From assembly GCF_963378085.1 (NCBI RefSeq), contig NZ_OY726395.1, forward strand, positions 620,001-684,000: a stretch of 64,000 nucleotides of DNA, in the 5' to 3' direction. The translations under genes were made by a program, and so were the position numbers. Numbering within the stretch: the stretch's first letter is position 1; the number at the start of each line of letters is the position of its first letter. This document shows, one piece after another, positions 1 through 64,000 of the stretch. The notes below the pieces were generated by a model. That model searched no databases and was not told where the DNA came from. It saw only the letters and a list, made by a program, of their open reading frames with translations. Source of the DNA: Mycolicibacterium sp. MU0050. Its GTDB lineage: Bacteria; Actinomycetota; Actinomycetes; Mycobacteriales; Mycobacteriaceae.

Positions 1-1149
1 GCAGATCGAGTAGTTGCGGCGGATCCCTTCACCGCCGAGGTTGGTGCGAACCGTGACGTGCTGGCCCGGCTCGAACCGGAATTCGTCACGCAGCGCTTCG
101 GGCACGGCGAAGGTGACCAGGGTGCTGTCCTCGGTGATCGGGTCCACCGAGGCCACCGGAACGCGGTGCAGCACGGCGTGCGGGGCGCTCGAGCGCGGCG
201 GCATGTGGACCGGCACCACCCGCCCGAGCTTGCGGTTGAGCCGCTTCCATTCCCGGTACTCGCCGGCGTTGAGGTGCTGACCGAACACCGTGGTGATCGC
301 GGCGTCGCGGTCCAGATAGGCCTCCTCATTGCGGTGCCAGGTCTTGCGGTAGCGGTAGAACGGCACCGAGGGGTGCAGGTGATGCACCAGGTGGTAGTTC
401 TGCGACAGCATCAGGGGGGTGTACAGCCACTCCATGCCTACCCGGGCGCGCGTCGCGCCGTAGCGGTTGCTGCGTTGGGTGTCGGCCAGTCCGTGGTGCG
501 GCAGCCAGTCGAACCACCAGACCAGGACGATCAGCCCGATGCGCTGCGGGATGAGGAAGACCACCGCCAGCGTCCAGAAGTGCCCGGTCACGATCGCGGC
601 GGTCAACCCGAGCAGGCTGACGACCAGCATCCCGACTGTCTCGGCGATCTCGGCTCTCGGTCGGCTTCGCAAGGTCCGCAGGATGAATCCGCCGTACAAC
701 AGTTCGGGGAAGGGCCAACGCAACGGCATCTGCCACCACCGCGAATGGGAGGCCCAGGCGTCGGGGTCCAGTTCATCGTCGTTGGCGTGCCGATGGTGTT
801 CGATGTGGATGAACGCGTACGTCGGGAACGAGATGATCGGCACCACCAGCACGAACGCTGCCCGGCCGACGAGTCGGTTGATCCAGCGGGTGCTGCTGAC
901 CGCGTAGTGGATGGCGTCGTGGCTGACAGTAAACATCACGAACGTCACGACGGCGTTCATCGCGATGGTGGCCCAGGCCGGCAGCCAGCCCTGGACGTAG
1001 CCGACGGTCGAGGCCACGAACGTCGTCCAGCCGATCACGAGGATCGCCACCGTCGGCAGGGCCAGCTTGGGCACGGGCGCGCCTGGGTCCGGAAGCGCCT
1101 GCCGCGCGGGCGACGCCGGCGCTGTGTCGTCGAGTGCTGTGATGGACAT
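1..1149 (-). CDS. Fatty-acid desaturase/hydroxylase fused to ferredoxin-reductase-type domain (3' partial)
   Basis: Membrane di-iron desaturase or hydroxylase whose C-terminus continues as an electron-transfer module. The ATG is at 1149 and the frame stays open to base 1, giving 383 codons with the stop outside the window. Three His boxes are visible: HDAIH (residues 77-81), HIEHHRH (115-121) and HLVHHLHP (253-260), among hydrophobic segments at about 33-55, 62-76, 93-110 and 172-211. From about residue 325 the sequence changes to an FAD-binding FR-type fold ending in RRNYSIC, the flavin-binding RxYS motif of PaaE/phenol-hydroxylase-type reductases. A 2Fe-2S ferredoxin domain may follow beyond the edge. 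The fusion would let one polypeptide pass electrons from NAD(P)H to the di-iron centre. It diverges from the PucR regulator. Substrate unknown. Confidence 0.85.
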   Translation of the reverse strand, partial: MSITALDDTAPASPARQALPDPGAPVPKLALPTVAILVIGWTTFVASTVGYVQGWLPAWATIAMNAVVTFVMFTVSHDAIHYAVSSTRWINRLVGRAAFVLVVPIISFPTYAFIHIEHHRHANDDELDPDAWASHSRWWQMPLRWPFPELLYGGFILRTLRSRPRAEIAETVGMLVVSLLGLTAAIVTGHFWTLAVVFLIPQRIGLIVLVWWFDWLPHHGLADTQRSNRYGATRARVGMEWLYTPLMLSQNYHLVHHLHPSVPFYRYRKTWHRNEEAYLDRDAAITTVFGQHLNAGEYREWKRLNRKLGRVVPVHMPPRSSAPHAVLHRVPVASVDPITEDSTLVTFAVPEALRDEFRFEPGQHVTVRTNLGGEGIRRNYSIC

Positions 1150-1263
1150 GGCTGCTCCAGAACTCTCGATGGCTAGGGTGGCGGCTGGGAACCGCTGAGT
1201 ACAAACGTTAGGGATGCCCTGGGGCGGTGGCCATGTCTTCGGGGCACCAGACGCTGCGCCGCA

Positions 1264-1282
1264 TTTGTCTCCAGGAGACAAA
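1264..1282. promoter_or_regulatory. Perfect 19-bp palindromic operator at the pucR-type promoter
   Basis: TTTGTCTCCAGGAGACAAA is a perfect inverted repeat with 9-bp arms and one central base. It sits 8 bp upstream of the -10 box TAGGGT (1291-1296) and so covers the -35 region of the regulator gene; the divergent desaturase starts at 1149. A regulator bound here would block the PucR gene and could also affect the desaturase. This is inference from position and symmetry. Confidence 0.7.
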
Positions 1283-1290
1283 CTTTGCAG

Positions 1291-1296
1291 TAGGGT
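1291..1296 (+). promoter_or_regulatory. -10 box of the PucR-type gene (leaderless)
   Basis: TAGGGT is followed 7 nt later by the ATG at 1304, the geometry of mycobacterial leaderless transcripts. It decides the start codon in favour of 1304 over the upstream GTG at 1214. Confidence 0.6.
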
Positions 1297-1303
1297 CCGC
1301 CTC

Positions 1304-2557
1304 ATGACGCCGGAGCGCAGGGACGACGGTTCCGCCGCTGCATCGGTCACCGCGGTGATCAGCACGTTGCACAGCAAGGTCGACGAGGTCACCGCGCAAA
1401 CTCAGCGCGTGCTGATGGACGAAATCGCCGATCTGCGCGGTGATGCCCAACTGGTGCAGTTGATGCGGGACAACGTCGCCGCCAACATCGACACCGTGTT
1501 CTCGGCGATCCGCCACGGCATCCCGGTGGAGCACGTCGAGGCGCCGACGGCCGCGCTGGAGTATGCGCGGCGGCTTGCGCAGCGAGACGTGTCGGCGAAT
1601 GCGTTGGTGCGCGCCTACCGGATCGGCCACCAGGTGGTTCTCAATATCCTGCTCCAGGAGGTTCGGGATTCCGAACTGGATGCGCAACGTCAGCTTGACG
1701 TCTTCGACGAGATCCTCGGGGTGACTTTCCGCTACATCGACTGGATCACCCAACAGGTGCTGGGCGTCTACCAGAATGAATACGACCGCTGGCAACAGAG
1801 CCGAAACCGTATGCAGGCGGCGGGGGTTCGAGGTGTTCTGGAGAACGACGACGAGATCGACATCGACGCGGCCTCGATCGCACTGCGCTACCCGCTGCGT
1901 CGGGTCCATCTCGCGCTCGTGCTGTGGTGTGCGGAGTCTGGCGATCAGGACGAATTGACCACCATGGAACGGTATGTGCACCAGTGCGCCGCCGCGCTGG
2001 ACGCCCACGACGGCGCGCTGTTCGTATCGGCCGACCGGCTGACCGCGTGGGCTTGGATCCCGGTGGACCCCGAGCACAGCGCGTTGCCGCCGGTCCCCGA
2101 CGATTCCCCGCTACGCGTCGCCGCGGGCCGGCCCTTGCCGGGAGTGGCGGGGTTCCGTCGTTCGCACCGACAGGCTCAGCTGGCGCGCGCGGTGCTGATC
2201 GCGGCGGGGTCTCCTTCCGGTCGCCCGGTCAGCGCTGCGGAGCCGGGACTGTTGTTGGCCGGTCTCGCGGGCGGCGACTTGGGCGAGGCCCGCGCCTGGG
2301 TGGCCGAAGTGCTCGGACCGCTGGCCACCGCGGGCGCAGGGGAGGAACGACTTCGTGAGACTCTGCGGGTGTTCCTCCGGGCGGGATCGAGTTTCAAGGC
2401 CGCGGCCGGAGAGCTCCATCTGCACTTCAACTCGGTGAAATACCGAGTGCAACGCGCCACGGCCCGGCGTGGGCGACCGATCACCGATGACCGGCTGGAC
2501 GTGGAAGTCGCGCTTCTGCTGTGCCATTGGTTCGGGGCGGCAGTCCTGACCCCCTGA
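1304..2557 (+). CDS. PucR/CdaR-family transcriptional regulator
   Basis: Predicted DNA-binding regulator of 417 residues. The N-terminal two thirds is the variable sensor region seen in actinobacterial PucR proteins. The C-terminal part, from about residue 340, carries the PucR helix-turn-helix: ETLRVFLRAGSSFKAAAGEL, then LHFNSVKYRVQRA, where family members have the typical 'H-NTVRYRL' segment. The ATG at 1304 is preferred because a TAGGGT -10 box lies 7 nt upstream and no Shine-Dalgarno sequence is present. It is divergent from the desaturase fusion and tail-to-tail with the CaiB-type gene. The palindrome at 1264-1282 suggests autoregulation. It is a candidate regulator for the neighbouring catabolic block, although its operator differs from the 19-bp motif shared there. 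Confidence 0.85.
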   Translation: MTPERRDDGSAAASVTAVISTLHSKVDEVTAQTQRVLMDEIADLRGDAQLVQLMRDNVAANIDTVFSAIRHGIPVEHVEAPTAALEYARRLAQRDVSANALVRAYRIGHQVVLNILLQEVRDSELDAQRQLDVFDEILGVTFRYIDWITQQVLGVYQNEYDRWQQSRNRMQAAGVRGVLENDDEIDIDAASIALRYPLRRVHLALVLWCAESGDQDELTTMERYVHQCAAALDAHDGALFVSADRLTAWAWIPVDPEHSALPPVPDDSPLRVAAGRPLPGVAGFRRSHRQAQLARAVLIAAGSPSGRPVSAAEPGLLLAGLAGGDLGEARAWVAEVLGPLATAGAGEERLRETLRVFLRAGSSFKAAAGELHLHFNSVKYRVQRATARRGRPITDDRLDVEVALLLCHWFGAAVLTP

Positions 2558-2561
2558 GCCG

Positions 2562-3785
2562 TTATGCGATGGCGCCGGCCTCTTTGAGCTCGGCGATGCG
2601 GTCCCAGTCGACGCCGAGTTCCATCAGCACCAGCTCGGTGTGCTCGGAGGCCTGCGGCGCGCGGGTGGTCTCCAGCGGCTCGTGGTTGAACTGCACTGGC
2701 CCGCGGACGACCTTGAACGGCTCGCCGCCGTCGGCGGCCTCCACTTCGACGATCATGTCGTTGGCCAGGGCCTGTTCGTCGGTGCCCAGGTCGACCAGGC
2801 TCTGGAACGGTGCCCACTGCCCGCGCATCGACTTCAGGTGCTGGCGCCAGTATTCGAACGGCTTGCTCGCGATGGCCTCGGCGATCAGCTTGGCGGCGGC
2901 CTCGGCGTTCTCGATGAGCGGCATGACGTCGTTGAACCGCGGATCGTCGGCCAGTTCGGGCAGACCGAGGTGTTCGAAGGTATCCCGGATGTAACCCGTC
3001 GGGCTGACGATGCACAGGTTGATGGTGCCGCCGTCGGAGGTCTGGTAGTTGGCCATGAACGGGTTGACCGAGCCGACGTCACCGGGCATCAACGAGCGCA
3101 TTGTCTCGCCGGTCTCCATGCCCTGGGTGACGCTGGCGCCGGCGGCCCACCACGCGGTGCTCAGCAACGACACGTCGATCTCGGCGGTCTCGCCGGTGCG
3201 CTCCCGGTGGAACAGCGCGGCCGAGATACCGCCGGCGATGTTCATGCCGCCGATCGAGTCGCCGAACGCCGGGATGCCCTGCGACAGTGCGCCGCCGATC
3301 GCCTCGGGCGTCAATGCATGGCCGACACCGCTGCGGGTCCAGAACGCTGTGCCGTCGAAGCCGCCGGTGTCCCGCTCCGGGCCCTTGTCGCCGTAGGCGC
3401 TGCCGCGCGCGTAGATGATGTTGGGGTTCACCGCCCGGATGTGTTCCACGTCGAACTTGTTCTTCTGCCGTTGCGCCGGCATGTAGTTGGTGAGGAACAC
3501 GTCCGCGGTCTTGGCGATCTCGTAGAGGATCTCCTGGCCGCCCGGGGTCGAGACGTCGATGCCGACGCTGCGCTTGCCGCGGTTGGGGTGCTCGATCAGC
3601 GGATGCCGGTTCGGGTCGAGCTGGAAGCCGCCCATGTTGATGAAACCGCGCTGGGTGTCGCCGCGCACCGGGTGTTCCACCTTGATGACGTCGGCGCCCC
3701 AGTCGGCGAGGATGGCCCCGGCCGCCGGGACGAACGTGAACTGTGCGACCTCGAGGACCCGAACGCCCTCCATCGGCTTGAGCAC
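2562..3785 (-). CDS. CaiB/BaiF family CoA-transferase (class III)
   Basis: Transfers CoA between carboxylic acids through an aspartyl-CoA thioester. The 407-residue length is normal for the family. The N-terminus (EGVRVLEVAQFTFVPAAGAILADWGADVIKVE) has the CoA-binding Rossmann-like pattern, and the catalytic Asp is probably in the GGFDGTAFW segment near residue 145. It is last in a minus operon after the aldehyde dehydrogenase, 38 bp downstream of it. The context suggests it activates or recycles an acid made by that dehydrogenase. A start at the second Met (MEGVR, four codons in) is equally possible. The acceptor acid cannot be read from sequence. Confidence 0.9.
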   Translation of the reverse strand: MLKPMEGVRVLEVAQFTFVPAAGAILADWGADVIKVEHPVRGDTQRGFINMGGFQLDPNRHPLIEHPNRGKRSVGIDVSTPGGQEILYEIAKTADVFLTNYMPAQRQKNKFDVEHIRAVNPNIIYARGSAYGDKGPERDTGGFDGTAFWTRSGVGHALTPEAIGGALSQGIPAFGDSIGGMNIAGGISAALFHRERTGETAEIDVSLLSTAWWAAGASVTQGMETGETMRSLMPGDVGSVNPFMANYQTSDGGTINLCIVSPTGYIRDTFEHLGLPELADDPRFNDVMPLIENAEAAAKLIAEAIASKPFEYWRQHLKSMRGQWAPFQSLVDLGTDEQALANDMIVEVEAADGGEPFKVVRGPVQFNHEPLETTRAPQASEHTELVLMELGVDWDRIAELKEAGAIA

Positions 3786-3823
3786 TACAACCCCTTCTTC
3801 CGTCTGCGCCGGGCCCCGCGGAT

Positions 3824-5308
3824 TCAGGCGGGGTGCCCGATGGTCTTGCTCTCCAGGTACTCCTTGAAACCCTCGGCCCCGTTGCGCCGACCGAGGCCGC
3901 TTTGCTTGGTGCCGCCGAACGGACTGGTGATGCCGAAGTGGCTGCGTCCGTTGACCGTCACGTTACCGGTCCGCAGTCGCCGGGCGATACAAAAGGCGCG
4001 TTCAGTGTCAACCCCGGTGACTTCGCCGGACAGGCCGTAGATGGAGTTGTTGGCAATAGCGACGGCCTCGTCGTCGGTGTCGTAGGGGGTCACCGTGAGC
4101 ACCGGTCCGAAGATCTCCTCCTGGGCGATCTGCGAGTCCGGGTCGACGTCGGCCAGCAGCGTGGGTTGGGTGTAGTAGCCGACCGGCAGCGCCTCGGGGA
4201 TGCCGCCGCCGGTGACCAGCCGCGCCCCGGAGTCGACGCCGGACTTGATCAGCCCGAGCACCTTCTGCCGTTGGGTCTCACTGATCTGTGGGCCCTGCAG
4301 CACCGACGGATCCCACGGGTCGCCGACGGAAGTGGCTTCCATGCTGGCCTTGAGGATCTCGATGCCTTCGGCGTAACGGCTGCGCGGCAGCAGGATTCGG
4401 CTGGCCATGATGCAGGCCTGCCCGGACATCACACATGCGACCATGGCCGCCATCGGCAGGCATTTCTCCAGCTTCGCGTCGTCGAGCACGATGTGGGCCG
4501 ATTTGCCGCCAAGTTCCATCATGGTGCGCTTCACGGTCGGCGCGGCCGCGGCGAGGATGGCCCGGCCGGTGGCCGTCGAGCCGGTGAAGGTGATCATGTC
4601 CACCCGCGGGTCGGCCGACAGCGCGGCGCCGACCCCGTTGGCATTGGAGGTCACGACGTTGAACACCCCGGCGGGGATGTCGGTCTCCTCGGCGACGATG
4701 CGGCCCAGCTCGCTGCCGGACCACGGGGTCAGCTGCGCGGGCTTGAGCACCACGGTGTTGCCGGCCATCAACGCGGGAATGGTTTCGGCGATGTTGAGGT
4801 AGAACGGCACGTTCCACGGGGTGATCGCGCCGACCACGCCCACCGGCTCATAGGAGATGGTCCGCCGGGCGGTCCCCATCGGAGCCTTGTGGATGCCGGT
4901 GTCGACGAGGTACTCGAAATCCCGGCCGTGTTCGGCCCAGTGCCGGACCTCGTCGATCGGGTCCTCGATCTGACTGCCCGTCACGCTGACGGGACAGCCG
5001 ACCTCGGTCACCACGATCCGGCGCAGCCGCTCCTTGTTGCGCTCCAGCGCCGCGTGCAGCTGCATCAGGCAGTGGTAGCGGAAGTCGAGGTCGCGGGACC
5101 ACTCGGTGTCGTCGAACGCGCGCCGCGCCGCGCCGACGGCACGGTCCATGTCGGTGAGCGTGCCATCGGAGACCTGCCCGACCACCTGCTCGTTGCCGGG
5201 GTGCACTACGTCGAACAGCGCGCCCCCGTCGGTGTGGCGGAGCTCGCCGTCGATGAGCATGCGCTGTTCGCCGGCGAGAATGCCGGTGTCACTCTGGGTC
5301 TGGGTCAT
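3824..5308 (-). CDS. NAD(P)-dependent aldehyde dehydrogenase
   Basis: Oxidises an aldehyde to the acid. It has 494 residues, normal for the ALDH superfamily. Visible landmarks are TPWNVPFY (cofactor-site Asn), the GSTATGR loop, MELGGKS (general-base Glu) and GQACIMASR with the catalytic Cys. The reading frame is open upstream to 5632, but the ATG at 5308 (MTQTQSD) lies just after the stop of the upstream amidohydrolase (5310-5312), leaving 1 nt between them, which implies translational coupling. It probably hands its acid product to the CaiB-type CoA-transferase encoded next. Confidence 0.92.
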   Translation of the reverse strand: MTQTQSDTGILAGEQRMLIDGELRHTDGGALFDVVHPGNEQVVGQVSDGTLTDMDRAVGAARRAFDDTEWSRDLDFRYHCLMQLHAALERNKERLRRIVVTEVGCPVSVTGSQIEDPIDEVRHWAEHGRDFEYLVDTGIHKAPMGTARRTISYEPVGVVGAITPWNVPFYLNIAETIPALMAGNTVVLKPAQLTPWSGSELGRIVAEETDIPAGVFNVVTSNANGVGAALSADPRVDMITFTGSTATGRAILAAAAPTVKRTMMELGGKSAHIVLDDAKLEKCLPMAAMVACVMSGQACIMASRILLPRSRYAEGIEILKASMEATSVGDPWDPSVLQGPQISETQRQKVLGLIKSGVDSGARLVTGGGIPEALPVGYYTQPTLLADVDPDSQIAQEEIFGPVLTVTPYDTDDEAVAIANNSIYGLSGEVTGVDTERAFCIARRLRTGNVTVNGRSHFGITSPFGGTKQSGLGRRNGAEGFKEYLESKTIGHPA

Positions 5309-5309
5309 C

Positions 5310-6557
5310 TCAACTTCCGGGTGCGACGAGCTCGGGCGGGTGGACGGCGTCCGGGTCGGGGTTGGCGATCGGCAGCCCCATGAACCGGCGGGCGTTGTCG
5401 CCCATGAAGTCGTAGGTGCGACGGACGTCCATGCCCTCGGCGTACTGCCAGTAGCCCCTCGGCTCGGCCAGCCCCTCCGGGTGCGGGTAGTCGGAGCCGA
5501 ACAGCACCCGGTCCCAGCCGACGGTGTTGACCACGTCGGCCACGCAGCCTTCCCAGAACGGACTGACCCAGATGTTGCGCCGGAACACGTCGTGCGGATG
5601 CTCAGGAAAGTTCTGCGGCATCTTCTTGACAAGATCTTCGAAGTCGTTGAACAGCGGGAAGATCCAGCTGCTGCCGTTTTCCACGCTGGCGATCCGCAGT
5701 TTGGGGAACCGGGTCAGGGTGCCGTGGCAGATCAGGCTGGTGAGCATGTCGGCGATCTCGCGGTGCCCCAGCACCATCCAGCGGAAAGCGCTCTGGGCCA
5801 TGAAGTTCTGGGTGTGCGGCGGCTCCCAGCTGTTGACGTAGTCGTCCAGCGGGGGATAACTGGCGTGCAACACGATCGGGAGTCCGGCCGATTCGACGTC
5901 GCGCCAGAACGGGTCGAACTCGGGTAGCGCCGGCGAGCGCCAACCGTGCAGGCCGTTGACCGGACCGGGTTTGATCAGCGCCACCTTGGCGCCCTGGTCG
6001 AGGATGTACTCGAGTTCGCGTTGGGCGGCATCGACCTCGGAGAGGTTGATGATGGGCGTGGAGAAGACCCGCTCGGCGTAGTTGAAGGACCAGTGCTCGG
6101 CCATCCACTGGTTGAGCGCGTGGATGATGGCCAGGGTCAGCTGGGGATCGTCGGCGCTGGAGTGCTCGACCAGGCTCGCCAGCGTCGGATAGTTGAGCGC
6201 CTCGACCACACCCTGCCGGTCGAGCTCCTTGACGCGGTCCTCGGGGTTGCGGGTGGCCGCCGGGGCCTCGATGGCCTTGCCCTGCATCTCCCGCAGCGTC
6301 AGTCCCTCGGTGTTGCGGCCGGCGAAGAACTTCTCGTGCGCCCCGGGTGCGGCGACCCGCTCGAAGGTGGGGTTCGGGATGAAGTCGGTGACCTTGTTGT
6401 TGATGATGATCCGGGTCTGCTTGCCGATCTGGGCGTACTGCACGGCGCGCTGGTAGCGCTCCGGCAGGAACTTGGTCAGCGCCTCGGCGGTCTCGTACAT
6501 GTGTTGGTCGGCATCGAAGATCGGTGCGTCCCGAAACTGTTCGCTGGTGTCGCTCAT
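5310..6557 (-). CDS. Amidohydrolase-2 family metal-dependent hydrolase/decarboxylase
   Basis: A TIM-barrel amidohydrolase-2 protein of 415 residues. The family includes ACMSD-type decarboxylases and other C-C or C-N hydrolases. The N-terminal FDADQHMYE replaces the usual DxHxH metal motif with a Q/H variant. Further family signatures are ALIKPGPVNG, IVLHASYP, and FGSDYPHPEG with the conserved Asp. The start MSDTSEQ (ATG 6557) is preferred over an upstream in-frame start because a GGAAGG sequence precedes it by about 9 nt. A second family member is encoded at 26.3 kb. Reaction unknown; decarboxylation or ring hydrolysis of a CoA-pathway intermediate is plausible. Confidence 0.85.
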   Translation of the reverse strand: MSDTSEQFRDAPIFDADQHMYETAEALTKFLPERYQRAVQYAQIGKQTRIIINNKVTDFIPNPTFERVAAPGAHEKFFAGRNTEGLTLREMQGKAIEAPAATRNPEDRVKELDRQGVVEALNYPTLASLVEHSSADDPQLTLAIIHALNQWMAEHWSFNYAERVFSTPIINLSEVDAAQRELEYILDQGAKVALIKPGPVNGLHGWRSPALPEFDPFWRDVESAGLPIVLHASYPPLDDYVNSWEPPHTQNFMAQSAFRWMVLGHREIADMLTSLICHGTLTRFPKLRIASVENGSSWIFPLFNDFEDLVKKMPQNFPEHPHDVFRRNIWVSPFWEGCVADVVNTVGWDRVLFGSDYPHPEGLAEPRGYWQYAEGMDVRRTYDFMGDNARRFMGLPIANPDPDAVHPPELVAPGS

Positions 6558-6575
6558 GGGGTGGCCTTCCTGCCG

Positions 6576-6633
6576 CGAGCAGACGCAGACTTCCCCCAAA
6601 ACCGTTCATCTGGGCGGAGTTTGCGTCTGCTCG
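6576..6633. repeat. Long inverted repeat between thiolase-like and amidohydrolase genes
   Basis: The arms at 6576-6591 and 6618-6633 are complementary at 15 of 16 positions, with a 26-nt loop. The right arm reads AGTTTGCGTCTGCTCG. It fills most of the 85-bp gap between two genes of one minus operon, so as RNA it would form a strong stem that could attenuate or protect the transcript. It resembles the intergenic palindromes that recur in mycobacterial genomes, but I cannot test for other copies here. Confidence 0.75.
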
Positions 6634-6642
6634 GCATGGTTC

Positions 6643-7788
6643 TCAGGTGGTGAGGATGCTCGCGGCGGCCGTGCCCGGCGCGCCGTAGAGTTGGGTGAAG
6701 CCGACCTTCGGCGAACCGGGCACCTGACGGTCGCCGGCCTCGCCGCGCAGCTGCCGGACGATCTCGTGGATCTGCCGCAGACCGGACGCGCCGATGGGTT
6801 CGCCGTTGGCGATCAGGCCGCCGTCGGTGTTGACGGGCATCGACCCGCCGATCTCGGTGGCCCCGTCGGCGAGCAGCTTCTCCTGTTCGCCGTCCGCGCA
6901 GAAGCCGCACTCGGCCATGTGGATGATCTCGGCGCCGGCGTCGGTGTCCTGCAACTGGATGACGTCGACGTCCTCGGGGGCGATCCCGGCCTTCTCGAAC
7001 GCGGCCCGGGCCGCGTAGACGGTGGGGGCGACGTCCTCCTCGACGGGCGCGAAGGTGGTGTTGACCTCGTAGGCGCCGTACTTGCGGGTGCGCACCTCGA
7101 CGGCCCGCAGATACACCGGTTTGTCGGTGTAGCGGTGCGCGATGTCCGCGCGACACATCACCACCGCCGCGGCGCCCTCGTCGGGAGCGCAGAACATGTA
7201 CTGCGTCAGCGGGTAGTTCAGCATCGTCGAGTTGAGGATGTCCTCCTCGGAGATGGGCTTGCGGCGGAACGCATTCGGGTTCAGGGCACCGTTGCGGAAG
7301 TTTTTGTTCGCGACCTTGGCCAACGTCGCCTGGGAGATACCGTGGGTGTGCAGGTAGCGGTTGGCCTTCATCCCGAAGAACTGGGTGGTCAGGTACTGCC
7401 CGTTCTCCGCGTACCAGCGGGGCATCCCGACCAGCGCGGGATCCTCGGTGAACGCGCCCTTGGGGTGCTTGTCCAGGCCGACGGCGACGCCGATGTCGTA
7501 GTCACCCAACCGGATCCCGTCGGCGCAGGCCTTCGCCGCGCTGGCCGCGGTCGCGCAGGCGTTGAACACGTTGGTGAACGGGATCCCGGTCAGCCCGACC
7601 ATGCCGACGATCGCGTCCGGGTTGGCCACCGTCCAGCTGCCGCCGGTGGCGGCCTGGACGTCGGACCACTGCACCCCCGCGTCGGCGACGGCCGCGGTGA
7701 TGGCGTCCACCCCCATCTGCATGGCCGACTTGCCCTCGAATCGGCCGAATGGGTGCAAACCCACGCCGATGATGGCCACTTCGTTCAC
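6643..7788 (-). CDS. Thiolase-fold protein (SCP-x/Ltp type), possible aldolase
   Basis: A 381-residue thiolase-superfamily protein. The nucleophile-loop Cys is retained (NACAT, C78) and H290 lies in HMAECGF. However, the GHPxGxSG motif reads GEPIGASG (E330 for the catalytic His), and the C-terminal CxG loop reads LYGAPG (Tyr about 368). A canonical thiolase could not keep its normal acid-base residues with these changes. The Tyr-rich pattern recalls the Ltp2-type retro-aldolases of steroid side-chain degradation, which work with a DUF35 partner. No DUF35 gene is seen in this window. The GTG at 7788 is chosen because AAGGGG lies 6 nt upstream; the frame is open to 7845. First gene of a minus operon, with a copy of the shared 19-bp motif at 7844-7862. 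Confidence 0.85.
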   Translation of the reverse strand: MNEVAIIGVGLHPFGRFEGKSAMQMGVDAITAAVADAGVQWSDVQAATGGSWTVANPDAIVGMVGLTGIPFTNVFNACATAASAAKACADGIRLGDYDIGVAVGLDKHPKGAFTEDPALVGMPRWYAENGQYLTTQFFGMKANRYLHTHGISQATLAKVANKNFRNGALNPNAFRRKPISEEDILNSTMLNYPLTQYMFCAPDEGAAAVVMCRADIAHRYTDKPVYLRAVEVRTRKYGAYEVNTTFAPVEEDVAPTVYAARAAFEKAGIAPEDVDVIQLQDTDAGAEIIHMAECGFCADGEQEKLLADGATEIGGSMPVNTDGGLIANGEPIGASGLRQIHEIVRQLRGEAGDRQVPGSPKVGFTQLYGAPGTAAASILTT

Positions 7789-7843
7789 AGTGTCCCCTTC
7801 TGAAGTGTCGGAGCGGCTCCGCGGACTCGTCCGGTGGGCCGTC

Positions 7844-7862
7844 AACCGTAACTCTTACAGTA
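7844..7862 (-). promoter_or_regulatory. Shared 19-bp motif, copy a (thiolase-like operon)
   Basis: AACCGTAACTCTTACAGTA on the plus strand fits WACSGNAnnnnYTACWGTW. It lies 56 bp upstream of the thiolase-like start. Read on the minus strand it contains AAGATACTGTAA, identical to the matching stretch of copy b in the divergent promoter. The same pattern occurs in three other promoter regions of this block. Confidence 0.7.
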
Positions 7863-7937
7863 TCTTATCTAGTGCCGCGATACGACGGCCCGGCGACGCC
7901 CTGTCCGGGGCCGGTGCCGCCCGTTGCCGGGGCAAGA

Positions 7938-7956
7938 TACTGTAACCTTTACCGTT
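7938..7956 (+). promoter_or_regulatory. Shared 19-bp motif, copy b (aldehyde dehydrogenase-P450 operon)
   Basis: TACTGTAACCTTTACCGTT is the mirror-image orientation of copy a, 75 bp away, and points to the operon starting at 8034. Extended by four bases to the left, it repeats the 12-mer AAGATACTGTAA present on the opposite strand at 7855-7866. The symmetry suggests one regulator controls both divergent operons. Confidence 0.7.
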
Positions 7957-8033
7957 GATCGTCCCGAATTCAGCTGGAGTAGCGGTTGCTCTGCTGGTAC
8001 GCCGGGGGTTTGACAGGAAGGCGTAGGCGTCAG

Positions 8034-9560
8034 ATGAGCAGGTCGGAGCTGCGGGTGGACGGCCCGGCGGGGGAGCGTCGCGACGAACTGCTCGCTCTGC
8101 TGCACCGGCAGCGGGAAGCCTTCGTCGAACAGGGGCCGCCGGAACTGGCGGTCCGGCTCAACCGGATCGACCGACTGCTCGCCCTGGTGCTGGACAACAC
8201 CGACGCGCTGGTCGAGGCGATGGGCGCCGACTTCGGCACCCGATCGCGGGCGGCGTCGTTGTTCACCGAGGTCGTCGGGATGATCCCGGTCATCGAGCAC
8301 ACCCGTAAGAACGTGGCCCGCTGGTCCAAGACCACCCGACTGCTGCGCGCCGCGCGCGTGGTGGGCCTGCGGGCCGACGTCGAACCCACCCCGCTGGGCG
8401 TGGTCGGCATCATCGGCCCATGGAACTTCCCGCTGAACCTGGTGGTGCTGCCGGCGACCGCCGCCTTCGCCGCGGGCAACCGGGTGATGATCAAGATGTC
8501 CGAGATCACCCCGCGCACAGGCGCTTTGCTCGAGGAGCTGGCCCCGAAATACTTCGACCCCACCGAACTGGCCGTGGTCAACGGTGGGCCGGAGGTCGCG
8601 GCGGCGTTCAGCGCGCTGCCCTTCGACCACCTGTTCTTCACGGGTTCGCCGGACATCGGGATTCGGGTGCAGCGGGCGGCGGCCGAGCATCTGGTGCCCG
8701 TCACCCTGGAACTCGGCGGGAAGAACCCCGTGGTGGTCGCGCCGGGTGGCGCGGCCGACGTCACCAAGGCGGCCGCGCGGATCGCCGCGGCGCGACTGGT
8801 CAACGGCGGTCAGGTCTGCGTCTGCCCGGACTACGTGCTGGTGCCGCGTGCCCACCTCGAGGCGTTCGCGGACAGCGCGCGGCGCACCTGGCGCGGCATG
8901 TTCGACACCATCGTGGCCAACCCCGACTACTGCTCCAGCGTCAACGAGGCCAACTTCGACCGGGTGCTGGGCCTGATCGACGACGCCCGCTCCAAGGGCG
9001 CCGTGGTCCAGGCGGTGGCGCCGGCAGGCGAGCAGCTTCCGGACCGGGCCACCCGCAAGATCGCGCCGACGCTGGTCAGCGGTGTGGACGACGGGATGCG
9101 GATCGCCCATGAGGAGGTCTTCGGGCCGGTGCTGGCGGTGCTGCCCTACGACGGGCTCGCCGATGCCATCGATTACATCAACGCTCGTCCGGCTCCGCTG
9201 GTGGCCTACTGGTACGGGCCCGACGGCGACGACTTCCGGCGCTTCGTCCGCAGTACCCGCAGCGGCGGCGTCGCCCGCAACGACTTTGCCGCGCAGATGA
9301 TCCCGTCGGCCGCACCGTTCGGCGGGGTGGGCCGCAGCGGCATGGGGGCCTACCACGGCAAGGCCGGGTTCGACGCGTTCAGCCACTACCGCACGGTGGT
9401 GGGCTCGGACCTGCCGTTCAGCATCACCGGCAGCGCCGCGCCACCGTTCACCAAGCCCATGAAGTTGTACGCCGACGCCGCACTTCGGCGGGCCCGCAAC
9501 AAGACTCGCCGCCGGCTGGCCCAGTCCGGTTTGCCCCGAAGTTCAGGAGACAGACGATGA
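8034..9560 (+). CDS. Aldehyde dehydrogenase (coniferyl-aldehyde dehydrogenase-like)
   Basis: A 508-residue ALDH of the class-3/coniferyl-aldehyde type, which is more compact at the N-terminus than class 1/2 enzymes. It shows IIGPWNFPLNL (cofactor-site Asn), FFTGSPDIG, LELGGKNP (general-base Glu) and NGGQVCVCPDYV with the catalytic Cys; a second Cys follows two residues later. The ATG at 8034 is preferred over an upstream in-frame start at 7986. Its TGA overlaps the ATG of the P450 by four bases (ATGA), so the two are translationally coupled. This supports a pathway in which the P450 makes an alcohol or aldehyde that this enzyme oxidises. Confidence 0.92.
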   Translation: MSRSELRVDGPAGERRDELLALLHRQREAFVEQGPPELAVRLNRIDRLLALVLDNTDALVEAMGADFGTRSRAASLFTEVVGMIPVIEHTRKNVARWSKTTRLLRAARVVGLRADVEPTPLGVVGIIGPWNFPLNLVVLPATAAFAAGNRVMIKMSEITPRTGALLEELAPKYFDPTELAVVNGGPEVAAAFSALPFDHLFFTGSPDIGIRVQRAAAEHLVPVTLELGGKNPVVVAPGGAADVTKAAARIAAARLVNGGQVCVCPDYVLVPRAHLEAFADSARRTWRGMFDTIVANPDYCSSVNEANFDRVLGLIDDARSKGAVVQAVAPAGEQLPDRATRKIAPTLVSGVDDGMRIAHEEVFGPVLAVLPYDGLADAIDYINARPAPLVAYWYGPDGDDFRRFVRSTRSGGVARNDFAAQMIPSAAPFGGVGRSGMGAYHGKAGFDAFSHYRTVVGSDLPFSITGSAAPPFTKPMKLYADAALRRARNKTRRRLAQSGLPRSSGDRR

Positions 9561-10762
9561 GCACGGCAACGGTGGTATTCGACCCGTTCTCCGAGGACTT
9601 CTTCAACAGTCCCTACGAGATCTACCGTCGGATGCGTGAGGAAGCGCCGGTCTATTACAGCGAGCAGTACGACTTCTACGCGCTGACCCGGCACGAGGAC
9701 GTCGCCGCGGCGTTCAAGGATCACGAGACGTACTCCTCGGCCTACGGGGTCGACCTGGCGCAGGTCCGCAAGGGAGAGGTCACCGAGCACGGCGGGATCA
9801 TCGCCATGGATCCGCCGGCGCACCGTCGGATGCGCAGCCTGCTGAACAAGGTGTTCACGCCGCGGGCGATCGAGGCCAGGCGCCAGTTGGTCACCGAGAC
9901 CATCGACCACTACCTGTCGGCGATCGACCCCGACGGCTTCGACTTCGTGCAGGATTTCTCGGCGCTGTTCCCGGTCGAGGTGATGACCATCATGCAGGGC
10001 GTCCCCGCCGCGGACCGGCAACAGATCCGGCTGTGGATCGACGACTTCCTGCACCGCGACCCCGGTGAGGTCGAGATGAGCGAAGCGGGGCTGAAGTCCG
10101 CCATCGACATGTCGGTCTACTACTACAAGCTGATCAAGAAGCGCCGTGACGATCTGGGAACCGACCTGCTCAGCAAGCTGATCGAGGCGGAGATCGAGCG
10201 CGAGGACGGGCAGGTGGGCCCGCTCAACAACCTCGAGATCACCGAGTTCGCGGTGCTTCTCGGCGGTGCCGGGGCGGAGACGGTGACCAAGCTGCTGGGG
10301 TCGGCGGCGGTGGTGTTCGCGCAGAACCCCGAGCAGTGGGAGAGGCTGCTGGCCGACCGCAGCAAGGTCCCGGCCGCCGTCGAGGAACTGCTGCGTTACG
10401 AGGCGCCCGCGCAGTACAACGTGCGCCGGTCGATGCGCGAGGTCACCCTGCACGGGGTGACCATCCCCGCCGGCAAGCCGGTGTTCCTGGTGGGCGGGTC
10501 GGCCAACCGGGACCCGGAGGCGTGGACCGACCCCGACACCTTCGACATCGATCGCGACCGCACCCAGTCGCAGAACCTCGGCTTGGGTTACGGCATCCAC
10601 AGCTGCCTGGGGGCGGCGCTGGCCCGGTTGGAGAGCACCATCGCGCTGGACCGGATGCTGGATTTCATGCCGCGCTACGAGGTGGACTGGAGCGGGTGCA
10701 AGCGGGTGAACATGCAGAACGTCGCCGGCTGGAGCAACGTGCCGGTGCGGGTGCTGCGGTAA
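9557..10762 (+). CDS. Cytochrome P450
   Basis: A soluble bacterial P450 of 401 residues. The I-helix reads GGAGAETVTKL (the acid-alcohol pair Glu-Thr), ELLRYEAP contains the ExxR pair, and the haem-binding loop LGYGIHSCLG carries the ligand Cys at residue 350. The first Phe of the FxxGxHxC signature is Leu here. AGGAGA lies 7 nt before the ATG. No ferredoxin or ferredoxin reductase is encoded nearby, so electrons must come from elsewhere in the genome. It is coupled to the aldehyde dehydrogenase; substrate unknown, probably a hydrophobic ring or side chain. Confidence 0.95.
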   Translation: MSTATVVFDPFSEDFFNSPYEIYRRMREEAPVYYSEQYDFYALTRHEDVAAAFKDHETYSSAYGVDLAQVRKGEVTEHGGIIAMDPPAHRRMRSLLNKVFTPRAIEARRQLVTETIDHYLSAIDPDGFDFVQDFSALFPVEVMTIMQGVPAADRQQIRLWIDDFLHRDPGEVEMSEAGLKSAIDMSVYYYKLIKKRRDDLGTDLLSKLIEAEIEREDGQVGPLNNLEITEFAVLLGGAGAETVTKLLGSAAVVFAQNPEQWERLLADRSKVPAAVEELLRYEAPAQYNVRRSMREVTLHGVTIPAGKPVFLVGGSANRDPEAWTDPDTFDIDRDRTQSQNLGLGYGIHSCLGAALARLESTIALDRMLDFMPRYEVDWSGCKRVNMQNVAGWSNVPVRVLR

Positions 10763-10764
10763 CC

Positions 10765-11652
10765 CTAGGGGTTGGCCGACGAGAGTTCCGGGGTGCCCCA
10801 GCGTAGTGGGCCGGGGCCTGCGCGCTCGATCACCGCATCGATGGTGAAATCGATGAAGCATTGCGCGCCGATAGCGAAAGTCTCGGCCTCCCAGACAAGT
10901 TGGGCGCTACCAGTCAGTTGCAGGCTCGCGCCGGTGACCCAGTCCAGCACCAGGATCCCGCACCGCGGGTTCACCTCGATGTTGCCGAGCGTCATGAACA
11001 GCGAGTTGCCGCGGTAGTCGGGCCAGCGCAGTCGGCGCGGCGAGGCTACCTGCAGGAAACCGGGATTGCCGCCGCGGTGGGACGCGTCGTGGTTACCCTC
11101 GGCGTCGGCGGTGGCGACGAAGAATGCATCCGCCTTGGCGAGCATCTCCCGCTGGTGTTCGTTCAGCTCGGTGGCGTGTTGGGGAGCGGACCGTTCGATG
11201 TGCGGCTCGAAGGCGGTGACGTGCCTGCGCGCGATGTACTTCGGGCAATTGGAATAGACCTGATCGACGGTGACGCGCAACCCGTTCCCGTCGGGAGCGA
11301 CGGCTCCGTTGACCCGCATCCGCTTTCGCCGCTCAGGTTGTAGGGCGATCATGCCGATCCGGCTCGGCCGGGCCAGGACGTCCGCCAGTGGATCGCCGGC
11401 GTCCGGCCGCGTGGCCAGCGCGATTGTCCGATCATCGAGTGCGCGCACGAATCCTGGTGCACCCACCAGATCGCTCGCCCACAATCGGCCTGCCGCGTCG
11501 GCCGCGGCCACCACGATCATCGGCTGTTCGGCGAGGAAGGCCGCGGCGACCTCGGGAATGTCGGCGCGGATGCCCCGACTCAGCTTCTCGGCGATGTGCG
11601 ACTGACCCATGCGGTGCTGCACTGCAAGCTCACCCGGGTGGAAATCAACCAC
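10765..11652 (-). CDS. Pyridoxamine-phosphate-oxidase-fold flavin-binding protein
   Basis: About 295 residues with the split-barrel FMN- or F420-binding fold. AAADAAGRLWASDLVG near the N-terminus and ATADAEGNHDASHRGG near the middle are typical 'asp/ser-x-G' strands of PNPOx-like proteins, and the pair indicates two half-barrels. NSLFMTLGNIEVNPRCGILV is the usual dimer-strand signature. The frame begins with GTG at 11661, but AAGGGG abuts that codon, so the GTG at 11652, with 9-nt spacing, is the better start. It is convergent with the P450 (2 bp between stops) and downstream of the VOC gene on the same strand. Redox role and substrate are unknown. Confidence 0.75.
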   Translation of the reverse strand: MVDFHPGELAVQHRMGQSHIAEKLSRGIRADIPEVAAAFLAEQPMIVVAAADAAGRLWASDLVGAPGFVRALDDRTIALATRPDAGDPLADVLARPSRIGMIALQPERRKRMRVNGAVAPDGNGLRVTVDQVYSNCPKYIARRHVTAFEPHIERSAPQHATELNEHQREMLAKADAFFVATADAEGNHDASHRGGNPGFLQVASPRRLRWPDYRGNSLFMTLGNIEVNPRCGILVLDWVTGASLQLTGSAQLVWEAETFAIGAQCFIDFTIDAVIERAGPGPLRWGTPELSSANP

Positions 11653-11700
11653 CGTTGCCACCCCCTTGTGCGGGGCGAAAGTCGGTGCGCCGGGCCAGGC

Positions 11701-12162
11701 TCAGAAGAAGCCACACGTCGGTGCCTCGCCGTGCGGTGCGGGCGCCGACTCGGCCCCGGTGGTGGCGTAGACCTCGAGACGGATTCCGTCCGGGTCGGTG
11801 AAGAAGATGCCGCCCGAGGCGAGACCTTCGCCGTGGGCGACGAGGCCCTCGTGGGCGAAGTCGACTCCGAGTGCGCGCAGGGCTGATTCAACGGCGTGCA
11901 CCTGCTCGACGGAGTCGACCTCGAAGGACAGGTGGTGTAGCCCGGGAGTTCTGGTGGAGAACTCCCCGCTGCTCTGCTGCCAGAGGGTGAGCAGCAATGC
12001 GTCCCCGATGCCGAGAAAGGCCCACCGCTTTGCATCGTCGGAACTCACGGCCAGTTCCTCGAAGCCGAGGGCGCGGCGATAGAAGTCGGCTGACCGCTGC
12101 AGGTCCGACACGTTCAGTCCGACGTGTCCCGTCGTCAGCTTGGGCGCGATGGTGGTGGTCAA
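11701..12162 (-). CDS. VOC-superfamily (glyoxalase/dioxygenase fold) protein
   Basis: A 153-residue vicinal-oxygen-chelate protein. TTGHVGLNVSDLQRSADFY begins the first beta-alpha-beta module, with metal-ligand His in GHVG, and GLHHLSFEV begins the second. FFTDPDGIRLEVY provides the C-terminal metal-ligand Glu. It starts with TTG at 12162, supported by AGGAGG 6 nt upstream. It may act as an isomerase, lyase or extradiol-type enzyme; the fold does not fix the reaction. It diverges from the CGNR gene. Confidence 0.8.
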   Translation of the reverse strand: MTTTIAPKLTTGHVGLNVSDLQRSADFYRRALGFEELAVSSDDAKRWAFLGIGDALLLTLWQQSSGEFSTRTPGLHHLSFEVDSVEQVHAVESALRALGVDFAHEGLVAHGEGLASGGIFFTDPDGIRLEVYATTGAESAPAPHGEAPTCGFF

Positions 12163-12278
12163 GGTAGCCTCCTGTTATAACCGGTATAAATGGGTTTGTG
12201 GGTTAGACCGTAGCCTGGCGGCGCGCGGTACGCAACCGGCAAAGTGTTATTTGATGGTTAGGTCGGAAGGTGGTGGAC

Positions 12279-12830
12279 ATGGTGGCCCCTACCGGCTCGT
12301 TAAGCTCGGGCATGCGCGATCCACGGCCCCACCTCGGCGAACCGCTGGCGTTGGACCTGCTGAACACCCGCTGGATGGACGGTGCCCCACGCGATCTGCT
12401 CGGAGACCTCGACGGATTGCGGATCTGGCTGACATCAGCGGGTATGGCCGACCGTGCGCGCGTCGACCGGCGCACGCTCGAAGCACTGTTGACTGCGCGC
12501 ACCGCAATTCTGGAGGCCGTCCTGCAGGGCGCCAGGGATGGCGTGAACGACGTGCTCGACCACGGCCGGATCCGCCGGATGCTGACTGCCGAGGGGCCCG
12601 TCGATGTCCCTGAAGTTGCGGATCCCGCGTGGCTACCGGCGTGGATGGCCGCGGACAACCTGCTACACCTGATGGCGACCGCGCCGGAGCGGATCCGGCA
12701 GTGCGCCCATCCCGATTGCGTGCTGTTCTTCCTCGATACCTCCAAGAACGCGGCACGTCGATGGCATTCGATGGCCAGCTGCGGCAACCGCGCGAAGGCG
12801 GCACGGCATTATGCCGCCAAGCGGTCGTAG
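12279..12830 (+). CDS. ABATE/CGNR zinc-finger domain protein (putative transcription factor)
   Basis: A 183-residue protein of the family with an N-terminal ABATE domain (HLGEPLALDLLNT is typical) and a C-terminal CGNR zinc finger. The finger's Cys pairs are in QCAHPDCVLFFLD and MASCGNRAKAARHY, spanning about residues 140-178. These proteins are thought to bind DNA as stress-related regulators. The ATG at 12279 is chosen over GTG 12270 because GGAAGG lies 8 nt upstream of it. It is divergent from the VOC protein, tail-to-tail with the acyl-CoA synthetase, and could regulate either. Confidence 0.8.
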   Translation: MVAPTGSLSSGMRDPRPHLGEPLALDLLNTRWMDGAPRDLLGDLDGLRIWLTSAGMADRARVDRRTLEALLTARTAILEAVLQGARDGVNDVLDHGRIRRMLTAEGPVDVPEVADPAWLPAWMAADNLLHLMATAPERIRQCAHPDCVLFFLDTSKNAARRWHSMASCGNRAKAARHYAAKRS

Positions 12831-12850
12831 TTCCAGCGGTTTCGCTGTTA

Positions 12851-14491
12851 CTACGGAGTTGCGGTGGCCTGTTCCTTGGCCCAGCGGTAGTCGGCCTTGC
12901 CGGCCGGGCTGCGCTCGATGGCGGGGCGGAACACCACCGCCTTGGGCAGCTTGTAGCGGGCCAGGGTGGTTCCGGCGTGGGCGATGAGTTCCTCGGCGTC
13001 GGCGTGCGCGCCGGGTATTAGCGCGACCACGGCCACCACCTCCTGCCCCCACCGGTCGCTGGGGCGCCCGGTCACCACGACATCGGCCACCGCCGGGTGG
13101 GAGGCCACCGCGGTCTCGACCTCCTCGGCGAAGATCTTCTCGCCGCCGGAGTTGATGGTCACCGAGTCGCGGCCGAGCAGATGGATGTTGCCGTCGGCGA
13201 GATGGCGCGCCCGGTCACCCGGAATGGCGTAGCGCACGCCCTCGACCACCGGGAAGGTGCGCGCGGTCTTCTCCGGATCCCCGTTGTAGCCCAACGGAAC
13301 CGGGCCCCGCTGGGCCAACCAGCCGTTGCCGTCGTGGCCGGCGGCCAGCACGCGGCTGAAGTCCTCGGCGACCACGCAGGTGTCCGGTCCCGGTTTGAAG
13401 GTGCCGGTGGACACCACACCCGGCGCCGACATGTGGGTCATCTGCGCCCCGGTCTCCGACGAGCCGACGCCGTCGACGACGATCAGGCCTGGCTTGAGGT
13501 CGATCAGGCGTTGCTTGGCGGTGGGGGTCAGCAGCGCGCCGCCGTTGGCGACGACGTTGAGCGAGGAGACGTCGGCCGTGCCACGTTCGATGGCGTCGGC
13601 GAGCGGCCGCACCATGGCATCGCCCACCACGGTGATCACCGCGGCCTGGTGCCGGGCGATGTCCGCGACGACCGCGTCGGCGTCGAAGCGGTTGGCGACC
13701 TCCGCGAACACCACGGTCTGCCCCGTGGTGAGCGCCGTCATGACCGCCCACTGCGCGGCGCCGTGCATCAGCGGCGGCAGGATCATCAACTTCATCCCCG
13801 GGTTGGCGCGCGCCTTCTCGACGATCTCGTCGACGGATTCGGCGGTGTGCCCGCTGTAGAGGTCGCGTCCGCCGAAGGAGGCGACGAAGATGTCGTGCTG
13901 ACGCCACAGCACGCCCTTGGGCATCCCGGTGGTCCCGCCGGTGTAGAGCACGTAGAGATCGTCCGGGTCGGCCTGCACGGGCGGCGGGTTCCCGGCCACC
14001 GAGGCCAGCGCGTCGTCGTAATCGACTGCGCCGGGCAGCAGTTCGTTGCCGGAGGCGTCCGCGATCTGGATGAGCACCCGAAGCTGCGGGAGATCCGCGC
14101 GGATCTCGGCGACCCGCGGGGCGAACTCCGCGTGGTAGAGCAGCGCGGTGGCGCCGGCGTCGGCCAGCAGGTATTGCAGCTCGCCTTTGACGTAACGGTA
14201 GTTGACGTTGAACGGGGCGACCCGGGCCCGGAACGCGCCCAGCATGCCCTCGACGTACTCGGGCCCGTTGTGGGCGTAGATGCCCATCAGGTCCTGCCCG
14301 GTCTGGTGCCCGGCGAGCTGAGCGCGCGGGGTGTGGCAGCCCAGGCCCTGCGCGTGCAGGTACGCGGCCAGCCGATTGGACCGTTCCTGCACCTGCGCGT
14401 GGGTGTAGACGCGGTCCCCCTGGACGAGGAGGGGACGGTCCGGGATGGCCGCCGCGATCGCGTCGGCCACGGCGGGAACGGTGAATGCCAT
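12851..14491 (-). CDS. Acyl-CoA synthetase (FadD-type, ANL superfamily)
   Basis: Forms an acyl-CoA by way of an acyl-adenylate. It has 546 residues. The AMP-binding P-loop YTGGTTGMPKGVLWRQ is the version common in mycobacterial sterol- and long-chain FadD enzymes. Other motifs are DGVGSSETG, the hinge region GRDSVTINSGGEKIF and the C-terminal catalytic Lys in RSPAGKADYRW. The ATG at 14491 has GGAG 5 nt upstream. It is third in the Rieske-isochorismatase-FadD operon, 22 bp after the isochorismatase-fold gene. It probably activates the carboxylic acid released by the upstream oxidative steps. Confidence 0.93.
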   Translation of the reverse strand: MAFTVPAVADAIAAAIPDRPLLVQGDRVYTHAQVQERSNRLAAYLHAQGLGCHTPRAQLAGHQTGQDLMGIYAHNGPEYVEGMLGAFRARVAPFNVNYRYVKGELQYLLADAGATALLYHAEFAPRVAEIRADLPQLRVLIQIADASGNELLPGAVDYDDALASVAGNPPPVQADPDDLYVLYTGGTTGMPKGVLWRQHDIFVASFGGRDLYSGHTAESVDEIVEKARANPGMKLMILPPLMHGAAQWAVMTALTTGQTVVFAEVANRFDADAVVADIARHQAAVITVVGDAMVRPLADAIERGTADVSSLNVVANGGALLTPTAKQRLIDLKPGLIVVDGVGSSETGAQMTHMSAPGVVSTGTFKPGPDTCVVAEDFSRVLAAGHDGNGWLAQRGPVPLGYNGDPEKTARTFPVVEGVRYAIPGDRARHLADGNIHLLGRDSVTINSGGEKIFAEEVETAVASHPAVADVVVTGRPSDRWGQEVVAVVALIPGAHADAEELIAHAGTTLARYKLPKAVVFRPAIERSPAGKADYRWAKEQATATP

Positions 14492-14513
14492 TGTCACTCC
14501 AGGGGTTGGACCA

Positions 14514-15134
14514 TCACCGCTGCCAGGCGCCGATCAGGGCATCGGTGGTGGTGACGGTGGACAGCAGGGACAGGGTGTTGTCGATGATGGCGGCGCCGTA
14601 TTCGGTCGGGATGCCGGCCACCGCGTCGCGGGGCAACACCACCCGGTAACCGGCGTTGACGGCATCCATCACCAGGTTGGGGATCGCGACGTTCAGCGAA
14701 ACCCCCACCGCGACGATGGTGCGGACGCCCAGGTTACGCAGCACGGCATCCAGGTCCGTGCCCCCCATCGGGCCCAGGCCGTGCCAGCGGTGCAGCACCA
14801 GATCGCTTGGCTCCGGGCCGAACTCGTCGAGCAGGGTCGCGCCGGGGCTGCCCGGTGCGATGTCCACGTCGTGGCGGCCGATCGCGAACAGCTTGGCGTT
14901 GTGGTTGGACCCGCGGCTGTCGGCGCGGCGCTGCACCAGGCAGTGCACCACCGCGGCGCCGGCCGAGCGCGCCGCCGGCAGCAGCCGGGCGATGTTGGGC
15001 AGCGCCTCGCGGCGGGCCTCGTTCGCCAGCGCCGCCAATCCGGCGGACGGGCCGACCACCGCGCCCTGCAACTCCTGGGTGACGATCGCGGTGTGGCCGG
15101 GCGCGATCAGCTCCTCGAGTGTTTCGGGGGTCAC
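14514..15134 (-). CDS. Isochorismatase-fold hydrolase lacking the usual catalytic Cys
   Basis: A 206-residue protein with the isochorismatase/cysteine-hydrolase fold. The first strand reads TAIVTQELQGAVVG, with Glu where most members have the catalytic Asp. The region that normally holds the Cys reads VGVSLNVAIPNLVMDA, so Cys is replaced, and the Lys region reads HRWHGLGP. With Asp, Lys and Cys all changed, ordinary amidase or isochorismatase chemistry is unlikely. It starts with GTG at 15134, overlapping the Rieske gene stop by four bases (GTGA), so it is translationally coupled to the oxygenase. It could be a non-hydrolytic or accessory protein. Confidence 0.8.
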   Translation of the reverse strand: MTPETLEELIAPGHTAIVTQELQGAVVGPSAGLAALANEARREALPNIARLLPAARSAGAAVVHCLVQRRADSRGSNHNAKLFAIGRHDVDIAPGSPGATLLDEFGPEPSDLVLHRWHGLGPMGGTDLDAVLRNLGVRTIVAVGVSLNVAIPNLVMDAVNAGYRVVLPRDAVAGIPTEYGAAIIDNTLSLLSTVTTTDALIGAWQR

Positions 15135-16165
15135 GCGTTGGTCAGGTCGGGAGCGGGGACGTCGCCGGGCGGGGTGACGGGAATGTCGTAGAACTGCTTG
15201 GCCCACTTCCGCATGGCCATATACGGTTTGGCGTCGATCTTGGCCAGCGGGGGATTCTCCACGTACTTCTGATACCGCCAGATGTCGCAGTCCTCCCACA
15301 CGGTCTTGAGGAACTGCCGCTCCACTTTGTCGCGGACGTGCGCGGGCGGCACGTCGGACGTCTCGCCGGGCTCCTTGGGCCACCAGATGGAATAGAACAT
15401 GTCGGAGACCTCGTCGTCGACGGGGGTGCAGGCGAAGATCAGCCGGTGGTTGGAGGAGCCCTCGAAGGCGCTCATTGCGAACCCGAGGCCGGAGAAGTGG
15501 CTGTGGATGCGCAGGGCCATCGCGTCCGGGTCGTCGCTGCGGGCGTCCGGCCAGCCGGTGAGGAACCGCCACTCTTGGTCCTCGTGCTCCCAGTGCAGGC
15601 ACACCGGCGTCACGGTGGCCTTGTGCACGTAGCGGAAATGTGAACTGTCCGGGCCGTTTTCGGCGACGATCTGTGGGTGGACCGGAATCGCGTCGGCCCG
15701 ACTGGAGAACTCCGGATACGGCCGGTAGTAGGCGTTGGGGTCGGTTTCGAACTGCGGGAACTTGTGGAAAATATCGGGCAACTCCCACCGCGGGGGTTCG
15801 CCGTGCGGCTGGTACCACAGGAAGATGCAACCGTACTGTTCGCGGACCGGATAGGAGCGCAGCTTCAGGCCCCGATTGGGCCGGTCGGGCTGGTACGGGA
15901 TGTAGGTGTTGTCGCCCTGCGGGCCCCACCGCCAGCCGTGGAAGGGGCATTCGACGCAGTCGCCGACCACCTTGCCGCCGTGACCGATGTGGGCGCCCAG
16001 GTGTTTGCAGTGCGCCTCCAGGACGTGCAACTCGCCGTTCTCGTCGCGGTAGGCGGCCAGGTCCTCGCCGAAGTATTTCAGTGCCTTGACGTCACCGACC
16101 TCGTACTCGGCCGACCATCCGATCATGAACCACCCGGTGACTTTCCAGGTGAAGGGGACTTTCAT
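15131..16165 (-). CDS. Rieske non-haem iron oxygenase (KshA-like)
   Basis: Oxygenase component of a Rieske system, 344 residues. The Rieske cluster ligands are CKHLGAH and CVECPFHGW (CxH...CxxH) at about residues 52-75. The mononuclear iron site begins with DSSHFRYVH near residue 175. Length and layout resemble 3-ketosteroid 9-alpha-hydroxylase KshA and similar single-subunit enzymes. The ATG at 16165 has AGGGA upstream. No reductase gene is adjacent. It is first in a minus operon with isochorismatase-fold and FadD genes, and the shared 19-bp motif lies at 16196-16214. A ring-hydroxylating role in the pathway is likely. Confidence 0.92.
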   Translation of the reverse strand: MKVPFTWKVTGWFMIGWSAEYEVGDVKALKYFGEDLAAYRDENGELHVLEAHCKHLGAHIGHGGKVVGDCVECPFHGWRWGPQGDNTYIPYQPDRPNRGLKLRSYPVREQYGCIFLWYQPHGEPPRWELPDIFHKFPQFETDPNAYYRPYPEFSSRADAIPVHPQIVAENGPDSSHFRYVHKATVTPVCLHWEHEDQEWRFLTGWPDARSDDPDAMALRIHSHFSGLGFAMSAFEGSSNHRLIFACTPVDDEVSDMFYSIWWPKEPGETSDVPPAHVRDKVERQFLKTVWEDCDIWRYQKYVENPPLAKIDAKPYMAMRKWAKQFYDIPVTPPGDVPAPDLTNA

Positions 16166-16195
16166 AGTCGCATCCCTAATCTTGCCTACGGTAAG

Positions 16196-16214
16196 TACGG
16201 AATAGATTACAGTA
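16196..16214. promoter_or_regulatory. Shared 19-bp motif, copy c (Rieske / NTF2-BVMO divergent promoters)
   Basis: TACGGAATAGATTACAGTA fits WACSGNAnnnnYTACWGTW. It lies in the 85-bp gap between the Rieske start (16165, minus) and the NTF2-like start (16251, plus), so one site can serve both operons. An extra TACGGTA half-site lies beside it at 16187-16193. Confidence 0.7.
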
Positions 16215-16250
16215 GCGGTTTCCGCAAGACCATCGAGGAGGCAGCGCAGG

Positions 16251-16709
16251 ATGACCGAACCGCCCGCCGCGACACCGCAGGACGAGATCGAGGCGATCCG
16301 CCGACTGAAGGCGCAGTATTGCCGGTTTCTCGACACCCGCGACATCCCCGCGTGGCGCGCGCTGTTCGATCCCGACGTCGTCGTCACCCTGGATCTGGCG
16401 GTGTCCACCGGCGGCGCCGACCCGCAAACCATGCCGCCCCTGCAGGGCCTCGAGGCGTTCGAGCCGGTGGTGCTCGGCGGGATCGCCGACGCGGCCACCA
16501 TGCACCACTGCCACACGCCGGAGATCGACCTGACCTCCCCGACCACCGCCTCCGCGATCTGGGCCATGGAGGACCTGCTGGTGTGGGAGGGCCGGCAACT
16601 GCACGGCGCCGGGCACTATCACGAGACCTACGAGAAGAGCGACGGCCGCTGGCGCATCAAGACTCTGCACCTCACCCGGACGATGCTGCGGTTCACGGAG
16701 TCGGCGTGA
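16251..16709 (+). CDS. NTF2-like (SnoaL/ketosteroid-isomerase fold) protein
   Basis: A 152-residue NTF2-fold protein. The opening DEIEAIRRLKAQYCRFLDTRDIPAWRALF is the classic SnoaL_4 start, and HHCHTPEIDL with AIWAMEDLL forms the cone-shaped pocket strands. The family includes isomerases, dehydratases and limonene-type epoxide hydrolases. GAGGAGG lies about 14 nt upstream of the ATG. The stop overlaps the GTG of the monooxygenase by four bases, implying a functional pair. It may process a product of the oxygenases in the same cluster. Confidence 0.85.
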   Translation: MTEPPAATPQDEIEAIRRLKAQYCRFLDTRDIPAWRALFDPDVVVTLDLAVSTGGADPQTMPPLQGLEAFEPVVLGGIADAATMHHCHTPEIDLTSPTTASAIWAMEDLLVWEGRQLHGAGHYHETYEKSDGRWRIKTLHLTRTMLRFTESA

Positions 16710-18322
16710 GCGAGCCGCGCTACGACGCCCTGATCATCGGCGCCGGCTTCTCGGGGCTGTACATGCTGCACAAGCTGCGCGAGCTCGGGCTGTCGGTGAT
16801 CGCGGTGGAGGCCGGGGAGAACATCGGCGGCACTTGGCTGTTCAACCGTTACCCCGGAGCGCGCTGCGACATCGAAAGCATCGAATACTCCTACAGTTTC
16901 TCCGAGGAGATCGAGCAGGAGTGGGTGTGGACGGAAACCATGCCCGCCCAGCCGGAGATCGAGGCGTATCTGCACTTCGTCGCCGACAAACTCGACCTGC
17001 GTCGCGACATCCGGCTGAACACCCGGGTCACCGCCATGGCGTTCGATGCCGCGGACGCCGGCTGGCGCATCGACACCGACACCGGTGTGCGGTTCACGGC
17101 GTCGTACGTGGTCGCCGCCTCGGGCATCCTGTCGGTCCCGCTGGAGCCCGACCTGCCCGGAATGGACGCGTTCGACGGGGCATCGTTGTTCACGGGGAGC
17201 TGGCCGAAGGCCGGGTACGACCTGACCGGAAAGCGGGTCGGGGTCATCGGCACCGGCTCCTCCGGCGTCCAACTGATTCCCGTCGTCGCCCGAGAAGCGG
17301 CGCACCTCACCGTGTTTCAGCGGTCGGCGGCCTACACGCTGCCCTGGGAGGTCCGGCCGCTGGAGGCCGACGAACTGAAGACCCTCAAGGCGTCCTATCC
17401 GGAGATCCGGGCGGCGCAGCGCGAACACCCGGTGGGCGCGGCCCGCCTCAACGCGTTCTCGGTGCTGCTGGACACGCTCTCGCAACCACCGATCAAGTCG
17501 GCCAGTCGTGCCGAACAACTGCGCGCCATCGACGAGCACGGGGTGATGGGCGCGCTGGCCTGGGGCGACATCTTCTTCGACATCGAGGCCAACCGGATGG
17601 CGGCCAGGCTCTACGGCGAGGCGATCGCGCGGATCGTCAAGGATCCGGCGACGGCGGCGGCGCTGGTGCCGACGCATCCGTTCGGCTGCAAGCGCCCGAT
17701 CATCGACCAGGGCTACTACGAGACCTTCAACCGGGACAACGTCACGCTGGTGGATCTGCGTGCGGGCGCCATCCGCGCGATCACGCCGACCGGGATCAGC
17801 ACCGAGCAGGGCGACTACGGCCTCGACGTCATCATCTACGCCACCGGCTTCGACGCGATGACCGGCGCGCTGACCCGCATCGACATCACCGGGCGCGACG
17901 GTGCCGACCTGCGTCAGATCTGGCAGGACGAGGGACCCGCCGCGTACCTGGGTTTGGCGGTCGCCGGCTTCCCGAACCTGTTCATCATCCAGGCCCCCGG
18001 TAGCCCGTCGGCGACCACGAATTTCGTTGCGGCCCTGGAGCAACACGTCGAATGGATCGGCGACTGCATCACCTATCTGCGCGCCAACGGCCAGCGCACC
18101 ATCGAGGCCCGCCCCGAGGCGCAACAGGAGTGGATCGAGCACACCACCTCCTTGGTGGAACCGACGGTGCTGGCGCACCCGAGCTGCAACTCCTGGTACA
18201 ACGGCGGAAACGTGCCGGGGAAGAAGCGGCGGTACATGGCGTACAACGCGGGCATCCCCGAGTACCGGCGGCGCTGCGACGAGGTCGCCGCCACCGGCTA
18301 CCCCGGCTTCGATCTGGCCTGA
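16706..18322 (+). CDS. Flavin monooxygenase of the Baeyer-Villiger type, altered fingerprint
   Basis: A 538-residue FAD/NADPH-dependent monooxygenase. The FAD Rossmann motif GAGFSG is at residues 12-17 and the NADPH motif GTGSSG at 182-187. Between them the Baeyer-Villiger fingerprint FxGxxxHxxxW[PD] aligns with residues 156-167 (FDGASLFTGSWP), except that the fingerprint His is Phe162. VIIYATGFDA is the second conserved ATG motif. The true start is GTG 16706, coupled to the NTF2-like gene; a longer open frame reaches upstream to 15677. It likely inserts oxygen next to a ketone to give an ester or lactone, which the hydrolase encoded downstream could open. The His replacement makes the chemistry uncertain. 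Confidence 0.9.
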   Translation: MSEPRYDALIIGAGFSGLYMLHKLRELGLSVIAVEAGENIGGTWLFNRYPGARCDIESIEYSYSFSEEIEQEWVWTETMPAQPEIEAYLHFVADKLDLRRDIRLNTRVTAMAFDAADAGWRIDTDTGVRFTASYVVAASGILSVPLEPDLPGMDAFDGASLFTGSWPKAGYDLTGKRVGVIGTGSSGVQLIPVVAREAAHLTVFQRSAAYTLPWEVRPLEADELKTLKASYPEIRAAQREHPVGAARLNAFSVLLDTLSQPPIKSASRAEQLRAIDEHGVMGALAWGDIFFDIEANRMAARLYGEAIARIVKDPATAAALVPTHPFGCKRPIIDQGYYETFNRDNVTLVDLRAGAIRAITPTGISTEQGDYGLDVIIYATGFDAMTGALTRIDITGRDGADLRQIWQDEGPAAYLGLAVAGFPNLFIIQAPGSPSATTNFVAALEQHVEWIGDCITYLRANGQRTIEARPEAQQEWIEHTTSLVEPTVLAHPSCNSWYNGGNVPGKKRRYMAYNAGIPEYRRRCDEVAATGYPGFDLA

Positions 18323-18324
18323 CC

Positions 18325-19446
18325 ATGCGCCCCCAGGAACGCATCAGGACCGTCGCCCGGGCGCTGGGCGCGGTGCTGCCCCACTCGGTCGAGGTGCTCT
18401 CCGGCGAGGCGGGCTGGAACGCGTGGTCGCGGCGGGGGTTGCGGCAACTCGGGGAGGTCGCGTTGGACGAACTGGTGGTCACCGGGATGACGCTGGCCGC
18501 CCCGCCCCCGAGCGTGAGTGCCGAGGTGGCCGGCTACCCCGGGGTGGCCGAGGCGCTCACCGCAGCCGGCCTGCGCGGTGCGTATGTGGAGCCGGAACCG
18601 TTGCGGGTGAGGTCGATTCGGCGGCGGCTGGCCGGCCGGTTCGCGTTCGAGGAACTGACCTACACCCATGACCCGCGACTGCCGGAGTGTCTGACGGGCG
18701 GTGGCCCGGCGACCGCGGTGTGCAACCTCGTCCGGCACCCGGGCGGTCCGCGCCCCTGGCTGGTGTGGGTACACGGCGCGGGACAGGGCGGCCTCTCCGA
18801 TTTCGCCGTCGCCCGGATCGGGCGGATCCACCGGACTCTCGGCTACAACATCGCGATGCCGATCCAGCCCGGGCACGGGCCGCGGCGGGACTGGTGGCCC
18901 GCGTACCCCGACACCGATCCGGTGGTCAACGTCGCAGGCATGATGCGCACGGTCTCGGAGGTGCGCGCCGTGATCCGGTGGCTGCAGCCGCAGGCCAGTA
19001 CGGTGGCGTTGGCCGGGCTCTCGCTGGGCAGCGGGGTGGCTGCGCTGGTCGCGGGGTTCGAGGAGGTCGACGGCGTGGCCCTGTACACGCCCATCCTGGG
19101 GCTCAACGCCATGATCGCCAACCATCTGCACCGCTGGGGCGGGGCCGCCGACGACGTCGGGGCGGTGCTGGGGTCACCGGAGGTGGCGGCCTTGACGTCG
19201 GTGATCGACCCCTTGGCGATGGAACCCACCGCGCCGCCGCAGCGCCGGCTGATCGTCGGGGCCTGGCACGACCAGATGGCGATGCGCACGCCGGCGTCGG
19301 CGATGCACGACCGTTGGGGCGGCGAGATCTACTGGCACCAGGGCGGTCACGTGGGGCATCTGTTCTCCGGCAAGGTGCAGCGGGTGACCGAGCGCTTCCT
19401 GCGGGCGGTGGCGGGTGCGGATCCCGACAGCAAGGAGGAGTTCTGA
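18325..19446 (+). CDS. Alpha/beta hydrolase (esterase/lactonase candidate)
   Basis: A 373-residue alpha/beta hydrolase. The oxyanion-hole region is WLVWVHGAGQGG, the nucleophile elbow is GLSLGSG (Ser near residue 233), an Asp lies in GAWHDQMA and the His is in GGHVGH. A N-terminal extension of about 130 residues precedes the hydrolase core. It starts with ATG 2 bp after the monooxygenase stop. Coming directly after a Baeyer-Villiger-type enzyme, hydrolysis of the resulting ester or lactone is the obvious hypothesis. Confidence 0.85.
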   Translation: MRPQERIRTVARALGAVLPHSVEVLSGEAGWNAWSRRGLRQLGEVALDELVVTGMTLAAPPPSVSAEVAGYPGVAEALTAAGLRGAYVEPEPLRVRSIRRRLAGRFAFEELTYTHDPRLPECLTGGGPATAVCNLVRHPGGPRPWLVWVHGAGQGGLSDFAVARIGRIHRTLGYNIAMPIQPGHGPRRDWWPAYPDTDPVVNVAGMMRTVSEVRAVIRWLQPQASTVALAGLSLGSGVAALVAGFEEVDGVALYTPILGLNAMIANHLHRWGGAADDVGAVLGSPEVAALTSVIDPLAMEPTAPPQRRLIVGAWHDQMAMRTPASAMHDRWGGEIYWHQGGHVGHLFSGKVQRVTERFLRAVAGADPDSKEEF

Positions 19447-19817
19447 TGCGAACCGCGCGCGAAGTGGTCGAGCTGTACAACCTCGAACTGTGGAACAACC
19501 GGCGCTATGACCTGGCCGACGAGATCATCGCCGACACCATGATCCGTCACGAGGTCGGGGAATCCCACACCCTGACCCGCGCGCAGGCGCGCAAGCGCGT
19601 CGAGGACACGTGTGCGGCCTTCGAGAGCCTCACGTTCGTCCTCAACACGGTGATCGCCGGCGACGACGGTCAGCATGTCGCCATCGTCTACGACTCGACA
19701 TTGACCAGCCACGACGGCAACGAGATCCAGATCGCCAGCATCGAGGTGTTCAAGGTGGTCGACGGGCGGATCACCGACGTCTGGAATTGTGGTTACGGAC
19801 AAGGGGCCTGGCACTAG
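19446..19817 (+). CDS. Second NTF2-like (SnoaL fold) protein
   Basis: A 123-residue SnoaL-like protein. REVVELYNLELWNNRRYDLADEII is the opening helix pair and IEVFKVVDGRITDVWNCGY the terminal strands that shape the pocket. The ATG overlaps the hydrolase stop by one base (TGATG), so it is co-translated. It may be an isomerase, dehydratase or cyclase for an intermediate of the same pathway. It is not closely similar to the NTF2-like protein that opens the operon. Confidence 0.85.
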   Translation: MRTAREVVELYNLELWNNRRYDLADEIIADTMIRHEVGESHTLTRAQARKRVEDTCAAFESLTFVLNTVIAGDDGQHVAIVYDSTLTSHDGNEIQIASIEVFKVVDGRITDVWNCGYGQGAWH

Positions 19818-19877
19818 CCCGCCCGTTTCTGCTCGAACCCGAGCGACGCGAAGAATTGTGAGCGAAGGAGCGTGGGC

Positions 19878-20930
19878 ATGACCGAACGAGTTCTCGACGA
19901 GTTGGGCTACTACCTGCTGGCCGGGGCCGGGGGTGCAGGTCCGGCGTCCCTGATGGACGAGGCGCGCCGCGGGGAGGAACTGGGGTTCGGTACGGCCTTC
20001 ATCTCCGAGCGGTGGAACGTCAAGGAGGCCTCGTCGCTGACCGGTGCGGCGTGTGCCGTCACATCGCGCATGCAGATCGCCACCGCTGCGACCAACCACA
20101 ACACCCGACACCCGCTGATCACCGGGTCGTACGCCACCACCATGCACCGATTGTCGGGGGGTCGGTTCACGCTGGGCATCGGGCGCGGCATCGCGGCGAT
20201 GTACAACGCCTTCGGCGTGCCGGCCGTGACCACCGCGCAGATGGAGGACTTCGCGCAGGTGATGCGCCGGCTCTGGCACGGTGAGCTGATCTTCAACCAC
20301 GACGGGCCGATCGGGAAGTACCCGGTGCTGTTCCTCGACCCCGACTTCGACGAGGACATCCGGCTGGCCATCGTGGCGTTCGGGCCCCAGACCCTGGCGT
20401 TGGGTGGGCGCGAATTCGACGACGTCATCCTGCACACCTACTTCACCCCGGAGACGCTGCAGCGCGCGGTCAAGACCGTCAAGGACGCCGCCGAGCAGGC
20501 CGGGCGCGATCCGGATTCGGTGAAGGTCTGGTCCTGCTTCGCGACCGTCGGGGACCACCTGCCCGAGGAGGTCCGGCTCAAGAAGACCGTCGCCCGGCTG
20601 GCCACCTACCTGCAGGGCTACGGCGACCTGCTGGTCAGCACGAACGGCTGGGATCCCGCTGTGCTGGAACGGTTCCGCGCGGATTCGGTGGTGACCTCGA
20701 TCCCGGGCGGCATCGACCACAAGGCCAGCGCCGAACAGATCGAGCACATCGCCACGTTGATCCCCGACGAGTGGCTGGAACCGGCCGCCACCGGCAGCGC
20801 GCAGCAGTGCGTCGAGCGCATCCGCAAGGAGTTCGACTACGGCGCCGACGCGTTGATCATGCACGGCGCCACGCCGGATGAACTGGAGCCCATCGTGGCG
20901 GAGTACCGGGCGCAGGACAGCGCCCGCTAA
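19878..20930 (+). CDS. LLM-class flavin/F420-dependent oxidoreductase
   Basis: A TIM-barrel luciferase-like oxidoreductase of 350 residues. LMDEARRGEELGFGTAFISERW, TRHPLITGSYATTMHRLSGGR and FTLGIGRG are hallmarks of the actinobacterial F420-dependent branch. AAGGAG is 8 nt before the ATG at 19878, which is preferred over GTG 19872. It is last in the NTF2-monooxygenase-hydrolase operon, and its stop overlaps the stop of the convergent lipocalin-like gene. It probably carries out a hydride transfer in the pathway. Confidence 0.88.
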   Translation: MTERVLDELGYYLLAGAGGAGPASLMDEARRGEELGFGTAFISERWNVKEASSLTGAACAVTSRMQIATAATNHNTRHPLITGSYATTMHRLSGGRFTLGIGRGIAAMYNAFGVPAVTTAQMEDFAQVMRRLWHGELIFNHDGPIGKYPVLFLDPDFDEDIRLAIVAFGPQTLALGGREFDDVILHTYFTPETLQRAVKTVKDAAEQAGRDPDSVKVWSCFATVGDHLPEEVRLKKTVARLATYLQGYGDLLVSTNGWDPAVLERFRADSVVTSIPGGIDHKASAEQIEHIATLIPDEWLEPAATGSAQQCVERIRKEFDYGADALIMHGATPDELEPIVAEYRAQDSAR

Positions 20931-21340
20931 CTGGGACGAGCGGAACCCGCCGCGTCCCGGCGCCAGACCAAGGTGCTGTGAGTGCGGCCGGTTTCGCCGT
21001 CCATGCTGGCGGACAGCGTCAGGATGTCGCCGTCGATCACGTAGTGCCGCAACTGCGGCCGGGCCAGGAGGTCGGGCATGGTCGCCATGACGACATCGTG
21101 GCGCACCGTGCCGGCCGCCGCGTCGAGGTGAAACGTGCCGCCGTAGGCGATGTACGCTCCAATCTCGGCGTCCTCGGCCGGATCCGGCGCCAACTGCGCC
21201 GACATCCAGCCGTCGGCGGTGTAGAGGATGAGCCCGCGCGGATGCCGACCCAGCGGGTGCCGGGTGTTGCCGGCGTCATCGCGGGCGACGAAGGACTTGA
21301 GGCGCCATCCGCCGTGAATTGCGCTGTTGTCGGGGGACAT
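20927..21340 (-). CDS. Lipocalin-like domain protein
   Basis: A 137-residue protein of the lipocalin-like (Lipocalin_5) type. HGGWRLKSFVARDD opens the barrel and GLILYTADGWMSAQL is the typical second signature. TFHLDAAAGTVRHDVV and DILTLSASMDG are later strands. No signal peptide is visible, so it is cytosolic and may bind a small hydrophobic intermediate. It lies 26 bp downstream of the carboxyltransferase on the minus strand, in one operon. Confidence 0.8.
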   Translation of the reverse strand: MSPDNSAIHGGWRLKSFVARDDAGNTRHPLGRHPRGLILYTADGWMSAQLAPDPAEDAEIGAYIAYGGTFHLDAAAGTVRHDVVMATMPDLLARPQLRHYVIDGDILTLSASMDGETGRTHSTLVWRRDAAGSARPS

Positions 21341-21366
21341 CGGGGCTTGGGCCTCCGCTCGGGCTG

Positions 21367-22890
21367 TCAGGGCAGGATTGCGGTGCGCAGCACCGGCTGG
21401 GCCGGCGCCTGGCGGGTATACAGGCCGCGCTGCAGCGCGCTCAACAACGCGGTGCGGGTCTCCCGGGGGTCGATGAGCTCGTCGAAGCCGAGGTTCTTCG
21501 CCGAGTTGAACGAGGCCTGCAGTTCGGCGTCGTGCAACTTCTCGGACAGCTCGGTATCGGCCTTGGCGGCGCGGCTGAGCGCACCGGCACTCATGGCCCC
21601 CATGGTGGCCCCGGGATAGCCGAATGTCGCGACCTGATCATCGAAGCCCAACAGCGACATCACCATCGACCCGAAGCCGTAGGCCTTGCGCAGCGTCAGG
21701 TGCAGCTTCAGCGTGGTTGCCGTGGTCTGCGCGGTGAACATCCGTGCGCCGCTGAGCAACACCCCGTCGCGTTCGGAACGGCTGCCGGGCAGCATGCCGG
21801 GATTGTCGGCCAGGAAGATGATCGGCAGATGGAACGCGTCGGCGACCATGATGAAATGCGCCGCCTTGTCGGCGGCGTCGGAATCGATGGATCCGGCCAT
21901 CACCTGCGGTTGGTTGGCGACCACCGCCACCGGGTGCCCGCCGAGGTGGGCCAGCGCGCAGACGATTCCGCGGCCGAACCCGGGCTGCACCTCGAACCAG
22001 TCCGGGTCGTCGAAGACCACGTCGAGCACGGCACGCATGTCGTACACCCGGCGGTTGTCCCGGGGGACGATGTCGAGCAGCTCGGGAGTCGACCGGGGCG
22101 CGGCGGCGGCGTTCGTGGACCGGGCCGACGGATAAGACCAGGCGCTGGACGGGAAGTAGGAGAGATAGCGGCGGATGTCGTCGAGGGCGGCCGCGTCGTC
22201 GTCGACCACGTTGTGGATCACCCCGCTGGGCACCGCCACGTCCGGGCCGCCCAGCTCCTCCTTCGAAATGTCCTCCCCGGTCGACTCTTTGACCACCGGC
22301 GGGCCGGCGGTGAAGATGGCGCCGTGGCGGCTCATGATGCGGAAGTCGCAGACCGGCGCGACCAGCGCGCCGTGACCGGCCGACGGGCCCAGGACGGCCG
22401 ACACTGTCGGCACCAGCCCGGAGCATCGGGCCTGGGCGAGCAGGTCGGTCGGGGAGCGGCCGCCGTGCTTGCCGGGGCGGAAGCCGGCGCCCTCGAGCAG
22501 CATCACCAGCGGAATCTTGTTGCGCAGCGCCAACTCCGCGATGCGGTAGCGCTTGGAGTTGCTGCCCGAGCCGATGGTTCCCGCGACGGTGGTGAAGTCC
22601 TCTGCGCCCACCATGATGGGCGCGCCGTTCACCTCGCCGGACCCCACCACGATGCCGTCGGCGGCCACCTCGCCGCCGACCAGCGTCCCGAGTTCGCGGA
22701 AGGTGTCGGGGTCCAGTAGTCGTTGAATGCGTGCGCGCGCATCGAGTTTGCCGCTCGCGCGGTGTGCGGCCAGCCGGTCGGCACCGCCCATCGAGTGCGA
22801 GCGCTCGCGGCGCCGGTGGAGGTCGGCCAGCGTCTCCGCCCAGGCCGCCGAGTTCGCCGCCGCGTCCGGGTCGCGCCGCGATTCCGTCAT
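21367..22890 (-). CDS. Acyl-CoA carboxylase carboxyltransferase (beta) subunit
   Basis: A 507-residue carboxyltransferase of the acetyl/propionyl-CoA carboxylase beta family. The N-half shows GAPIMVGAEDFTTVAGTIGS and the acyl-CoA oxyanion region GAGFRPG. The C-half shows the biotin-site region GYPGATMGAMSAGALS. GAGGAG is 4 nt before the ATG. No biotin-carboxylase or biotin-carrier gene is in this window, so it must share an alpha subunit from elsewhere or act without biotin. It is divergent from the LLM gene, with copy d of the 19-bp motif between them. Confidence 0.88.
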   Translation of the reverse strand: MTESRRDPDAAANSAAWAETLADLHRRRERSHSMGGADRLAAHRASGKLDARARIQRLLDPDTFRELGTLVGGEVAADGIVVGSGEVNGAPIMVGAEDFTTVAGTIGSGSNSKRYRIAELALRNKIPLVMLLEGAGFRPGKHGGRSPTDLLAQARCSGLVPTVSAVLGPSAGHGALVAPVCDFRIMSRHGAIFTAGPPVVKESTGEDISKEELGGPDVAVPSGVIHNVVDDDAAALDDIRRYLSYFPSSAWSYPSARSTNAAAAPRSTPELLDIVPRDNRRVYDMRAVLDVVFDDPDWFEVQPGFGRGIVCALAHLGGHPVAVVANQPQVMAGSIDSDAADKAAHFIMVADAFHLPIIFLADNPGMLPGSRSERDGVLLSGARMFTAQTTATTLKLHLTLRKAYGFGSMVMSLLGFDDQVATFGYPGATMGAMSAGALSRAAKADTELSEKLHDAELQASFNSAKNLGFDELIDPRETRTALLSALQRGLYTRQAPAQPVLRTAILP

Positions 22891-22924
22891 GCTCCTCCTC
22901 GGTGGCCGGGTGCGCCATTGACCC

Positions 22925-22943
22925 TACCGAAGCACTTACTGTA
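22925..22943. promoter_or_regulatory. Shared 19-bp motif, copy d (carboxyltransferase / LLM divergent promoters)
   Basis: TACCGAAGCACTTACTGTA fits WACSGNAnnnnYTACWGTW. It occupies the middle of the 65-bp gap between the divergent starts 22890 and 22956, and its right end abuts the TAGCGT -10 box (22942-22947) of the plus gene, a position suited to repression. Confidence 0.72.
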
Positions 22944-22955
22944 GCGTCCACGACC

Positions 22956-23987
22956 ATGTCGGGGCGCCTGAAGATCGACCGTGGGATCCCCAGTCGACTC
23001 GACGGCGTGCCCGAGGCCGCGCGCGCCCACGAGCAGGCGGGTTACGACGGCTGCTGGACCGGCGAGATCAACCATGATCCCTTCCTGCCGTTGGCGTTGG
23101 CCGCCGAGCACACCAACTCGATCGAACTGGGCACCAGCATTGCGGTGGCCTTCGCGCGCACCCCGATGACGGTGGCCCATCTGGGCTGGGATCTGCAGAC
23201 GTACTCCCGCGGCCGATTCATTCTCGGGCTGGGCACCCAGATCCAGCCGCACATCGAGAAGCGCTTCGGGATGCCGTGGAGCCACCCGGTGCGGCGGATG
23301 ACGGAATTCATTGCGGCGCTGCGGGAAATCTGGTCCTGCTGGAGCACCGGGGAACGCCTCGACTTCCAGGGCGAGTTCTACAGCCACACCCTGATGACCC
23401 CGATGTTCACGCCGGAGCCCTCGGAGTTCGGCGTGCCGAAGGTCTTCGTCGCGGCGGTGGGCACCGGCATGACGCAGATGTCCGGCGCGGTGGCCGACGG
23501 CCTGCTGGTGCATGCCTTCACCACCCGCCGCTACCTCGAGGAAGTGACCGAACCGGCGCTGGCCCGCGGACTGCAAAGCAGCGGGAGGCGGCGTCGGGAC
23601 TTCGAGGTGTCCAGCCCGGTCTTCGTGGTCACCGGGCGCGACGACGACGAGATGGCGGCGGCGGCAGCGTCGTTCCGCAAGCAGATCGCGTTCTACGGTT
23701 CGACGCCCGCGTATCGGCGGGTGCTGGAACTGCACGGGTGGGGCGAACTCCAGCCCGAGCTGCGGCGGCTGTCGCTGGCCGGCGAGTGGGACGCGATGGC
23801 CCAGGTCATCGACGACGAGGTCCTGGCGGCGTTCGCCGTCGTCGCCCCAGTCGACGAGGTCGGTGCGGCGCTGGCGCGCCGTTGCTCCGGGGTGATCGAC
23901 CGGGTCCTGCCGGGATTCCCGAGCGGGACGCCCGAACCCGTGATCGCGGCGGTGCTCGACGAAGTGCGCGCTTCGCGCGGTGAGTGA
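22956..23987 (+). CDS. LLM-class F420-dependent oxidoreductase
   Basis: A 343-residue luciferase-like TIM-barrel oxidoreductase. EAARAHEQAGYDGCWTGE, IELGTSIAVAFARTPMTVAH and RGRFILGLGTQIQPHIEKRF are characteristic of the F420-dependent subgroup. The ATG at 22956 is chosen because TAGCGT (22942-22947) lies 8 nt upstream, consistent with a leaderless transcript; the frame is open to 22731. It is followed 9 bp later by an SDR gene, and the two probably catalyse sequential oxidoreductions. Confidence 0.88.
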   Translation: MSGRLKIDRGIPSRLDGVPEAARAHEQAGYDGCWTGEINHDPFLPLALAAEHTNSIELGTSIAVAFARTPMTVAHLGWDLQTYSRGRFILGLGTQIQPHIEKRFGMPWSHPVRRMTEFIAALREIWSCWSTGERLDFQGEFYSHTLMTPMFTPEPSEFGVPKVFVAAVGTGMTQMSGAVADGLLVHAFTTRRYLEEVTEPALARGLQSSGRRRRDFEVSSPVFVVTGRDDDEMAAAAASFRKQIAFYGSTPAYRRVLELHGWGELQPELRRLSLAGEWDAMAQVIDDEVLAAFAVVAPVDEVGAALARRCSGVIDRVLPGFPSGTPEPVIAAVLDEVRASRGE

Positions 23988-23996
23988 GGAAACGAG

Positions 23997-24854
23997 ATGA
24001 CGGATGCCATCGGCGGCAGGACCATTGCCATCACCGGTGCGGCCCGCGGGATCGGCTGGGCCACCGCCAAGGCGCTGCTGAGCCGCGGCGCCCGAGTGGT
24101 GATCGGTGACCGCGACGTCCCGGTGCTGGAACGGGCGGTAGTGGAATTGGCCGAGTACGGAACGGTGTCGGGGCACCCGCTGGACGTCACCGATCCCGAA
24201 TCCTTTGCCGGTTTCCTGGACAAGGCCCGCGCCGACGGCGGCGGTCACATCGACGTTCTGGTCAACAACGCCGGGGTGATGCCGGTGGGCCCGTTCCTGG
24301 AGCAGTCCGAGCAGGCCATCCGCACGTCGATTGAGGTGAATTTCTACGGGGTGCTCAACGGCTGCCGCCTGGTGTTGCCCGAGATGACGGCGCGCGGTAG
24401 CGGACACATCGTCAACATCGCCTCGCTGGCCGGCGTGGTCGCCGTGCCCGGGCAGGTGGTGTACGCGGGCACCAAGTTCGCCGTCGTGGGGCTCTCGACG
24501 GCGATGGCCGACGAGTTCGCCGGGCGCGGCGTCGACGTCAGCGTGGTGATGCCGCCGTTCACCCGCACCGAACTGATCTCCGGGACCAAGGCGTCCGGCG
24601 CCAGTCGGCCGGTCGAGCCCGAGGTGATCGCCAAGGCGGTGGTCGCGGTGCTGAACAAGCCGAAGACCCACGTCGCGGTGCCCTATCCGATGCGGTTCGT
24701 CTCCCCGATGCTGGCGATGCTGGGGCCGCGGACCCGGCGGCGGTTGCACAAGCTGATGGGTTCCGACCGGTTGTTCCTGGATTTCGACGAGGACGCCCGC
24801 AGTGCCTACGCGCGCCGAGCCGAGACGGCGACCGGCGTGGTTTCCGAGGGTTGA
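23997..24854 (+). CDS. Short-chain dehydrogenase/reductase (SDR)
   Basis: A 285-residue classical SDR. The cofactor loop is TGAARGIG, NNAG is followed by the Ser of IASLAG, and the catalytic pair is YAGTK (YxxxK). RDVPVLE after strand two, with an acidic Asp, suggests NAD(H) preference. The C-terminal tail is longer than minimal SDRs, with a basic segment RTRRRLHKLMG. It follows the LLM gene in one operon and likely acts on an alcohol or ketone of the pathway. Confidence 0.92.
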   Translation: MTDAIGGRTIAITGAARGIGWATAKALLSRGARVVIGDRDVPVLERAVVELAEYGTVSGHPLDVTDPESFAGFLDKARADGGGHIDVLVNNAGVMPVGPFLEQSEQAIRTSIEVNFYGVLNGCRLVLPEMTARGSGHIVNIASLAGVVAVPGQVVYAGTKFAVVGLSTAMADEFAGRGVDVSVVMPPFTRTELISGTKASGASRPVEPEVIAKAVVAVLNKPKTHVAVPYPMRFVSPMLAMLGPRTRRRLHKLMGSDRLFLDFDEDARSAYARRAETATGVVSEG

Positions 24855-24892
24855 CCAGCCGGTCACGGCCCCGCACCCACTACTGAATGACT

Positions 24893-24911
24893 TACCGCAA
24901 CTGCTACTGTT
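24893..24911 (+). promoter_or_regulatory. Shared 19-bp motif, copy e (second P450)
   Basis: TACCGCAACTGCTACTGTT fits WACSGNAnnnnYTACWGTW, with the last base T. It lies 47 bp upstream of the P450 start in the 104-bp gap after the SDR gene, so the P450 probably has its own promoter under the same control. Confidence 0.65.
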
Positions 24912-24958
24912 AACGCACTTGTGAGGGTCCCCGGGTGGGGCGGCAGGCGGGAGCTGTG

Positions 24959-26197
24959 ATGAGTGATGCGTCCACGATCGAGGCGGCCGCGGCGATGCTC
25001 GCCGATCCGCAGGCGTACACCGACGAAGCGCGCCTGCACGCCGGACTGGCCCGGTTGCGGGCCACCGCCCCGGTGTCCTACGTCGATGTCCCCGACTACG
25101 CCCCGTTCTGGGCGGTCACCAAGCACGCCGACATCATGGAGATCGAGCGCGCCAACGACATCTTCACCAACTCCCCGCGTCCGGTCCTGATCACCCGAGA
25201 GGGCGACGAGCAACAGGCCGCGGTGGGGATCCGGACCCTGATCCACATGGACGATCCCGAGCACCGCGACTTCCGCGCGATCGGCGCCAACTGGTTCCGG
25301 CCAAAGGCCATGCGCGCGTTGAAGGCTCGCGCCGACGAGCTGGCCAAGCAGTTTGTCGACCAGATGGTCGAGGCGGGGCCGGAGTGCGACTTCGTCCAAC
25401 AGGTCGCCGTCAACTACCCGCTCTACATGATCATGTCCCTGCTGGGCGTGCCGGAGCAGGACTTCTCCTCGATGCTGAAGTGGACGCAGGAGATGTTCGG
25501 CAGCGACGACGAGGAGTTCAAGCGCGGGACCAGCAAGGAAGAGCAGATGATGGCACTGCTCGAAATGTTCCAGTACTTCAGCGAATTGACGGCCTCACGC
25601 CGCGCCAACCCCACCGACGACCTGGGCTCCGCGATCGCCAACGCGACCATCAACGGCGAGCCGCTGTCCGACATCGAGACCGTCTCCTACTACGCCATCG
25701 TCGCCGCGGCCGGCCACGACACCACCAGCGCGAGCATCTCCGGCGGTATGCACGCGCTGATCGAGAACCCGGACCAGCTGGCCAAGCTGCAGGCCGATCC
25801 GAGCCTGATGCCGCTGGCCGTCGATGAGATGATCCGCTGGACCACCCCGGTCAAGGAGTTCATGCGGACCGCGCAGCAGGACTACGAGCTGCGCGGCGTG
25901 CGGATTCCCGCCGGCGACTCGGTGCTGCTGTCCTATGTCTCCGGCAACCGCGACGAGGACATCTTCGAGGCCCCGTTCGTCTTCGACGTGGCCCGAGACC
26001 CGAACAAGCACATCGCCTTTGGGTACGGCGTGCACTTCTGTCTGGGCGCGGCGCTGGCGCGCATGGAGGTCAACAGCTTCTTCACCGAGCTGCTGCCGCG
26101 CCTGAAGTCGGTCGAACTGGCCGGGCCCGCCGAACACGTGGCCACCACCTTCGTCGGTGGGCTCAAGCACCTGCCGATTCGCTTCGATCTCGCCTAG
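24959..26197 (+). CDS. Cytochrome P450 (second of the catabolic block)
   Basis: A 412-residue bacterial P450. The I-helix AAAGHDTTSASI has the Asp-Thr pair, DEMIRWTTPVK gives the ExxR region, and the haem loop AFGYGVHFCLG carries Cys361. GGGAG is about 5 nt before the ATG at 24959, which is preferred over GTG 24935. The sequence style (short N-terminus, KHIAFGYGVHFC) matches the mycobacterial P450 clan that contains steroid and fatty-acid hydroxylases, but I cannot assign a CYP family. It is downstream of the LLM-SDR pair with its own motif-bearing promoter. Confidence 0.95.
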   Translation: MSDASTIEAAAAMLADPQAYTDEARLHAGLARLRATAPVSYVDVPDYAPFWAVTKHADIMEIERANDIFTNSPRPVLITREGDEQQAAVGIRTLIHMDDPEHRDFRAIGANWFRPKAMRALKARADELAKQFVDQMVEAGPECDFVQQVAVNYPLYMIMSLLGVPEQDFSSMLKWTQEMFGSDDEEFKRGTSKEEQMMALLEMFQYFSELTASRRANPTDDLGSAIANATINGEPLSDIETVSYYAIVAAAGHDTTSASISGGMHALIENPDQLAKLQADPSLMPLAVDEMIRWTTPVKEFMRTAQQDYELRGVRIPAGDSVLLSYVSGNRDEDIFEAPFVFDVARDPNKHIAFGYGVHFCLGAALARMEVNSFFTELLPRLKSVELAGPAEHVATTFVGGLKHLPIRFDLA

Positions 26198-26260
26198 CGC
26201 GACCTCGCCTGACTCGACCTCGCCACCCACGCCTCGGCTCGTCGGCCGAGGCGTAGGTGT

Positions 26261-26323
26261 TCGTCGAGGTCGACGTTGTGCCGGAAGTTTCTCGTACTTT
26301 GTGGCCCAAAGGTGAGTTTGGGC
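26261..26323. repeat. 63-bp dispersed repeat, copy A
   Basis: This aligns without gaps to 41790-41852 (copy B), sharing CCGGAAG, CTCG and GTGGCCCAAAGG segments in the same order. It sits in the gap between the convergent P450 and amidohydrolase genes. Its right part forms the hairpin annotated at 26301-26326. Confidence 0.75.
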
Positions 26324-26326
26324 CAC
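26301..26326. terminator. Bidirectional hairpin between convergent genes
   Basis: GTGGCCCAAA (26301-26310) and TTTGGGCCAC (26317-26326) are a perfect 10-bp inverted repeat around GGTGAG. There is no U-tract, as is common in mycobacteria. Its position between two converging genes makes a terminator role plausible. Confidence 0.6.
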
Positions 26327-26338
26327 GCAGTGTGGGGG

Positions 26339-27637
26339 TTAGCGGGCTGAGGAGTTGGCTTGGGCGGCGGCGGTCAGGGCGTCCATGCCGCTGCTGGTGT
26401 TGGGGTCCCGCTCGTGGGACAGTGCCCGGATCGACACGTCGTGGCCCTCGACGGATGTGCGCAGGGCACCGACGGTGGCCTGGTCCTTGGGGATGTGGGC
26501 GAACGGGTCGAACTGGTAGAGCCGCATGGCGTTTTCGTGGGTGATCTTGTTGATCTCCTCGTCGCTGACGTCATAGGTGTCGAACACCGCCCACAACTCC
26601 TCCGGGGCTCCGGGCCACATCGAATCCGAATGCGGATAGTCCATCTCCCAGCAGATGTTGTCCACCCCGATCAGATGCCGGTTTTTCACCCCGACCGGAT
26701 CAGAGATGAAACACGTCATGAAATGCTCCCGGAACACCTCCGACGGCAACTTGCCCCCGAAATCCTGATGCGTCCAGGTCGAATGCATCTCAAAGGTGCG
26801 ATCCACCCGATCCAGGAAATACGGAATCCAGCCCGTGCCGCCCTCACTGAGGGCGATCTTGAGCGTCGGGAACTCCTTGATCGGTGCCGACCACAACAAA
26901 TCCGCGGCCGCCTGCACGATGTTCATCGGCTGCAACGTGATCATCACGTCCATCGGCGCATCCGGGGCGGTGATCGCCAACTTCCCCGAGGACCCGATGT
27001 GCACATTCATCACCGTCTCGGTATCGACCAGGGCTTCCCACACCGGCCGCCAGTACTCCAGGTCATGAAACGACGGATACCCCAACGTCGAGGGATTCTC
27101 GGTGAACGTCAACGAATGCACACCCTTGTCGGCGACCCGGCGAATCTCGGCGGCACACAACTGCGGATTCCAGATCGCCGGAATCGCCATCGGAATGAAC
27201 CGCCCCGGCGCCGACCCGCACCACTCGTCGATATGCCAGTCGTTATAGGCGCGCACCAACGCCATCGAAAACTCGTCGTCATCGGTGGCGAACAACCGCG
27301 CCGCGAACCCCGGAAACGACGGGAAGTTCATCGTGGCCAGGACCCCACCGGCACTCATGTCCTTGACCCGCTCGGCAGCGTCATAACAGCCGGGCCGAAT
27401 CTCATCGAGGCCCTGCGGTTCGAGCCCGTACTCCTCCTTGGGCCGGCCCGCCACCGCATTGAGCGCCACATTCGGAATCACCACATCCCGAAACTGCCAC
27501 GTATCCGAGCCATCAGCGTTGTGCACCAACCGCGGCGCCTCATCGGCATACTTCGCCGGCAAATGATTCTTGAACATATCCGGCGGCTCAATAATGTGAT
27601 CATCCACCGAAATCAAAATCATGTCGTCCTTGTGCAC
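26339..27637 (-). CDS. Amidohydrolase-2 family protein with atypical codon use
   Basis: A 432-residue TIM-barrel amidohydrolase. ILISVDDHIIEPPDMF has the metal-site DxH near the N-terminus, and TVMNVHIGSSGK, IALSEGGTGW and the closing MDYPHSDS follow. GTG 27637 is chosen because GGGAGAGG lies 8 nt upstream. Unlike its neighbours, this gene uses many codons ending in T or TTG-type codons (ATT, GAT, AAT, CAT, TTG) through most of its length, suggesting a different history. It is distantly related to the amidohydrolase at 5.3-6.6 kb and may act in the same pathway. Confidence 0.85.
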   Translation of the reverse strand: MHKDDMILISVDDHIIEPPDMFKNHLPAKYADEAPRLVHNADGSDTWQFRDVVIPNVALNAVAGRPKEEYGLEPQGLDEIRPGCYDAAERVKDMSAGGVLATMNFPSFPGFAARLFATDDDEFSMALVRAYNDWHIDEWCGSAPGRFIPMAIPAIWNPQLCAAEIRRVADKGVHSLTFTENPSTLGYPSFHDLEYWRPVWEALVDTETVMNVHIGSSGKLAITAPDAPMDVMITLQPMNIVQAAADLLWSAPIKEFPTLKIALSEGGTGWIPYFLDRVDRTFEMHSTWTHQDFGGKLPSEVFREHFMTCFISDPVGVKNRHLIGVDNICWEMDYPHSDSMWPGAPEELWAVFDTYDVSDEEINKITHENAMRLYQFDPFAHIPKDQATVGALRTSVEGHDVSIRALSHERDPNTSSGMDALTAAAQANSSAR

Positions 27638-27729
27638 CGCGCCCACCTCTCCCGTCGGCCATACCGTTGGAGCCCACGATAGCCGGGATGGCGCGCTTGC
27701 AACAGTGTGGCAGAACTTTACAGCTGTCA

Positions 27730-27745
27730 GAGAATTTGTATTCTC
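27730..27745. promoter_or_regulatory. Palindrome upstream of the second amidohydrolase
   Basis: GAGAAT-TTGT-ATTCTC is an inverted repeat with 6-bp arms, 3 bp from the esterase stop and about 85 bp upstream of the amidohydrolase GTG. It is AT-rich compared with its surroundings. An operator or the end of the esterase transcript are both possible. Confidence 0.5.
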
Positions 27746-27748
27746 AAA

Positions 27749-28630
27749 TCAGGCGGTCAGCAGCGGGGCGAGCCACGAAAGTTGCGCGGGCAGTTGCGCG
27801 CTCCAGAACTCGCCGTTGTGGCCGCCGGGGGAGAAGCCCCCGGCCGGCGGGGCGGGCAACTGCGCGATGAACTCCGCAGTGGCGCCGTAGAACGGATCCG
27901 AGGTGCCGCAGTCGATTCGAAGCGGAATCGACCCCAGCGCCGGCAATCCCCACACGCTGTTGGCCGCGTAGTCCGCCGCGCTGTCGAACGCACCGGGCGC
28001 CGCGGCACCCGGGGACAGCCACAGCGCGGGGCTGACGGCAGCGATCCCCGCGGTCCGCGCCGGCCCCAACCGCGCGCCGAGCAACAGCGCGCCGTAGCCG
28101 CCCATCGACCATCCCAGGAAGGCGACCCGCGAGGTGTCCAGCCCGTGGGAGTCCAGGAGGGGGAGCAACTCGTCGAGCACCATGGCGCCGGAATCCTCGC
28201 CGGAGGCCCGCCGGTGCCAGTACCCATTGCCGCCGTCCACGCTCACGACGGCGAAAGGTGGCAGTCCGGCCTCGACGGCCTGCGCCAACCCCTGCTCGAC
28301 ACCGCCGGCCATCACCGTGGCGGCGTCGCTGTCCTTTCCGTGCAGGGCGATCACCGGCCGCAACGCTGCGGTCTGGCCGGGCGGGCGCGCGATGGCCCAA
28401 TTGGTGGTGACCCCGCGCGCCGCGGACGCAAACGATCCGGTGACCATGGTCGCAGCGGCGCCCGAAGACGGGGCCGGCGGGACGGTTGGGGACAGCGGGA
28501 CGGGTGATGCGCCGACAGCGGCGGCAGAACGCGGTGCGGGCGTCACATTGCCCATCGCGGAAGCGCCCACGGCACCGGCGACGGCGCCCAGCGCCAGGCG
28601 CAAAACAGTGCGTCGGCTCAGGCCCGTCAT
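27749..28630 (-). CDS. Tat-exported esterase, Rv0774c-like
   Basis: A 293-residue alpha/beta hydrolase of the esterase-D/mycolyltransferase-like type. The N-terminus LSRRTVLRLALGAVAGAVGA is a twin-arginine signal peptide, so it acts outside the membrane. The nucleophile elbow is GWSMGG (Ser near 173), an Asp probably lies in CGTSDPF, and the His is in SPGGHNGEFW at the C-terminus. It is divergent from the TetR regulator. Its place next to TetR and before relZ-purB matches the Rv0774c-Rv0775 order I remember from M. tuberculosis. Likely a lipid or ester hydrolase. Confidence 0.88.
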   Translation of the reverse strand: MTGLSRRTVLRLALGAVAGAVGASAMGNVTPAPRSAAAVGASPVPLSPTVPPAPSSGAAATMVTGSFASAARGVTTNWAIARPPGQTAALRPVIALHGKDSDAATVMAGGVEQGLAQAVEAGLPPFAVVSVDGGNGYWHRRASGEDSGAMVLDELLPLLDSHGLDTSRVAFLGWSMGGYGALLLGARLGPARTAGIAAVSPALWLSPGAAAPGAFDSAADYAANSVWGLPALGSIPLRIDCGTSDPFYGATAEFIAQLPAPPAGGFSPGGHNGEFWSAQLPAQLSWLAPLLTA

Positions 28631-28659
28631 CCCCGATATCCTGCCAGTCGCTGTGGTTT

Positions 28660-28674
28660 TGGTCGAAACGACCA
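28660..28674. promoter_or_regulatory. Candidate TetR operator in the divergent region
   Basis: TGGTCG-AAA-CGACCA is a perfect inverted repeat in the 68-bp gap between the esterase and TetR starts. A wider pair, CTGCCAG (28641-28647) and CTGGCAG (28692-28698), brackets it. The arrangement is typical of TetR autoregulation plus control of the divergent gene. Confidence 0.6.
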
Positions 28675-28698
28675 GCGTAAGAGGCGGATGCTGGCAGC

Positions 28699-29331
28699 AT
28701 GCTATTCGTGACGGCAGCAGTCACTCCCAAGGGAGAACGTCGACGGTGCGCACTGGTCAGTGCCGCCGCCGAATTGCTCTGCGAGGGAGGCTTCGAGGCG
28801 GTGCGGCATCGCGCTGTCGCGCGCCGCGCCGGGCTGCCGCTGGCGTCGACCACCTACTACTTCTCGTCGCTCGATGACCTCATCGTGGCCGCCGTCGAGT
28901 ACATCGGCATGCGGGAGGCCGCGATGCTGCGGGCGCGGGTCGCCGCCCTGCCGCGACGCCGCCGGGGTTCCGAAGCGACCGCCGATCTGCTGCTCGAGTT
29001 GTTGATCGACGACAGCGGGCCCGACACCCCGCAGCACGAGCAACTGATCTCCCGCTACGAGCGCTACGTCGCCTGTGCGCGCCAGCCCGCGCTGCGCGAC
29101 ATTCAGCGCCGGATGATGCAGCAGCGCGCGGAGGCTGTCGCGGAGGCCGTCGAACGGTCGGGCCGCACGGCCGGGGCCGCCCTGATCGACACCCTGCTGT
29201 TCGCCATCGACGGGGCCGTCGTCTCCTCGCTCGTCGACCCGTCTGGGACGCCCAGGGCCACCACCCGCGCGTCGCTCATCGAGGTCATCGACGCGCTGGC
29301 GCCGTACCACCGCCAAGCCGCCGCCGTGTGA
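28699..29331 (+). CDS. TetR/AcrR-family regulator (Rv0775-like)
   Basis: A 210-residue TetR protein. The N-terminal helix-turn-helix is clear: ALVSAAAELLCEGGFEAVRH followed by RAVARRAGLPLASTTYYFSS, which ends in the family's YYxF signature, then DDLIVAAVEY. The C-terminal ligand domain is divergent. The ATG at 28699 is given; GTG 28708, three codons on, is an alternative because no good Shine-Dalgarno sequence separates them. It likely represses itself and the divergent esterase through the palindrome at 28660-28674. Confidence 0.9.
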   Translation: MLFVTAAVTPKGERRRCALVSAAAELLCEGGFEAVRHRAVARRAGLPLASTTYYFSSLDDLIVAAVEYIGMREAAMLRARVAALPRRRRGSEATADLLLELLIDDSGPDTPQHEQLISRYERYVACARQPALRDIQRRMMQQRAEAVAEAVERSGRTAGAALIDTLLFAIDGAVVSSLVDPSGTPRATTRASLIEVIDALAPYHRQAAAV

Positions 29332-29335
29332 CACA

Positions 29336-29352
29336 TCGGCGAGTCTCGCCGA
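29336..29352. promoter_or_regulatory. 17-bp palindrome upstream of the permease
   Basis: TCGGCGAG-T-CTCGCCGA is a perfect inverted repeat with 8-bp arms and a one-base centre, 4 bp after the TetR stop. The single central base fits a protein-binding site better than an RNA hairpin. It could be an operator for the permease at 29421. Confidence 0.55.
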
Positions 29353-29420
29353 ATGTTCACCCTTTGCGGGGCGCCCGGGTTGAAGATGGGTACCGCACGC
29401 GCGGATCGAGGGAGATGAAC

Positions 29421-30848
29421 ATGGCCGAGGCGAAGACGGTGGGCGAGGAACCTCAGCTCAAGAGAGTGCTGGGGCCGGGCCTGCTGTTGCTCTTCGTCGT
29501 CGGCGACATCCTGGGGACCGGGATCTACGCGCTCGTCGGCGACGTTGCCGGCGAGGTCGGCGGCGCGGCGTGGCTGCCGTTCCTGATCGCCTTCCTGATC
29601 GCCACGGTCACGGCCTTCAGCTATCTCGAACTGGTCACCAAGTATCCGCAGGCCGCCGGCGCTGCGCTCTACGCGCACAAGGCGTTTGGCGTCCAGTTCG
29701 TCACGTTCATCGTGGCGTTCATCGTGATGTGCTCCGGCATCACCTCGGCGTCGACCGCGTCCCGCTTCTTCGCGGCCAACTTCTTCGTCGCCTTCGACTT
29801 CGACTGGGGCAAGGCCGGCGTCGTCATCGTCGCGCTGGTGTTCATGGCGCTGCTGGCGGTGGTCAACTTCCGCGGGGTGGGGGAGAGCGTCCGGCTCAAC
29901 GTGGTGCTGACCATCGTCGAGATCAGCGGCTTGCTGCTGGTGATCTTCGTCGGGCTGTGGGCGTTCACCGGCGGCGGTGAGACGGTTGACTTTTCCCGCG
30001 TGATCGCCTTCGAGACGACGGAAGACAAGAACGTCTTCCTGGCGGTCACCACGGCCACGTCGCTGGCCTTCTTCGCGATGGTGGGCTTCGAGGACTCGGT
30101 GAACATGGCCGAGGAGACCAAGGACCCCGTGCGCACGTTCCCGAAAGTGCTGCTCACCGGTCTGGGCATCGCCGGGGTGGTCTACGTGATCGTCGCGGTC
30201 GTCGCCGTCGCCCTGGTGCCGGTCGGCGCCCTGGAAGCCAGCGACACCCCGCTGGTCGAGGTGGTCAAGCTGGGCGCCCCCGGCCTGCCGATCGAGACCA
30301 TCCTGCCGTTCATCTCGATGTTCGCCGTCGCCAACACCGCCCTGATCAACATGCTGATGGCCAGTCGATTGATCTACGGCATGTCCCGGCAGCGGGTGTT
30401 GCCGCAGGCGCTGGGCGTCGTGCACCCGACCCGGCGCTCGCCGTGGGCCGCGATCATCTTCACGACGCTGATCGCGTTCGGGCTGATCTTCTACGTGACC
30501 GCGTTCGCCAACAGCAACGCGATCGCGATGCTGGGTGGCACCACCTCGCTGCTGCTGCTCGCGGTCTTCGCGATGGTCAACGTGGCGGTGCTGGTGCTGC
30601 GCCGCGACGTCCGGGCCGTCGGCGGGCACTTCACCACGCCCACCGCGCTGCCCGTCATCGGATTCATCTCCTCGCTGTACCTGGTCACTCCGCTGTCGGG
30701 GCGGCCCGCCCAGCAATACCTGCTCGCCGGGATCCTGATCGCGATCGGGGTGGGGCTGTTCTTCCTCACCATGGCGATCAACCGACAGCTCGGCATCCGT
30801 GAAGCGGGCATCGTCGACCCGACGAAACTCGGCGAGGCCCCGGATTAG
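29421..30848 (+). CDS. APC-family amino-acid/polyamine permease
   Basis: An integral-membrane transporter of 475 residues with about 12 hydrophobic segments. The first helix GLLLLFVVGDILGTGIYALVG contains the GTGIY substrate/cation motif of APC permeases. GFEDSVNMAEETKDP is the conserved loop after helix six, and MSRQRVLP follows helix eight. The ATG at 29421 has GAGGGAG 6 nt upstream, better placed than ATG 29415. The stop overlaps the stop of the convergent relZ-type gene. The amino acid transported is not evident. Confidence 0.9.
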   Translation: MAEAKTVGEEPQLKRVLGPGLLLLFVVGDILGTGIYALVGDVAGEVGGAAWLPFLIAFLIATVTAFSYLELVTKYPQAAGAALYAHKAFGVQFVTFIVAFIVMCSGITSASTASRFFAANFFVAFDFDWGKAGVVIVALVFMALLAVVNFRGVGESVRLNVVLTIVEISGLLLVIFVGLWAFTGGGETVDFSRVIAFETTEDKNVFLAVTTATSLAFFAMVGFEDSVNMAEETKDPVRTFPKVLLTGLGIAGVVYVIVAVVAVALVPVGALEASDTPLVEVVKLGAPGLPIETILPFISMFAVANTALINMLMASRLIYGMSRQRVLPQALGVVHPTRRSPWAAIIFTTLIAFGLIFYVTAFANSNAIAMLGGTTSLLLLAVFAMVNVAVLVLRRDVRAVGGHFTTPTALPVIGFISSLYLVTPLSGRPAQQYLLAGILIAIGVGLFFLTMAINRQLGIREAGIVDPTKLGEAPD

Positions 30849-32605
30849 CGGACGGTGGTCAGGCCGGCCTCGCGCAGCCGCTCCAGCCGCGTCGCCAGCC
30901 GCGCGGTGCGGTGGCTGTTGCCGCTGAGCACCACGTAGCGGTCGCCGAATCCCGCCAGCAGCGCGTCGTCGAGCCGGCGCACCGCCCCGGCCGGGTAGCG
31001 ATACGCCAGCGCGGCATTCACCGCTTCGGTGTCCACCCCTTCCAGCGCGCCCTCGAGCGCATCCAACGAGTCGATGCCCAACTCGAGCAACAGCCCGGAG
31101 ATCCAGCCGTAGTGGTCGGTGCGCGACCAGCCCGCGTCCGGGAACCTGTTGCCCAGATAGGTGGCCAGCACCGCGGTGGAAATCCTTGGCTCGCTGTCGG
31201 ATTCGAGCTCGGGAGCCCGCTCCGAGACCGGCGCGGAGCGCAACCGGTCGCGGATCGCGGAGAACTCCCGGTCGGCGAGCTCGAGCAGCCCGGCGGCCAG
31301 CGTGAAGCGGCGGTCCAGGTCGGGGGCGTCCTCCTCGGGGATGGACCCCTTGTAGCGGATGTCGTGCTCGAACTCGGCCCACGCGTGCTGCAGGATGGTC
31401 CGCACCTGCACCGAGGCGGGTTGCTGTTCGCCCTCGGCGGCGATCAGCAGATGGCGACTCGAATACCCCCAGCGGCCGGTGCTCGCCGTGACCAGCCCCA
31501 TGTCCCGGTCGTCGAGCACCCGCGACTCGTCGCCGAGGAGTTTGGCCACCGCGGTCACGTCGTCGCGCAGATACGTGATGACCCGCAACCCGATCTGGTC
31601 GGTGATCTCCGAGAGCGGATCGGTGTAGAGCACCCGGCCGTCGATGGTGCGCTCGGCCTTCGCGGCGAAGGAGGCGACCGACTTGGTGCGGGCGGTGACG
31701 CTCACATAGTTGATGCCGGCCTCATCGACCAGCGCGCGGACCTGCTCGAGATACCGCGCGGTGGATTCCTTGAGTGCCGGCCGACGCTCGGCGTAGGCCG
31801 CGATGGCGTCGTGCACGGCCGGGGAGGTCGACCGGCGCGGCGTCGGCTCCAGATCGTCGGGCAGCGTCGGCGTGACGATGTAGCCGGTGTCCCCGTCGCC
31901 GTAGACGGTGACTTCGTCGGGCCGGTGATGGGCGTACATCGCCACGTAGGCGCACAGCACCGCGTCGACCGGATCCTCGGCGCGGCGCAATTCGCTTTTG
32001 CGCTCGGCGGTTTCGACGCCGTCGCGCAGCTCCAACCACTCGTCGTGATCGACCACCCGCAGCAGCGGTTCCCGCCGCGCCAGATTCTCGATGTGGTCCA
32101 TCAACAACAGCAGCTCGGCCCGTAGCTGCGCCACGGTGCGTCCGGGCTTGGCCTTGTACTTCAAGGTGCGGCCCAACCGGAACAACGCGATGGTCGCGGG
32201 ATGCGGATACACCTCGATGGCGCGGCGGCTCGCGGTCGACCGCGGATCGATGTCGAGCCCCAGCTCTCGGGCCAACAGCGCGGCGCGCGGGGTCCCGGCG
32301 AACTCGGGCTTGCCGGTGTTGGCCGGGTGCGCGCCGGCCTGGAAACGGCCGAAGTCGGCATTGAGCTGCCGCTCGCAGTCCCGCTGCCCCGTCGGGTTCG
32401 CCACGATCAGCGGCGCGTCGATGGCCACCAGGCAGTCCCCGTCGACGTACGGCTGCACCGCGGCGAGGATGCTCGCGTCGTCCGAGGCCGCTCCGAGATG
32501 GGTCAGGCGACCGCTACCGCCGTCCACCACGGCCACCCCGGTGGGCTTGCGTTGCCCCCACGCCAGATCCAGACCGACGAAATACACCCGTCCACTTTGC
32601 CTCAT
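30845..32605 (-). CDS. relZ: RelZ-type fusion: DUF429/RNase HII-like domain plus RelA/SpoT synthetase domain
   Basis: A 586-residue two-domain protein matching the M. smegmatis RelZ (MS_RHII-RSD) layout, which joins RNA-DNA hybrid cleavage with (p)ppGpp synthesis. Residues 1 to about 250 are the DUF429/RNase HII-like part (YFVGLDLAWGQRKPTGVAVV; AIDAPLIV). From about 285 to 470 is the synthetase domain, with TDQIGLRVITYL, GYSSRHLLI and QVRTILQHAWAEFEHDIRYK. The residue before VQVRT is Ser (TCG codon), where synthetases usually have the catalytic Glu. The ATG at 32605 is the start; a longer open frame upstream lies antisense to purB. Divergent from purB. Confidence 0.85.
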   Translation of the reverse strand: MRQSGRVYFVGLDLAWGQRKPTGVAVVDGGSGRLTHLGAASDDASILAAVQPYVDGDCLVAIDAPLIVANPTGQRDCERQLNADFGRFQAGAHPANTGKPEFAGTPRAALLARELGLDIDPRSTASRRAIEVYPHPATIALFRLGRTLKYKAKPGRTVAQLRAELLLLMDHIENLARREPLLRVVDHDEWLELRDGVETAERKSELRRAEDPVDAVLCAYVAMYAHHRPDEVTVYGDGDTGYIVTPTLPDDLEPTPRRSTSPAVHDAIAAYAERRPALKESTARYLEQVRALVDEAGINYVSVTARTKSVASFAAKAERTIDGRVLYTDPLSEITDQIGLRVITYLRDDVTAVAKLLGDESRVLDDRDMGLVTASTGRWGYSSRHLLIAAEGEQQPASVQVRTILQHAWAEFEHDIRYKGSIPEEDAPDLDRRFTLAAGLLELADREFSAIRDRLRSAPVSERAPELESDSEPRISTAVLATYLGNRFPDAGWSRTDHYGWISGLLLELGIDSLDALEGALEGVDTEAVNAALAYRYPAGAVRRLDDALLAGFGDRYVVLSGNSHRTARLATRLERLREAGLTTVR

Positions 32606-32648
32606 CGAGGGCCCGCTCCGCCCCTGACCGGGCCCAAACGGCGGGCCG

Positions 32649-32654
32649 TAAGCT
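32649..32654 (+). promoter_or_regulatory. -10 box of purB (leaderless)
   Basis: TAAGCT ends 8 nt before the GTG start at 32663 and no ribosome-binding site is present, so transcription probably starts at the initiation codon. Confidence 0.6.
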
Positions 32655-32662
32655 GTGTCTTC

Positions 32663-34081
32663 GTGAGCATTCCCAATGTCTTGGCCAACCGTTACGCCAG
32701 CGCTGAGATGACGGCGATCTGGTCGCCGGAGGCCAAGATCGTCGCCGAGCGGCGGCTGTGGCTCGCGGTGCTGCGCGCCCAGGCCGAACTCGGCATCCCG
32801 GTCCCCGACGGCGTCAGCGACGACTACGAGCGGGTCCTCGAGAACGTCGACCTGGCCTCCATCGCGGCGCGGGAACGCGTCACCCGCCACGACGTCAAGG
32901 CCCGCATCGAGGAGTTCAACGCCCTGGCCGGCCACGAGCACGTGCACAAGGGCATGACCAGCCGTGACCTCACCGAGAACGTCGAGCAACTGCAGACCCG
33001 CCGCGCCCTGGAACTGGTGTTCGCCCGCGGCGTCGCCGTGGTGGCGCGGCTGGCCGACCGGGCCGTGACACACCGCGACCTGGTGATGGCGGGCCGGTCG
33101 CACAACGTCGCCGCGCAGGCCACCACGCTGGGCAAGCGGTTCGCCTCGGCCGCCCAGGAGACCCTGCTGGCGCTGACCCGGGTGCGCGAGCTGCTGGACC
33201 GCTATCCGCTGCGCGGCATCAAGGGCCCGATGGGCACCGCCCAGGACATGCTCGACCTGTTCGACGGCGACGCGGCGCGGCTGGCCGAACTCGAATCCCG
33301 GGTGGCGTCGTTCCTGGGCTTCGCGCAGGTGCTCGACAGCGTCGGGCAGGTCTACCCGCGCTCGCTGGACCACGACGTGCTGTCCGCGCTGGTGCAACTG
33401 GGCGCCGGACCGTCGTCGTTCGCCCACACCGTGCGCCTGATGGCCGGTCACGAACTGGTCACCGAGGGCTTCGCGCCGGGGCAGGTGGGCTCCTCGGCGA
33501 TGCCGCACAAGATGAACACCCGGTCCTGCGAGCGGGTCAACGGCCTGCAGGTGGTGCTGCGTGGCTACGCCTCGATGGCCGCGGAACTGGCCGGCGCCCA
33601 ATGGAATGAAGGCGACGTGTTCTGCTCGGTGGTGCGTCGCGTAGCGTTGCCGGACGCGTTCTTCGCCATCGACGGGCAGATCGAGACGTTCCTCACCGTG
33701 CTCGACGAGTTCGGCGCCTACCCCGCCGTCATCCAACGTGAATTGGACCGCTACCTACCGTTTTTGGCGACCACCCGGATCCTCATCGCCGCGGTGCGCG
33801 CCGGCGTGGGACGCGAGAGCGCCCATGAGGTCATCAAGGAGCACGCCGTGGCCGTCGCGCTGGCGATGCGCGAGCAGGGCCGCGAGCCGGACCTGCTGGA
33901 CCGCCTGGCGGCCGACCCCCGGCTGCCCCTGGACCGGGCGGCGCTCGACGCGACGCTGGCGGACAAGGCGGCCTTCACCGGGGCCGCCGGCGACCAGGTC
34001 GACGCCGTGGTGGCCGCCGTCGAGGAGCTGGTGCGTCGCTACCCCGAGGCGGCCAAGTACACCCCCGGCGCCATCTTGTAG
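32663..34081 (+). CDS. purB: Adenylosuccinate lyase
   Basis: Cleaves SAICAR to AICAR plus fumarate and adenylosuccinate to AMP plus fumarate. At 472 residues it has the length I recall for the M. tuberculosis enzyme. HEHVHKGMTSRDLTENVEQ carries the conserved HxxxTSxD/E region, and the fumarase-superfamily signature appears as GSSAMPHKMN with the mobile-loop catalytic Ser. The start is GTG 32663 (VSIPNVLANRYAS), set by the -10 box directly upstream. Divergent from relZ and followed after 25 bp by the TDT transporter. Confidence 0.98.
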   Translation: MSIPNVLANRYASAEMTAIWSPEAKIVAERRLWLAVLRAQAELGIPVPDGVSDDYERVLENVDLASIAARERVTRHDVKARIEEFNALAGHEHVHKGMTSRDLTENVEQLQTRRALELVFARGVAVVARLADRAVTHRDLVMAGRSHNVAAQATTLGKRFASAAQETLLALTRVRELLDRYPLRGIKGPMGTAQDMLDLFDGDAARLAELESRVASFLGFAQVLDSVGQVYPRSLDHDVLSALVQLGAGPSSFAHTVRLMAGHELVTEGFAPGQVGSSAMPHKMNTRSCERVNGLQVVLRGYASMAAELAGAQWNEGDVFCSVVRRVALPDAFFAIDGQIETFLTVLDEFGAYPAVIQRELDRYLPFLATTRILIAAVRAGVGRESAHEVIKEHAVAVALAMREQGREPDLLDRLAADPRLPLDRAALDATLADKAAFTGAAGDQVDAVVAAVEELVRRYPEAAKYTPGAIL

Positions 34082-34106
34082 ATGCCAACGGGGATAAGGC
34101 TTCTCG

Positions 34107-35030
34107 GTGCTGCGTGACCTGCGCCCGCCGCCGGACGCCTTCGCGGCGGTGATGGCGGCCGGGATTGTCTCGATCGCGGCCGCCGAACATTCCCACCGTT
34201 GGATCAGTGCGGGGCTGGCGCTGTTCGCGGTACTCGCGCTGCCGGTCCTGATGGTCCTCGCGGCCACCGGCTGGGCTCGGGCGCCGTTGGACCTGACAGA
34301 CATCGACGTGGTGCTGCGGCTGTTCACCTACGTCGCCGCCTGCGCGGTGATCGCCACCCGGTTCGGCGGCACCTGGGCGGTGTCGGTGTTGGCCGGCCTG
34401 GGGCTTTCGGCGTGGATGTCGCTGATGCCGGTGCTGCTGCGGCGGATGTGGCGCCTGGGATGGCCCGCCCTGCGGGACCGGGCGCGCGGCGCCTGGGAAC
34501 TGGCCAGCGTGGCGTCGTCGGGGCTGGCGATCGTGTTCGCCGAGCTCGACATCGTCTTTCTCGCGGTGGCGTTCTGGGTGCTGGCGCTGGCGGTCTACCT
34601 CGTCATGACCACGCTCATCGTCCTGCGCGCCGCGCGGGAACGGCTGGACCGCAGCGGTTTCGAGCCGGACAGCTGGATCCTGATGGGCGGCCTGGCCATC
34701 GCCACGGTGGCCGGGGTACACATCCACGCGCTGTGGCCGAGTGCCGCCGTGCAGTACGCGACCGTGGTGACCTGGCTGGTGGCCACCCTGTGGATCCCCG
34801 CGCTGATGCTCCTCGGGGTGCGTGGGGCGCGGCGGCGGGTGCCGGTCCCCTCGGCGTGGTGGGCGATGGTGTTCCCGTTGGGCATGTACTCGTCGGCCAC
34901 CTTTGCGTTGTGGCGTGAGGTCGGCTGGGGCTGGCTGCACCCGATGTCAGAGGCGTTCTTCTGGACGGCCCTGGCGGCCTGGTGCACGGTCGCCTTCCTC
35001 TGGGGATTTCGGCGTGTTCTGCCACGGTGA
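34107..35030 (+). CDS. TDT/SLAC1-family membrane transporter
   Basis: A 307-residue polytopic membrane protein with about ten hydrophobic helices. The opening PPPDAFAAVMAAGIVSIAA matches the start of tellurite-resistance/dicarboxylate transporter (TDT) and SLAC1-type anion channels, which have a conserved 'F-x-x-VM-x-TGI-x-S' first helix. PLGMYSSATFAL near the C-terminus matches the helix-nine pattern. It starts with GTG 34107 after GGGGATAAGG. It may export an organic acid or anion; the substrate is not readable. Confidence 0.8.
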   Translation: MLRDLRPPPDAFAAVMAAGIVSIAAAEHSHRWISAGLALFAVLALPVLMVLAATGWARAPLDLTDIDVVLRLFTYVAACAVIATRFGGTWAVSVLAGLGLSAWMSLMPVLLRRMWRLGWPALRDRARGAWELASVASSGLAIVFAELDIVFLAVAFWVLALAVYLVMTTLIVLRAARERLDRSGFEPDSWILMGGLAIATVAGVHIHALWPSAAVQYATVVTWLVATLWIPALMLLGVRGARRRVPVPSAWWAMVFPLGMYSSATFALWREVGWGWLHPMSEAFFWTALAAWCTVAFLWGFRRVLPR

Positions 35031-35044
35031 CCGTGCGCGGTCAC
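35027..35044. terminator. Hairpin at the convergent 3' ends of the TDT and membrane-protein genes
   Basis: GTGACCG-TGCG-CGGTCAC has 7-bp arms and overlaps the TDT stop codon. The gene on the other strand ends at 35072. Candidate bidirectional terminator without a U-tract. Confidence 0.5.
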
Positions 35045-35071
35045 GCCGAAATAGCTGGATGGGGGCCCGGG

Positions 35072-35680
35072 TCAGCGCAGACCGGCGGACCGCAGCTCGA
35101 GTGCGGCCAGCCCGCGTAGCGCGATGGGGTCCTCGCGGCGCCACGCCCCGACCGGGTCCATGCTGACGGCGGTGAGTTTGCGCAGCGGTCGATTCGCCAG
35201 GGCCCGCAGCGCCAGCAGTTGCTCCCCGGCGGGGGTGGCGGCCAGGGTGATCGCGGTCCATTTGCGTCGGAAGAACCGGATCCGCAGGTAGAGCCACGGG
35301 CCGCCGACGGCCAGGATCGGGGTGGCCGCGACGGCCAACGCCAGCACCCACGCCAGCCACGACGCGGTGCTGTTGAGGTTGGCGCCGGCACCGGCCAGAT
35401 CCAGGGCCGCCTCGCTGGCCGCGGTGAGCGGTTTGCTCAGCTGATCGCCGATCAGCGGGAACCCGTCGACGCTGTTGCCGGCCGAATCCAGGTTGCGCGA
35501 GATCCCGTTGGCCCCGCTTTCCACCTGCCGGCCCACCGCCGCGATCGACGAGACGGCGTCGTGGACCAGCAGGCCCACCAACACCCAGATCACGATCCAC
35601 GTGCTGACCATCACATCGCTGAAAAACTGCGCCAGGAACCGGTGCGGCCGGGCCGCGTATGGAACGTACCGCGAACTCAT
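35072..35680 (-). CDS. Conserved membrane protein (Rv0779c-like)
   Basis: A 202-residue protein with two clear hydrophobic segments, at about residues 22-42 ([20 protein letters not shown]) and 105-130 ([20 protein letters not shown]). A soluble loop rich in Ala, Gly and Ser lies between them and a basic cytoplasmic tail follows. Its place between purB and purC on the opposite strand matches Rv0779c in M. tuberculosis from memory. No catalytic motif seen; function unknown. Confidence 0.8.
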
Positions 35681-35765
35681 GAGGTTGATCCCAGCACGTC
35701 GCGGGGCGCCGCGGGGGCGATGCGGCGAGCCGGACGGGATCGACGGCCACGCCGGGCGGCCCCGC

Positions 35766-35771
35766 TACGCT
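35766..35771 (+). promoter_or_regulatory. -10 box of purC (leaderless)
   Basis: TACGCT ends 6 nt before the ATG at 35778, the typical leaderless arrangement; no Shine-Dalgarno sequence is visible. Confidence 0.6.
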
Positions 35772-35777
35772 GAGCCG

Positions 35778-36667
<890 letters not shown>

Positions 36668-36671
<4 letters not shown>

Positions 36672-38776
36672 GCGCACCCATCGAACCGCCCGTCGCCAAG
36701 CGCGTCGAGACCCGCCGCGAGTTCCACGGCGACGTCTTCGTGGACCCCTACGAATGGCTACGCGACAAGGCCAACCCCGAGGTCATCTCCCACCTCGAGG
36801 CCGAGAACGCCTACACCGACGCGATGACCGATCACCTCGAACCGCTCGAGCAGCGGATCTTCGACGAGATCAAGGCGCGCACCAAGGAGACCGACCTGTC
36901 GGTGCCAACGCGGCGCGGCGACTACTGGTACTACGGGCGCAGTTTCGAGGGCAAGCAGTACGGGGTGCACTGCCGGTGCCCCGTGCGCGACCCCGAGGAT
37001 TGGACCCCGCCGGAGTTCGACGAGCACACCGAGGTGCCCGGGGAACAGGTGCTGCTCGACGAGAACGTCGAAGCCGAGGGACACGAGTTCTTCGCCCTGG
37101 GCGCGGCGACCATCAGCCTCGACGGCGAGGTGCTCGCGTACTCGGTGGACGTCGTCGGCGACGAGCGGTACACGTTGCGGTTCAAGAACTTGCGCACCGG
37201 TCAGCTCTACGACGACGAGATCCTCGGTATCGCCGCCGGCGCGACGTGGGCGGCCGACAACGCGACGATCTACTACACCACCGTCGACGACGCCTGGCGC
37301 ACCGACACCGTGTGGCGGCATCGCCTCGGCAGCGGATTGCCGTCCGAGAAGGTGTATCACGAGCCGGATGAACGCTTTTGGCTCGGCGTCGGCCGTACCC
37401 GCAGCGACGCGTACGTGATGATCGGCGCCGGCTCGGCGATCACCTCCGAGGTGTTCGTCGCCGACGCCCACGATCCGAAAGCGCGGTTCACCAGCGTGTT
37501 GCCGCGGCGCGAGGGCGTGGAGTACTCCGTGGAACACGCCGTGGTGGGCGGTGAGGATCGATTCCTGATCCTGCACAACGACGGTGCGGTCAACTTCACC
37601 TTGGTGGAGGCGCCGGTCAGCGATCCCACCGATCAGCGCACTCTGGTCCCGCACGACGACAGCGTCCGGCTCGAGGCGGTCGATGCGTTCGCGGGACACC
37701 TGGTGCTGAGCTACCGGCGGGCCGCGCTGCCGCGAATTCAGCTGTGGCCCATCACCGCCAACGGCCAGTACGCGCCGCCGGAGGAGGTCGCGTTCGAATC
37801 CGAACTGATGGCCTCCGGGTTGGGTGGCAACCCGAACTGGGACGCGCCGCGGCTGCGGATCGCGGCCACGTCGTTCGTGGTGCCGCTGCGGGTCTACGAC
37901 CTGGACCTGCGGACCGGCGAGCGGATCCTGCTGCGCGAGCAGCCGGTGCTCGGCGAATACGACCCGGACGACTACGTGGAGCGGCGGGACTGGGCGGTGG
38001 CCGCCGACGGGGCGCGCGTCCCGGTGTCGCTGATCCACCGGAAGGGCATCGAGTTTCCCGCTCCCGCACTGCTGTACGGCTACGGCGCCTACGAATCCTG
38101 CGAGGACCCGCGGTTCTCGATCGCACGGTTGTCACTGCTGGACCGCGGGATGGTGTTCGCCGTGGCGCACGTGCGCGGCGGCGGCGAGCTCGGCCGGCTC
38201 TGGTACGAGCACGGCAAGCTGCTGGAGAAGAAGAACACCTTCACCGATTTCATCTCGGTGGCCGAGCATCTGGTGGACACCGGCATCACCCGACCGGAGA
38301 ACCTGGTCGCGCTCGGCGGAAGTGCCGGCGGTCTGCTGATGGGCGCCGTGGCCAACATGGCGCCGCAGCTGTTCGCGGGCATCCTCGCGCAGGTACCGTT
38401 CGTGGACCCGTTGACCAGCATCCTGGACCCGACGCTGCCGCTCACCATCACCGAATGGGACGAGTGGGGAAACCCGTTGGACGACAGCGAGGTCTACGCC
38501 TACATGAAGTCCTACGCACCGTACGAGAACGTGGCCGCCGTCGACTACCCGGCGATCCTGGCGATGACCTCGCTGCACGACACCCGGGTGCTCTACGTCG
38601 AGCCGGCCAAGTGGGTGGCCGCGCTGCGCCACACCAAGACCGACGACCATCCGGTGCTGCTGAAGACCCAGATGAGCGCCGGGCACGGCGGGATCAGCGG
38701 CCGCTACGAACGCTGGAAGGAAGTGGCCTTCCAGTACGCGTGGTTGCTGACCGTCGCGGACCCGTCGGTGCAGTGA
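36668..38776 (+). CDS. ptrB: Oligopeptidase B-type S9 serine peptidase, intact
   Basis: A 702-residue prolyl-oligopeptidase-family peptidase that cuts short peptides, typically after basic residues. The N-terminal beta-propeller (residues about 70-410) begins with [20 protein letters not shown], and the catalytic domain follows. The nucleophile Ser lies in [10 protein letters not shown], the Asp in [10 protein letters not shown] and the His in [12 protein letters not shown]. Unlike M. tuberculosis H37Rv, where I recall ptrB split into two reading frames, it is one uninterrupted gene here. Coupled to purC by a four-base overlap. Confidence 0.95.
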
Positions 38777-38787
38777 CGCGGGCGTGT

Positions 38788-38793
38788 TAGCGT
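38788..38793 (+). promoter_or_regulatory. -10 box of the glutathione-peroxidase gene (leaderless)
   Basis: TAGCGT ends 6 nt before the ATG at 38800, suggesting the mRNA starts at the initiation codon. Confidence 0.55.
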
Positions 38794-38799
38794 CGGGCC

Positions 38800-39288
38800 A
38801 TGAGCCTCAACGATATTGCGCTGACCACCCTTGACGGTGGGTCGACGTCGCTGGCCGAGTACTCCGACCGGGCCGTGCTGGTGGTCAACGTCGCCTCCAA
38901 GTGCGGGCTGACGCCGCAGTACAGCGGGCTCGAGCAGCTGGCCCGCGACTACGGCGAGCGTGGCCTGACCGTGCTCGGCGTGCCGTGCAACCAGTTCATG
39001 GGTCAGGAGCCCGGCACGGCCGAGGAGATCCAGACGTTCTGTTCGACCACCTACGGCGTGACGTTCCCGTTGTTGGCCAAGACCGACGTCAACGGCCCGG
39101 ACCGGCACCCGCTGTATGCCGAGCTGACCAAGGCCGCCGACGCCGACGGCCAGGCCGGCGACGTGCAATGGAACTTCGAGAAGTTCCTGATTGCCCCGGG
39201 CGGCACCGTCGTCAATCGGTTCCGGCCGCAGACAGCCCCCGACGCACCGGAGGTCATCGCGGCGATCGAGGCGAATCTGCCCGGCTGA
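38800..39288 (+). CDS. Glutathione-peroxidase-family thiol peroxidase
   Basis: A 162-residue thioredoxin-fold peroxidase that reduces peroxides, in bacteria usually with thioredoxin. The active site is NVASKCGLTPQY with Cys35 rather than selenocysteine. The conserved Gln lies in PCNQFMGQEPG and the Trp-Asn pair in VQWNFEKFL. Mycobacteria lack glutathione, so thioredoxin is the likely reductant. Monocistronic by its own -10 box, after ptrB. Confidence 0.93.
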   Translation: MSLNDIALTTLDGGSTSLAEYSDRAVLVVNVASKCGLTPQYSGLEQLARDYGERGLTVLGVPCNQFMGQEPGTAEEIQTFCSTTYGVTFPLLAKTDVNGPDRHPLYAELTKAADADGQAGDVQWNFEKFLIAPGGTVVNRFRPQTAPDAPEVIAAIEANLPG

Positions 39289-39355
39289 CCGGATCGCCAT
39301 CTGGCGTCTGGGTTCGGTACATCCGCTGGTCATCTGCGGTTGCGACACTGGCCGC

Positions 39356-40060
39356 ATGAGTGGGCAGTTGATCGTGTCGGTGTCGGGTATCAGCGCGCAG
39401 ACGCTGCCCGCGGTGGATTCGTTCTGTGCGGAGCTCGACGGCCGCGGGGTGCCCGTGTCGCTGCTGGTGGCGCCGCGGCTCAAGGGCGGCTATCGGCTGG
39501 ACGAGGACCCGGACACCGTGGACTGGATCGCGCAGCGCCGCCGGGACGGGGCGGCCGTCGTGCTGCACGGCTACGACGAGGCCGCCACCAAGCGTCGCCG
39601 CGCCGAGTTCGCGGTGCTGCCCGCGCACGAGGCGAACCTGCGCCTGATGGGCGCCGACCGGATAATGGACCATCTGGGGCTGCGGACGCGATTGTTCGCC
39701 GCGCCCGGGTGGGTGGTGTCCGACGGTGTGGTTAAGGTTCTGCCGCGCAACGGTTTCCGGCTGCTGGCGGGACCCGCCGGCATGACCGATCTGGTGCGGG
39801 GCTCCACGCAGAGCGCGCGGGTGCTCGGGATCGGTGCCGGGTTCGTGGCCGAGGCCTGGTGGTGCCGCACGCTGGTGCTCTCGGCCCAGCGGACCGCCCG
39901 CCGCGGCGGGATCGTGCGGCTGGCGGTGTCGGCGCGGCAGCTGCGCAAGTCCGGGCCGCTGCAGGCCGCGCTGGACGTCGTCGACTTGGCGTTGCTGCAT
40001 GGTTGCGTGCCCACCGTGTATCGGTGGCGGCCGCGCACGCTGGTGGCCGACGCGGCGTAG
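39356..40060 (+). CDS. DUF2334/polysaccharide-deacetylase-like protein (Rv0784-like)
   Basis: A 234-residue protein. IVSVSGISAQTLPAVDSFCAEL, PVSLLVAPRLKGGYRLDEDP and GAAVVLHGYDEAATKRRRAEF match the NodB-barrel-like DUF2334 family. The His of LHGYD and APGWVVSD loops sit where deacetylases bind metal. No signal peptide is evident. Function is unproven; a carbohydrate or envelope role is only suggested by the fold. It precedes the FAD dehydrogenase, as Rv0784 precedes Rv0785. Confidence 0.75.
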   Translation: MSGQLIVSVSGISAQTLPAVDSFCAELDGRGVPVSLLVAPRLKGGYRLDEDPDTVDWIAQRRRDGAAVVLHGYDEAATKRRRAEFAVLPAHEANLRLMGADRIMDHLGLRTRLFAAPGWVVSDGVVKVLPRNGFRLLAGPAGMTDLVRGSTQSARVLGIGAGFVAEAWWCRTLVLSAQRTARRGGIVRLAVSARQLRKSGPLQAALDVVDLALLHGCVPTVYRWRPRTLVADAA

Positions 40061-40096
40061 CCTCGGCGCCCAGATGGACGGATTGCCACAGAACCG

Positions 40097-40130
40097 CTCG
40101 CGCAAAGTGACCCAAGGGTGAGGGCGGGCG
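40097..40130. repeat. Partial copy C of the dispersed repeat
   Basis: This stretch matches the right half of copies A and B: CTCGCGCAAAGTGACCCAAG corresponds to CTCGCACAAAGTGGCCCAAA in copy B. The hairpin arms are degenerate. It lies in the promoter region of the FAD dehydrogenase. Confidence 0.5.
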
Positions 40131-40135
40131 TGGGT

Positions 40136-40141
40136 TAGCGT
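40136..40141 (+). promoter_or_regulatory. -10 box of the FAD dehydrogenase (leaderless)
   Basis: TAGCGT ends 6 nt before the ATG at 40148, so a leaderless mRNA is likely. Confidence 0.55.
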
Positions 40142-40147
40142 GTCGGG

Positions 40148-41776
40148 ATGGACGCGGACGTCATCGTGGTCGGGGCCGGGCTGGCCGGCTTGGTCGCCAC
40201 CTGCGAGCTCGCCGAGCGCAGCAAGCGGGTCCTGGTGGTCGACCAGGAGAACAGCGCCAATCTCGGCGGGCAGGCGTTCTGGTCCTTCGGCGGGTTGTTC
40301 CTGGTCGACAGCCCTGAACAACGCCGGCTCGGGATCCGCGACAGTCACGAACTCGCCGTGCAGGATTGGCTGGGCACCGCGGGTTTCGACCGTCCGGAGG
40401 ACCACTGGCCGCGGCAGTGGGCGCACGCCTACGTCGACTTCGCGGCCGGGGAGAAACGTTCCTGGCTGCGGGACCGGGGTCTGCGCATCTTCCCGATGGT
40501 CAACTGGGCCGAGCGGGGCGGGTATGACGCTCGCGGGCACGGCAATTCGGTGCCCCGCTTCCACATCGCGTGGGGGACCGGGCCCGCGCTGGTGGAGATC
40601 TTCGCCCGTCGTGTCCGCGAGCACCCGCGGGTGCGGTTCGCACATCGCCATCAGGTCGACGAGCTGATCCTGCACGACGGTGCCGTGACCGGCGTCCGCG
40701 GCACCGTGCTGGAGCCGTCCGCGGCGGCGCGCGGGGTGGCGTCGTCGCGAAAGGCGGTCGGCGAGTTCGAATTCGGCGCGTCGTCGGTGATCGTCACCAG
40801 CGGCGGTATCGGCGGCAACCCCGACCTGGTCCGAAAGAACTGGCCGGCGCGGATGGGGCGGGTGCCCGAACAGTTGCTCGCCGGGGTACCTGCCCACGTC
40901 GACGGCCGGATGATCGGCATCACCGAGGCCGCCGGCGGGCGCGTCATCAACCGCGACCGGATGTGGCATTACACCGAGGGCATCACCAACTACGACCCGA
41001 TCTGGCCCGACCACGGGATCCGTATCCTGCCCGGGCCGTCGTCGCTGTGGCTGGACGCCAACGGTCGTCGGCTGCCCGGCCCGCTGTATCCCGGGTTCGA
41101 CACCCTGGGCACGTTGGAGTACATCGCGCGCTCGGGGCATGACTACACCTGGTTCATCCTCAATGCCCGCATCATCGAGAAGGAGTTCGGCCTGTCCGGC
41201 CAGGAACAGAACCCCGACCTCACCGGTCGCAGCGTGCGGCAGGTGCTTTCGCGGGTGCGTCCCGGCGCGCCGGGGCCGGTGCAGGCATTCGTGGACCGCG
41301 GGGTGGACTTCGTGCAGGCGGGCACCCTGCCCGAGTTGGTGGCCGCGATGAACGCCCTGCCCGACGTGACGGCGCTCGACTACGCGACGGTGGAGGCCGA
41401 GGTGACCGCCCGCGACCGCGAGGTGGTGAACGCCTACAGCAAGGACGGCCAGATCACGGCGATCCGCGGCGCGCGGGCCTATCTACCGGACCGGCTGGCG
41501 CGAGTGGTGGCTCCGCACCGGCTGACCGACCCCAAGGCCGGCCCGATGATCGCCGTGAAACTGCACATCCTGACGCGAAAGACCCTGGGCGGGCTGGAGA
41601 CCGATCTGCAATCGCGGGTGCTGACCGCCGACGGCACCCCGTTGCCGGGGCTGTACGCCGCCGGCGAGGTGGCCGGCTTCGGCGGCGGCGGGGTGCACGG
41701 CTACCGCGCCCTGGAGGGCACCTTCCTGGGGGGCTGCATCTTCTCGGGACGGGCCGCCGGGCGCGCCGCGGGTTGA
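40148..41776 (+). CDS. FAD-binding dehydrogenase (ketosteroid-dehydrogenase-like, Rv0785-like)
   Basis: A 542-residue flavoprotein of the succinate-dehydrogenase/3-ketosteroid-dehydrogenase superfamily. The FAD Rossmann motif is VVGAGLAGL with RVLVVDQE closing the fold, then GGQAFWSFGGLF. The C-terminal FAD motif is GLYAAGEVAGFGGGGVHGYRALEGTFLGG with the characteristic GE and Gly run. Annotated orthologues are often called 3-ketosteroid-delta1-dehydrogenase-like, but the conserved catalytic Tyr residues cannot be placed by eye. It likely reduces or desaturates a carbonyl-containing substrate. Convergent with the third P450. Confidence 0.88.
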   Translation: MDADVIVVGAGLAGLVATCELAERSKRVLVVDQENSANLGGQAFWSFGGLFLVDSPEQRRLGIRDSHELAVQDWLGTAGFDRPEDHWPRQWAHAYVDFAAGEKRSWLRDRGLRIFPMVNWAERGGYDARGHGNSVPRFHIAWGTGPALVEIFARRVREHPRVRFAHRHQVDELILHDGAVTGVRGTVLEPSAAARGVASSRKAVGEFEFGASSVIVTSGGIGGNPDLVRKNWPARMGRVPEQLLAGVPAHVDGRMIGITEAAGGRVINRDRMWHYTEGITNYDPIWPDHGIRILPGPSSLWLDANGRRLPGPLYPGFDTLGTLEYIARSGHDYTWFILNARIIEKEFGLSGQEQNPDLTGRSVRQVLSRVRPGAPGPVQAFVDRGVDFVQAGTLPELVAAMNALPDVTALDYATVEAEVTARDREVVNAYSKDGQITAIRGARAYLPDRLARVVAPHRLTDPKAGPMIAVKLHILTRKTLGGLETDLQSRVLTADGTPLPGLYAAGEVAGFGGGGVHGYRALEGTFLGGCIFSGRAAGRAAG

Positions 41777-41789
41777 GCGCTCAAGTCGG

Positions 41790-41852
41790 TCGCCGAGATC
41801 GACGAAATACCGGAAGCCACTCGCACAAAGTGGCCCAAAGGGGAGTTTGGGC
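41790..41852. repeat. 63-bp dispersed repeat, copy B
   Basis: Copy B of the element at 26261-26323, also between convergent genes (FAD dehydrogenase and P450). Its hairpin is reduced to GCCCAAA/TTTGGGC arms. Placement between converging genes in two of three copies suggests a terminator-linked element. Confidence 0.75.
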
Positions 41853-41861
41853 GAGAGGGGG

Positions 41862-43067
41862 TCAGAAGGTGATGCGGAGGTGCTCCCAGCCGCGCACGGT
41901 CGAGGTGGGTGCCAAGCGCGCGGTGTCGTAGTCGATGCCCCATTCCGGCCAGCGGTTGAGCAGTTCGTCCAGGGCGACGCGACCCTCGAGTCGGGCGAGG
42001 TTGGCGCCCAGGCAGTAATGCAGCCCCTTGCCGAAGGTCAGATGGCTGATGTTGCCGCGGTTGATGTTGTAGGTGTCCGGGTCGGGGAAGCGCCGCGGGT
42101 CGCGGTTGGCGGCCCCGAACAGCAGCAGCATGGCGCTGCCGGCGGGCACCGTGGTGCCGTAGCAGTCGAAATCGCGGGCCATGTACCGGGCCACGTGCGG
42201 TCCGGTGGGTTCGAACCGCAGCGTCTCGTCGATGGTGGCGCCCAGCAGGCTGCGATCTTCGGCGACCCGGCGGCGTTGCTCGGGATGCTCGGCGAGCACC
42301 TTGGCCAGCCAGCCGATCAGCCGGCCGGTGGTCTCGTTGCCGGCGCCGGCCACCACCTGGGTGTAGTGCAGCACCTCCTTGCGGTGCAGCTTGCGGTGCT
42401 CGCCGTGCTCGTCGGTGAACTCGACATTGAGCAGCGCTGTCATCAGGTCGTCGGAGGGATTCTTGGACCGCCACTCGACGTAGTCGGCGTAGATCCGGCC
42501 GTCGGCGATCCGGTCGGCGCGGGCCACCTTCATCGGCGCGCCGGGCTTGGTCCGCAGGTTGGCGTCGTTGGCGTCGCGCACCGAAACCTGTTCGGATTCC
42601 GGAATTCCCAACAGCATGCCGATCACCCGCATCGGCATCATCGCCGCCAACTCCGCGATGATGTCGAACCCGTCGGACCCGACGTGCGGATCCAGGCAGC
42701 GGACGCAGTACTGCCGGATCTGATCCTCGATGGCCGCCATCCGACGCGGGGTGAACACCCGCGACATCAACCCGCGCAGCATGGTGTGGATGGGCGGATC
42801 CTCGAACATCATCACGCCCTTGGGCATGTCGAAGTCCGACTGGATGAGCTCGAGGATGTCGCTGCGGGAATTGGAAAACGTCTCCCAGTTCGCCAGCGCC
42901 TGGTCCACGTCGGAATGCCTTGACAGCGCCCAGAAGTCGTAGCGGTCGTTGTAGTAGATCGGCGCCTCGTCGCGCAGCCGCGCGTACACCGGGTACGGGT
43001 CGGCGACAATGCCGACGTCGTAGGGGTCGTAGTACACCGCGGCGTCGGTGGCCGTCTCCGTGCTCAT
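41862..43067 (-). CDS. Cytochrome P450 (third in window)
   Basis: A 401-residue P450. The I-helix VVAGAGNETTGRLI has the Glu-Thr pair, DETLRFEPTGP the ExxR region, and the haem loop TFGKGLHYCLGANLARLE carries Cys352. ATG 43067 is preferred because GGAG is 7 nt upstream; ATG 43073 is too close to it. It is not CYP126, the P450 recalled beside purB in M. tuberculosis, judging by sequence. Convergent with the FAD dehydrogenase and next to the MBL gene; substrate unknown. Confidence 0.95.
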   Translation of the reverse strand: MSTETATDAAVYYDPYDVGIVADPYPVYARLRDEAPIYYNDRYDFWALSRHSDVDQALANWETFSNSRSDILELIQSDFDMPKGVMMFEDPPIHTMLRGLMSRVFTPRRMAAIEDQIRQYCVRCLDPHVGSDGFDIIAELAAMMPMRVIGMLLGIPESEQVSVRDANDANLRTKPGAPMKVARADRIADGRIYADYVEWRSKNPSDDLMTALLNVEFTDEHGEHRKLHRKEVLHYTQVVAGAGNETTGRLIGWLAKVLAEHPEQRRRVAEDRSLLGATIDETLRFEPTGPHVARYMARDFDCYGTTVPAGSAMLLLFGAANRDPRRFPDPDTYNINRGNISHLTFGKGLHYCLGANLARLEGRVALDELLNRWPEWGIDYDTARLAPTSTVRGWEHLRITF

Positions 43068-43134
43068 CTGCATTCTCCGTTCCCCACCGCCGTGCTGAGC
43101 GATCGCTCAAACAATAGTGCGGAGCGCGACGCGA

Positions 43135-43803
43135 TCAGAGGGAAACGGCGCCTTCTTCCGGCAGCACCCGAAAGTCGGTGTCGGTCATCTCGGTCAGGCG
43201 CCCGTAGTAGATGCCGCGGGCCTGCGGGGCGACGATGCCCTGGTGGATCGGCACCGCGTGGGTCGGCGCGACGGCCCGCAGGAAGTCGACCGCCTCGGAG
43301 ATCTTCATCCAGGGCGCCGCGGCCGGGGTCGCGAGCACGTGGACGGGTTCGTCGGGCACGAACAGGGCGTCACCGGGGTGCATCAGCCGGGCCGCATGCT
43401 CGTCGTCGCCGACCAGGTAGGAGATGTTGTCGATGTCGGGCAGCTCCGGATGGATCACCGCGTGCCGCCCGCCCGCGCCGCGGATGCGCAGCCCGCCGAC
43501 GTTCAATTCGTCGCCGACGTGCACCGCCTTCCAGTCGCCGCCGAGCTGGGCGGCGGTCTGCGGATCCGCATACAACGCGGCCTGCGGGTTGGCCGCCACC
43601 AGCGCCGGCAGGCGCTGCGGATCGGCGTGGTCGGGGTGCTGATGGGTGATCAGGATGGCCGACAGCCCGGTGATGCCCTCGAAGCCGTGGGAGAACACGC
43701 CCGGGTCGAACAGGATGCTTGTCGTCGTCGATCCGGCGCCGGTGCGATCGGCGCCGGGAAAGTTCGCGAGAAGGCAGGAATGCCCGAAGTGCGTCAGTTC
43801 CAT
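43135..43803 (-). CDS. Metallo-beta-lactamase-fold hydrolase (Rv0786c-like)
   Basis: A 222-residue MBL-fold protein. It opens with ELTHFGHSCLL and has the zinc motif ITHQHPDHAD (HxHxDH) near residue 65, with further ligand His and Asp in RHAVIHPELP, HPGDALF and PIHQGI. The type is the UlaG/L-ascorbate-lactonase-like group of metal-dependent hydrolases. Start ATG 43803. It is divergent from the secreted-protein gene by 41 bp and keeps the position of Rv0786c in M. tuberculosis. Substrate unknown. Confidence 0.85.
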   Translation of the reverse strand: MELTHFGHSCLLANFPGADRTGAGSTTTSILFDPGVFSHGFEGITGLSAILITHQHPDHADPQRLPALVAANPQAALYADPQTAAQLGGDWKAVHVGDELNVGGLRIRGAGGRHAVIHPELPDIDNISYLVGDDEHAARLMHPGDALFVPDEPVHVLATPAAAPWMKISEAVDFLRAVAPTHAVPIHQGIVAPQARGIYYGRLTEMTDTDFRVLPEEGAVSL

Positions 43804-43844
43804 GCTTACGATTGTGCAGCGCGGTGCCGAACCGGGGAGGGTGA

Positions 43845-44513
43845 GTGCTTCGAGTGATCCTGGCGGGTGTGCTGGTCGGGGTCGCCGCGGTGGCTGTTCC
43901 GCCCGCCGCCGCCGCTCCACAGACCTGCCCCCCGGTGTGTGACGAGATTCCCGACACGGCCTGGCCCGAGCCCTGGTCGATCCCGATGAACGGCCGCTAC
44001 CACTGGCCGCGACTGGCCCCGCTGGCCCGGCCCGTGACGGACAGCACGTTCAAGTTTGAGGAGCTGTGCCGGAGCCCGCGCTCACCCGACGACCCGCGGG
44101 ACTACGCGGTGGCCGCCAAGGCCGTCGTCGCGCACCCGGCGGGGCAGTGGCAACTGCAGGCGCAGGTGTTGCACTGGCGGGGTGAGACCTGGCACGGCGG
44201 CGAACTGGCAAACCAGGTGTTCAGCGCGGCGGTGGCGGCGCTGCAGGGCTGCCAGGCCGGTGCCCCGGAGTTCTCCCCGTCGATCACCACCGCGGCGATC
44301 GACCGGGTGGCCGCGGTGATCAGCGGTCCGCAGGTGGTGCGCCAGTACCTGGTGGTCAACCCCGCCAACAGTTCGATCGCCGAGCTGGTGCTGTGGAACA
44401 CGCCGGGAGCGGACGGCGCGCCGCCGGTGCGCTGGCCGCTGGTTCCCGACGCCCGGGTGCTCGAGGCCATCGACGCCCCGCTGTGCGCGGCCTACCTGGG
44501 CTCGTGTGGGTAG
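43845..44513 (+). CDS. Secreted conserved protein (Rv0787-region)
   Basis: A 222-residue protein starting at GTG 43845, with GGGGAGG 4 nt upstream. The N-terminus LRVILAGVLVGVAAVAVPPAAAAPQ is a Sec signal peptide with an Ala-x-Ala cleavage site near residue 24. Two Cys pairs (CPPVC and CAAYLGSC at the ends, ELC and GCQ in the middle) could form disulfides. No catalytic motif is evident. The purS promoter overlaps its stop codon. Confidence 0.7.
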   Translation: MLRVILAGVLVGVAAVAVPPAAAAPQTCPPVCDEIPDTAWPEPWSIPMNGRYHWPRLAPLARPVTDSTFKFEELCRSPRSPDDPRDYAVAAKAVVAHPAGQWQLQAQVLHWRGETWHGGELANQVFSAAVAALQGCQAGAPEFSPSITTAAIDRVAAVISGPQVVRQYLVVNPANSSIAELVLWNTPGADGAPPVRWPLVPDARVLEAIDAPLCAAYLGSCG

Positions 44514-44516
44514 AGT
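44511..44516 (+). promoter_or_regulatory. -10 box of purS
   Basis: TAGAGT overlaps the preceding stop codon and would give a 5' leader of about 65 nt before purS GTG 44588. The leader contains a small GCTGG/CCAGC stem. AAGGAG at 44576-44581 is 6 nt before the GTG and fixes the start. Confidence 0.5.
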
Positions 44517-44587
44517 TGAACCGTTCTCAGCTCGGAAGCTGGAGCCAGCGAGCAGCTGAACCAACCTCAATGATCAAGGAGTCGCGC

Positions 44588-44827
44588 GTGGCCCGGGTGG
44601 TTGTGCACGTGATGCCCAAGGCCGAGATCCTCGACCCGCAGGGCCAGGCGATTGTCGGTGCGCTCGGTCGGCTCGGCCATGCCGGGGTGACGGACGTACG
44701 GCAGGGCAAGCGCTTCGAGCTCGAGGTCGACGACAGCGTCGACGACGACACGCTGGCCCAGATCGCCGAGTCGCTGCTGGCCAACACCGTGATCGAGGAC
44801 TGGACGATCAGCCGGGAGCCCTCATGA
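44588..44827 (+). CDS. purS: Phosphoribosylformylglycinamidine synthase subunit PurS
   Basis: Small bridging subunit of the three-part FGAM synthase, with PurL (synthetase) and PurQ (glutaminase). It has 79 residues. [20 protein letters not shown] is the family opening and [13 protein letters not shown] is typical. GTG 44588 is chosen by AAGGAG at 6-nt spacing over the in-frame ATG at 44570. Its stop overlaps the purQ ATG (ATGA), so the two subunits are co-translated; purL is encoded 5 kb downstream. Confidence 0.96.
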
Positions 44828-45504
44828 CCGCGCGGATCGGGGTCATCACCTTCCCCGGCACGCTCGACGACGTCGACGCCGCGCGGGCCGTGCGGGCGGT
44901 CGGCGCCGAGTCGGTGAGCCTGTGGCACGCCGACGCCGACCTCAAGGGGGTCGACGCGGTGATCGTTCCCGGCGGCTTCTCCTACGGCGACTACCTGCGC
45001 GCCGGCGCCATCGCGCGATTCGCGCCCGTGCTCGGCGAGGTGGTCAAGGCCGCCGAGAACGGTCTGCCGGTCCTGGGCATCTGCAACGGCTTTCAGGTGT
45101 TGTGCGAGGCCGGCCTGCTGCCCGGCGCGCTGACCCGCAACGTCGGGCTGCACTTCATCTGCCGCGACGTGTGGCTGCGGGTGGACTCGACGACCACCGC
45201 CTGGAGCACCCGGTACGAGCCGGGCGCGGAGATCCTGGTGCCGTTGAAGTCCGGTGAGGGCCGCTACGTGGCCAGCGACGCCGTGCTCGACGAGCTCGAG
45301 GGCGAGGGCCGCGTGGTGTTCCGCTACGTGGAGAATCTCAACGGCTCGCAGCGCGACATCGCCGGGATCTCCTCGGCCAACGGCCGGGTGGTCGGGCTGA
45401 TGCCGCACCCCGAGCACGCCACCGAGGCGCTGACCGGCCCGTCGGACGACGGGCTCGGCATCTTCTACTCGGCGCTGGACTCGGTGCTGGCCGCTACGGG
45501 CTGA
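44824..45504 (+). CDS. purQ: FGAM synthase glutaminase subunit PurQ
   Basis: A 226-residue class-I glutamine amidotransferase that supplies ammonia to PurL. The nucleophile Cys is in [10 protein letters not shown] near residue 87 and the catalytic His-Glu pair is in MPHPEHATE at the C-terminus. [18 protein letters not shown] residues ([20 protein letters not shown]) are typical of PurQ. The 3' end overlaps the encapsulin gene by 11 bp in the convergent orientation. In M. tuberculosis several genes separate these two, as I recall. Confidence 0.97.
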
Positions 45505-46291
45505 GCGCGACCGAGGCCTCGGCGGTGTAGCAGAAGAACGTCATGGTCTCCTGCAGGTAGAGCTGCACCGTCTCGGTGTCGTGGGACAGGTAGCCGATGG
45601 ACACGTCGGTGCCCAGCTGTAGATCGAAATCGCCGCCGCGCGTTGACAAAACGAATGCGCCGTCGATGGCGGGCGCCCAGATGATGTCGCCGTCGACCAG
45701 CCGGCTGAGGTGCTCCCGCACCGGATAGCCCCCGACGGTGGTCTCGCTGACCAGCGTGTAGTTGTCCGCCGACAGCAGCACCGAATACGGGCCGTCGACG
45801 CCGGCCAGCCGCAGTTCGGTGAGCGCCTGCGCGATCACGTCGGGCATGTCCCGCGGATCGGCGGGCAGCGCCAAGGCCGGGTTGGAACTGCCGTTTCGGA
45901 TCCCGGTGATCGACGCCGCTTCGTAGCCTTCGAAGATCGCCCGGTCCTCGACGAACGCCAACTTCTTGGCGGCGTCCTTCACCGGATCCCAATCGGAGTC
46001 CTGCGAACCCCGCTCGACGTCGTCGATGTCGATGCGCCGCAGCGTGAACGGCACCCGCAACCGCACCAGCGGCCGTGCCTCCCGCAGGTGCGCCTGCACC
46101 CCGTCGGCCGGCGCGGTGACGTCCAGCAGGTGTCCGGTGCTGATCGCGGCGGCCGTCGGTCCGCCTGGCCCGCTGACGTCGACGACGCGGCGCCCTGCGA
46201 CGTTGCGCTTGAAGGTGCGGGTGGCCTCCAATTCGATTTCGGCCCAGGCGGCGTCGGTGACCGGTGCCAGTTCGCGGTAGAGGTTGTTCAT
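45494..46291 (-). CDS. enc: Family 1 encapsulin shell protein (Cfp29-like)
   Basis: A HK97-fold shell protein of 265 residues, the length of mycobacterial Cfp29/encapsulin. Its opening [20 protein letters not shown] and the E-loop region [19 protein letters not shown] are diagnostic. It assembles a nanocompartment of about 60 subunits that packages the peroxidase encoded just upstream. The start overlaps the stop of the DyP gene (ATGA), giving coupled synthesis of cargo and shell. The 3' end overlaps purQ by 11 bp. Confidence 0.97.
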
Positions 46292-47343
46292 CGAGGTTGT
46301 CCTTTCAGGCTGCCGATCGCGAGTGTGCCGTGGTAATGGGGTGCCGGATCGGTGACGTCCTGCGCCGCAGGCACTTCCGCTGCGGCGCCGGAGCCCGGCA
46401 GGGGCGGCGGATCTTCGAGGAAGTCCGCGCTGGGAACGAAGAACAGGCCACCGGTCTCGGCGATGGAGAACTCCAGGATCCGGTCGGTGTTCCCCGGCGG
46501 GTCACCGATGAACATGTTGCGGAGCATCCGCTCGGTGACGTCCGGGTCGGCGGCGTAGGCGATGTAGTAGGTGCCCGACCTGCCGTCACCCAGCGTGCCG
46601 AACGGCATGTTGGCCCGCACGATCTGCAGTTCGTTGCCGTCCTCGTCGTGCACGGTGTTCACCGCGACATGGGAATTGGCCGGCTTGACCGCGTCGTCGA
46701 GTTCGATGTCGTCGAGCTTGGTGCGGCCGATGATCAGCTCTTGTTCGGTGGCGCTCAACGCATTCCAGCCCACCATGTCGTGGATGTAGCGCTGCACGTG
46801 CACATAGCTGGACCCGTGAAAGACGGGGTCTTCCCCGCTGTCCGGGCTGATCAGGGCCGCGGCCACCGCGTCCGCGCCGTCGGGATTCTCGGTGCCGTCG
46901 ACGAATCCGAGCAGGTCGCGCATCTCGAAGAACCGGAAGCCGTGGACCTCGTCGACCACGGTCACTGCGCCGGACATCGCCGCCAGAACCCGGCCGCCGA
47001 CTTCGTAGCACACGTCCATCGACTCGCCGCGGATGTGGAACAACAGGTCGCCGGGGGTCGATGGGGCCTGATGAGTGCCGCCGTCGAGCGCGATGAACGG
47101 ATGCAGCTTGTTCGGGCGCGGTCCGTCGAACAGCCGGTCCCAGGCGGCCGAGCCGATCCCGATGACCAGGTTCAGATTCGACGACGGCACTCGAAATCCG
47201 ATGGCCGGAGCCAAACCCAGGATCTCCCCGAGCGCCCCGTAGACCTGAGCCGCGGCCTCGGCGCCGTCGTTGATGGTGGCGACCAGAAAGATCGCGGCGG
47301 GGGTGAGGGGAGTGAGGATGGGTTGCGGTCGAGGGTTGGCCAC
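46288..47343 (-). CDS. dyp: DyP-type haem peroxidase, encapsulin cargo
   Basis: A dye-decolorising peroxidase of 351 residues that is packaged in the encapsulin. GFVDGTENPDG is the DyP GxxDG motif with the catalytic Asp, the proximal haem His is probably within YVHVQRYIHD, and the distal Arg lies near RANMPFG. The C-terminus LAIGSLKG matches the encapsulin targeting peptide, directly visible here. The GTG start at 47343 follows a TAGGGT -10 box by 6 nt on the minus strand, so the operon is probably leaderless. Confidence 0.95.
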   Translation of the reverse strand: MANPRPQPILTPLTPAAIFLVATINDGAEAAAQVYGALGEILGLAPAIGFRVPSSNLNLVIGIGSAAWDRLFDGPRPNKLHPFIALDGGTHQAPSTPGDLLFHIRGESMDVCYEVGGRVLAAMSGAVTVVDEVHGFRFFEMRDLLGFVDGTENPDGADAVAAALISPDSGEDPVFHGSSYVHVQRYIHDMVGWNALSATEQELIIGRTKLDDIELDDAVKPANSHVAVNTVHDEDGNELQIVRANMPFGTLGDGRSGTYYIAYAADPDVTERMLRNMFIGDPPGNTDRILEFSIAETGGLFFVPSADFLEDPPPLPGSGAAAEVPAAQDVTDPAPHYHGTLAIGSLKGQPR

Positions 47344-47349
47344 GGGTTG

Positions 47350-47355
47350 ACCCTA
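47350..47355 (-). promoter_or_regulatory. -10 box of the DyP-encapsulin operon (leaderless)
   Basis: On the minus strand, TAGGGT ends 6 nt before the GTG at 47343. It lies in the 109-bp divergent gap with pepC. Confidence 0.6.
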
Positions 47356-47452
47356 GCGTCACGACGGACGCCACGAGGTACGAGTGGCGCCAGAAGTGGC
47401 CGAATCAGGACCGGTGGTCGTCGCGCCGGCGGGCAGCGGCGAAGATGGACTC

Positions 47453-48724
47453 ATGTCCGCGAGTGCCGAAGGTCTCTGTGATTTCATCGACGCGTCGCCG
47501 TCGCCGTTCCATGTCTGCGTCACTGTTGCGCAGCGACTGACCGCCGCCGGGTACACCGAACTGGCCGAGGCCGACGCCTGGCCCGCGGCAGGCCGGTTCT
47601 TCACCGTGCGCGCCGGTTCGCTGGTGGCGTGGGACAGCACCGGCGCCCCCGACCGTCCGTTCCGGGTGATCGGCGGCCACACCGACAGCCCGAACCTGCG
47701 GGTCAAGCAGAACCCGGACCGCGTGGTGGCGGGCTGGCGGGTAGTCGCGCTGCAGCCGTACGGCGGCGTATGGCTGAACTCGTGGCTGGATCGCGACCTG
47801 GGGATCAGCGGTCGGCTATCGGTGCGCACCGCCGCCGGCATCGAGCATCCGCTGGTGCGCCTCGACGAACCGGTGCTGCGGGTGCCGCAGCTGGCCATCC
47901 ACCTCGCCGAGGACCGCGCCGCGCTGAAGCTGGACCCGCAGCGCCACGTCAACGGTGTCTGGGCGCTCGGCGATGCCCCGGCCTCATTCGTCGACTTCGT
48001 CGCCGAGCGGGCCGGCGTCGCGCCGGGGGACGTCCTGGGATTCGACCTGATGACCCATGACCTGACCCCGGCGGTGGTGTGGGGCGCCGACGCGGAGTTC
48101 GTCAGCGCCGCGCGGCTGGACAACCAGGCCACCTGCTACGCCGGGCTGGAGGCATTGCTGGACGTTGGCGCCGATGGGGCCACCCCCGGCTCGCACATCC
48201 CGGTGCTGGCGCTGTTCGACCACGAGGAGGTGGGTTCGACGTCCGATCACGGCGCCCAATCCGAGCTGCTGGTCACCGTCTTGGAGCGGATCGTGCTCGC
48301 GGCCGGTGGCGGGCGGGAGGACTTCCTGCGGCGCACGGCGGGTTCGATGGTCGCCTCCGGCGACATGGCGCACGCGACGCACCCCAACTATCCCGACCGC
48401 CACGAGCCGGGGCATTCCATTGCCGTCAACGCCGGCCCGGTGCTGAAGGTACAGCCGAACCTGCGTTACGCCACCGATGGCCGCACGGCGGCCGCCTTCG
48501 AACTGGCGTGTCGGCAGGCCGGGGTTCGGTTGCAGCGCTATGAGCATCGCGCCGACCTGCCCTGCGGGTCGACGGTCGGCCCCATGACCGCTGCCCGCAC
48601 CGGCATCCCTACCGTCGATGTCGGTGCGGCGCAGCTGGCCATGCACTCGGCCCGGGAGTTGATGGGCGCCGCGGACGTCGCCGCGTACGCCGCCGCGCTG
48701 CGGGCCTTCCTGGTACCGGGCTGA
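47453..48724 (+). CDS. pepC: M18-family aminopeptidase
   Basis: A zinc aminopeptidase of 423 residues that removes N-terminal acidic or neutral residues from peptides. The metal and catalytic residues are in [32 protein letters not shown] and the C-terminal LAMHSARE. The ATG at 47453 (MSASAEG) is preferred over the upstream start at 47384. Divergent from the DyP-encapsulin operon, matching the Rv0799c-Rv0800 order in M. tuberculosis. Convergent with the LGFP-repeat gene. Confidence 0.95.
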
Positions 48725-48728
48725 CCTA

Positions 48729-48757
48729 CCCGCCCGGGGTTACTGTCCGGGGGCGGG
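48729..48757. terminator. Hairpin between pepC and the LGFP-repeat gene
   Basis: CCCGCCC (48729-48735) and GGGCGGG (48751-48757) can pair across the convergent stops. GC-rich with no U-tract; candidate shared terminator. Confidence 0.45.
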
Positions 48758-49336
48758 CGCCGGCTCCTGCGCGGGGCTTTCCGCGGGGGCGCCCTCCACC
48801 ACGACGGCCTCTTCCTGGCCCTCGGTCCAGGTGACGGTGCCGTTCTGGAACGTCGTCTGCTTCTGGCCCTCGGCGTTGGTGGTCTCGTCGCTGGTCGGGT
48901 AGCCGAGGTCGCCCTGCGAACCGCCCAGTTCGTTCCACTTGTCCCGGATCTTGCCCCAGACCACGAAGGAGCCGGCCTCCGAGCTGATGATCACGCCGTC
49001 ATCGAACTGCTGGTAGACCCCGCCGTCGGTGTTGGTCTGCTGCTCGCCGGTCGGCGCGCCGAGCGACTCCTGCGCGGTGGCGTCGAGGGTCTGCCACTTC
49101 TCCAGGATCGCGCCGGAGACGACGTATTCGGTGCCGTCGGCGCCGGGGATGGTGGTACCGGTTTCGGTGGCTTCCGCCTCCGTGGTGGTGGTGGTCTCTT
49201 CGGTGACCTCGGCGGCGGTGGTCGTGGTGGTGGCCGCGGTGTCGTCGGCGTCCTCGCTGGCACAAGCGGCGCCTACCAGGGCAAATCCCAGGGAAAGGGC
49301 CGAGACTGCCGCTACCTTCTTGGTCGTGTTTCGCAT
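48740..49336 (-). CDS. Secreted LGFP-repeat protein
   Basis: A 198-residue exported protein. The signal peptide KKVAAVSALSLGFALVGAACAS ends with a Cys at a weak lipobox (GAAC), so lipidation is uncertain. A Thr/Glu-rich linker (residues about 35-62) leads to two LGFP-type repeats, LGAPTGEQQTNTDGGVYQQF and LGYPTSDETTNAEGQKQTTF. LGFP repeats occur in mycobacterial and corynebacterial cell-envelope proteins and are thought to bind the cell wall. GAAGGGA is 7 nt before the ATG. Function: envelope-associated, exact role unknown. Confidence 0.85.
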   Translation of the reverse strand: MRNTTKKVAAVSALSLGFALVGAACASEDADDTAATTTTTAAEVTEETTTTTEAEATETGTTIPGADGTEYVVSGAILEKWQTLDATAQESLGAPTGEQQTNTDGGVYQQFDDGVIISSEAGSFVVWGKIRDKWNELGGSQGDLGYPTSDETTNAEGQKQTTFQNGTVTWTEGQEEAVVVEGAPAESPAQEPAPAPGQ

Positions 49337-49500
49337 GCGAATCCCTTCAAAATGTTACGAGCTGTTCACATTGGGGGTCCCCTGAATCGTGTCAGCTAAA
49401 CAACTGGCGCGGGCCGGTTTGCCGACAACGCGACGACAAAAGTGCGGATCCGGGGCGGCCGAACCGGTCCCGAATATCTGCCTCCGACGGCGGCCGCCGC

Positions 49501-49506
49501 TAGAGT
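49501..49506 (+). promoter_or_regulatory. -10 box of the VOC gene (leaderless)
   Basis: TAGAGT ends 6 nt before the ATG at 49513. The 176-bp divergent gap with the LGFP gene has no other clear element. Confidence 0.5.
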
Positions 49507-49512
49507 CGGGCC

Positions 49513-49863
49513 ATGGCGATCGGCATCGAGATGATCACTTTCGACACCCTCGACCCCGATCGGCTGGCCCGCTGGTGGGCCGAGGCTCTCGACAGCACGG
49601 TCGAACCGGTGATGCCCGGCGAGTTCGTCATGGTGGTGCCGGCGTCCGGGCCGCGGCTGGGCTTTCAGCGGGTCGATGATCCGACGCCCGGAAAGAACCG
49701 CGTGCACGTCGACCTCGCTACCGGCGACGACCTGGAAAGTCAGGTCTCCCGGCTGGTGGCCCTGGGCGCGGTCGAGACGGGCCGGCACAACTTCGGCGAC
49801 GAATTCAACTGGGTGGTGTTCGCCGATCCCGACGGGAATGCGTTCTGCCTGGCCGCGGGCTGA
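49513..49863 (+). CDS. VOC-family protein (Rv0801-like)
   Basis: A 116-residue single-domain glyoxalase-fold protein. GIEMITFDTLDPDRLARWWAEA opens it, KNRVHVDLAT is the central strand with a His, and VVFADPDGNAFCL closes it. It matches the Glyoxalase_6 type and the Rv0801 position between pepC and purL. Probably a small ligand-binding or isomerase protein; no proven role. It is followed by purL, which has its own leaderless promoter. Confidence 0.8.
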   Translation: MAIGIEMITFDTLDPDRLARWWAEALDSTVEPVMPGEFVMVVPASGPRLGFQRVDDPTPGKNRVHVDLATGDDLESQVSRLVALGAVETGRHNFGDEFNWVVFADPDGNAFCLAAG

Positions 49864-49897
49864 ACCCGGGCGGCAGGCCCGCCTCGCCACGGCTTAC

Positions 49898-49903
49898 TAG
49901 ACT
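49898..49903 (+). promoter_or_regulatory. -10 box of purL (leaderless)
   Basis: TAGACT ends 6 nt before GTG 49910, which selects that codon over the GTG at 49904. Confidence 0.6.
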
Positions 49904-49909
49904 GTGGCC

Positions 49910-52225
<2,316 letters not shown>

Positions 52226-52235
52226 CCGTGGCGTA

Positions 52236-53978
52236 ATGACCCGCCCTGTCGAGCACAACGGCCCCCGCTCGTTGGTGCTGTGGGCCTGGGGGCTGCTGCG
52301 GCTCGACTTCACCGGCATTGCGATCGGCACCCTGTTCTTCTGTTTGTCGCTGACGCCGTCGCTACTGCCGCGCAGCTGGCAGTTCGCCGGGCTGATCGGC
52401 GGCATGAACGCCGCGCTCGGCTACGGCCTCGGCGTGCTTCTGGGTAAAGGGTTGTGCCGCTTCGTGTTACGCGGTCGTACCTGGTGGCCGCCGTCGTCGC
52501 GCGCGCAGACCGCGTTGAAGGTCGTGACGGTGGGCGTCGCGATCGCCGCGTCGGTGCTCATGGTGGTGCCGGCAGCCGGGTGGCAGCGCCAGGTGTCCGA
52601 GTTGATGGGTATCGAAGGCCCGGGCGTGCTCGGTTACACGCGCACCCTGGTGGTCGCAGCGGCGGTTGCGATCGTGCTGGTCGCCGTCGCCCGGGTGCTG
52701 CTGGACCTCACCAAACTGGTTGCGCGGATGCTGATCCGGCGATGGCGGCTCAATGGTGAAGTGGCGCAGTTCATCGGGACCGCGGTGGTGGTGATCCTGC
52801 TCGTCACGCTGATCAACGGTGTCCTGCTGCGCGGCTTCCTCGCCGGGGCCAGCCGGGTGTTCCAGCCGCAGAACACCGCCACCCGCGACGGCGTCGAGCA
52901 GCCGTCGGAACCGCAGAAGTCCGGCAGCCCAGCGTCTTTCGCGTCCTGGGATTCCCTGGGCTATCAGGGACGCAACTTCGTGGCCGGCGGGCCGGACGCG
53001 GCCGAGCTGACCCGGATCAACGGTGCCGCGGCCAAGGAGCCCATCCGGGTCTACGTCGGTCTGCAGACCGCCGACACCGACGAGGCCCGGCTGGCGGTGT
53101 TGCTCAGCGAGTTGCACCGCACCGACGCATTCGAACGCGAGGCCCTGGTGATCGTCCCCACCACCGGGACCGGCTGGGTCAATCCCGTTGCGGCGCGGGC
53201 CGTGGAGCTGATGTACAACGGCGACACCGCCATCGTGGCGCTGCAGTACTCGTATCTCCCCAGCTGGATCTCCTTCCTCGGTGATCAGCACACGTCGATG
53301 CGGTCGGGCCAGATGCTCATCGGTGCCGTGCACGACCGCTGGGCCAAGGTGCCCGAATCGCAGCGGCCCAAGTTGATGCTGTACGGCGAGAGCCTGGGCT
53401 CGATGGCGGGGCAGAGCGCCTTCGGGTATCTACCCGACATCGCGCTGATGGGCTTCGATTCGGTGCTGTGGGTCGGGCCGCCGCAGGCCAGCCCGCTGTG
53501 GCGGGCGCTGATCGAGCGTCGCGACCCCCACACCACGGAGGTCGCGCCGCGCTACGACAACGGGCGCACGGTCCGGTTCTCCCAGGGCGGCGACCCCGCC
53601 CAGGTGGCCCGCGACACCGCCGGCCCGTGGGATGACACCAAGGTGCTGTTCCTGCAGCATGCCTCGGACCCGATCGTGTGGTGGTCGCCGGATCTGCTGC
53701 TCTCCCGCCCGGACTGGCTGGTCGAACCGCGCGGGCAGGACCGCACCGCGGCCATGCGGTGGTACCCGTTTGTGACGTTCTCCCAGGTGGGCGCCGATAT
53801 GCTGAACGCCTCGGAGATGCCGGCCGGGCACGGCCACAACTACGACAACGTCATTCTGGACGGCTGGGTGGCCGTCGCGGCGCCGCCGGACTGGACCGCG
53901 GCGGACACCGAGCGGATTCGCGGCGCGATGGAGCAGACGGTCGGCGTGGACGACTCGGAGTCCTCCTGGACGGGCTAG
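52236..53978 (+). CDS. Membrane-anchored alpha/beta hydrolase (Abhydrolase_9 type)
   Basis: A 580-residue protein with an N-terminal membrane domain of about five helices (residues about 25-205, starting LDFTGIAIGTLFFCLSLTPS) and a C-terminal hydrolase. The nucleophile elbow is YGESLGS near residue 391, an Asp lies in HASDPIVWW and the His is in PAGHGHNYDN. The charged CXX-free linker (residues 210-265) joins the halves. These actinobacterial membrane hydrolases are poorly characterised; a lipid or envelope substrate is plausible. It lies 10 bp after purL, so partial co-transcription is likely. Confidence 0.85.
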   Translation: MTRPVEHNGPRSLVLWAWGLLRLDFTGIAIGTLFFCLSLTPSLLPRSWQFAGLIGGMNAALGYGLGVLLGKGLCRFVLRGRTWWPPSSRAQTALKVVTVGVAIAASVLMVVPAAGWQRQVSELMGIEGPGVLGYTRTLVVAAAVAIVLVAVARVLLDLTKLVARMLIRRWRLNGEVAQFIGTAVVVILLVTLINGVLLRGFLAGASRVFQPQNTATRDGVEQPSEPQKSGSPASFASWDSLGYQGRNFVAGGPDAAELTRINGAAAKEPIRVYVGLQTADTDEARLAVLLSELHRTDAFEREALVIVPTTGTGWVNPVAARAVELMYNGDTAIVALQYSYLPSWISFLGDQHTSMRSGQMLIGAVHDRWAKVPESQRPKLMLYGESLGSMAGQSAFGYLPDIALMGFDSVLWVGPPQASPLWRALIERRDPHTTEVAPRYDNGRTVRFSQGGDPAQVARDTAGPWDDTKVLFLQHASDPIVWWSPDLLLSRPDWLVEPRGQDRTAAMRWYPFVTFSQVGADMLNASEMPAGHGHNYDNVILDGWVAVAAPPDWTAADTERIRGAMEQTVGVDDSESSWTG

Positions 53979-53990
53979 CGGTGCCGACGG

Positions 53991-55205
53991 TCACGGGTTG
54001 ATGGTGTATTCGCCCACCTGCCGGCCCCACACGTGGTCGACGAGTAGTGGGCTGCCCAGCTCGAGGTGGTTGTAGGGCGCGATGCTGGCGCCGGTGTCCA
54101 TCACCAGGGTGGGCGCCGGCCACAGCTCGCGGGTGATCGACTGCCAGCAGCCGGGCCGGCCACCGGGCCCGCCCTTGGCGTTGATCCGCGGCAGGTTGTC
54201 GGGATAGATGTAGGGCGGTTCGGCTCCGGTCACGCCGCCGCCGCTGGAACTGTTCAGCGAATAGCCGTTGCCGCCGAGCGCGCCCGCGACCCGCGGCGCG
54301 ACCTGCGCGTAGTTGCGCAGCGTGCACAACAGCGACGGGCTGTGCTCGTCGAGGACCCGGGCGGTCGGCACCAGATCGCGGGCGCCGGCCACCAGGTAGG
54401 GGCCGGCGGGCTCGAACACCTCGGTGGCGGTCTGGCCGAATCCCACCGCACCCAGCAGCGCCGCGGTCAGCGCGTCCCGCTGCCTGTTCACCGTCGCGGC
54501 CGTGGTCGCCGTGGCGTCCAGGGCGGCCCATAGGTCCGGTGCGGCCGCGGTGTAGACGTCGGCGAGATCGGCAAGCCGGGCGGTGTCGTGACGTAATCGG
54601 GGCAGCCGGGGATTGACGTTGTCGAGGATGGTGGTGCCGTCGACAAGCGCGGCGCCGAACCGGCTGCCCAGCCCGGTCACGCCCTCGGCGAGGGCGGACA
54701 GTGTCGCGTTCAGGCGCACCGGGTCCACCTGCTCCGAGATCGCCATGATGGTCTCGAACAAAGTGTTGAATTCCGTGCTGACGGACTCGACGCGGATCGG
54801 TTGGTCCAGCGGAAGGCGTTGAGCGGTAGGTGTTTCCGGGGACGTCAGCGCCACGTACTTGTTGCCGAACACGGTGGTGGCGGTGATGTCGGCGACGACG
54901 TTGCCCGGCAGCATCGCGGCGTAACGCGGCTCGAGGTCCAGCACCAGCTCGGCCTCGGTGGCCCCGTCCGCGGGCACCGCTTGTACGGCGCCGACCCGGC
55001 CGATCCGCACCCCGTTGAACGTCACCTTGGCGCCCGGATCGAGACCCAGCCCGGAGCGGTCGGCCTGCAGCGTCAGCCGGCTCGTCGAGGTGAACGCGCC
55101 GCGGAACTGGCCGTAGCCCGCCGCGGCCACCAGCAGTACCAGCACTGCCAACGCCGCGCCGAGCGTCCGCCGCGTCGAGGCGCGCAGTTCCCCTGCCCCG
55201 GCCAT
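53991..55205 (-). CDS. Orphan MCE-family protein
   Basis: A 404-residue mammalian-cell-entry protein. One TM anchor (TLGAALAVLVLLVAAAGYGQF, about residues 14-34) is followed by the MCE domain: GLGLDPGAKVTFNGVRIGRV, ADITATTVFGNKYVAL. A long helical C-terminal region resembles the Mce tail. MCE proteins form lipid-transport tunnels, normally as six genes with two yrbE permeases. None of those are here, so it stands alone and may join a complex encoded elsewhere. Divergent from the SCP2-like gene. Confidence 0.88.
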   Translation of the reverse strand: MAGAGELRASTRRTLGAALAVLVLLVAAAGYGQFRGAFTSTSRLTLQADRSGLGLDPGAKVTFNGVRIGRVGAVQAVPADGATEAELVLDLEPRYAAMLPGNVVADITATTVFGNKYVALTSPETPTAQRLPLDQPIRVESVSTEFNTLFETIMAISEQVDPVRLNATLSALAEGVTGLGSRFGAALVDGTTILDNVNPRLPRLRHDTARLADLADVYTAAAPDLWAALDATATTAATVNRQRDALTAALLGAVGFGQTATEVFEPAGPYLVAGARDLVPTARVLDEHSPSLLCTLRNYAQVAPRVAGALGGNGYSLNSSSGGGVTGAEPPYIYPDNLPRINAKGGPGGRPGCWQSITRELWPAPTLVMDTGASIAPYNHLELGSPLLVDHVWGRQVGEYTINP

Positions 55206-55223
55206 GGTTTGAGAACCTAGGGT

Positions 55224-55649
55224 ATGGCCGCCCGTCGCAGTGCTGATCCGACAAAGACCCGCGCCGCTGTCGCCGCGGTCGCCGCCTGGCTGCGCGACGA
55301 GAGCGCCGCGCCCGCGCCGGCGCGCGCCGAACTGGCCGACGCGGTCCGGCTGACCGCGCGGACCCTGGCGGCGGTGGCGCCGGGCGCGTCGGTGGAGGTG
55401 CGGGTGCCGCCGTTCGTCGCGGTGCAGTGCATCGCGGGCCCGCGCCATACCCGCGGCACCCCGCCCAACGTGGTGGAGACCGATCCGCGGACGTGGTTGC
55501 AGCTGGCGACCGGACTGGTGGGCGTGGCCGCGGCCGCGGACGCGGGCAGGTTGACGTTGTCGGGCCCGCGCGCCGGAGAGATCGCCCAATGGCTACCGGT
55601 GGTCAGCGGAAGTACGGATACTCCTGAACCCAGTGAAAGCCCCGGTTGA
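55224..55649 (+). CDS. Sterol-carrier-family (SCP2-like) protein, Rv0807-like
   Basis: A 141-residue small protein. VAAWLRDESAAPAPARAELADAV and SVEVRVPPFVAVQCI with PRTWLQLATGL and the closing AEIAQWLPVV correspond to the bacterial sterol-carrier family. It may bind acyl or sterol ligands; no catalytic residues are evident. It matches Rv0807 upstream of purF. Its last 47 bp overlap the 3' end of the convergent DoxX-like gene. Confidence 0.75.
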   Translation: MAARRSADPTKTRAAVAAVAAWLRDESAAPAPARAELADAVRLTARTLAAVAPGASVEVRVPPFVAVQCIAGPRHTRGTPPNVVETDPRTWLQLATGLVGVAAAADAGRLTLSGPRAGEIAQWLPVVSGSTDTPEPSESPG

Positions 55650-56940
55650 GCAGGGTGAAGTCGGCGGGGTCGGTGCGCTGCAACGTCATCGCGACCTGTT
55701 GACCGGCCAGGGTGCCGCGTAGATGTAGGTGATCCTCGCCGGCCCGGGTGAATGTGAACGTGCCGGACTGGCCCCCGTCCAGCTGCAACCGCTGGGCTTC
55801 GAGGTCGAGGGCCGCCTGCGCGGGCTGCAGCCGCCCGTCCATCAGCTGGATCGCCGCGACCTCGGCCGTGTCGAACACCAACCGTTGCCAGCGGTGCTTG
55901 TCGGTGGTCAAGGGCGGCGCGACGGCGCCGTCCCGGACGAATTCGGAGACCGTCCAGATCCCGTACAACTCCGGTTTCGGGCTGCCGCCGCCGTGGTCGC
56001 GCCACTGGCCCCAGCTGATCAGTGCTGTGCCGACCAGCACCCAGATGCCCAGCGAGACCTGGACCCGCGCGGCGATCCGGTTGGCGCGGGCCGAGTCGAA
56101 CAGCGGGGGTTGGGTGGCCGGCGCTGCCGGGCGTTGCCGCACCAACAGGTCGGCCAGCCGCGGCAGCTGCGGCGCCAGCAGCACGAGGCTCACCAGCAGC
56201 AGGTGCAGCGACAGGATCTTGACCGGTACGTCGAACGTCATGTTCAGGATGAACACCTGGGCCATGCTCGCTGCGCTGATCAGGGCGCCCAGCGTCGCGG
56301 TGCGCGGCAAGAACAGCAGCAGCCCGCCGAGCACCTCCACGCCGCCGAGCACCATCTCGTAGGGATACGAGCTACCGACCTGCAGCCACAGCACCGAGGC
56401 CGGGCTGAGCTCCCCGTACGACTGCAGCAGCGCGCTCGGCGCCGGCGCGGGCATCTGGGTGGGGATCAGCTTGGCCATGCCGTAGAACAACATCTGCCCA
56501 CCCAGGCAGAGTCGAAGGAACACCAGGAACCAGGCGTGCAGCCGGATGTACTCGACCCGCCGGTCCGCCAGCGACCACAACGTCGTCGCGAGCACCGCGA
56601 CGACCAACAAGCAGAACACCAGCACCCAGATGACGGCCTGGTCGCCGCTGCCGGAGTCGAGCCGCAGCTGCGCATCCACCCCGAAGACCGTGCGGGCGAC
56701 CCAGCTCAGGATCGGGTCGAGCAGCATCAGCTGCCACAGCACCGCGGGGTCGGGCAGCAGCGTGGCGAACGCGCCGGTGAACGCGAAGGTGATCTGCGCG
56801 AACAGCAAGCAGAACAGCCCGAAGTAGACGAAGCAGAACCGGAAGGCGACGCGGGTGACGGATCGCCAGGGCACGGCCGGCGCGCCGTCGCCATCGGTGT
56901 TTGCTGACGGGTCGACGGGATCGGTGTGGGCCGTGCGCAT
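55603..56940 (-). CDS. DoxX-like multi-pass membrane protein
   Basis: A 445-residue integral-membrane protein. It has about eight hydrophobic helices. Helix four to seven (LRLCLGGQMLFYGMAKLIP; GGVEVLGGLLLFLPRTATLG) carry the DoxX-type 'G-x-x-F-x-x-G-x-x-K' and 'GG-x-x-x-L-G' patterns. A soluble C-terminal beta-rich domain (residues about 320-445, with LYGIWTVSEFV) follows. ATG 56940 is chosen; the frame remains open to 57186. Function unknown; DoxX relatives act in thiol redox or quinone biology. Confidence 0.75.
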   Translation of the reverse strand: MRTAHTDPVDPSANTDGDGAPAVPWRSVTRVAFRFCFVYFGLFCLLFAQITFAFTGAFATLLPDPAVLWQLMLLDPILSWVARTVFGVDAQLRLDSGSGDQAVIWVLVFCLLVVAVLATTLWSLADRRVEYIRLHAWFLVFLRLCLGGQMLFYGMAKLIPTQMPAPAPSALLQSYGELSPASVLWLQVGSSYPYEMVLGGVEVLGGLLLFLPRTATLGALISAASMAQVFILNMTFDVPVKILSLHLLLVSLVLLAPQLPRLADLLVRQRPAAPATQPPLFDSARANRIAARVQVSLGIWVLVGTALISWGQWRDHGGGSPKPELYGIWTVSEFVRDGAVAPPLTTDKHRWQRLVFDTAEVAAIQLMDGRLQPAQAALDLEAQRLQLDGGQSGTFTFTRAGEDHLHLRGTLAGQQVAMTLQRTDPADFTLLNRGFHWVQEYPYFR

Positions 56941-57274
56941 CGAAACCTCCCTGCTGTCGACCGATGTCCCGCGGCGCCCCCGCATGGGCGCCACGATGCC
57001 GGGTGCCGCGGCGCGGCGCAATCGAATATTCTCGCCGGCACCGAGAAATGCTCTGGTGGGCAACGTGTTTCGCGGCGACGAAACTTTGGGGAGCGGCCGC
57101 GGCCCGGAGGCGGACGGGCGGCTGTGGCCCGCGCCTGCGCGGCCCGAGGATGTGAGATTGCCCACCGTAATCTGCCTGGCCTGCAATTAATCGGGCCTGG
57201 ATGGCTTTACTGGCCGGCGGGGAGCCGTAGACTGAACCCCGTCACCCACCCCGCCGCAGGGAGCAGCCCGCAAC
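56941..57274. other. 334-bp intergenic region upstream of purF
   Basis: Gene-free space between the DoxX-like gene and purF. It holds the purF promoter at its right end and, near 57024-57031, an AT-rich GAATATTC palindrome that could belong to the DoxX-like promoter. I see no ORF with gene-like codon use, no hairpin of note and no RNA gene in the rest. Confidence 0.6.
57206..57233 (+). promoter_or_regulatory. purF promoter
   Basis: TTTACT (57206-57211) and TAGACT (57228-57233) are 16 bp apart and resemble a SigA promoter. It would give a leader of about 35 nt, unlike the leaderless purB, purC, purL and purM. Confidence 0.55.
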
Positions 57275-58822
57275 GTGACCGACAAACCGATCGAACTCGA
57301 GAACGCCCCCCGCGAAGAATGCGGCGTATTCGGTGTGTGGGCCCCCGGCGAGGAAGTCGCCAAGCTCACCTACTACGGCCTCTACGCGTTGCAGCACCGC
57401 GGCCAGGAAGCCGCCGGCATCGCCGTCGCGGACGGCACGCAGGTCCTGGTCTTCAAGGACCTCGGTCTGGTCAGCCAGGTCTTCGACGAGCAGACCCTGG
57501 CGGCCATGGAGGGCCACGTCGCCGTCGGCCACTGCCGGTACTCCACCACCGGCTCGACCACCTGGGAGAACGCCCAGCCGGTGTTCCGCAACACCACCGC
57601 CGGTACCGGCGTGGCGCTGGGACACAACGGCAACCTGGTCAACACCACCGAGTTGGCCGCGCGGGCCCGCGACGCCGGCCTGATCGACATGCGCGGCGCA
57701 CCCGCGGCCACCACCGACTCCGACATCTTGGGCGCGCTGCTGGCGCACGGTGCCGCCGACTCCAGCCTGGAGCAGGCCGCCCTGGAACTGCTGCCCACCG
57801 TGCGCGGCGCGTTCTGCCTGACCTTCATGGACGAGAACACGCTGTACGCGGCGCGCGACCCCTACGGCGTCCGGCCGCTGGCGCTGGGCCGCCTGGACCG
57901 CGGCTGGGTGGTGGCCTCCGAGACGGCCGCACTCGACATCGTGGGCGCCTCCTTCGTCCGTGACATCGAGCCCGGTGAGCTGCTGGCCATCGACGCCGAC
58001 GGCGTGCGCTCGTCGCGGTTCGCCAACCCGACCCCCAAGGGCTGCGTCTTCGAATACGTCTACCTGGCCCGGCCGGACAGCACCCTGGTGGGCCGCTCGG
58101 TGCACTCCGCCCGGGTGGACATCGGACGCCAGCTGGCGCGGGAGATGCCCATCGATGCGGATCTGGTCATCGGCGTGCCGGAATCCGGCACCCCGGCGGC
58201 CGTGGGGTACGCGCAGGAATCCGGCATCCCGTTCGGCCAGGGCCTGATGAAGAACGCCTACGTGGGCCGCACCTTCATCCAGCCGTCGCAGACCATCCGG
58301 CAGCTCGGTATCCGGCTGAAACTCAATCCGCTGCGCGAGATGATCCGCGGCAAGCGCCTGATCGTCGTCGACGACTCGATCGTGCGGGGCAACACCCAGC
58401 GCGCGCTGATCCGGATGCTGCGGGAGGCCGGCGCGGTCGAGGTGCACGTGCGCATCGCGTCGCCGCCGGTGAAGTGGCCCTGTTTCTACGGCATCGACTT
58501 CGCCTCCCCGGCCGAGCTGATCGCCAACGCCGCCGCCGAGGGCACGCAGGTCGACATGCTCGAGGCGGTCCGGCACGCGGTCGGGGCCGACACCCTCGGG
58601 TACATCTCGCTCGACGGGATGGTCAGCGCCACCGAGCAGCCGGCCTCCCGGCTGTGCTGCGCCTGCTTCGACGGGGTCTACCCCATCGAGCTGCCCAGCG
58701 AGACGGCGCTGGGCAAGAACGTCATCGAACACATGCTGGCCAACACCGCACGCACCGGCAGTCCCGCCGTGAGTGCCGTGCAGGCCGACAACGACAACGC
58801 GTCGGCGCTACGTCGGCCCTGA
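57275..58822 (+). CDS. purF: Amidophosphoribosyltransferase
   Basis: First committed enzyme of purine synthesis, making 5-phosphoribosylamine from PRPP and glutamine. It has 515 residues. A short propeptide precedes the N-terminal nucleophile Cys in REECGVFGVWAPGE. The glutaminase half shows GLYALQHRGQEAAGIA. The phosphoribosyltransferase half has VVDDSIVRGNTQ (PRPP loop) and GVPESGTPAA. The C-terminal Cys cluster RLCCACFDG fits the iron-sulfur form. GTG start with AGGGAG 12 nt upstream; the propeptide is removed in maturation. Confidence 0.98.
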   Translation: MTDKPIELENAPREECGVFGVWAPGEEVAKLTYYGLYALQHRGQEAAGIAVADGTQVLVFKDLGLVSQVFDEQTLAAMEGHVAVGHCRYSTTGSTTWENAQPVFRNTTAGTGVALGHNGNLVNTTELAARARDAGLIDMRGAPAATTDSDILGALLAHGAADSSLEQAALELLPTVRGAFCLTFMDENTLYAARDPYGVRPLALGRLDRGWVVASETAALDIVGASFVRDIEPGELLAIDADGVRSSRFANPTPKGCVFEYVYLARPDSTLVGRSVHSARVDIGRQLAREMPIDADLVIGVPESGTPAAVGYAQESGIPFGQGLMKNAYVGRTFIQPSQTIRQLGIRLKLNPLREMIRGKRLIVVDDSIVRGNTQRALIRMLREAGAVEVHVRIASPPVKWPCFYGIDFASPAELIANAAAEGTQVDMLEAVRHAVGADTLGYISLDGMVSATEQPASRLCCACFDGVYPIELPSETALGKNVIEHMLANTARTGSPAVSAVQADNDNASALRRP

Positions 58823-58825
58823 CCG

Positions 58826-58930
58826 GGCGGAAATCCGGCCATCGGAGTCCGCCGGACGACGCAGCGGTTCGCGGAGCTTGCGGAGTGAAGGGCGGAGGAA
58901 TCCGGCCATCGGAGTACAGCCGGAGGACGG
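58826..58930. repeat. Degenerate direct repeats between purF and purM
   Basis: The identical 17-mer AATCCGGCCATCGGAGT occurs at 58832-58848 and 58899-58915. It is embedded in longer related units beginning GGCGGA at 58826 and 58891, with GCGGAG fragments between. No gene is in the 139-bp gap. Confidence 0.7.
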
Positions 58931-58947
58931 CCGGGGGACCCGCCCGG

Positions 58948-58953
58948 TAGATT
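58948..58953 (+). promoter_or_regulatory. -10 box of purM (leaderless)
   Basis: TAGATT ends 8 nt before the ATG at 58962; no ribosome-binding site is visible. Confidence 0.55.
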
Positions 58954-58961
58954 GAGCGTCG

Positions 58962-60047
<1,086 letters not shown>

Positions 60048-60082
60048 CGCGGGTGGGGCGGCGGTTCAGGGGGAGAGGTGGA

Positions 60083-60098
60083 CGGCGCCTCAGCGCCG
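60083..60098. terminator. Hairpin at the purM/DUF3073 convergence
   Basis: CGGCGC-CTCA-GCGCCG has 6-bp arms and a tetraloop at the end of the DUF3073 gene, 36 bp after purM. Candidate shared terminator. Confidence 0.5.
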
Positions 60099-60260
60099 CC
60101 AGCTGTCCTCATCGCTCCAGCGGTCGTCGGCGAGGTCGTCATCACTGTCGGACGACCCTGCCAGCTCCTTCTGAAGACGCTCGAAGTCCGTTTGAGGAGT
60201 GTTGTATTTCAACTCTCGAGCAACCTTGGTCTGCTTTGCCTTAGCCCGGCCGCGGCCCAT
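60090..60260 (-). CDS. DUF3073 small protein (Rv0810c-like)
   Basis: A 56-residue protein. GRGRAKAKQTKVARELKYNT is the conserved basic DUF3073 start, and the C-terminus is acidic (DSDDDLADDRWSDEDSW). No membrane segment. Function unknown; the charge split suggests nucleic-acid or protein binding. The start ATG 60260 is preceded by GAGGGGG and CCCCC, which pair with each other (60261-60272) and could hide the ribosome-binding site. Confidence 0.85.
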   Translation of the reverse strand: MGRGRAKAKQTKVARELKYNTPQTDFERLQKELAGSSDSDDDLADDRWSDEDSWRR

Positions 60261-60396
60261 GGGGGAACCCCCTCGCGCAATAACGGAGCGGCCCAATTGC
60301 AGGCGGCTCCGATCTGAGTGTGTGTATTTTCCTGCGACCAGCTTACCGTGCTCGGTCGCGGAGTGCCGGTAGGGCCGTGACGTCGGGCGTCGAGGG

Positions 60397-61497
60397 TCAT
60401 CCGGAACGGCCGCGAAGCCGATCCACCGCGACCTTCCCGGCGCCGGCGGTGTCGGCCGGCGGGAGCGAATCGGCGTCGATGCGGGCCTGCACGGCCACGT
60501 CACCGCCGGTGACGAGTTCGGTGTCGGCGGGCAGGCCGCGCTTGAGCAGCGCCAGCGCGATCACACCTTCATCCACGTGGTCGACGACGGTGCCGAGCCG
60601 GCCGACCGCGCGGCCCCCGGCGGTCAGCGGCGTCCCCGTCTCAGGGCGATCGGCCGAGCCGTCGAGGTGCAGCAGCGCGAGCATCCGGGGCGGCCGGCCC
60701 AGGTTGTGGACGCGCGCCACGGTCTCCTGGCCCCGGTAGCACCCCTTGTCGAGGTGGACGGCCCCGACACCGGCGTCACCGATCCAGCCGATCTCGTGCG
60801 GGATGGTGCGGTCGTCGGTGTCGACGCCCAGTCGGGCCCGCACCGCCGCGACGCGGTGCGCCTCGTAGGTCCACACCCCGGCCCGTCGGACGCCGGCCCG
60901 CTCGAGGCGCGTCAGCCAGCTCTCCTTGTCGGCGCGCGGCGCCACCAGGTCCAGTTCCACGGGGCCGCCGTCGGTGCTGGGCATGCGGCGCAGGAATCCG
61001 CCGTCGGGCAGCGCGACCGCGGTCATCGTCGCCGGCAGCTCGCTCACGGAGAGGGCCTCGCGCACCGCCGCATCATCGAGCCGCGGGCCGATCAGCGACA
61101 GCACCGCCAGGTCGGCGGTCGCGGGTTCCACCTTCGACCAGAACACCATCTTGGTGAGGTACGACAGCAGCGGCTCGGCGCGCCACGGCTCGGTGTCCAG
61201 ATAGGTCAGGCCACCCAGCTCGGTCTGCAGCCAGTGGTCCTCCACCCGGCCTTGGCCGTCCAGGCTGGAGTTCTCGGTGCTGTGGCCGTCGGGCAGCTCG
61301 GCGACGTGCTGCGTGCAGATGGTGTGCAGCCAGCTCTGCCGCTCCGGCCCCGACAACTGCAGGACGCCGCGGTGGGATCGGTCCACCACGACGGCTTCGG
61401 TGGCCGCGGCGCGCTGCTCGCCGAGCGGGTCGCCGTAATGCCAGATCGCGCCGGCGTCGGGGTGGGTGTCGGGGACGGGAACGGGAACGGCTGTCAC
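60397..61497 (-). CDS. ygfZ: YgfZ/GcvT-like folate-binding protein (Rv0811c-like)
   Basis: A 366-residue protein of the tRNA-modifying YgfZ family, which helps assemble or repair iron-sulfur enzymes and binds folate. The diagnostic KGCYRGQETVARVHNLGRPP is clear near residue 252. The N-terminal half has VVDRSHRGVLQLSGPERQSW, typical of GcvT folds. It starts with GTG 61497, divergent from the PabC-like gene by 41 bp. No Cys other than in KGC is conserved in the visible motif. Confidence 0.92.
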   Translation of the reverse strand: MTAVPVPVPDTHPDAGAIWHYGDPLGEQRAAATEAVVVDRSHRGVLQLSGPERQSWLHTICTQHVAELPDGHSTENSSLDGQGRVEDHWLQTELGGLTYLDTEPWRAEPLLSYLTKMVFWSKVEPATADLAVLSLIGPRLDDAAVREALSVSELPATMTAVALPDGGFLRRMPSTDGGPVELDLVAPRADKESWLTRLERAGVRRAGVWTYEAHRVAAVRARLGVDTDDRTIPHEIGWIGDAGVGAVHLDKGCYRGQETVARVHNLGRPPRMLALLHLDGSADRPETGTPLTAGGRAVGRLGTVVDHVDEGVIALALLKRGLPADTELVTGGDVAVQARIDADSLPPADTAGAGKVAVDRLRGRSG

Positions 61498-61524
61498 ACG
61501 TCAACTCTACGGATGCGGTGGCGC

Positions 61525-61530
61525 TAGGCT
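61525..61530 (+). promoter_or_regulatory. -10 box of the pabC-like gene (leaderless)
   Basis: TAGGCT ends 8 nt before the ATG at 61539, which is thereby favoured over GTG 61518. Confidence 0.55.
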
Positions 61531-61538
61531 TGGCCGCC

Positions 61539-62408
61539 ATGGCGGTGGTAGTCACCCTCGACGGCGAGACGCGCGACCCGGACGCGCCGCTGTTGCATGC
61601 CGACGACCTGGCCGCGGTCCGCGGCGACGGCGTGTTCGAGACGCTGCTGGTCCGCGACGGCCGCGCCCGCCTGACCGAGGCGCACCTGGCCCGGCTCGCG
61701 AATTCGGCCAAGCTGCAGGACCTCCCGGAACCGGATCTGCGGGCCTGGCGCGCCGCCATCGAGAAGGCCGTCGCCGAATGGAGCGCGCAGTCCGCAGCCG
61801 AGGGGGCGCTGCGGCTGGTGTACAGCCGGGGCCGCGAAGGCGGATCGGCGCCGACCGCCTACGTCACCGTCGGCGCGTTGCCGGCCCGGGTGGGCGCCGC
61901 TCGGCGCGACGGTGTCAGCGTGGTGACGCTCGAGCGTGGGTTGCCCGCCCACGGCACAGACGCGATGCCCTGGTTGTTGGCCGGCGCCAAGACGCTGTCC
62001 TACGCGGTGAACATGGCCGCGCTGCGGCACGCCGCCCGACTGGGCGCGGACGACGTCATTTTCCTCAGCAGCGACGGCTTTGTCCTCGAGGGGCCGCGTT
62101 CGACCGTCGTCATCGCCACCGAGGTCGATGGCCGGCTCGCGCTGTTGACGCCGCCGCCGTGGTATCCCATCCTGCGCGGCACCACCCAGCAGGCCCTGTT
62201 CGAAACGGCGCGGGCCGCCGGCTACGACTGCGACCTGCAGCCGCTGCGGCTCGCCGATCTCGAGGCAGCACAAGGGATCTGGTTGATCTCGGCGATCACG
62301 TTGGGGGCGCGGGTGCACACCCTGGACGGCCGCCGGACCCCGGACCCTGGGCCGCTGGCCGCCGACTTCGCGCGGCTGGTCGACGCCGCGATCGGCGATG
62401 CGGACTGA
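61539..62408 (+). CDS. pabC: Aminodeoxychorismate lyase/branched-chain aminotransferase-fold (Rv0812-like)
   Basis: A 289-residue class-IV PLP enzyme. Aminodeoxychorismate lyases release PABA for folate synthesis; D-amino-acid transaminases share the fold. The PLP-binding Lys is in LLAGAKTLSYAVNM near residue 155, and SSDGFVLEGPRSTVVI is the Glu-containing substrate loop. RGDGVFETLLV and RLVYSRG are also typical. The Rv0812 orthologue is usually annotated as this lyase or an aminotransferase. The divergent YgfZ-like folate protein makes a folate connection attractive, but this is inference. Confidence 0.85.
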   Translation: MAVVVTLDGETRDPDAPLLHADDLAAVRGDGVFETLLVRDGRARLTEAHLARLANSAKLQDLPEPDLRAWRAAIEKAVAEWSAQSAAEGALRLVYSRGREGGSAPTAYVTVGALPARVGAARRDGVSVVTLERGLPAHGTDAMPWLLAGAKTLSYAVNMAALRHAARLGADDVIFLSSDGFVLEGPRSTVVIATEVDGRLALLTPPPWYPILRGTTQQALFETARAAGYDCDLQPLRLADLEAAQGIWLISAITLGARVHTLDGRRTPDPGPLAADFARLVDAAIGDAD

Positions 62409-62446
62409 GGGGTCGAAAACCTCTTGTCACCCCGCCGGCTCCTCAA

Positions 62447-62662
62447 GTACGGTCGGCCGTACACAGGGAAGGAGGTGGTCCGACAAATTGAGTGACTTAT
62501 GGACATGTGAGGTGGCTGTCCGCTAGCAGCACCAGGCGAGGAATCACCTGCGATGCGCCGGCGAATTCCAGCAGCCACCCGGCCCCCGAGCCCCCGGTTC
62601 GTCCAACTGTGGAACTACGGCTCGGGGGCCGCTCCATGTCCGGGGCGGGTTGTCCGCCCCCG
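62447..62662 (+). ncRNA. Structured leader or small RNA region, with a possible 61-aa ORF
   Basis: In the 295-bp gap after the PabC-like gene there is unusual structure. The palindrome GTACGG-TCGG-CCGTAC lies at 62447-62462 and a perfect Shine-Dalgarno GGAGGTGG at 62471-62478. Stems GGTGGCTG/CAGCCACC lie at 62511-62518 and 62572-62579, a perfect 12-bp stem GGCCCCCGAGCC/GGCTCGGGGGCC at 62581-62592 and 62619-62630, and a GC hairpin at 62641-62662. A competing stem GGACA/TGTCC (62501-62505, 62517-62521) overlaps the first, as in a switch. A GTG-started ORF (62492-62677, 61 codons) lies downstream of the ribosome-binding site. Whether RNA, peptide or both is undecided. Confidence 0.5.
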
Positions 62663-62703
62663 ACACTTTCCGGGTGAGATGACATCGCCCCGCGGGATGC
62701 GCG

Positions 62704-63564
62704 ATGATGCGGCCCATGGGTCATCGGTGGACAGCCGCGCAATCCGTCATCGGGGTGGCTGTCCTGGCGGCGGTCGCCGGCTGCGCGATCCCCAGCGGTG
62801 CGCCGCAGGCCCCGCCCGTGTGCGCGCACGCCGACCTGCCCACGCTGTACCCGCAGATCTTCACGTTCGGCACCGACCAACCGGCGTACCCGCCGTGGTA
62901 CATCGGCGACAATCCCACCAACGGCGAAGGTTTCGAGGCTGCGGTGGCCTACGCCGTCGCCGACCGGCTCGGCTACCCGCCCGAACAGGTGCGGTGGGTG
63001 CGGATCCCGTTCAACACGGCAATGGCGCCGGGCCCCAAGCCCTTTGACGCCGACCTGTCCCAGTTCTCCATCACCGACCAGCGTCGGGAGGTCGTCGACT
63101 TCTCCGCGCCGTACTACGACGTCGCGCAGGCCGTGGTGGCGCTGCGTCATTCGCCGGCCGCCGCCGCCACCGGCCAGGACGACCTACGCCCGCTGCGAAT
63201 CGGCGCGCAGGTGGGCACCACGAGTTCGGGGGCGGCGCGCGCCGTCGGCGCGGTGGAACCGGTGATCGTCTACGACACCAACGCCGACGCGAAGCGCGCG
63301 CTGGCCGACGGTCAGATCGATGCGCTGGTGCTCGATCTGCCCACCGCGGTCACCATCCAGGCCGAGTTGGCCGACAGCGTCATCGTGGGGCAGTTGCCGA
63401 CGACGGGGGAGCCGGCCGAACAGCTGGGCATGGTGCTGGACAAGGACAGCGCGCTCACCGCCTGCGTCTCCCAAGCCGTCGAGGAATTGCGCGACGACGG
63501 GGTACTGGATGATCTCGAGCGACGCTGGCTGTCCGACGGGCAGCGTCCGCGGAAGCTGAGCTGA
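62704..63564 (+). CDS. ABC-transporter-type solute-binding lipoprotein
   Basis: A 286-residue periplasmic-type binding protein of the amino-acid (SBP type 3) family, without a permease gene nearby. The signal peptide is SVIGVAVLAAVAGCAI with a lipobox AVAGC, so it is a lipoprotein anchored outside the membrane. The core shows PPWYIGDNPTNGEGFEAAVA, DADLSQFSITDQRREVVDFSAPYYD and QIDALVLDLPTAV. Start options are ATG 62704, 62707 and 62716. A ligand such as an amino acid is probable; the identity is not clear. Confidence 0.82.
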   Translation: MMRPMGHRWTAAQSVIGVAVLAAVAGCAIPSGAPQAPPVCAHADLPTLYPQIFTFGTDQPAYPPWYIGDNPTNGEGFEAAVAYAVADRLGYPPEQVRWVRIPFNTAMAPGPKPFDADLSQFSITDQRREVVDFSAPYYDVAQAVVALRHSPAAAATGQDDLRPLRIGAQVGTTSSGAARAVGAVEPVIVYDTNADAKRALADGQIDALVLDLPTAVTIQAELADSVIVGQLPTTGEPAEQLGMVLDKDSALTACVSQAVEELRDDGVLDDLERRWLSDGQRPRKLS

Positions 63565-63846
63565 CTAGGGGCCGGCCGGGCCGGGCGCCAGCGTGCTGCA
63601 CGCCTCCATCGCCCGGTCCCAGGTTTCCTGGTCGACGTCGGCGGGCGGACCGACTGGGGAGGCCGCCGACTCGTCGACGCCGTGCTCGTTGAGGCAGCTG
63701 GCGAACGACCCGTGTTCGACGGTCGCCGGCGCGGTGGTCTCGTCCTCCGGCGCCGAGGAGTCCGAGCCGCAGCCCACCAGGGCGGCCAGGCCCACCAGGC
63801 CGGCCGCCGCGAGGACGGGCAACACTCGGATGTGGCGAACAGACAT
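63565..63846 (-). CDS. Small lipoprotein of unknown function
   Basis: A 93-residue lipoprotein. The signal peptide RVLPVLAAAGLVGLAALVGC ends at a clean lipobox (LVGC, Cys near 26). The mature part is acidic and contains a Cys pair (ASCLNEHGVDE, EACSTL) that could form a disulfide. It is convergent with the solute-binding protein, whose stop lies immediately next to it; both lipoproteins sit between the PabC-like and nitrobindin-like genes. Confidence 0.75.
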   Translation of the reverse strand: MSVRHIRVLPVLAAAGLVGLAALVGCGSDSSAPEDETTAPATVEHGSFASCLNEHGVDESAASPVGPPADVDQETWDRAMEACSTLAPGPAGP

Positions 63847-63880
63847 GACGATCTCCCGGGCGCTAGACGGTGGACAGGGA

Positions 63881-64000
63881 CTATCCGATGAATCGGGTCA
63901 ACCGGGCCGACAGATGCGGGACCAGCCCGCCGTCGGCGTCGACCCGTTCCTCGACATAGGCGAGATCGCCGCCCTCGACGATGCCGTAGAGCCGCTTGGC
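63881..64000 (-). CDS. Nitrobindin/FABP-like haem-binding protein, 3' end (Rv0813c-like)
   Basis: The last 39 residues of a protein that runs off the right edge. They read [20 protein letters not shown] then [16 protein letters not shown], the typical C-terminal strands of nitrobindin-like beta-barrels, in which a His near the C-terminus (VPHLSARL) ligates the haem. The family binds haem and has nitrite/nitrate or peroxynitrite-linked chemistry. Same family as Rv0813c in M. tuberculosis, from memory. Start lies outside the window. Confidence 0.8.

Follow-up and report, generated by a model that had tools for sequence, protein, structure and literature searches.

Most TetR-family regulators are repressors. 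One of them, KstR, governs a large lipid-catabolic regulon for cholesterol catabolism and has an operator of the form TNNAACNNGTTNNA. The motif of a second, KstR2, is given in the available part of its description as a 14-bp palindrome, AnCAAGnnCTTGnT, and the regulon comprises 15 genes and three promoter regions (PMC3068626). The operators of EthR and Mce3R are, in the accessible text of another study, larger and more complex and contain multiple copies (PMC4482099). In that same text, Balhana et al. (2015) predicted eleven novel TetR motifs by the same approach and in the same genus. PccD is another mycolicibacterial TetR, which according to the available text concerns propionyl-CoA carboxylase genes (PMC11596240). 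For the regulator proposed here, its operator, its cluster and its regulon, no description was found among titles and abstract openings, largely from outside the subscription journals.

The locus is analyzed here in a window of 64,000 bp from Mycolicibacterium sp. MU0050. It resembles the KstR2 system, as far as that is described in the available text, in that the gene of a putative TetR repressor has a palindrome in its promoter, the palindrome recurs in divergent gaps of a catabolic cluster close by, and the arrangement is conserved among actinomycetes; it differs in its 19-bp palindrome, its larger number of promoters and its genes (PMC3068626). It is like KstR in that a TetR repressor would control a large lipid-catabolic regulon, and the Rieske protein is KshA-like. 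Unlike KstR, the full KstR motif in the form given above is absent from the 144 kb around the window.

The first-pass annotation had reported five copies of a 19-bp motif in the window, with box starts 12 bp apart. Exact matches to WACSGNANNNNYTACWGTW are indeed found five times, at the coordinates and in the orientations reported, and the spacing is 12 bp in each. There were no matches in 100 dinucleotide shuffles. A genome scan had been suggested to see if the motif occurs at random density. Random density was not observed, and zero-mismatch matches in the 5,224,726-bp genome are limited to these five sites. A scan by eye had not turned up the motif elsewhere in the window, which holds for exact matches; two further boxes are present with one and three mismatches. 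The operators are as follows.

7844..7862, plus strand: operator 1, AACCGTAACTCTTACAGTA; the probable start of the thiolase (GTG at 7788) is 55 bp away
7938..7956, minus strand: operator 2, reading AACGGTAAAGGTTACAGTA on that strand; the probable ATG of the aldehyde dehydrogenase (8034) is 77 bp away
16196..16214, plus strand: operator 3; the ATG of the Rieske oxygenase (16165) is 30 bp away
16208..16226, minus strand: third box of operator 3, middle box shared, 24 bp from the SnoaL-like ATG, one mismatch
22925..22943, plus strand: operator 4, in a divergent gap, 34 bp from the carboxyltransferase and 12 bp from the F420-type oxidoreductase
24881..24899, plus strand: a weak additional box, TACTGAA, on the upstream side of operator 5, three mismatches, 13 bits
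24893..24911, plus strand: operator 5; the probable ATG of the P450 (24959) is 47 bp away

All five sites lie in promoter gaps of the catabolic block, as had been claimed. The gaps serve 2 + 2 + 2 + 1 gene starts, and the seven transcription units of the earlier claim hold as a reading of the gene layout. Genes of the cluster that lie near these sites are listed below.

2562..3785, minus strand: CoA-transferase family III (Pfam PF02515), site upstream in seven of eight relatives and none here
3824..5632, minus strand: aldehyde dehydrogenase (Pfam PF00171), true start probably further in
5310..6599, minus strand: amidohydrolase (Pfam PF04909)
6643..7788, minus strand: thiolase or lipid-transfer-type protein (Pfam; NCBIfam below cutoff), leading the leftward unit
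8034..9560, plus strand: aldehyde dehydrogenase (Pfam PF00171, matched with the longer frame 7986-9560)
9557..10762, plus strand: cytochrome P450 (Pfam PF00067)
15131..16165, minus strand: Rieske oxygenase with KshA_C domain (Pfam on a longer frame)
16251..16709, plus strand: SnoaL-like protein (Pfam PF13577)
21367..22890, minus strand: carboxyltransferase (Pfam PF01039)
22956..23987, plus strand: F420-dependent LLM-class oxidoreductase (TIGR03617 above cutoff, longer frame)
23997..24854, plus strand: short-chain dehydrogenase (Pfam)
24959..26197, plus strand: cytochrome P450 (Pfam on a longer frame)

The best solved matches of the Rieske oxygenase are oxygenases of 3-ketosteroid 9alpha-hydroxylase, and those of the P450 at 24959..26197 are P450terp and the CYP125 ancestor. 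Together these similarities are suggestive of the type of substrate and are a hint rather than an identification.

The regulator was described by the first-pass annotation as not obviously encoded among these genes. It does appear to lie outside the window, and a candidate can be named. P0001 (G000:C1:605311-606096, minus strand) is a TetR-family protein encoded 14 kb to the left, which fits the inclusion of TetR proteins among the candidates suggested earlier. It has an N-terminal TetR_N helix-turn-helix (PF00440, 49.6 bits, cutoff 24) and a C-terminal ligand domain (PF02909 TetR_C_1, 31.4 bits, cutoff 21), and its best solved match is a tetracycline repressor. The gene diverges from a short-chain dehydrogenase, and its promoter holds a copy of the motif at 21 bits. 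With a matrix built from the first five sites alone, a site of at least 14 bits was found within 350 bp upstream of P0001 orthologues in 75 of 80 named loci. Among the five misses, L122 offers only 6 bp upstream and L105 has a near-match by eye. At a looser cutoff of 11 bits, 29 of 30 whole-genome loci, the own genome included, have a site upstream of the TetR gene. In Mycobacterium lepraemurium (L116), the TetR is kept and an operator upstream of it was not found.

The motif is found together with this TetR across relatives. An orthologue is present in 72 of 98 sampled genomes, and the strict motif occurs in 62 of those 72 versus 1 of the 26 without it (Fisher p = 3e-14, kinship ignored); a reversed-pattern control occurs in 26/72 and 4/26, respectively. 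A close Rieske orthologue was identified in 54 of 96 genomes, and all 54 have the TetR and 53 a strict site. Ten genomes have the TetR and no strict site, and nine of these are without a close Rieske orthologue. In the 60-kb regions of twelve relatives there are 86 sites of at least 17 bits, where 0.4 would be expected by chance (the sum of the means of five shuffles per region).

Conservation of the individual sites in orthologous gaps, another check proposed earlier, is uneven, and it is poor for a single gap. A site is kept on the carboxyltransferase side of the 22925 gap in 11/11 relatives, in the enoyl-CoA hydratase c gap and the TetR gap in 11/12 each, and in the Rieske gap (16196) in 9/12 (25 of 30 loci, own included). 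At the 7844/7938 gap, it is present on the thiolase side in 6/12 relatives and on the aldehyde dehydrogenase (ALDH2) side in 3/9. The dehydrogenase adjoining the TetR has a site in 2/11, and none was found upstream of the P450 orthologue (24893) in ten relatives or upstream of ECHb in eleven. Several genes that lack a site in this genome are preceded by one in relatives, namely CaiB (7/8), AmH4 (5/8), u168 (3/7), DHDPS (2/6), CYP1 (2/6), and Lipoc (1/1). Thus, sites appear to come and go.

The motif was first described as two unlike boxes, TACSGNA-type and then TACWGTW. That description is not borne out: the motif is an inverted repeat of 19 bp, TACNGTA-(A)NNN(T)-TACWGTA. The symmetry is visible in the column frequencies of 71 distinct sites, and the version in relatives is often a perfect palindrome, TACTGTAA-N3-TTACAGTA. 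Identity between the arms over the 71 sites is 0.74 as an inverted repeat and 0.70 as a direct repeat. The two values are close because each box is itself half-palindromic, and the flank preferences for A8 (0.62) and T12 (0.76) favor the inverted repeat. A direct-repeat reading was dropped on these grounds.

The palindrome of the relatives is similar to the Escherichia coli SOS box, and the genes are sterol-like in look. A LexA box or a KstR or KstR2 site is nevertheless extremely unlikely. The SOS box has the form CTGT-N8-ACAG, which has no match in the 144 kb around the window, and the palindrome of the relatives is spaced N7. There is likewise no match to TNNAACNNGTTNNA in this region, where the bare core AACNNGTT is common. 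The presence of the motif also tracks the TetR, which argues against all three proteins. None of the five sites matches AnCAAGnnCTTGnT, the KstR2 motif as given in the available text (PMC3068626).

Three other TetR genes lie within or beside the cluster, at 28699-29331, at about contig 588180 (EthR_C-type), and at about contig 579300. It is very unlikely that one of these proteins binds the sites. For the first, the best nearby match is 7.4 bits and a kilobase off, with no strong site near; for the other two, no match of at least 9 bits lies within 1 kb. The TetRs weighed are those in or beside the cluster, from at least 138 TetR_N matches (150 of 238 candidates scored).

From the sites, their positions, their conservation and their co-occurrence with the TetR, all directly observed, we infer binding, repression, an inducer, and a substrate. 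P0001 is very probably an autoregulated repressor of a catabolic regulon of about 60 kb plus unlinked targets, with the five sites as its operators. A dimer would bind TACNGTA-N5-TACWGTA. It would repress its own promoter, diverging from the short-chain dehydrogenase, and a cluster of enoyl-CoA hydratases, thiolase, aldehyde dehydrogenase, P450s, Rieske oxygenase, carboxyltransferase, and F420-type oxidoreductase. A few unlinked targets would be acted on as well. It would be released by an intermediate of the pathway, which may be the acyl-CoA of a cyclic compound resembling a terpenoid or steroid. Distances from the five operators to the likely start codons are 12 to 77 bp, as repression predicts. 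P0001 could instead bind the sites mainly as an activator, which these distances and the prevalence of repressors among TetR regulators make quite improbable.

The earlier claim that a single regulator controls a local regulon is well supported. The five-site block stands as part of it, but the regulon appears to be larger, at about 60 kb with unlinked targets. Nine motif arrays lie between contig 584 and 645 kb, and the set continues to the left of the window. Two unlinked sites of this genome recur upstream of an orthologous P450 in two relatives and of an orthologous MFS gene in one. For a large catabolic cluster kept in many mycobacteria, the analysis supplies a probable regulator and its operator, along with a set of genes on which the control can be tested. 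The repressor is also a handle on the substrate, since the releasing compound is likely the substrate or an intermediate.

In some relatives a second TetR complicates this picture. A paralogue, TetR2, which is 51-59% identical to P0001, is encoded no more than about 8 kb from the Rieske gene in at least 11 of 98 genomes, with near-perfect palindromes close to it. The recognition helix, VGVTSIYWYF, is identical in P0001 and in all five TetR2 paralogues compared, which means that the pairing of regulator with operator is not strictly one to one. It could be TetR2 that in fact regulates the Rieske/P450 block, with P0001 limited to the enoyl-CoA hydratase end. This is improbable, as TetR2 is absent among the matches listed for the window's genome (the other listed match is 27% identical), yet strong sites are present. 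TetR2 is also absent among the matches listed for G004, G084, and G085, where strict sites nevertheless number 5, 5, and 4, respectively.

In about 13% of 123 non-redundant sites, a third box follows after another 12 bp, and the three-box layout of operator 3 is repeated in several relatives. These variants are comparable to the operators of EthR and Mce3R as described in the available text (PMC4482099), whereas the core here is a classical 19-bp palindrome. At three-box sites a second dimer may bind beside the first or compete with it. A broader scheme is conceivable, if doubtful as a whole. In it, operators would be arrays of a 7-bp half-palindromic box (TAC-N-GTA) with a 12-bp repeat, read by the two related TetRs through their identical recognition helix; where a genome has both, the two may respond to different intermediates of a single long pathway via the same DNA; and at three-box sites the shared middle box would allow dimers to compete or stack, grading the response. 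How TetR operators evolve can be studied on a small scale in these three-box sites and in the second, paralogous repressor.

The loose pattern, allowing up to two mismatches, is not enriched in the genome, with 128 matches versus 562 for the reversed-pattern control. Thus, it is the strong matches and where they lie that carry the signal. Five one-mismatch candidates were found outside the cluster, at contig positions 1019103, 3402985, 3846975, 4873825, and 5086795.

Five copies of a 19-bp motif were reported by the first-pass annotation in the promoter gaps of the catabolic block, and their coordinates and orientations were confirmed in the sequence. The pattern WACSGNANNNNYTACWGTW matches the window exactly at five places and did not occur in any of 100 dinucleotide shuffles. 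With one mismatch allowed, the sole extra match in the window is a third box at 16208-16226. The zero-mismatch matches in the genome (5.22 Mb) are the same five sites only. At up to two mismatches, 128 matches were found genome-wide versus 562 for a reversed-pattern control; this is no enrichment, and therefore weak matches alone mean nothing. The promoter gaps were read and start candidates compared, and the sites do serve seven gene starts, in line with the seven transcription units that had been proposed.

Sites in the window, with the distance in bases to the likely start codon
7844: 55 to the thiolase GTG (gene 6643..7788, -)
7938: 77 to the aldehyde dehydrogenase ATG
16196: 30 to the Rieske ATG (15131..16165, -)
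16208-16226, third box of site 16196: 24 to the SnoaL-like ATG
22925: 34 to the carboxyltransferase ATG (21367..22890, -) and 12 to the oxidoreductase ATG
24893: 47 to the P450 ATG (24959..26197, +)

The window corresponds to contig positions 620001-684000. A matrix built from the five sites was scanned over contig positions 560-704 kb, and further sites were counted at 14 bits or more. No such match lies to the right of 24911, either in the remaining window or in the 20 kb past it, in agreement with the reported absence of the motif from the purine half. Further sites are present to the left of the window.

Further sites of at least 14 bits (contig positions)
584684: in front of an APH/EcKL kinase-like gene
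604242-604272: gap separating a divergent pair of enoyl-CoA hydratases
606314: gap separating a TetR gene from a short-chain dehydrogenase
612205: in front of a third enoyl-CoA hydratase

The genome has at least 138 TetR_N matches, from 150 of 238 first-look candidates scored. Only TetR_N proteins in or beside the cluster were considered as candidate regulators. Of these, P0001 alone carries a strong site in its own promoter; it is a 261-aa protein with TetR_N and TetR_C_1 domains (contig 605311-606096, -). Another TetR, with an EthR_C domain, is encoded on the left side of the cluster (contig 588180 on; L032 8180-8683, +) and adjoins a flavin monooxygenase; it has no match of at least 9 bits within 1 kb. 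A TetR gene (TetR_C_31) followed by an amino-acid permease (window 28699-30848, +) forms a pair without a strong motif site.

The motif recurs before orthologues of P0001. Of 30 whole-genome loci, the own locus among them, 29 have it upstream at 11 bits or more; the single miss, L058, has only about 6 bp of upstream sequence. In 75 of 80 named mycobacterial loci it reaches at least 14 bits in the 350 bp upstream. As for the misses, L122 has only 6 bp upstream, and by eye L105 and L144 have near-matches and L097 a looser match. In L116 (M. lepraemurium), no operator was seen by eye before the kept TetR gene and two neighbouring sites persist; the loss is possibly genome decay.

Motif and regulator also occur together across genomes. 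The strict pattern WACNGWANNNNYTACWGTA is present in 62 of 72 genomes with a TetR orthologue (E of 1e-99 or better) versus 1 of 26 without (Fisher p = 3e-14, which overstates the case because the genomes are related). These 26 comprise 22 with nothing better than about 2e-16 and four with a distant relative (1e-40 to 1e-63). The reversed-pattern control is found in 26 of the 72 and 4 of the 26, with 35 total matches versus 288 for the strict pattern (each palindrome counting once per strand). Ten TetR genomes are without the strict pattern, and nine of them have no close Rieske orthologue either (E below 1e-150). Such an orthologue is present in 54 of 96 genomes; all 54 have the TetR and 53 the strict pattern.

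The consensus of 71 distinct sites is WACNGWA-A-NNN-T-TACWGTA, and a perfect palindrome, TACTGTAA-N3-TTACAGTA, is frequent in relatives. An extra box at +24 from the first is found in 13% of 123 non-redundant sites versus 3% or less at any other offset beyond the site. This three-box layout recurs with fixed spacing in Rieske, TetR, and enoyl-CoA hydratase promoters at many of the loci read.

The cluster's gene content and order are kept to a considerable extent in 12 relatives. Their 60-kb regions contain 86 sites of at least 17 bits; averaging five shuffles per region and adding up the averages gives 0.4. Promoters were compared where an orthologue shared 50% identity or more across no less than half of the query, with a site of at least 14 bits between -250 and +15; LLM2 was excluded. 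Conservation of orthologous gaps held for the carboxyltransferase and Rieske genes and failed for the P450 of site 24893.

Relatives with a site upstream of the orthologue
Carboxyltransferase: 11/11
TetR: 11/12
Enoyl-CoA hydratase c: 11/12
Rieske: 9/12
Enoyl-CoA hydratase a: 7/11
Thiolase: 6/12
Aldehyde dehydrogenase 2: 3/9
SnoaL: 2/3
Dehydrogenase beside TetR: 2/11
P450 of site 24893: 0/10
ECHb: 0/11
APH: 0/1
No own site: CaiB (CoA-transferase family III, 2562..3785, -) 7/8; AmH4 5/8; u168 3/7; DHDPS 2/6; CYP1 2/6; Lipoc 1/1
None, own or relatives: AmH1, AMPb, and LLM1 0/12 each; ACS 0/11; u180 0/10; AmH3 0/7; SDR2 and FMO 0/1 each

APH, FMO, SDR2, and Lipoc each have an orthologue in one of the 12 relatives, and u608, u610, ALDH1, PNPOx, and Glx have none in the 12 regions. 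The P450 of relatives is probably read from a 22925-type promoter, because in most relatives with both mapped the P450 and oxidoreductase genes are neighbours on one strand. Site 24893, next to the dehydrogenase gene at 23997, may have been gained locally. In a separate Rieske set, a site lies within 250 bp in 25 of 30 loci (own included), and another 11 matches occur at other places in 112,554 bp; of the five loci that miss, one is without a strong site and the others have theirs 0.8-1.05 kb upstream.

Sites, conservation, and linkage are matters of observation. Inferring from sequence, P0001 would most likely bind and cover these promoters, repressing its own gene and the cluster, and a pathway intermediate would be the inducer that releases it. 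KstR2 works alike, but the P0001 system differs in operator and gene set. The genes include acyl-CoA ligases, hydratases, a thiolase, a Rieske oxygenase nearest KshA, and a P450 nearest P450terp and a CYP125 ancestor. This set suggests, with low confidence, that the cluster degrades a cyclic lipid, e.g., a terpenoid or steroid-like compound. A literature search returned nothing recognised as being about this regulator. Balhana et al. (2015; PMC4482099) describe eleven new predicted mycobacterial TetR motifs, and the operator may have been sighted earlier among them.

For 11 of 98 genomes a second, paralogous TetR (51-59% identical) is listed, no more than about 8 kb away from the Rieske gene; the window's genome has none among the matches listed. 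The recognition-helix letters VGVTSIYWYF are common to P0001 and all five second TetRs read, and the two proteins may share operators.

Unlinked sites are also present. The genome's own site at 1498692 (L036 around 8693) is nearly palindromic and upstream of a P450 gene; orthologues of this gene (64-66% identical) have an upstream site in two relatives, and the gene probably belongs to the regulon as a satellite. The genome's site 2511792 is separated from a nearby MFS gene by a DUF309 gene; one relative has a site upstream of its MFS orthologue (77%) as well. Three relatives (L220, L221, and L222) have an unlinked site between a divergent carboxyltransferase/APH-EcKL-type pair, assigned by Pfam in L220 and by homology in the others; both families are site-bearing in the window's cluster too. 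In the window, a 963-aa open frame (30845-33736, -) carries DUF429 and RelA_SpoT domains together; it is an unusual fusion, or else the frame has been drawn too long at its upstream end.
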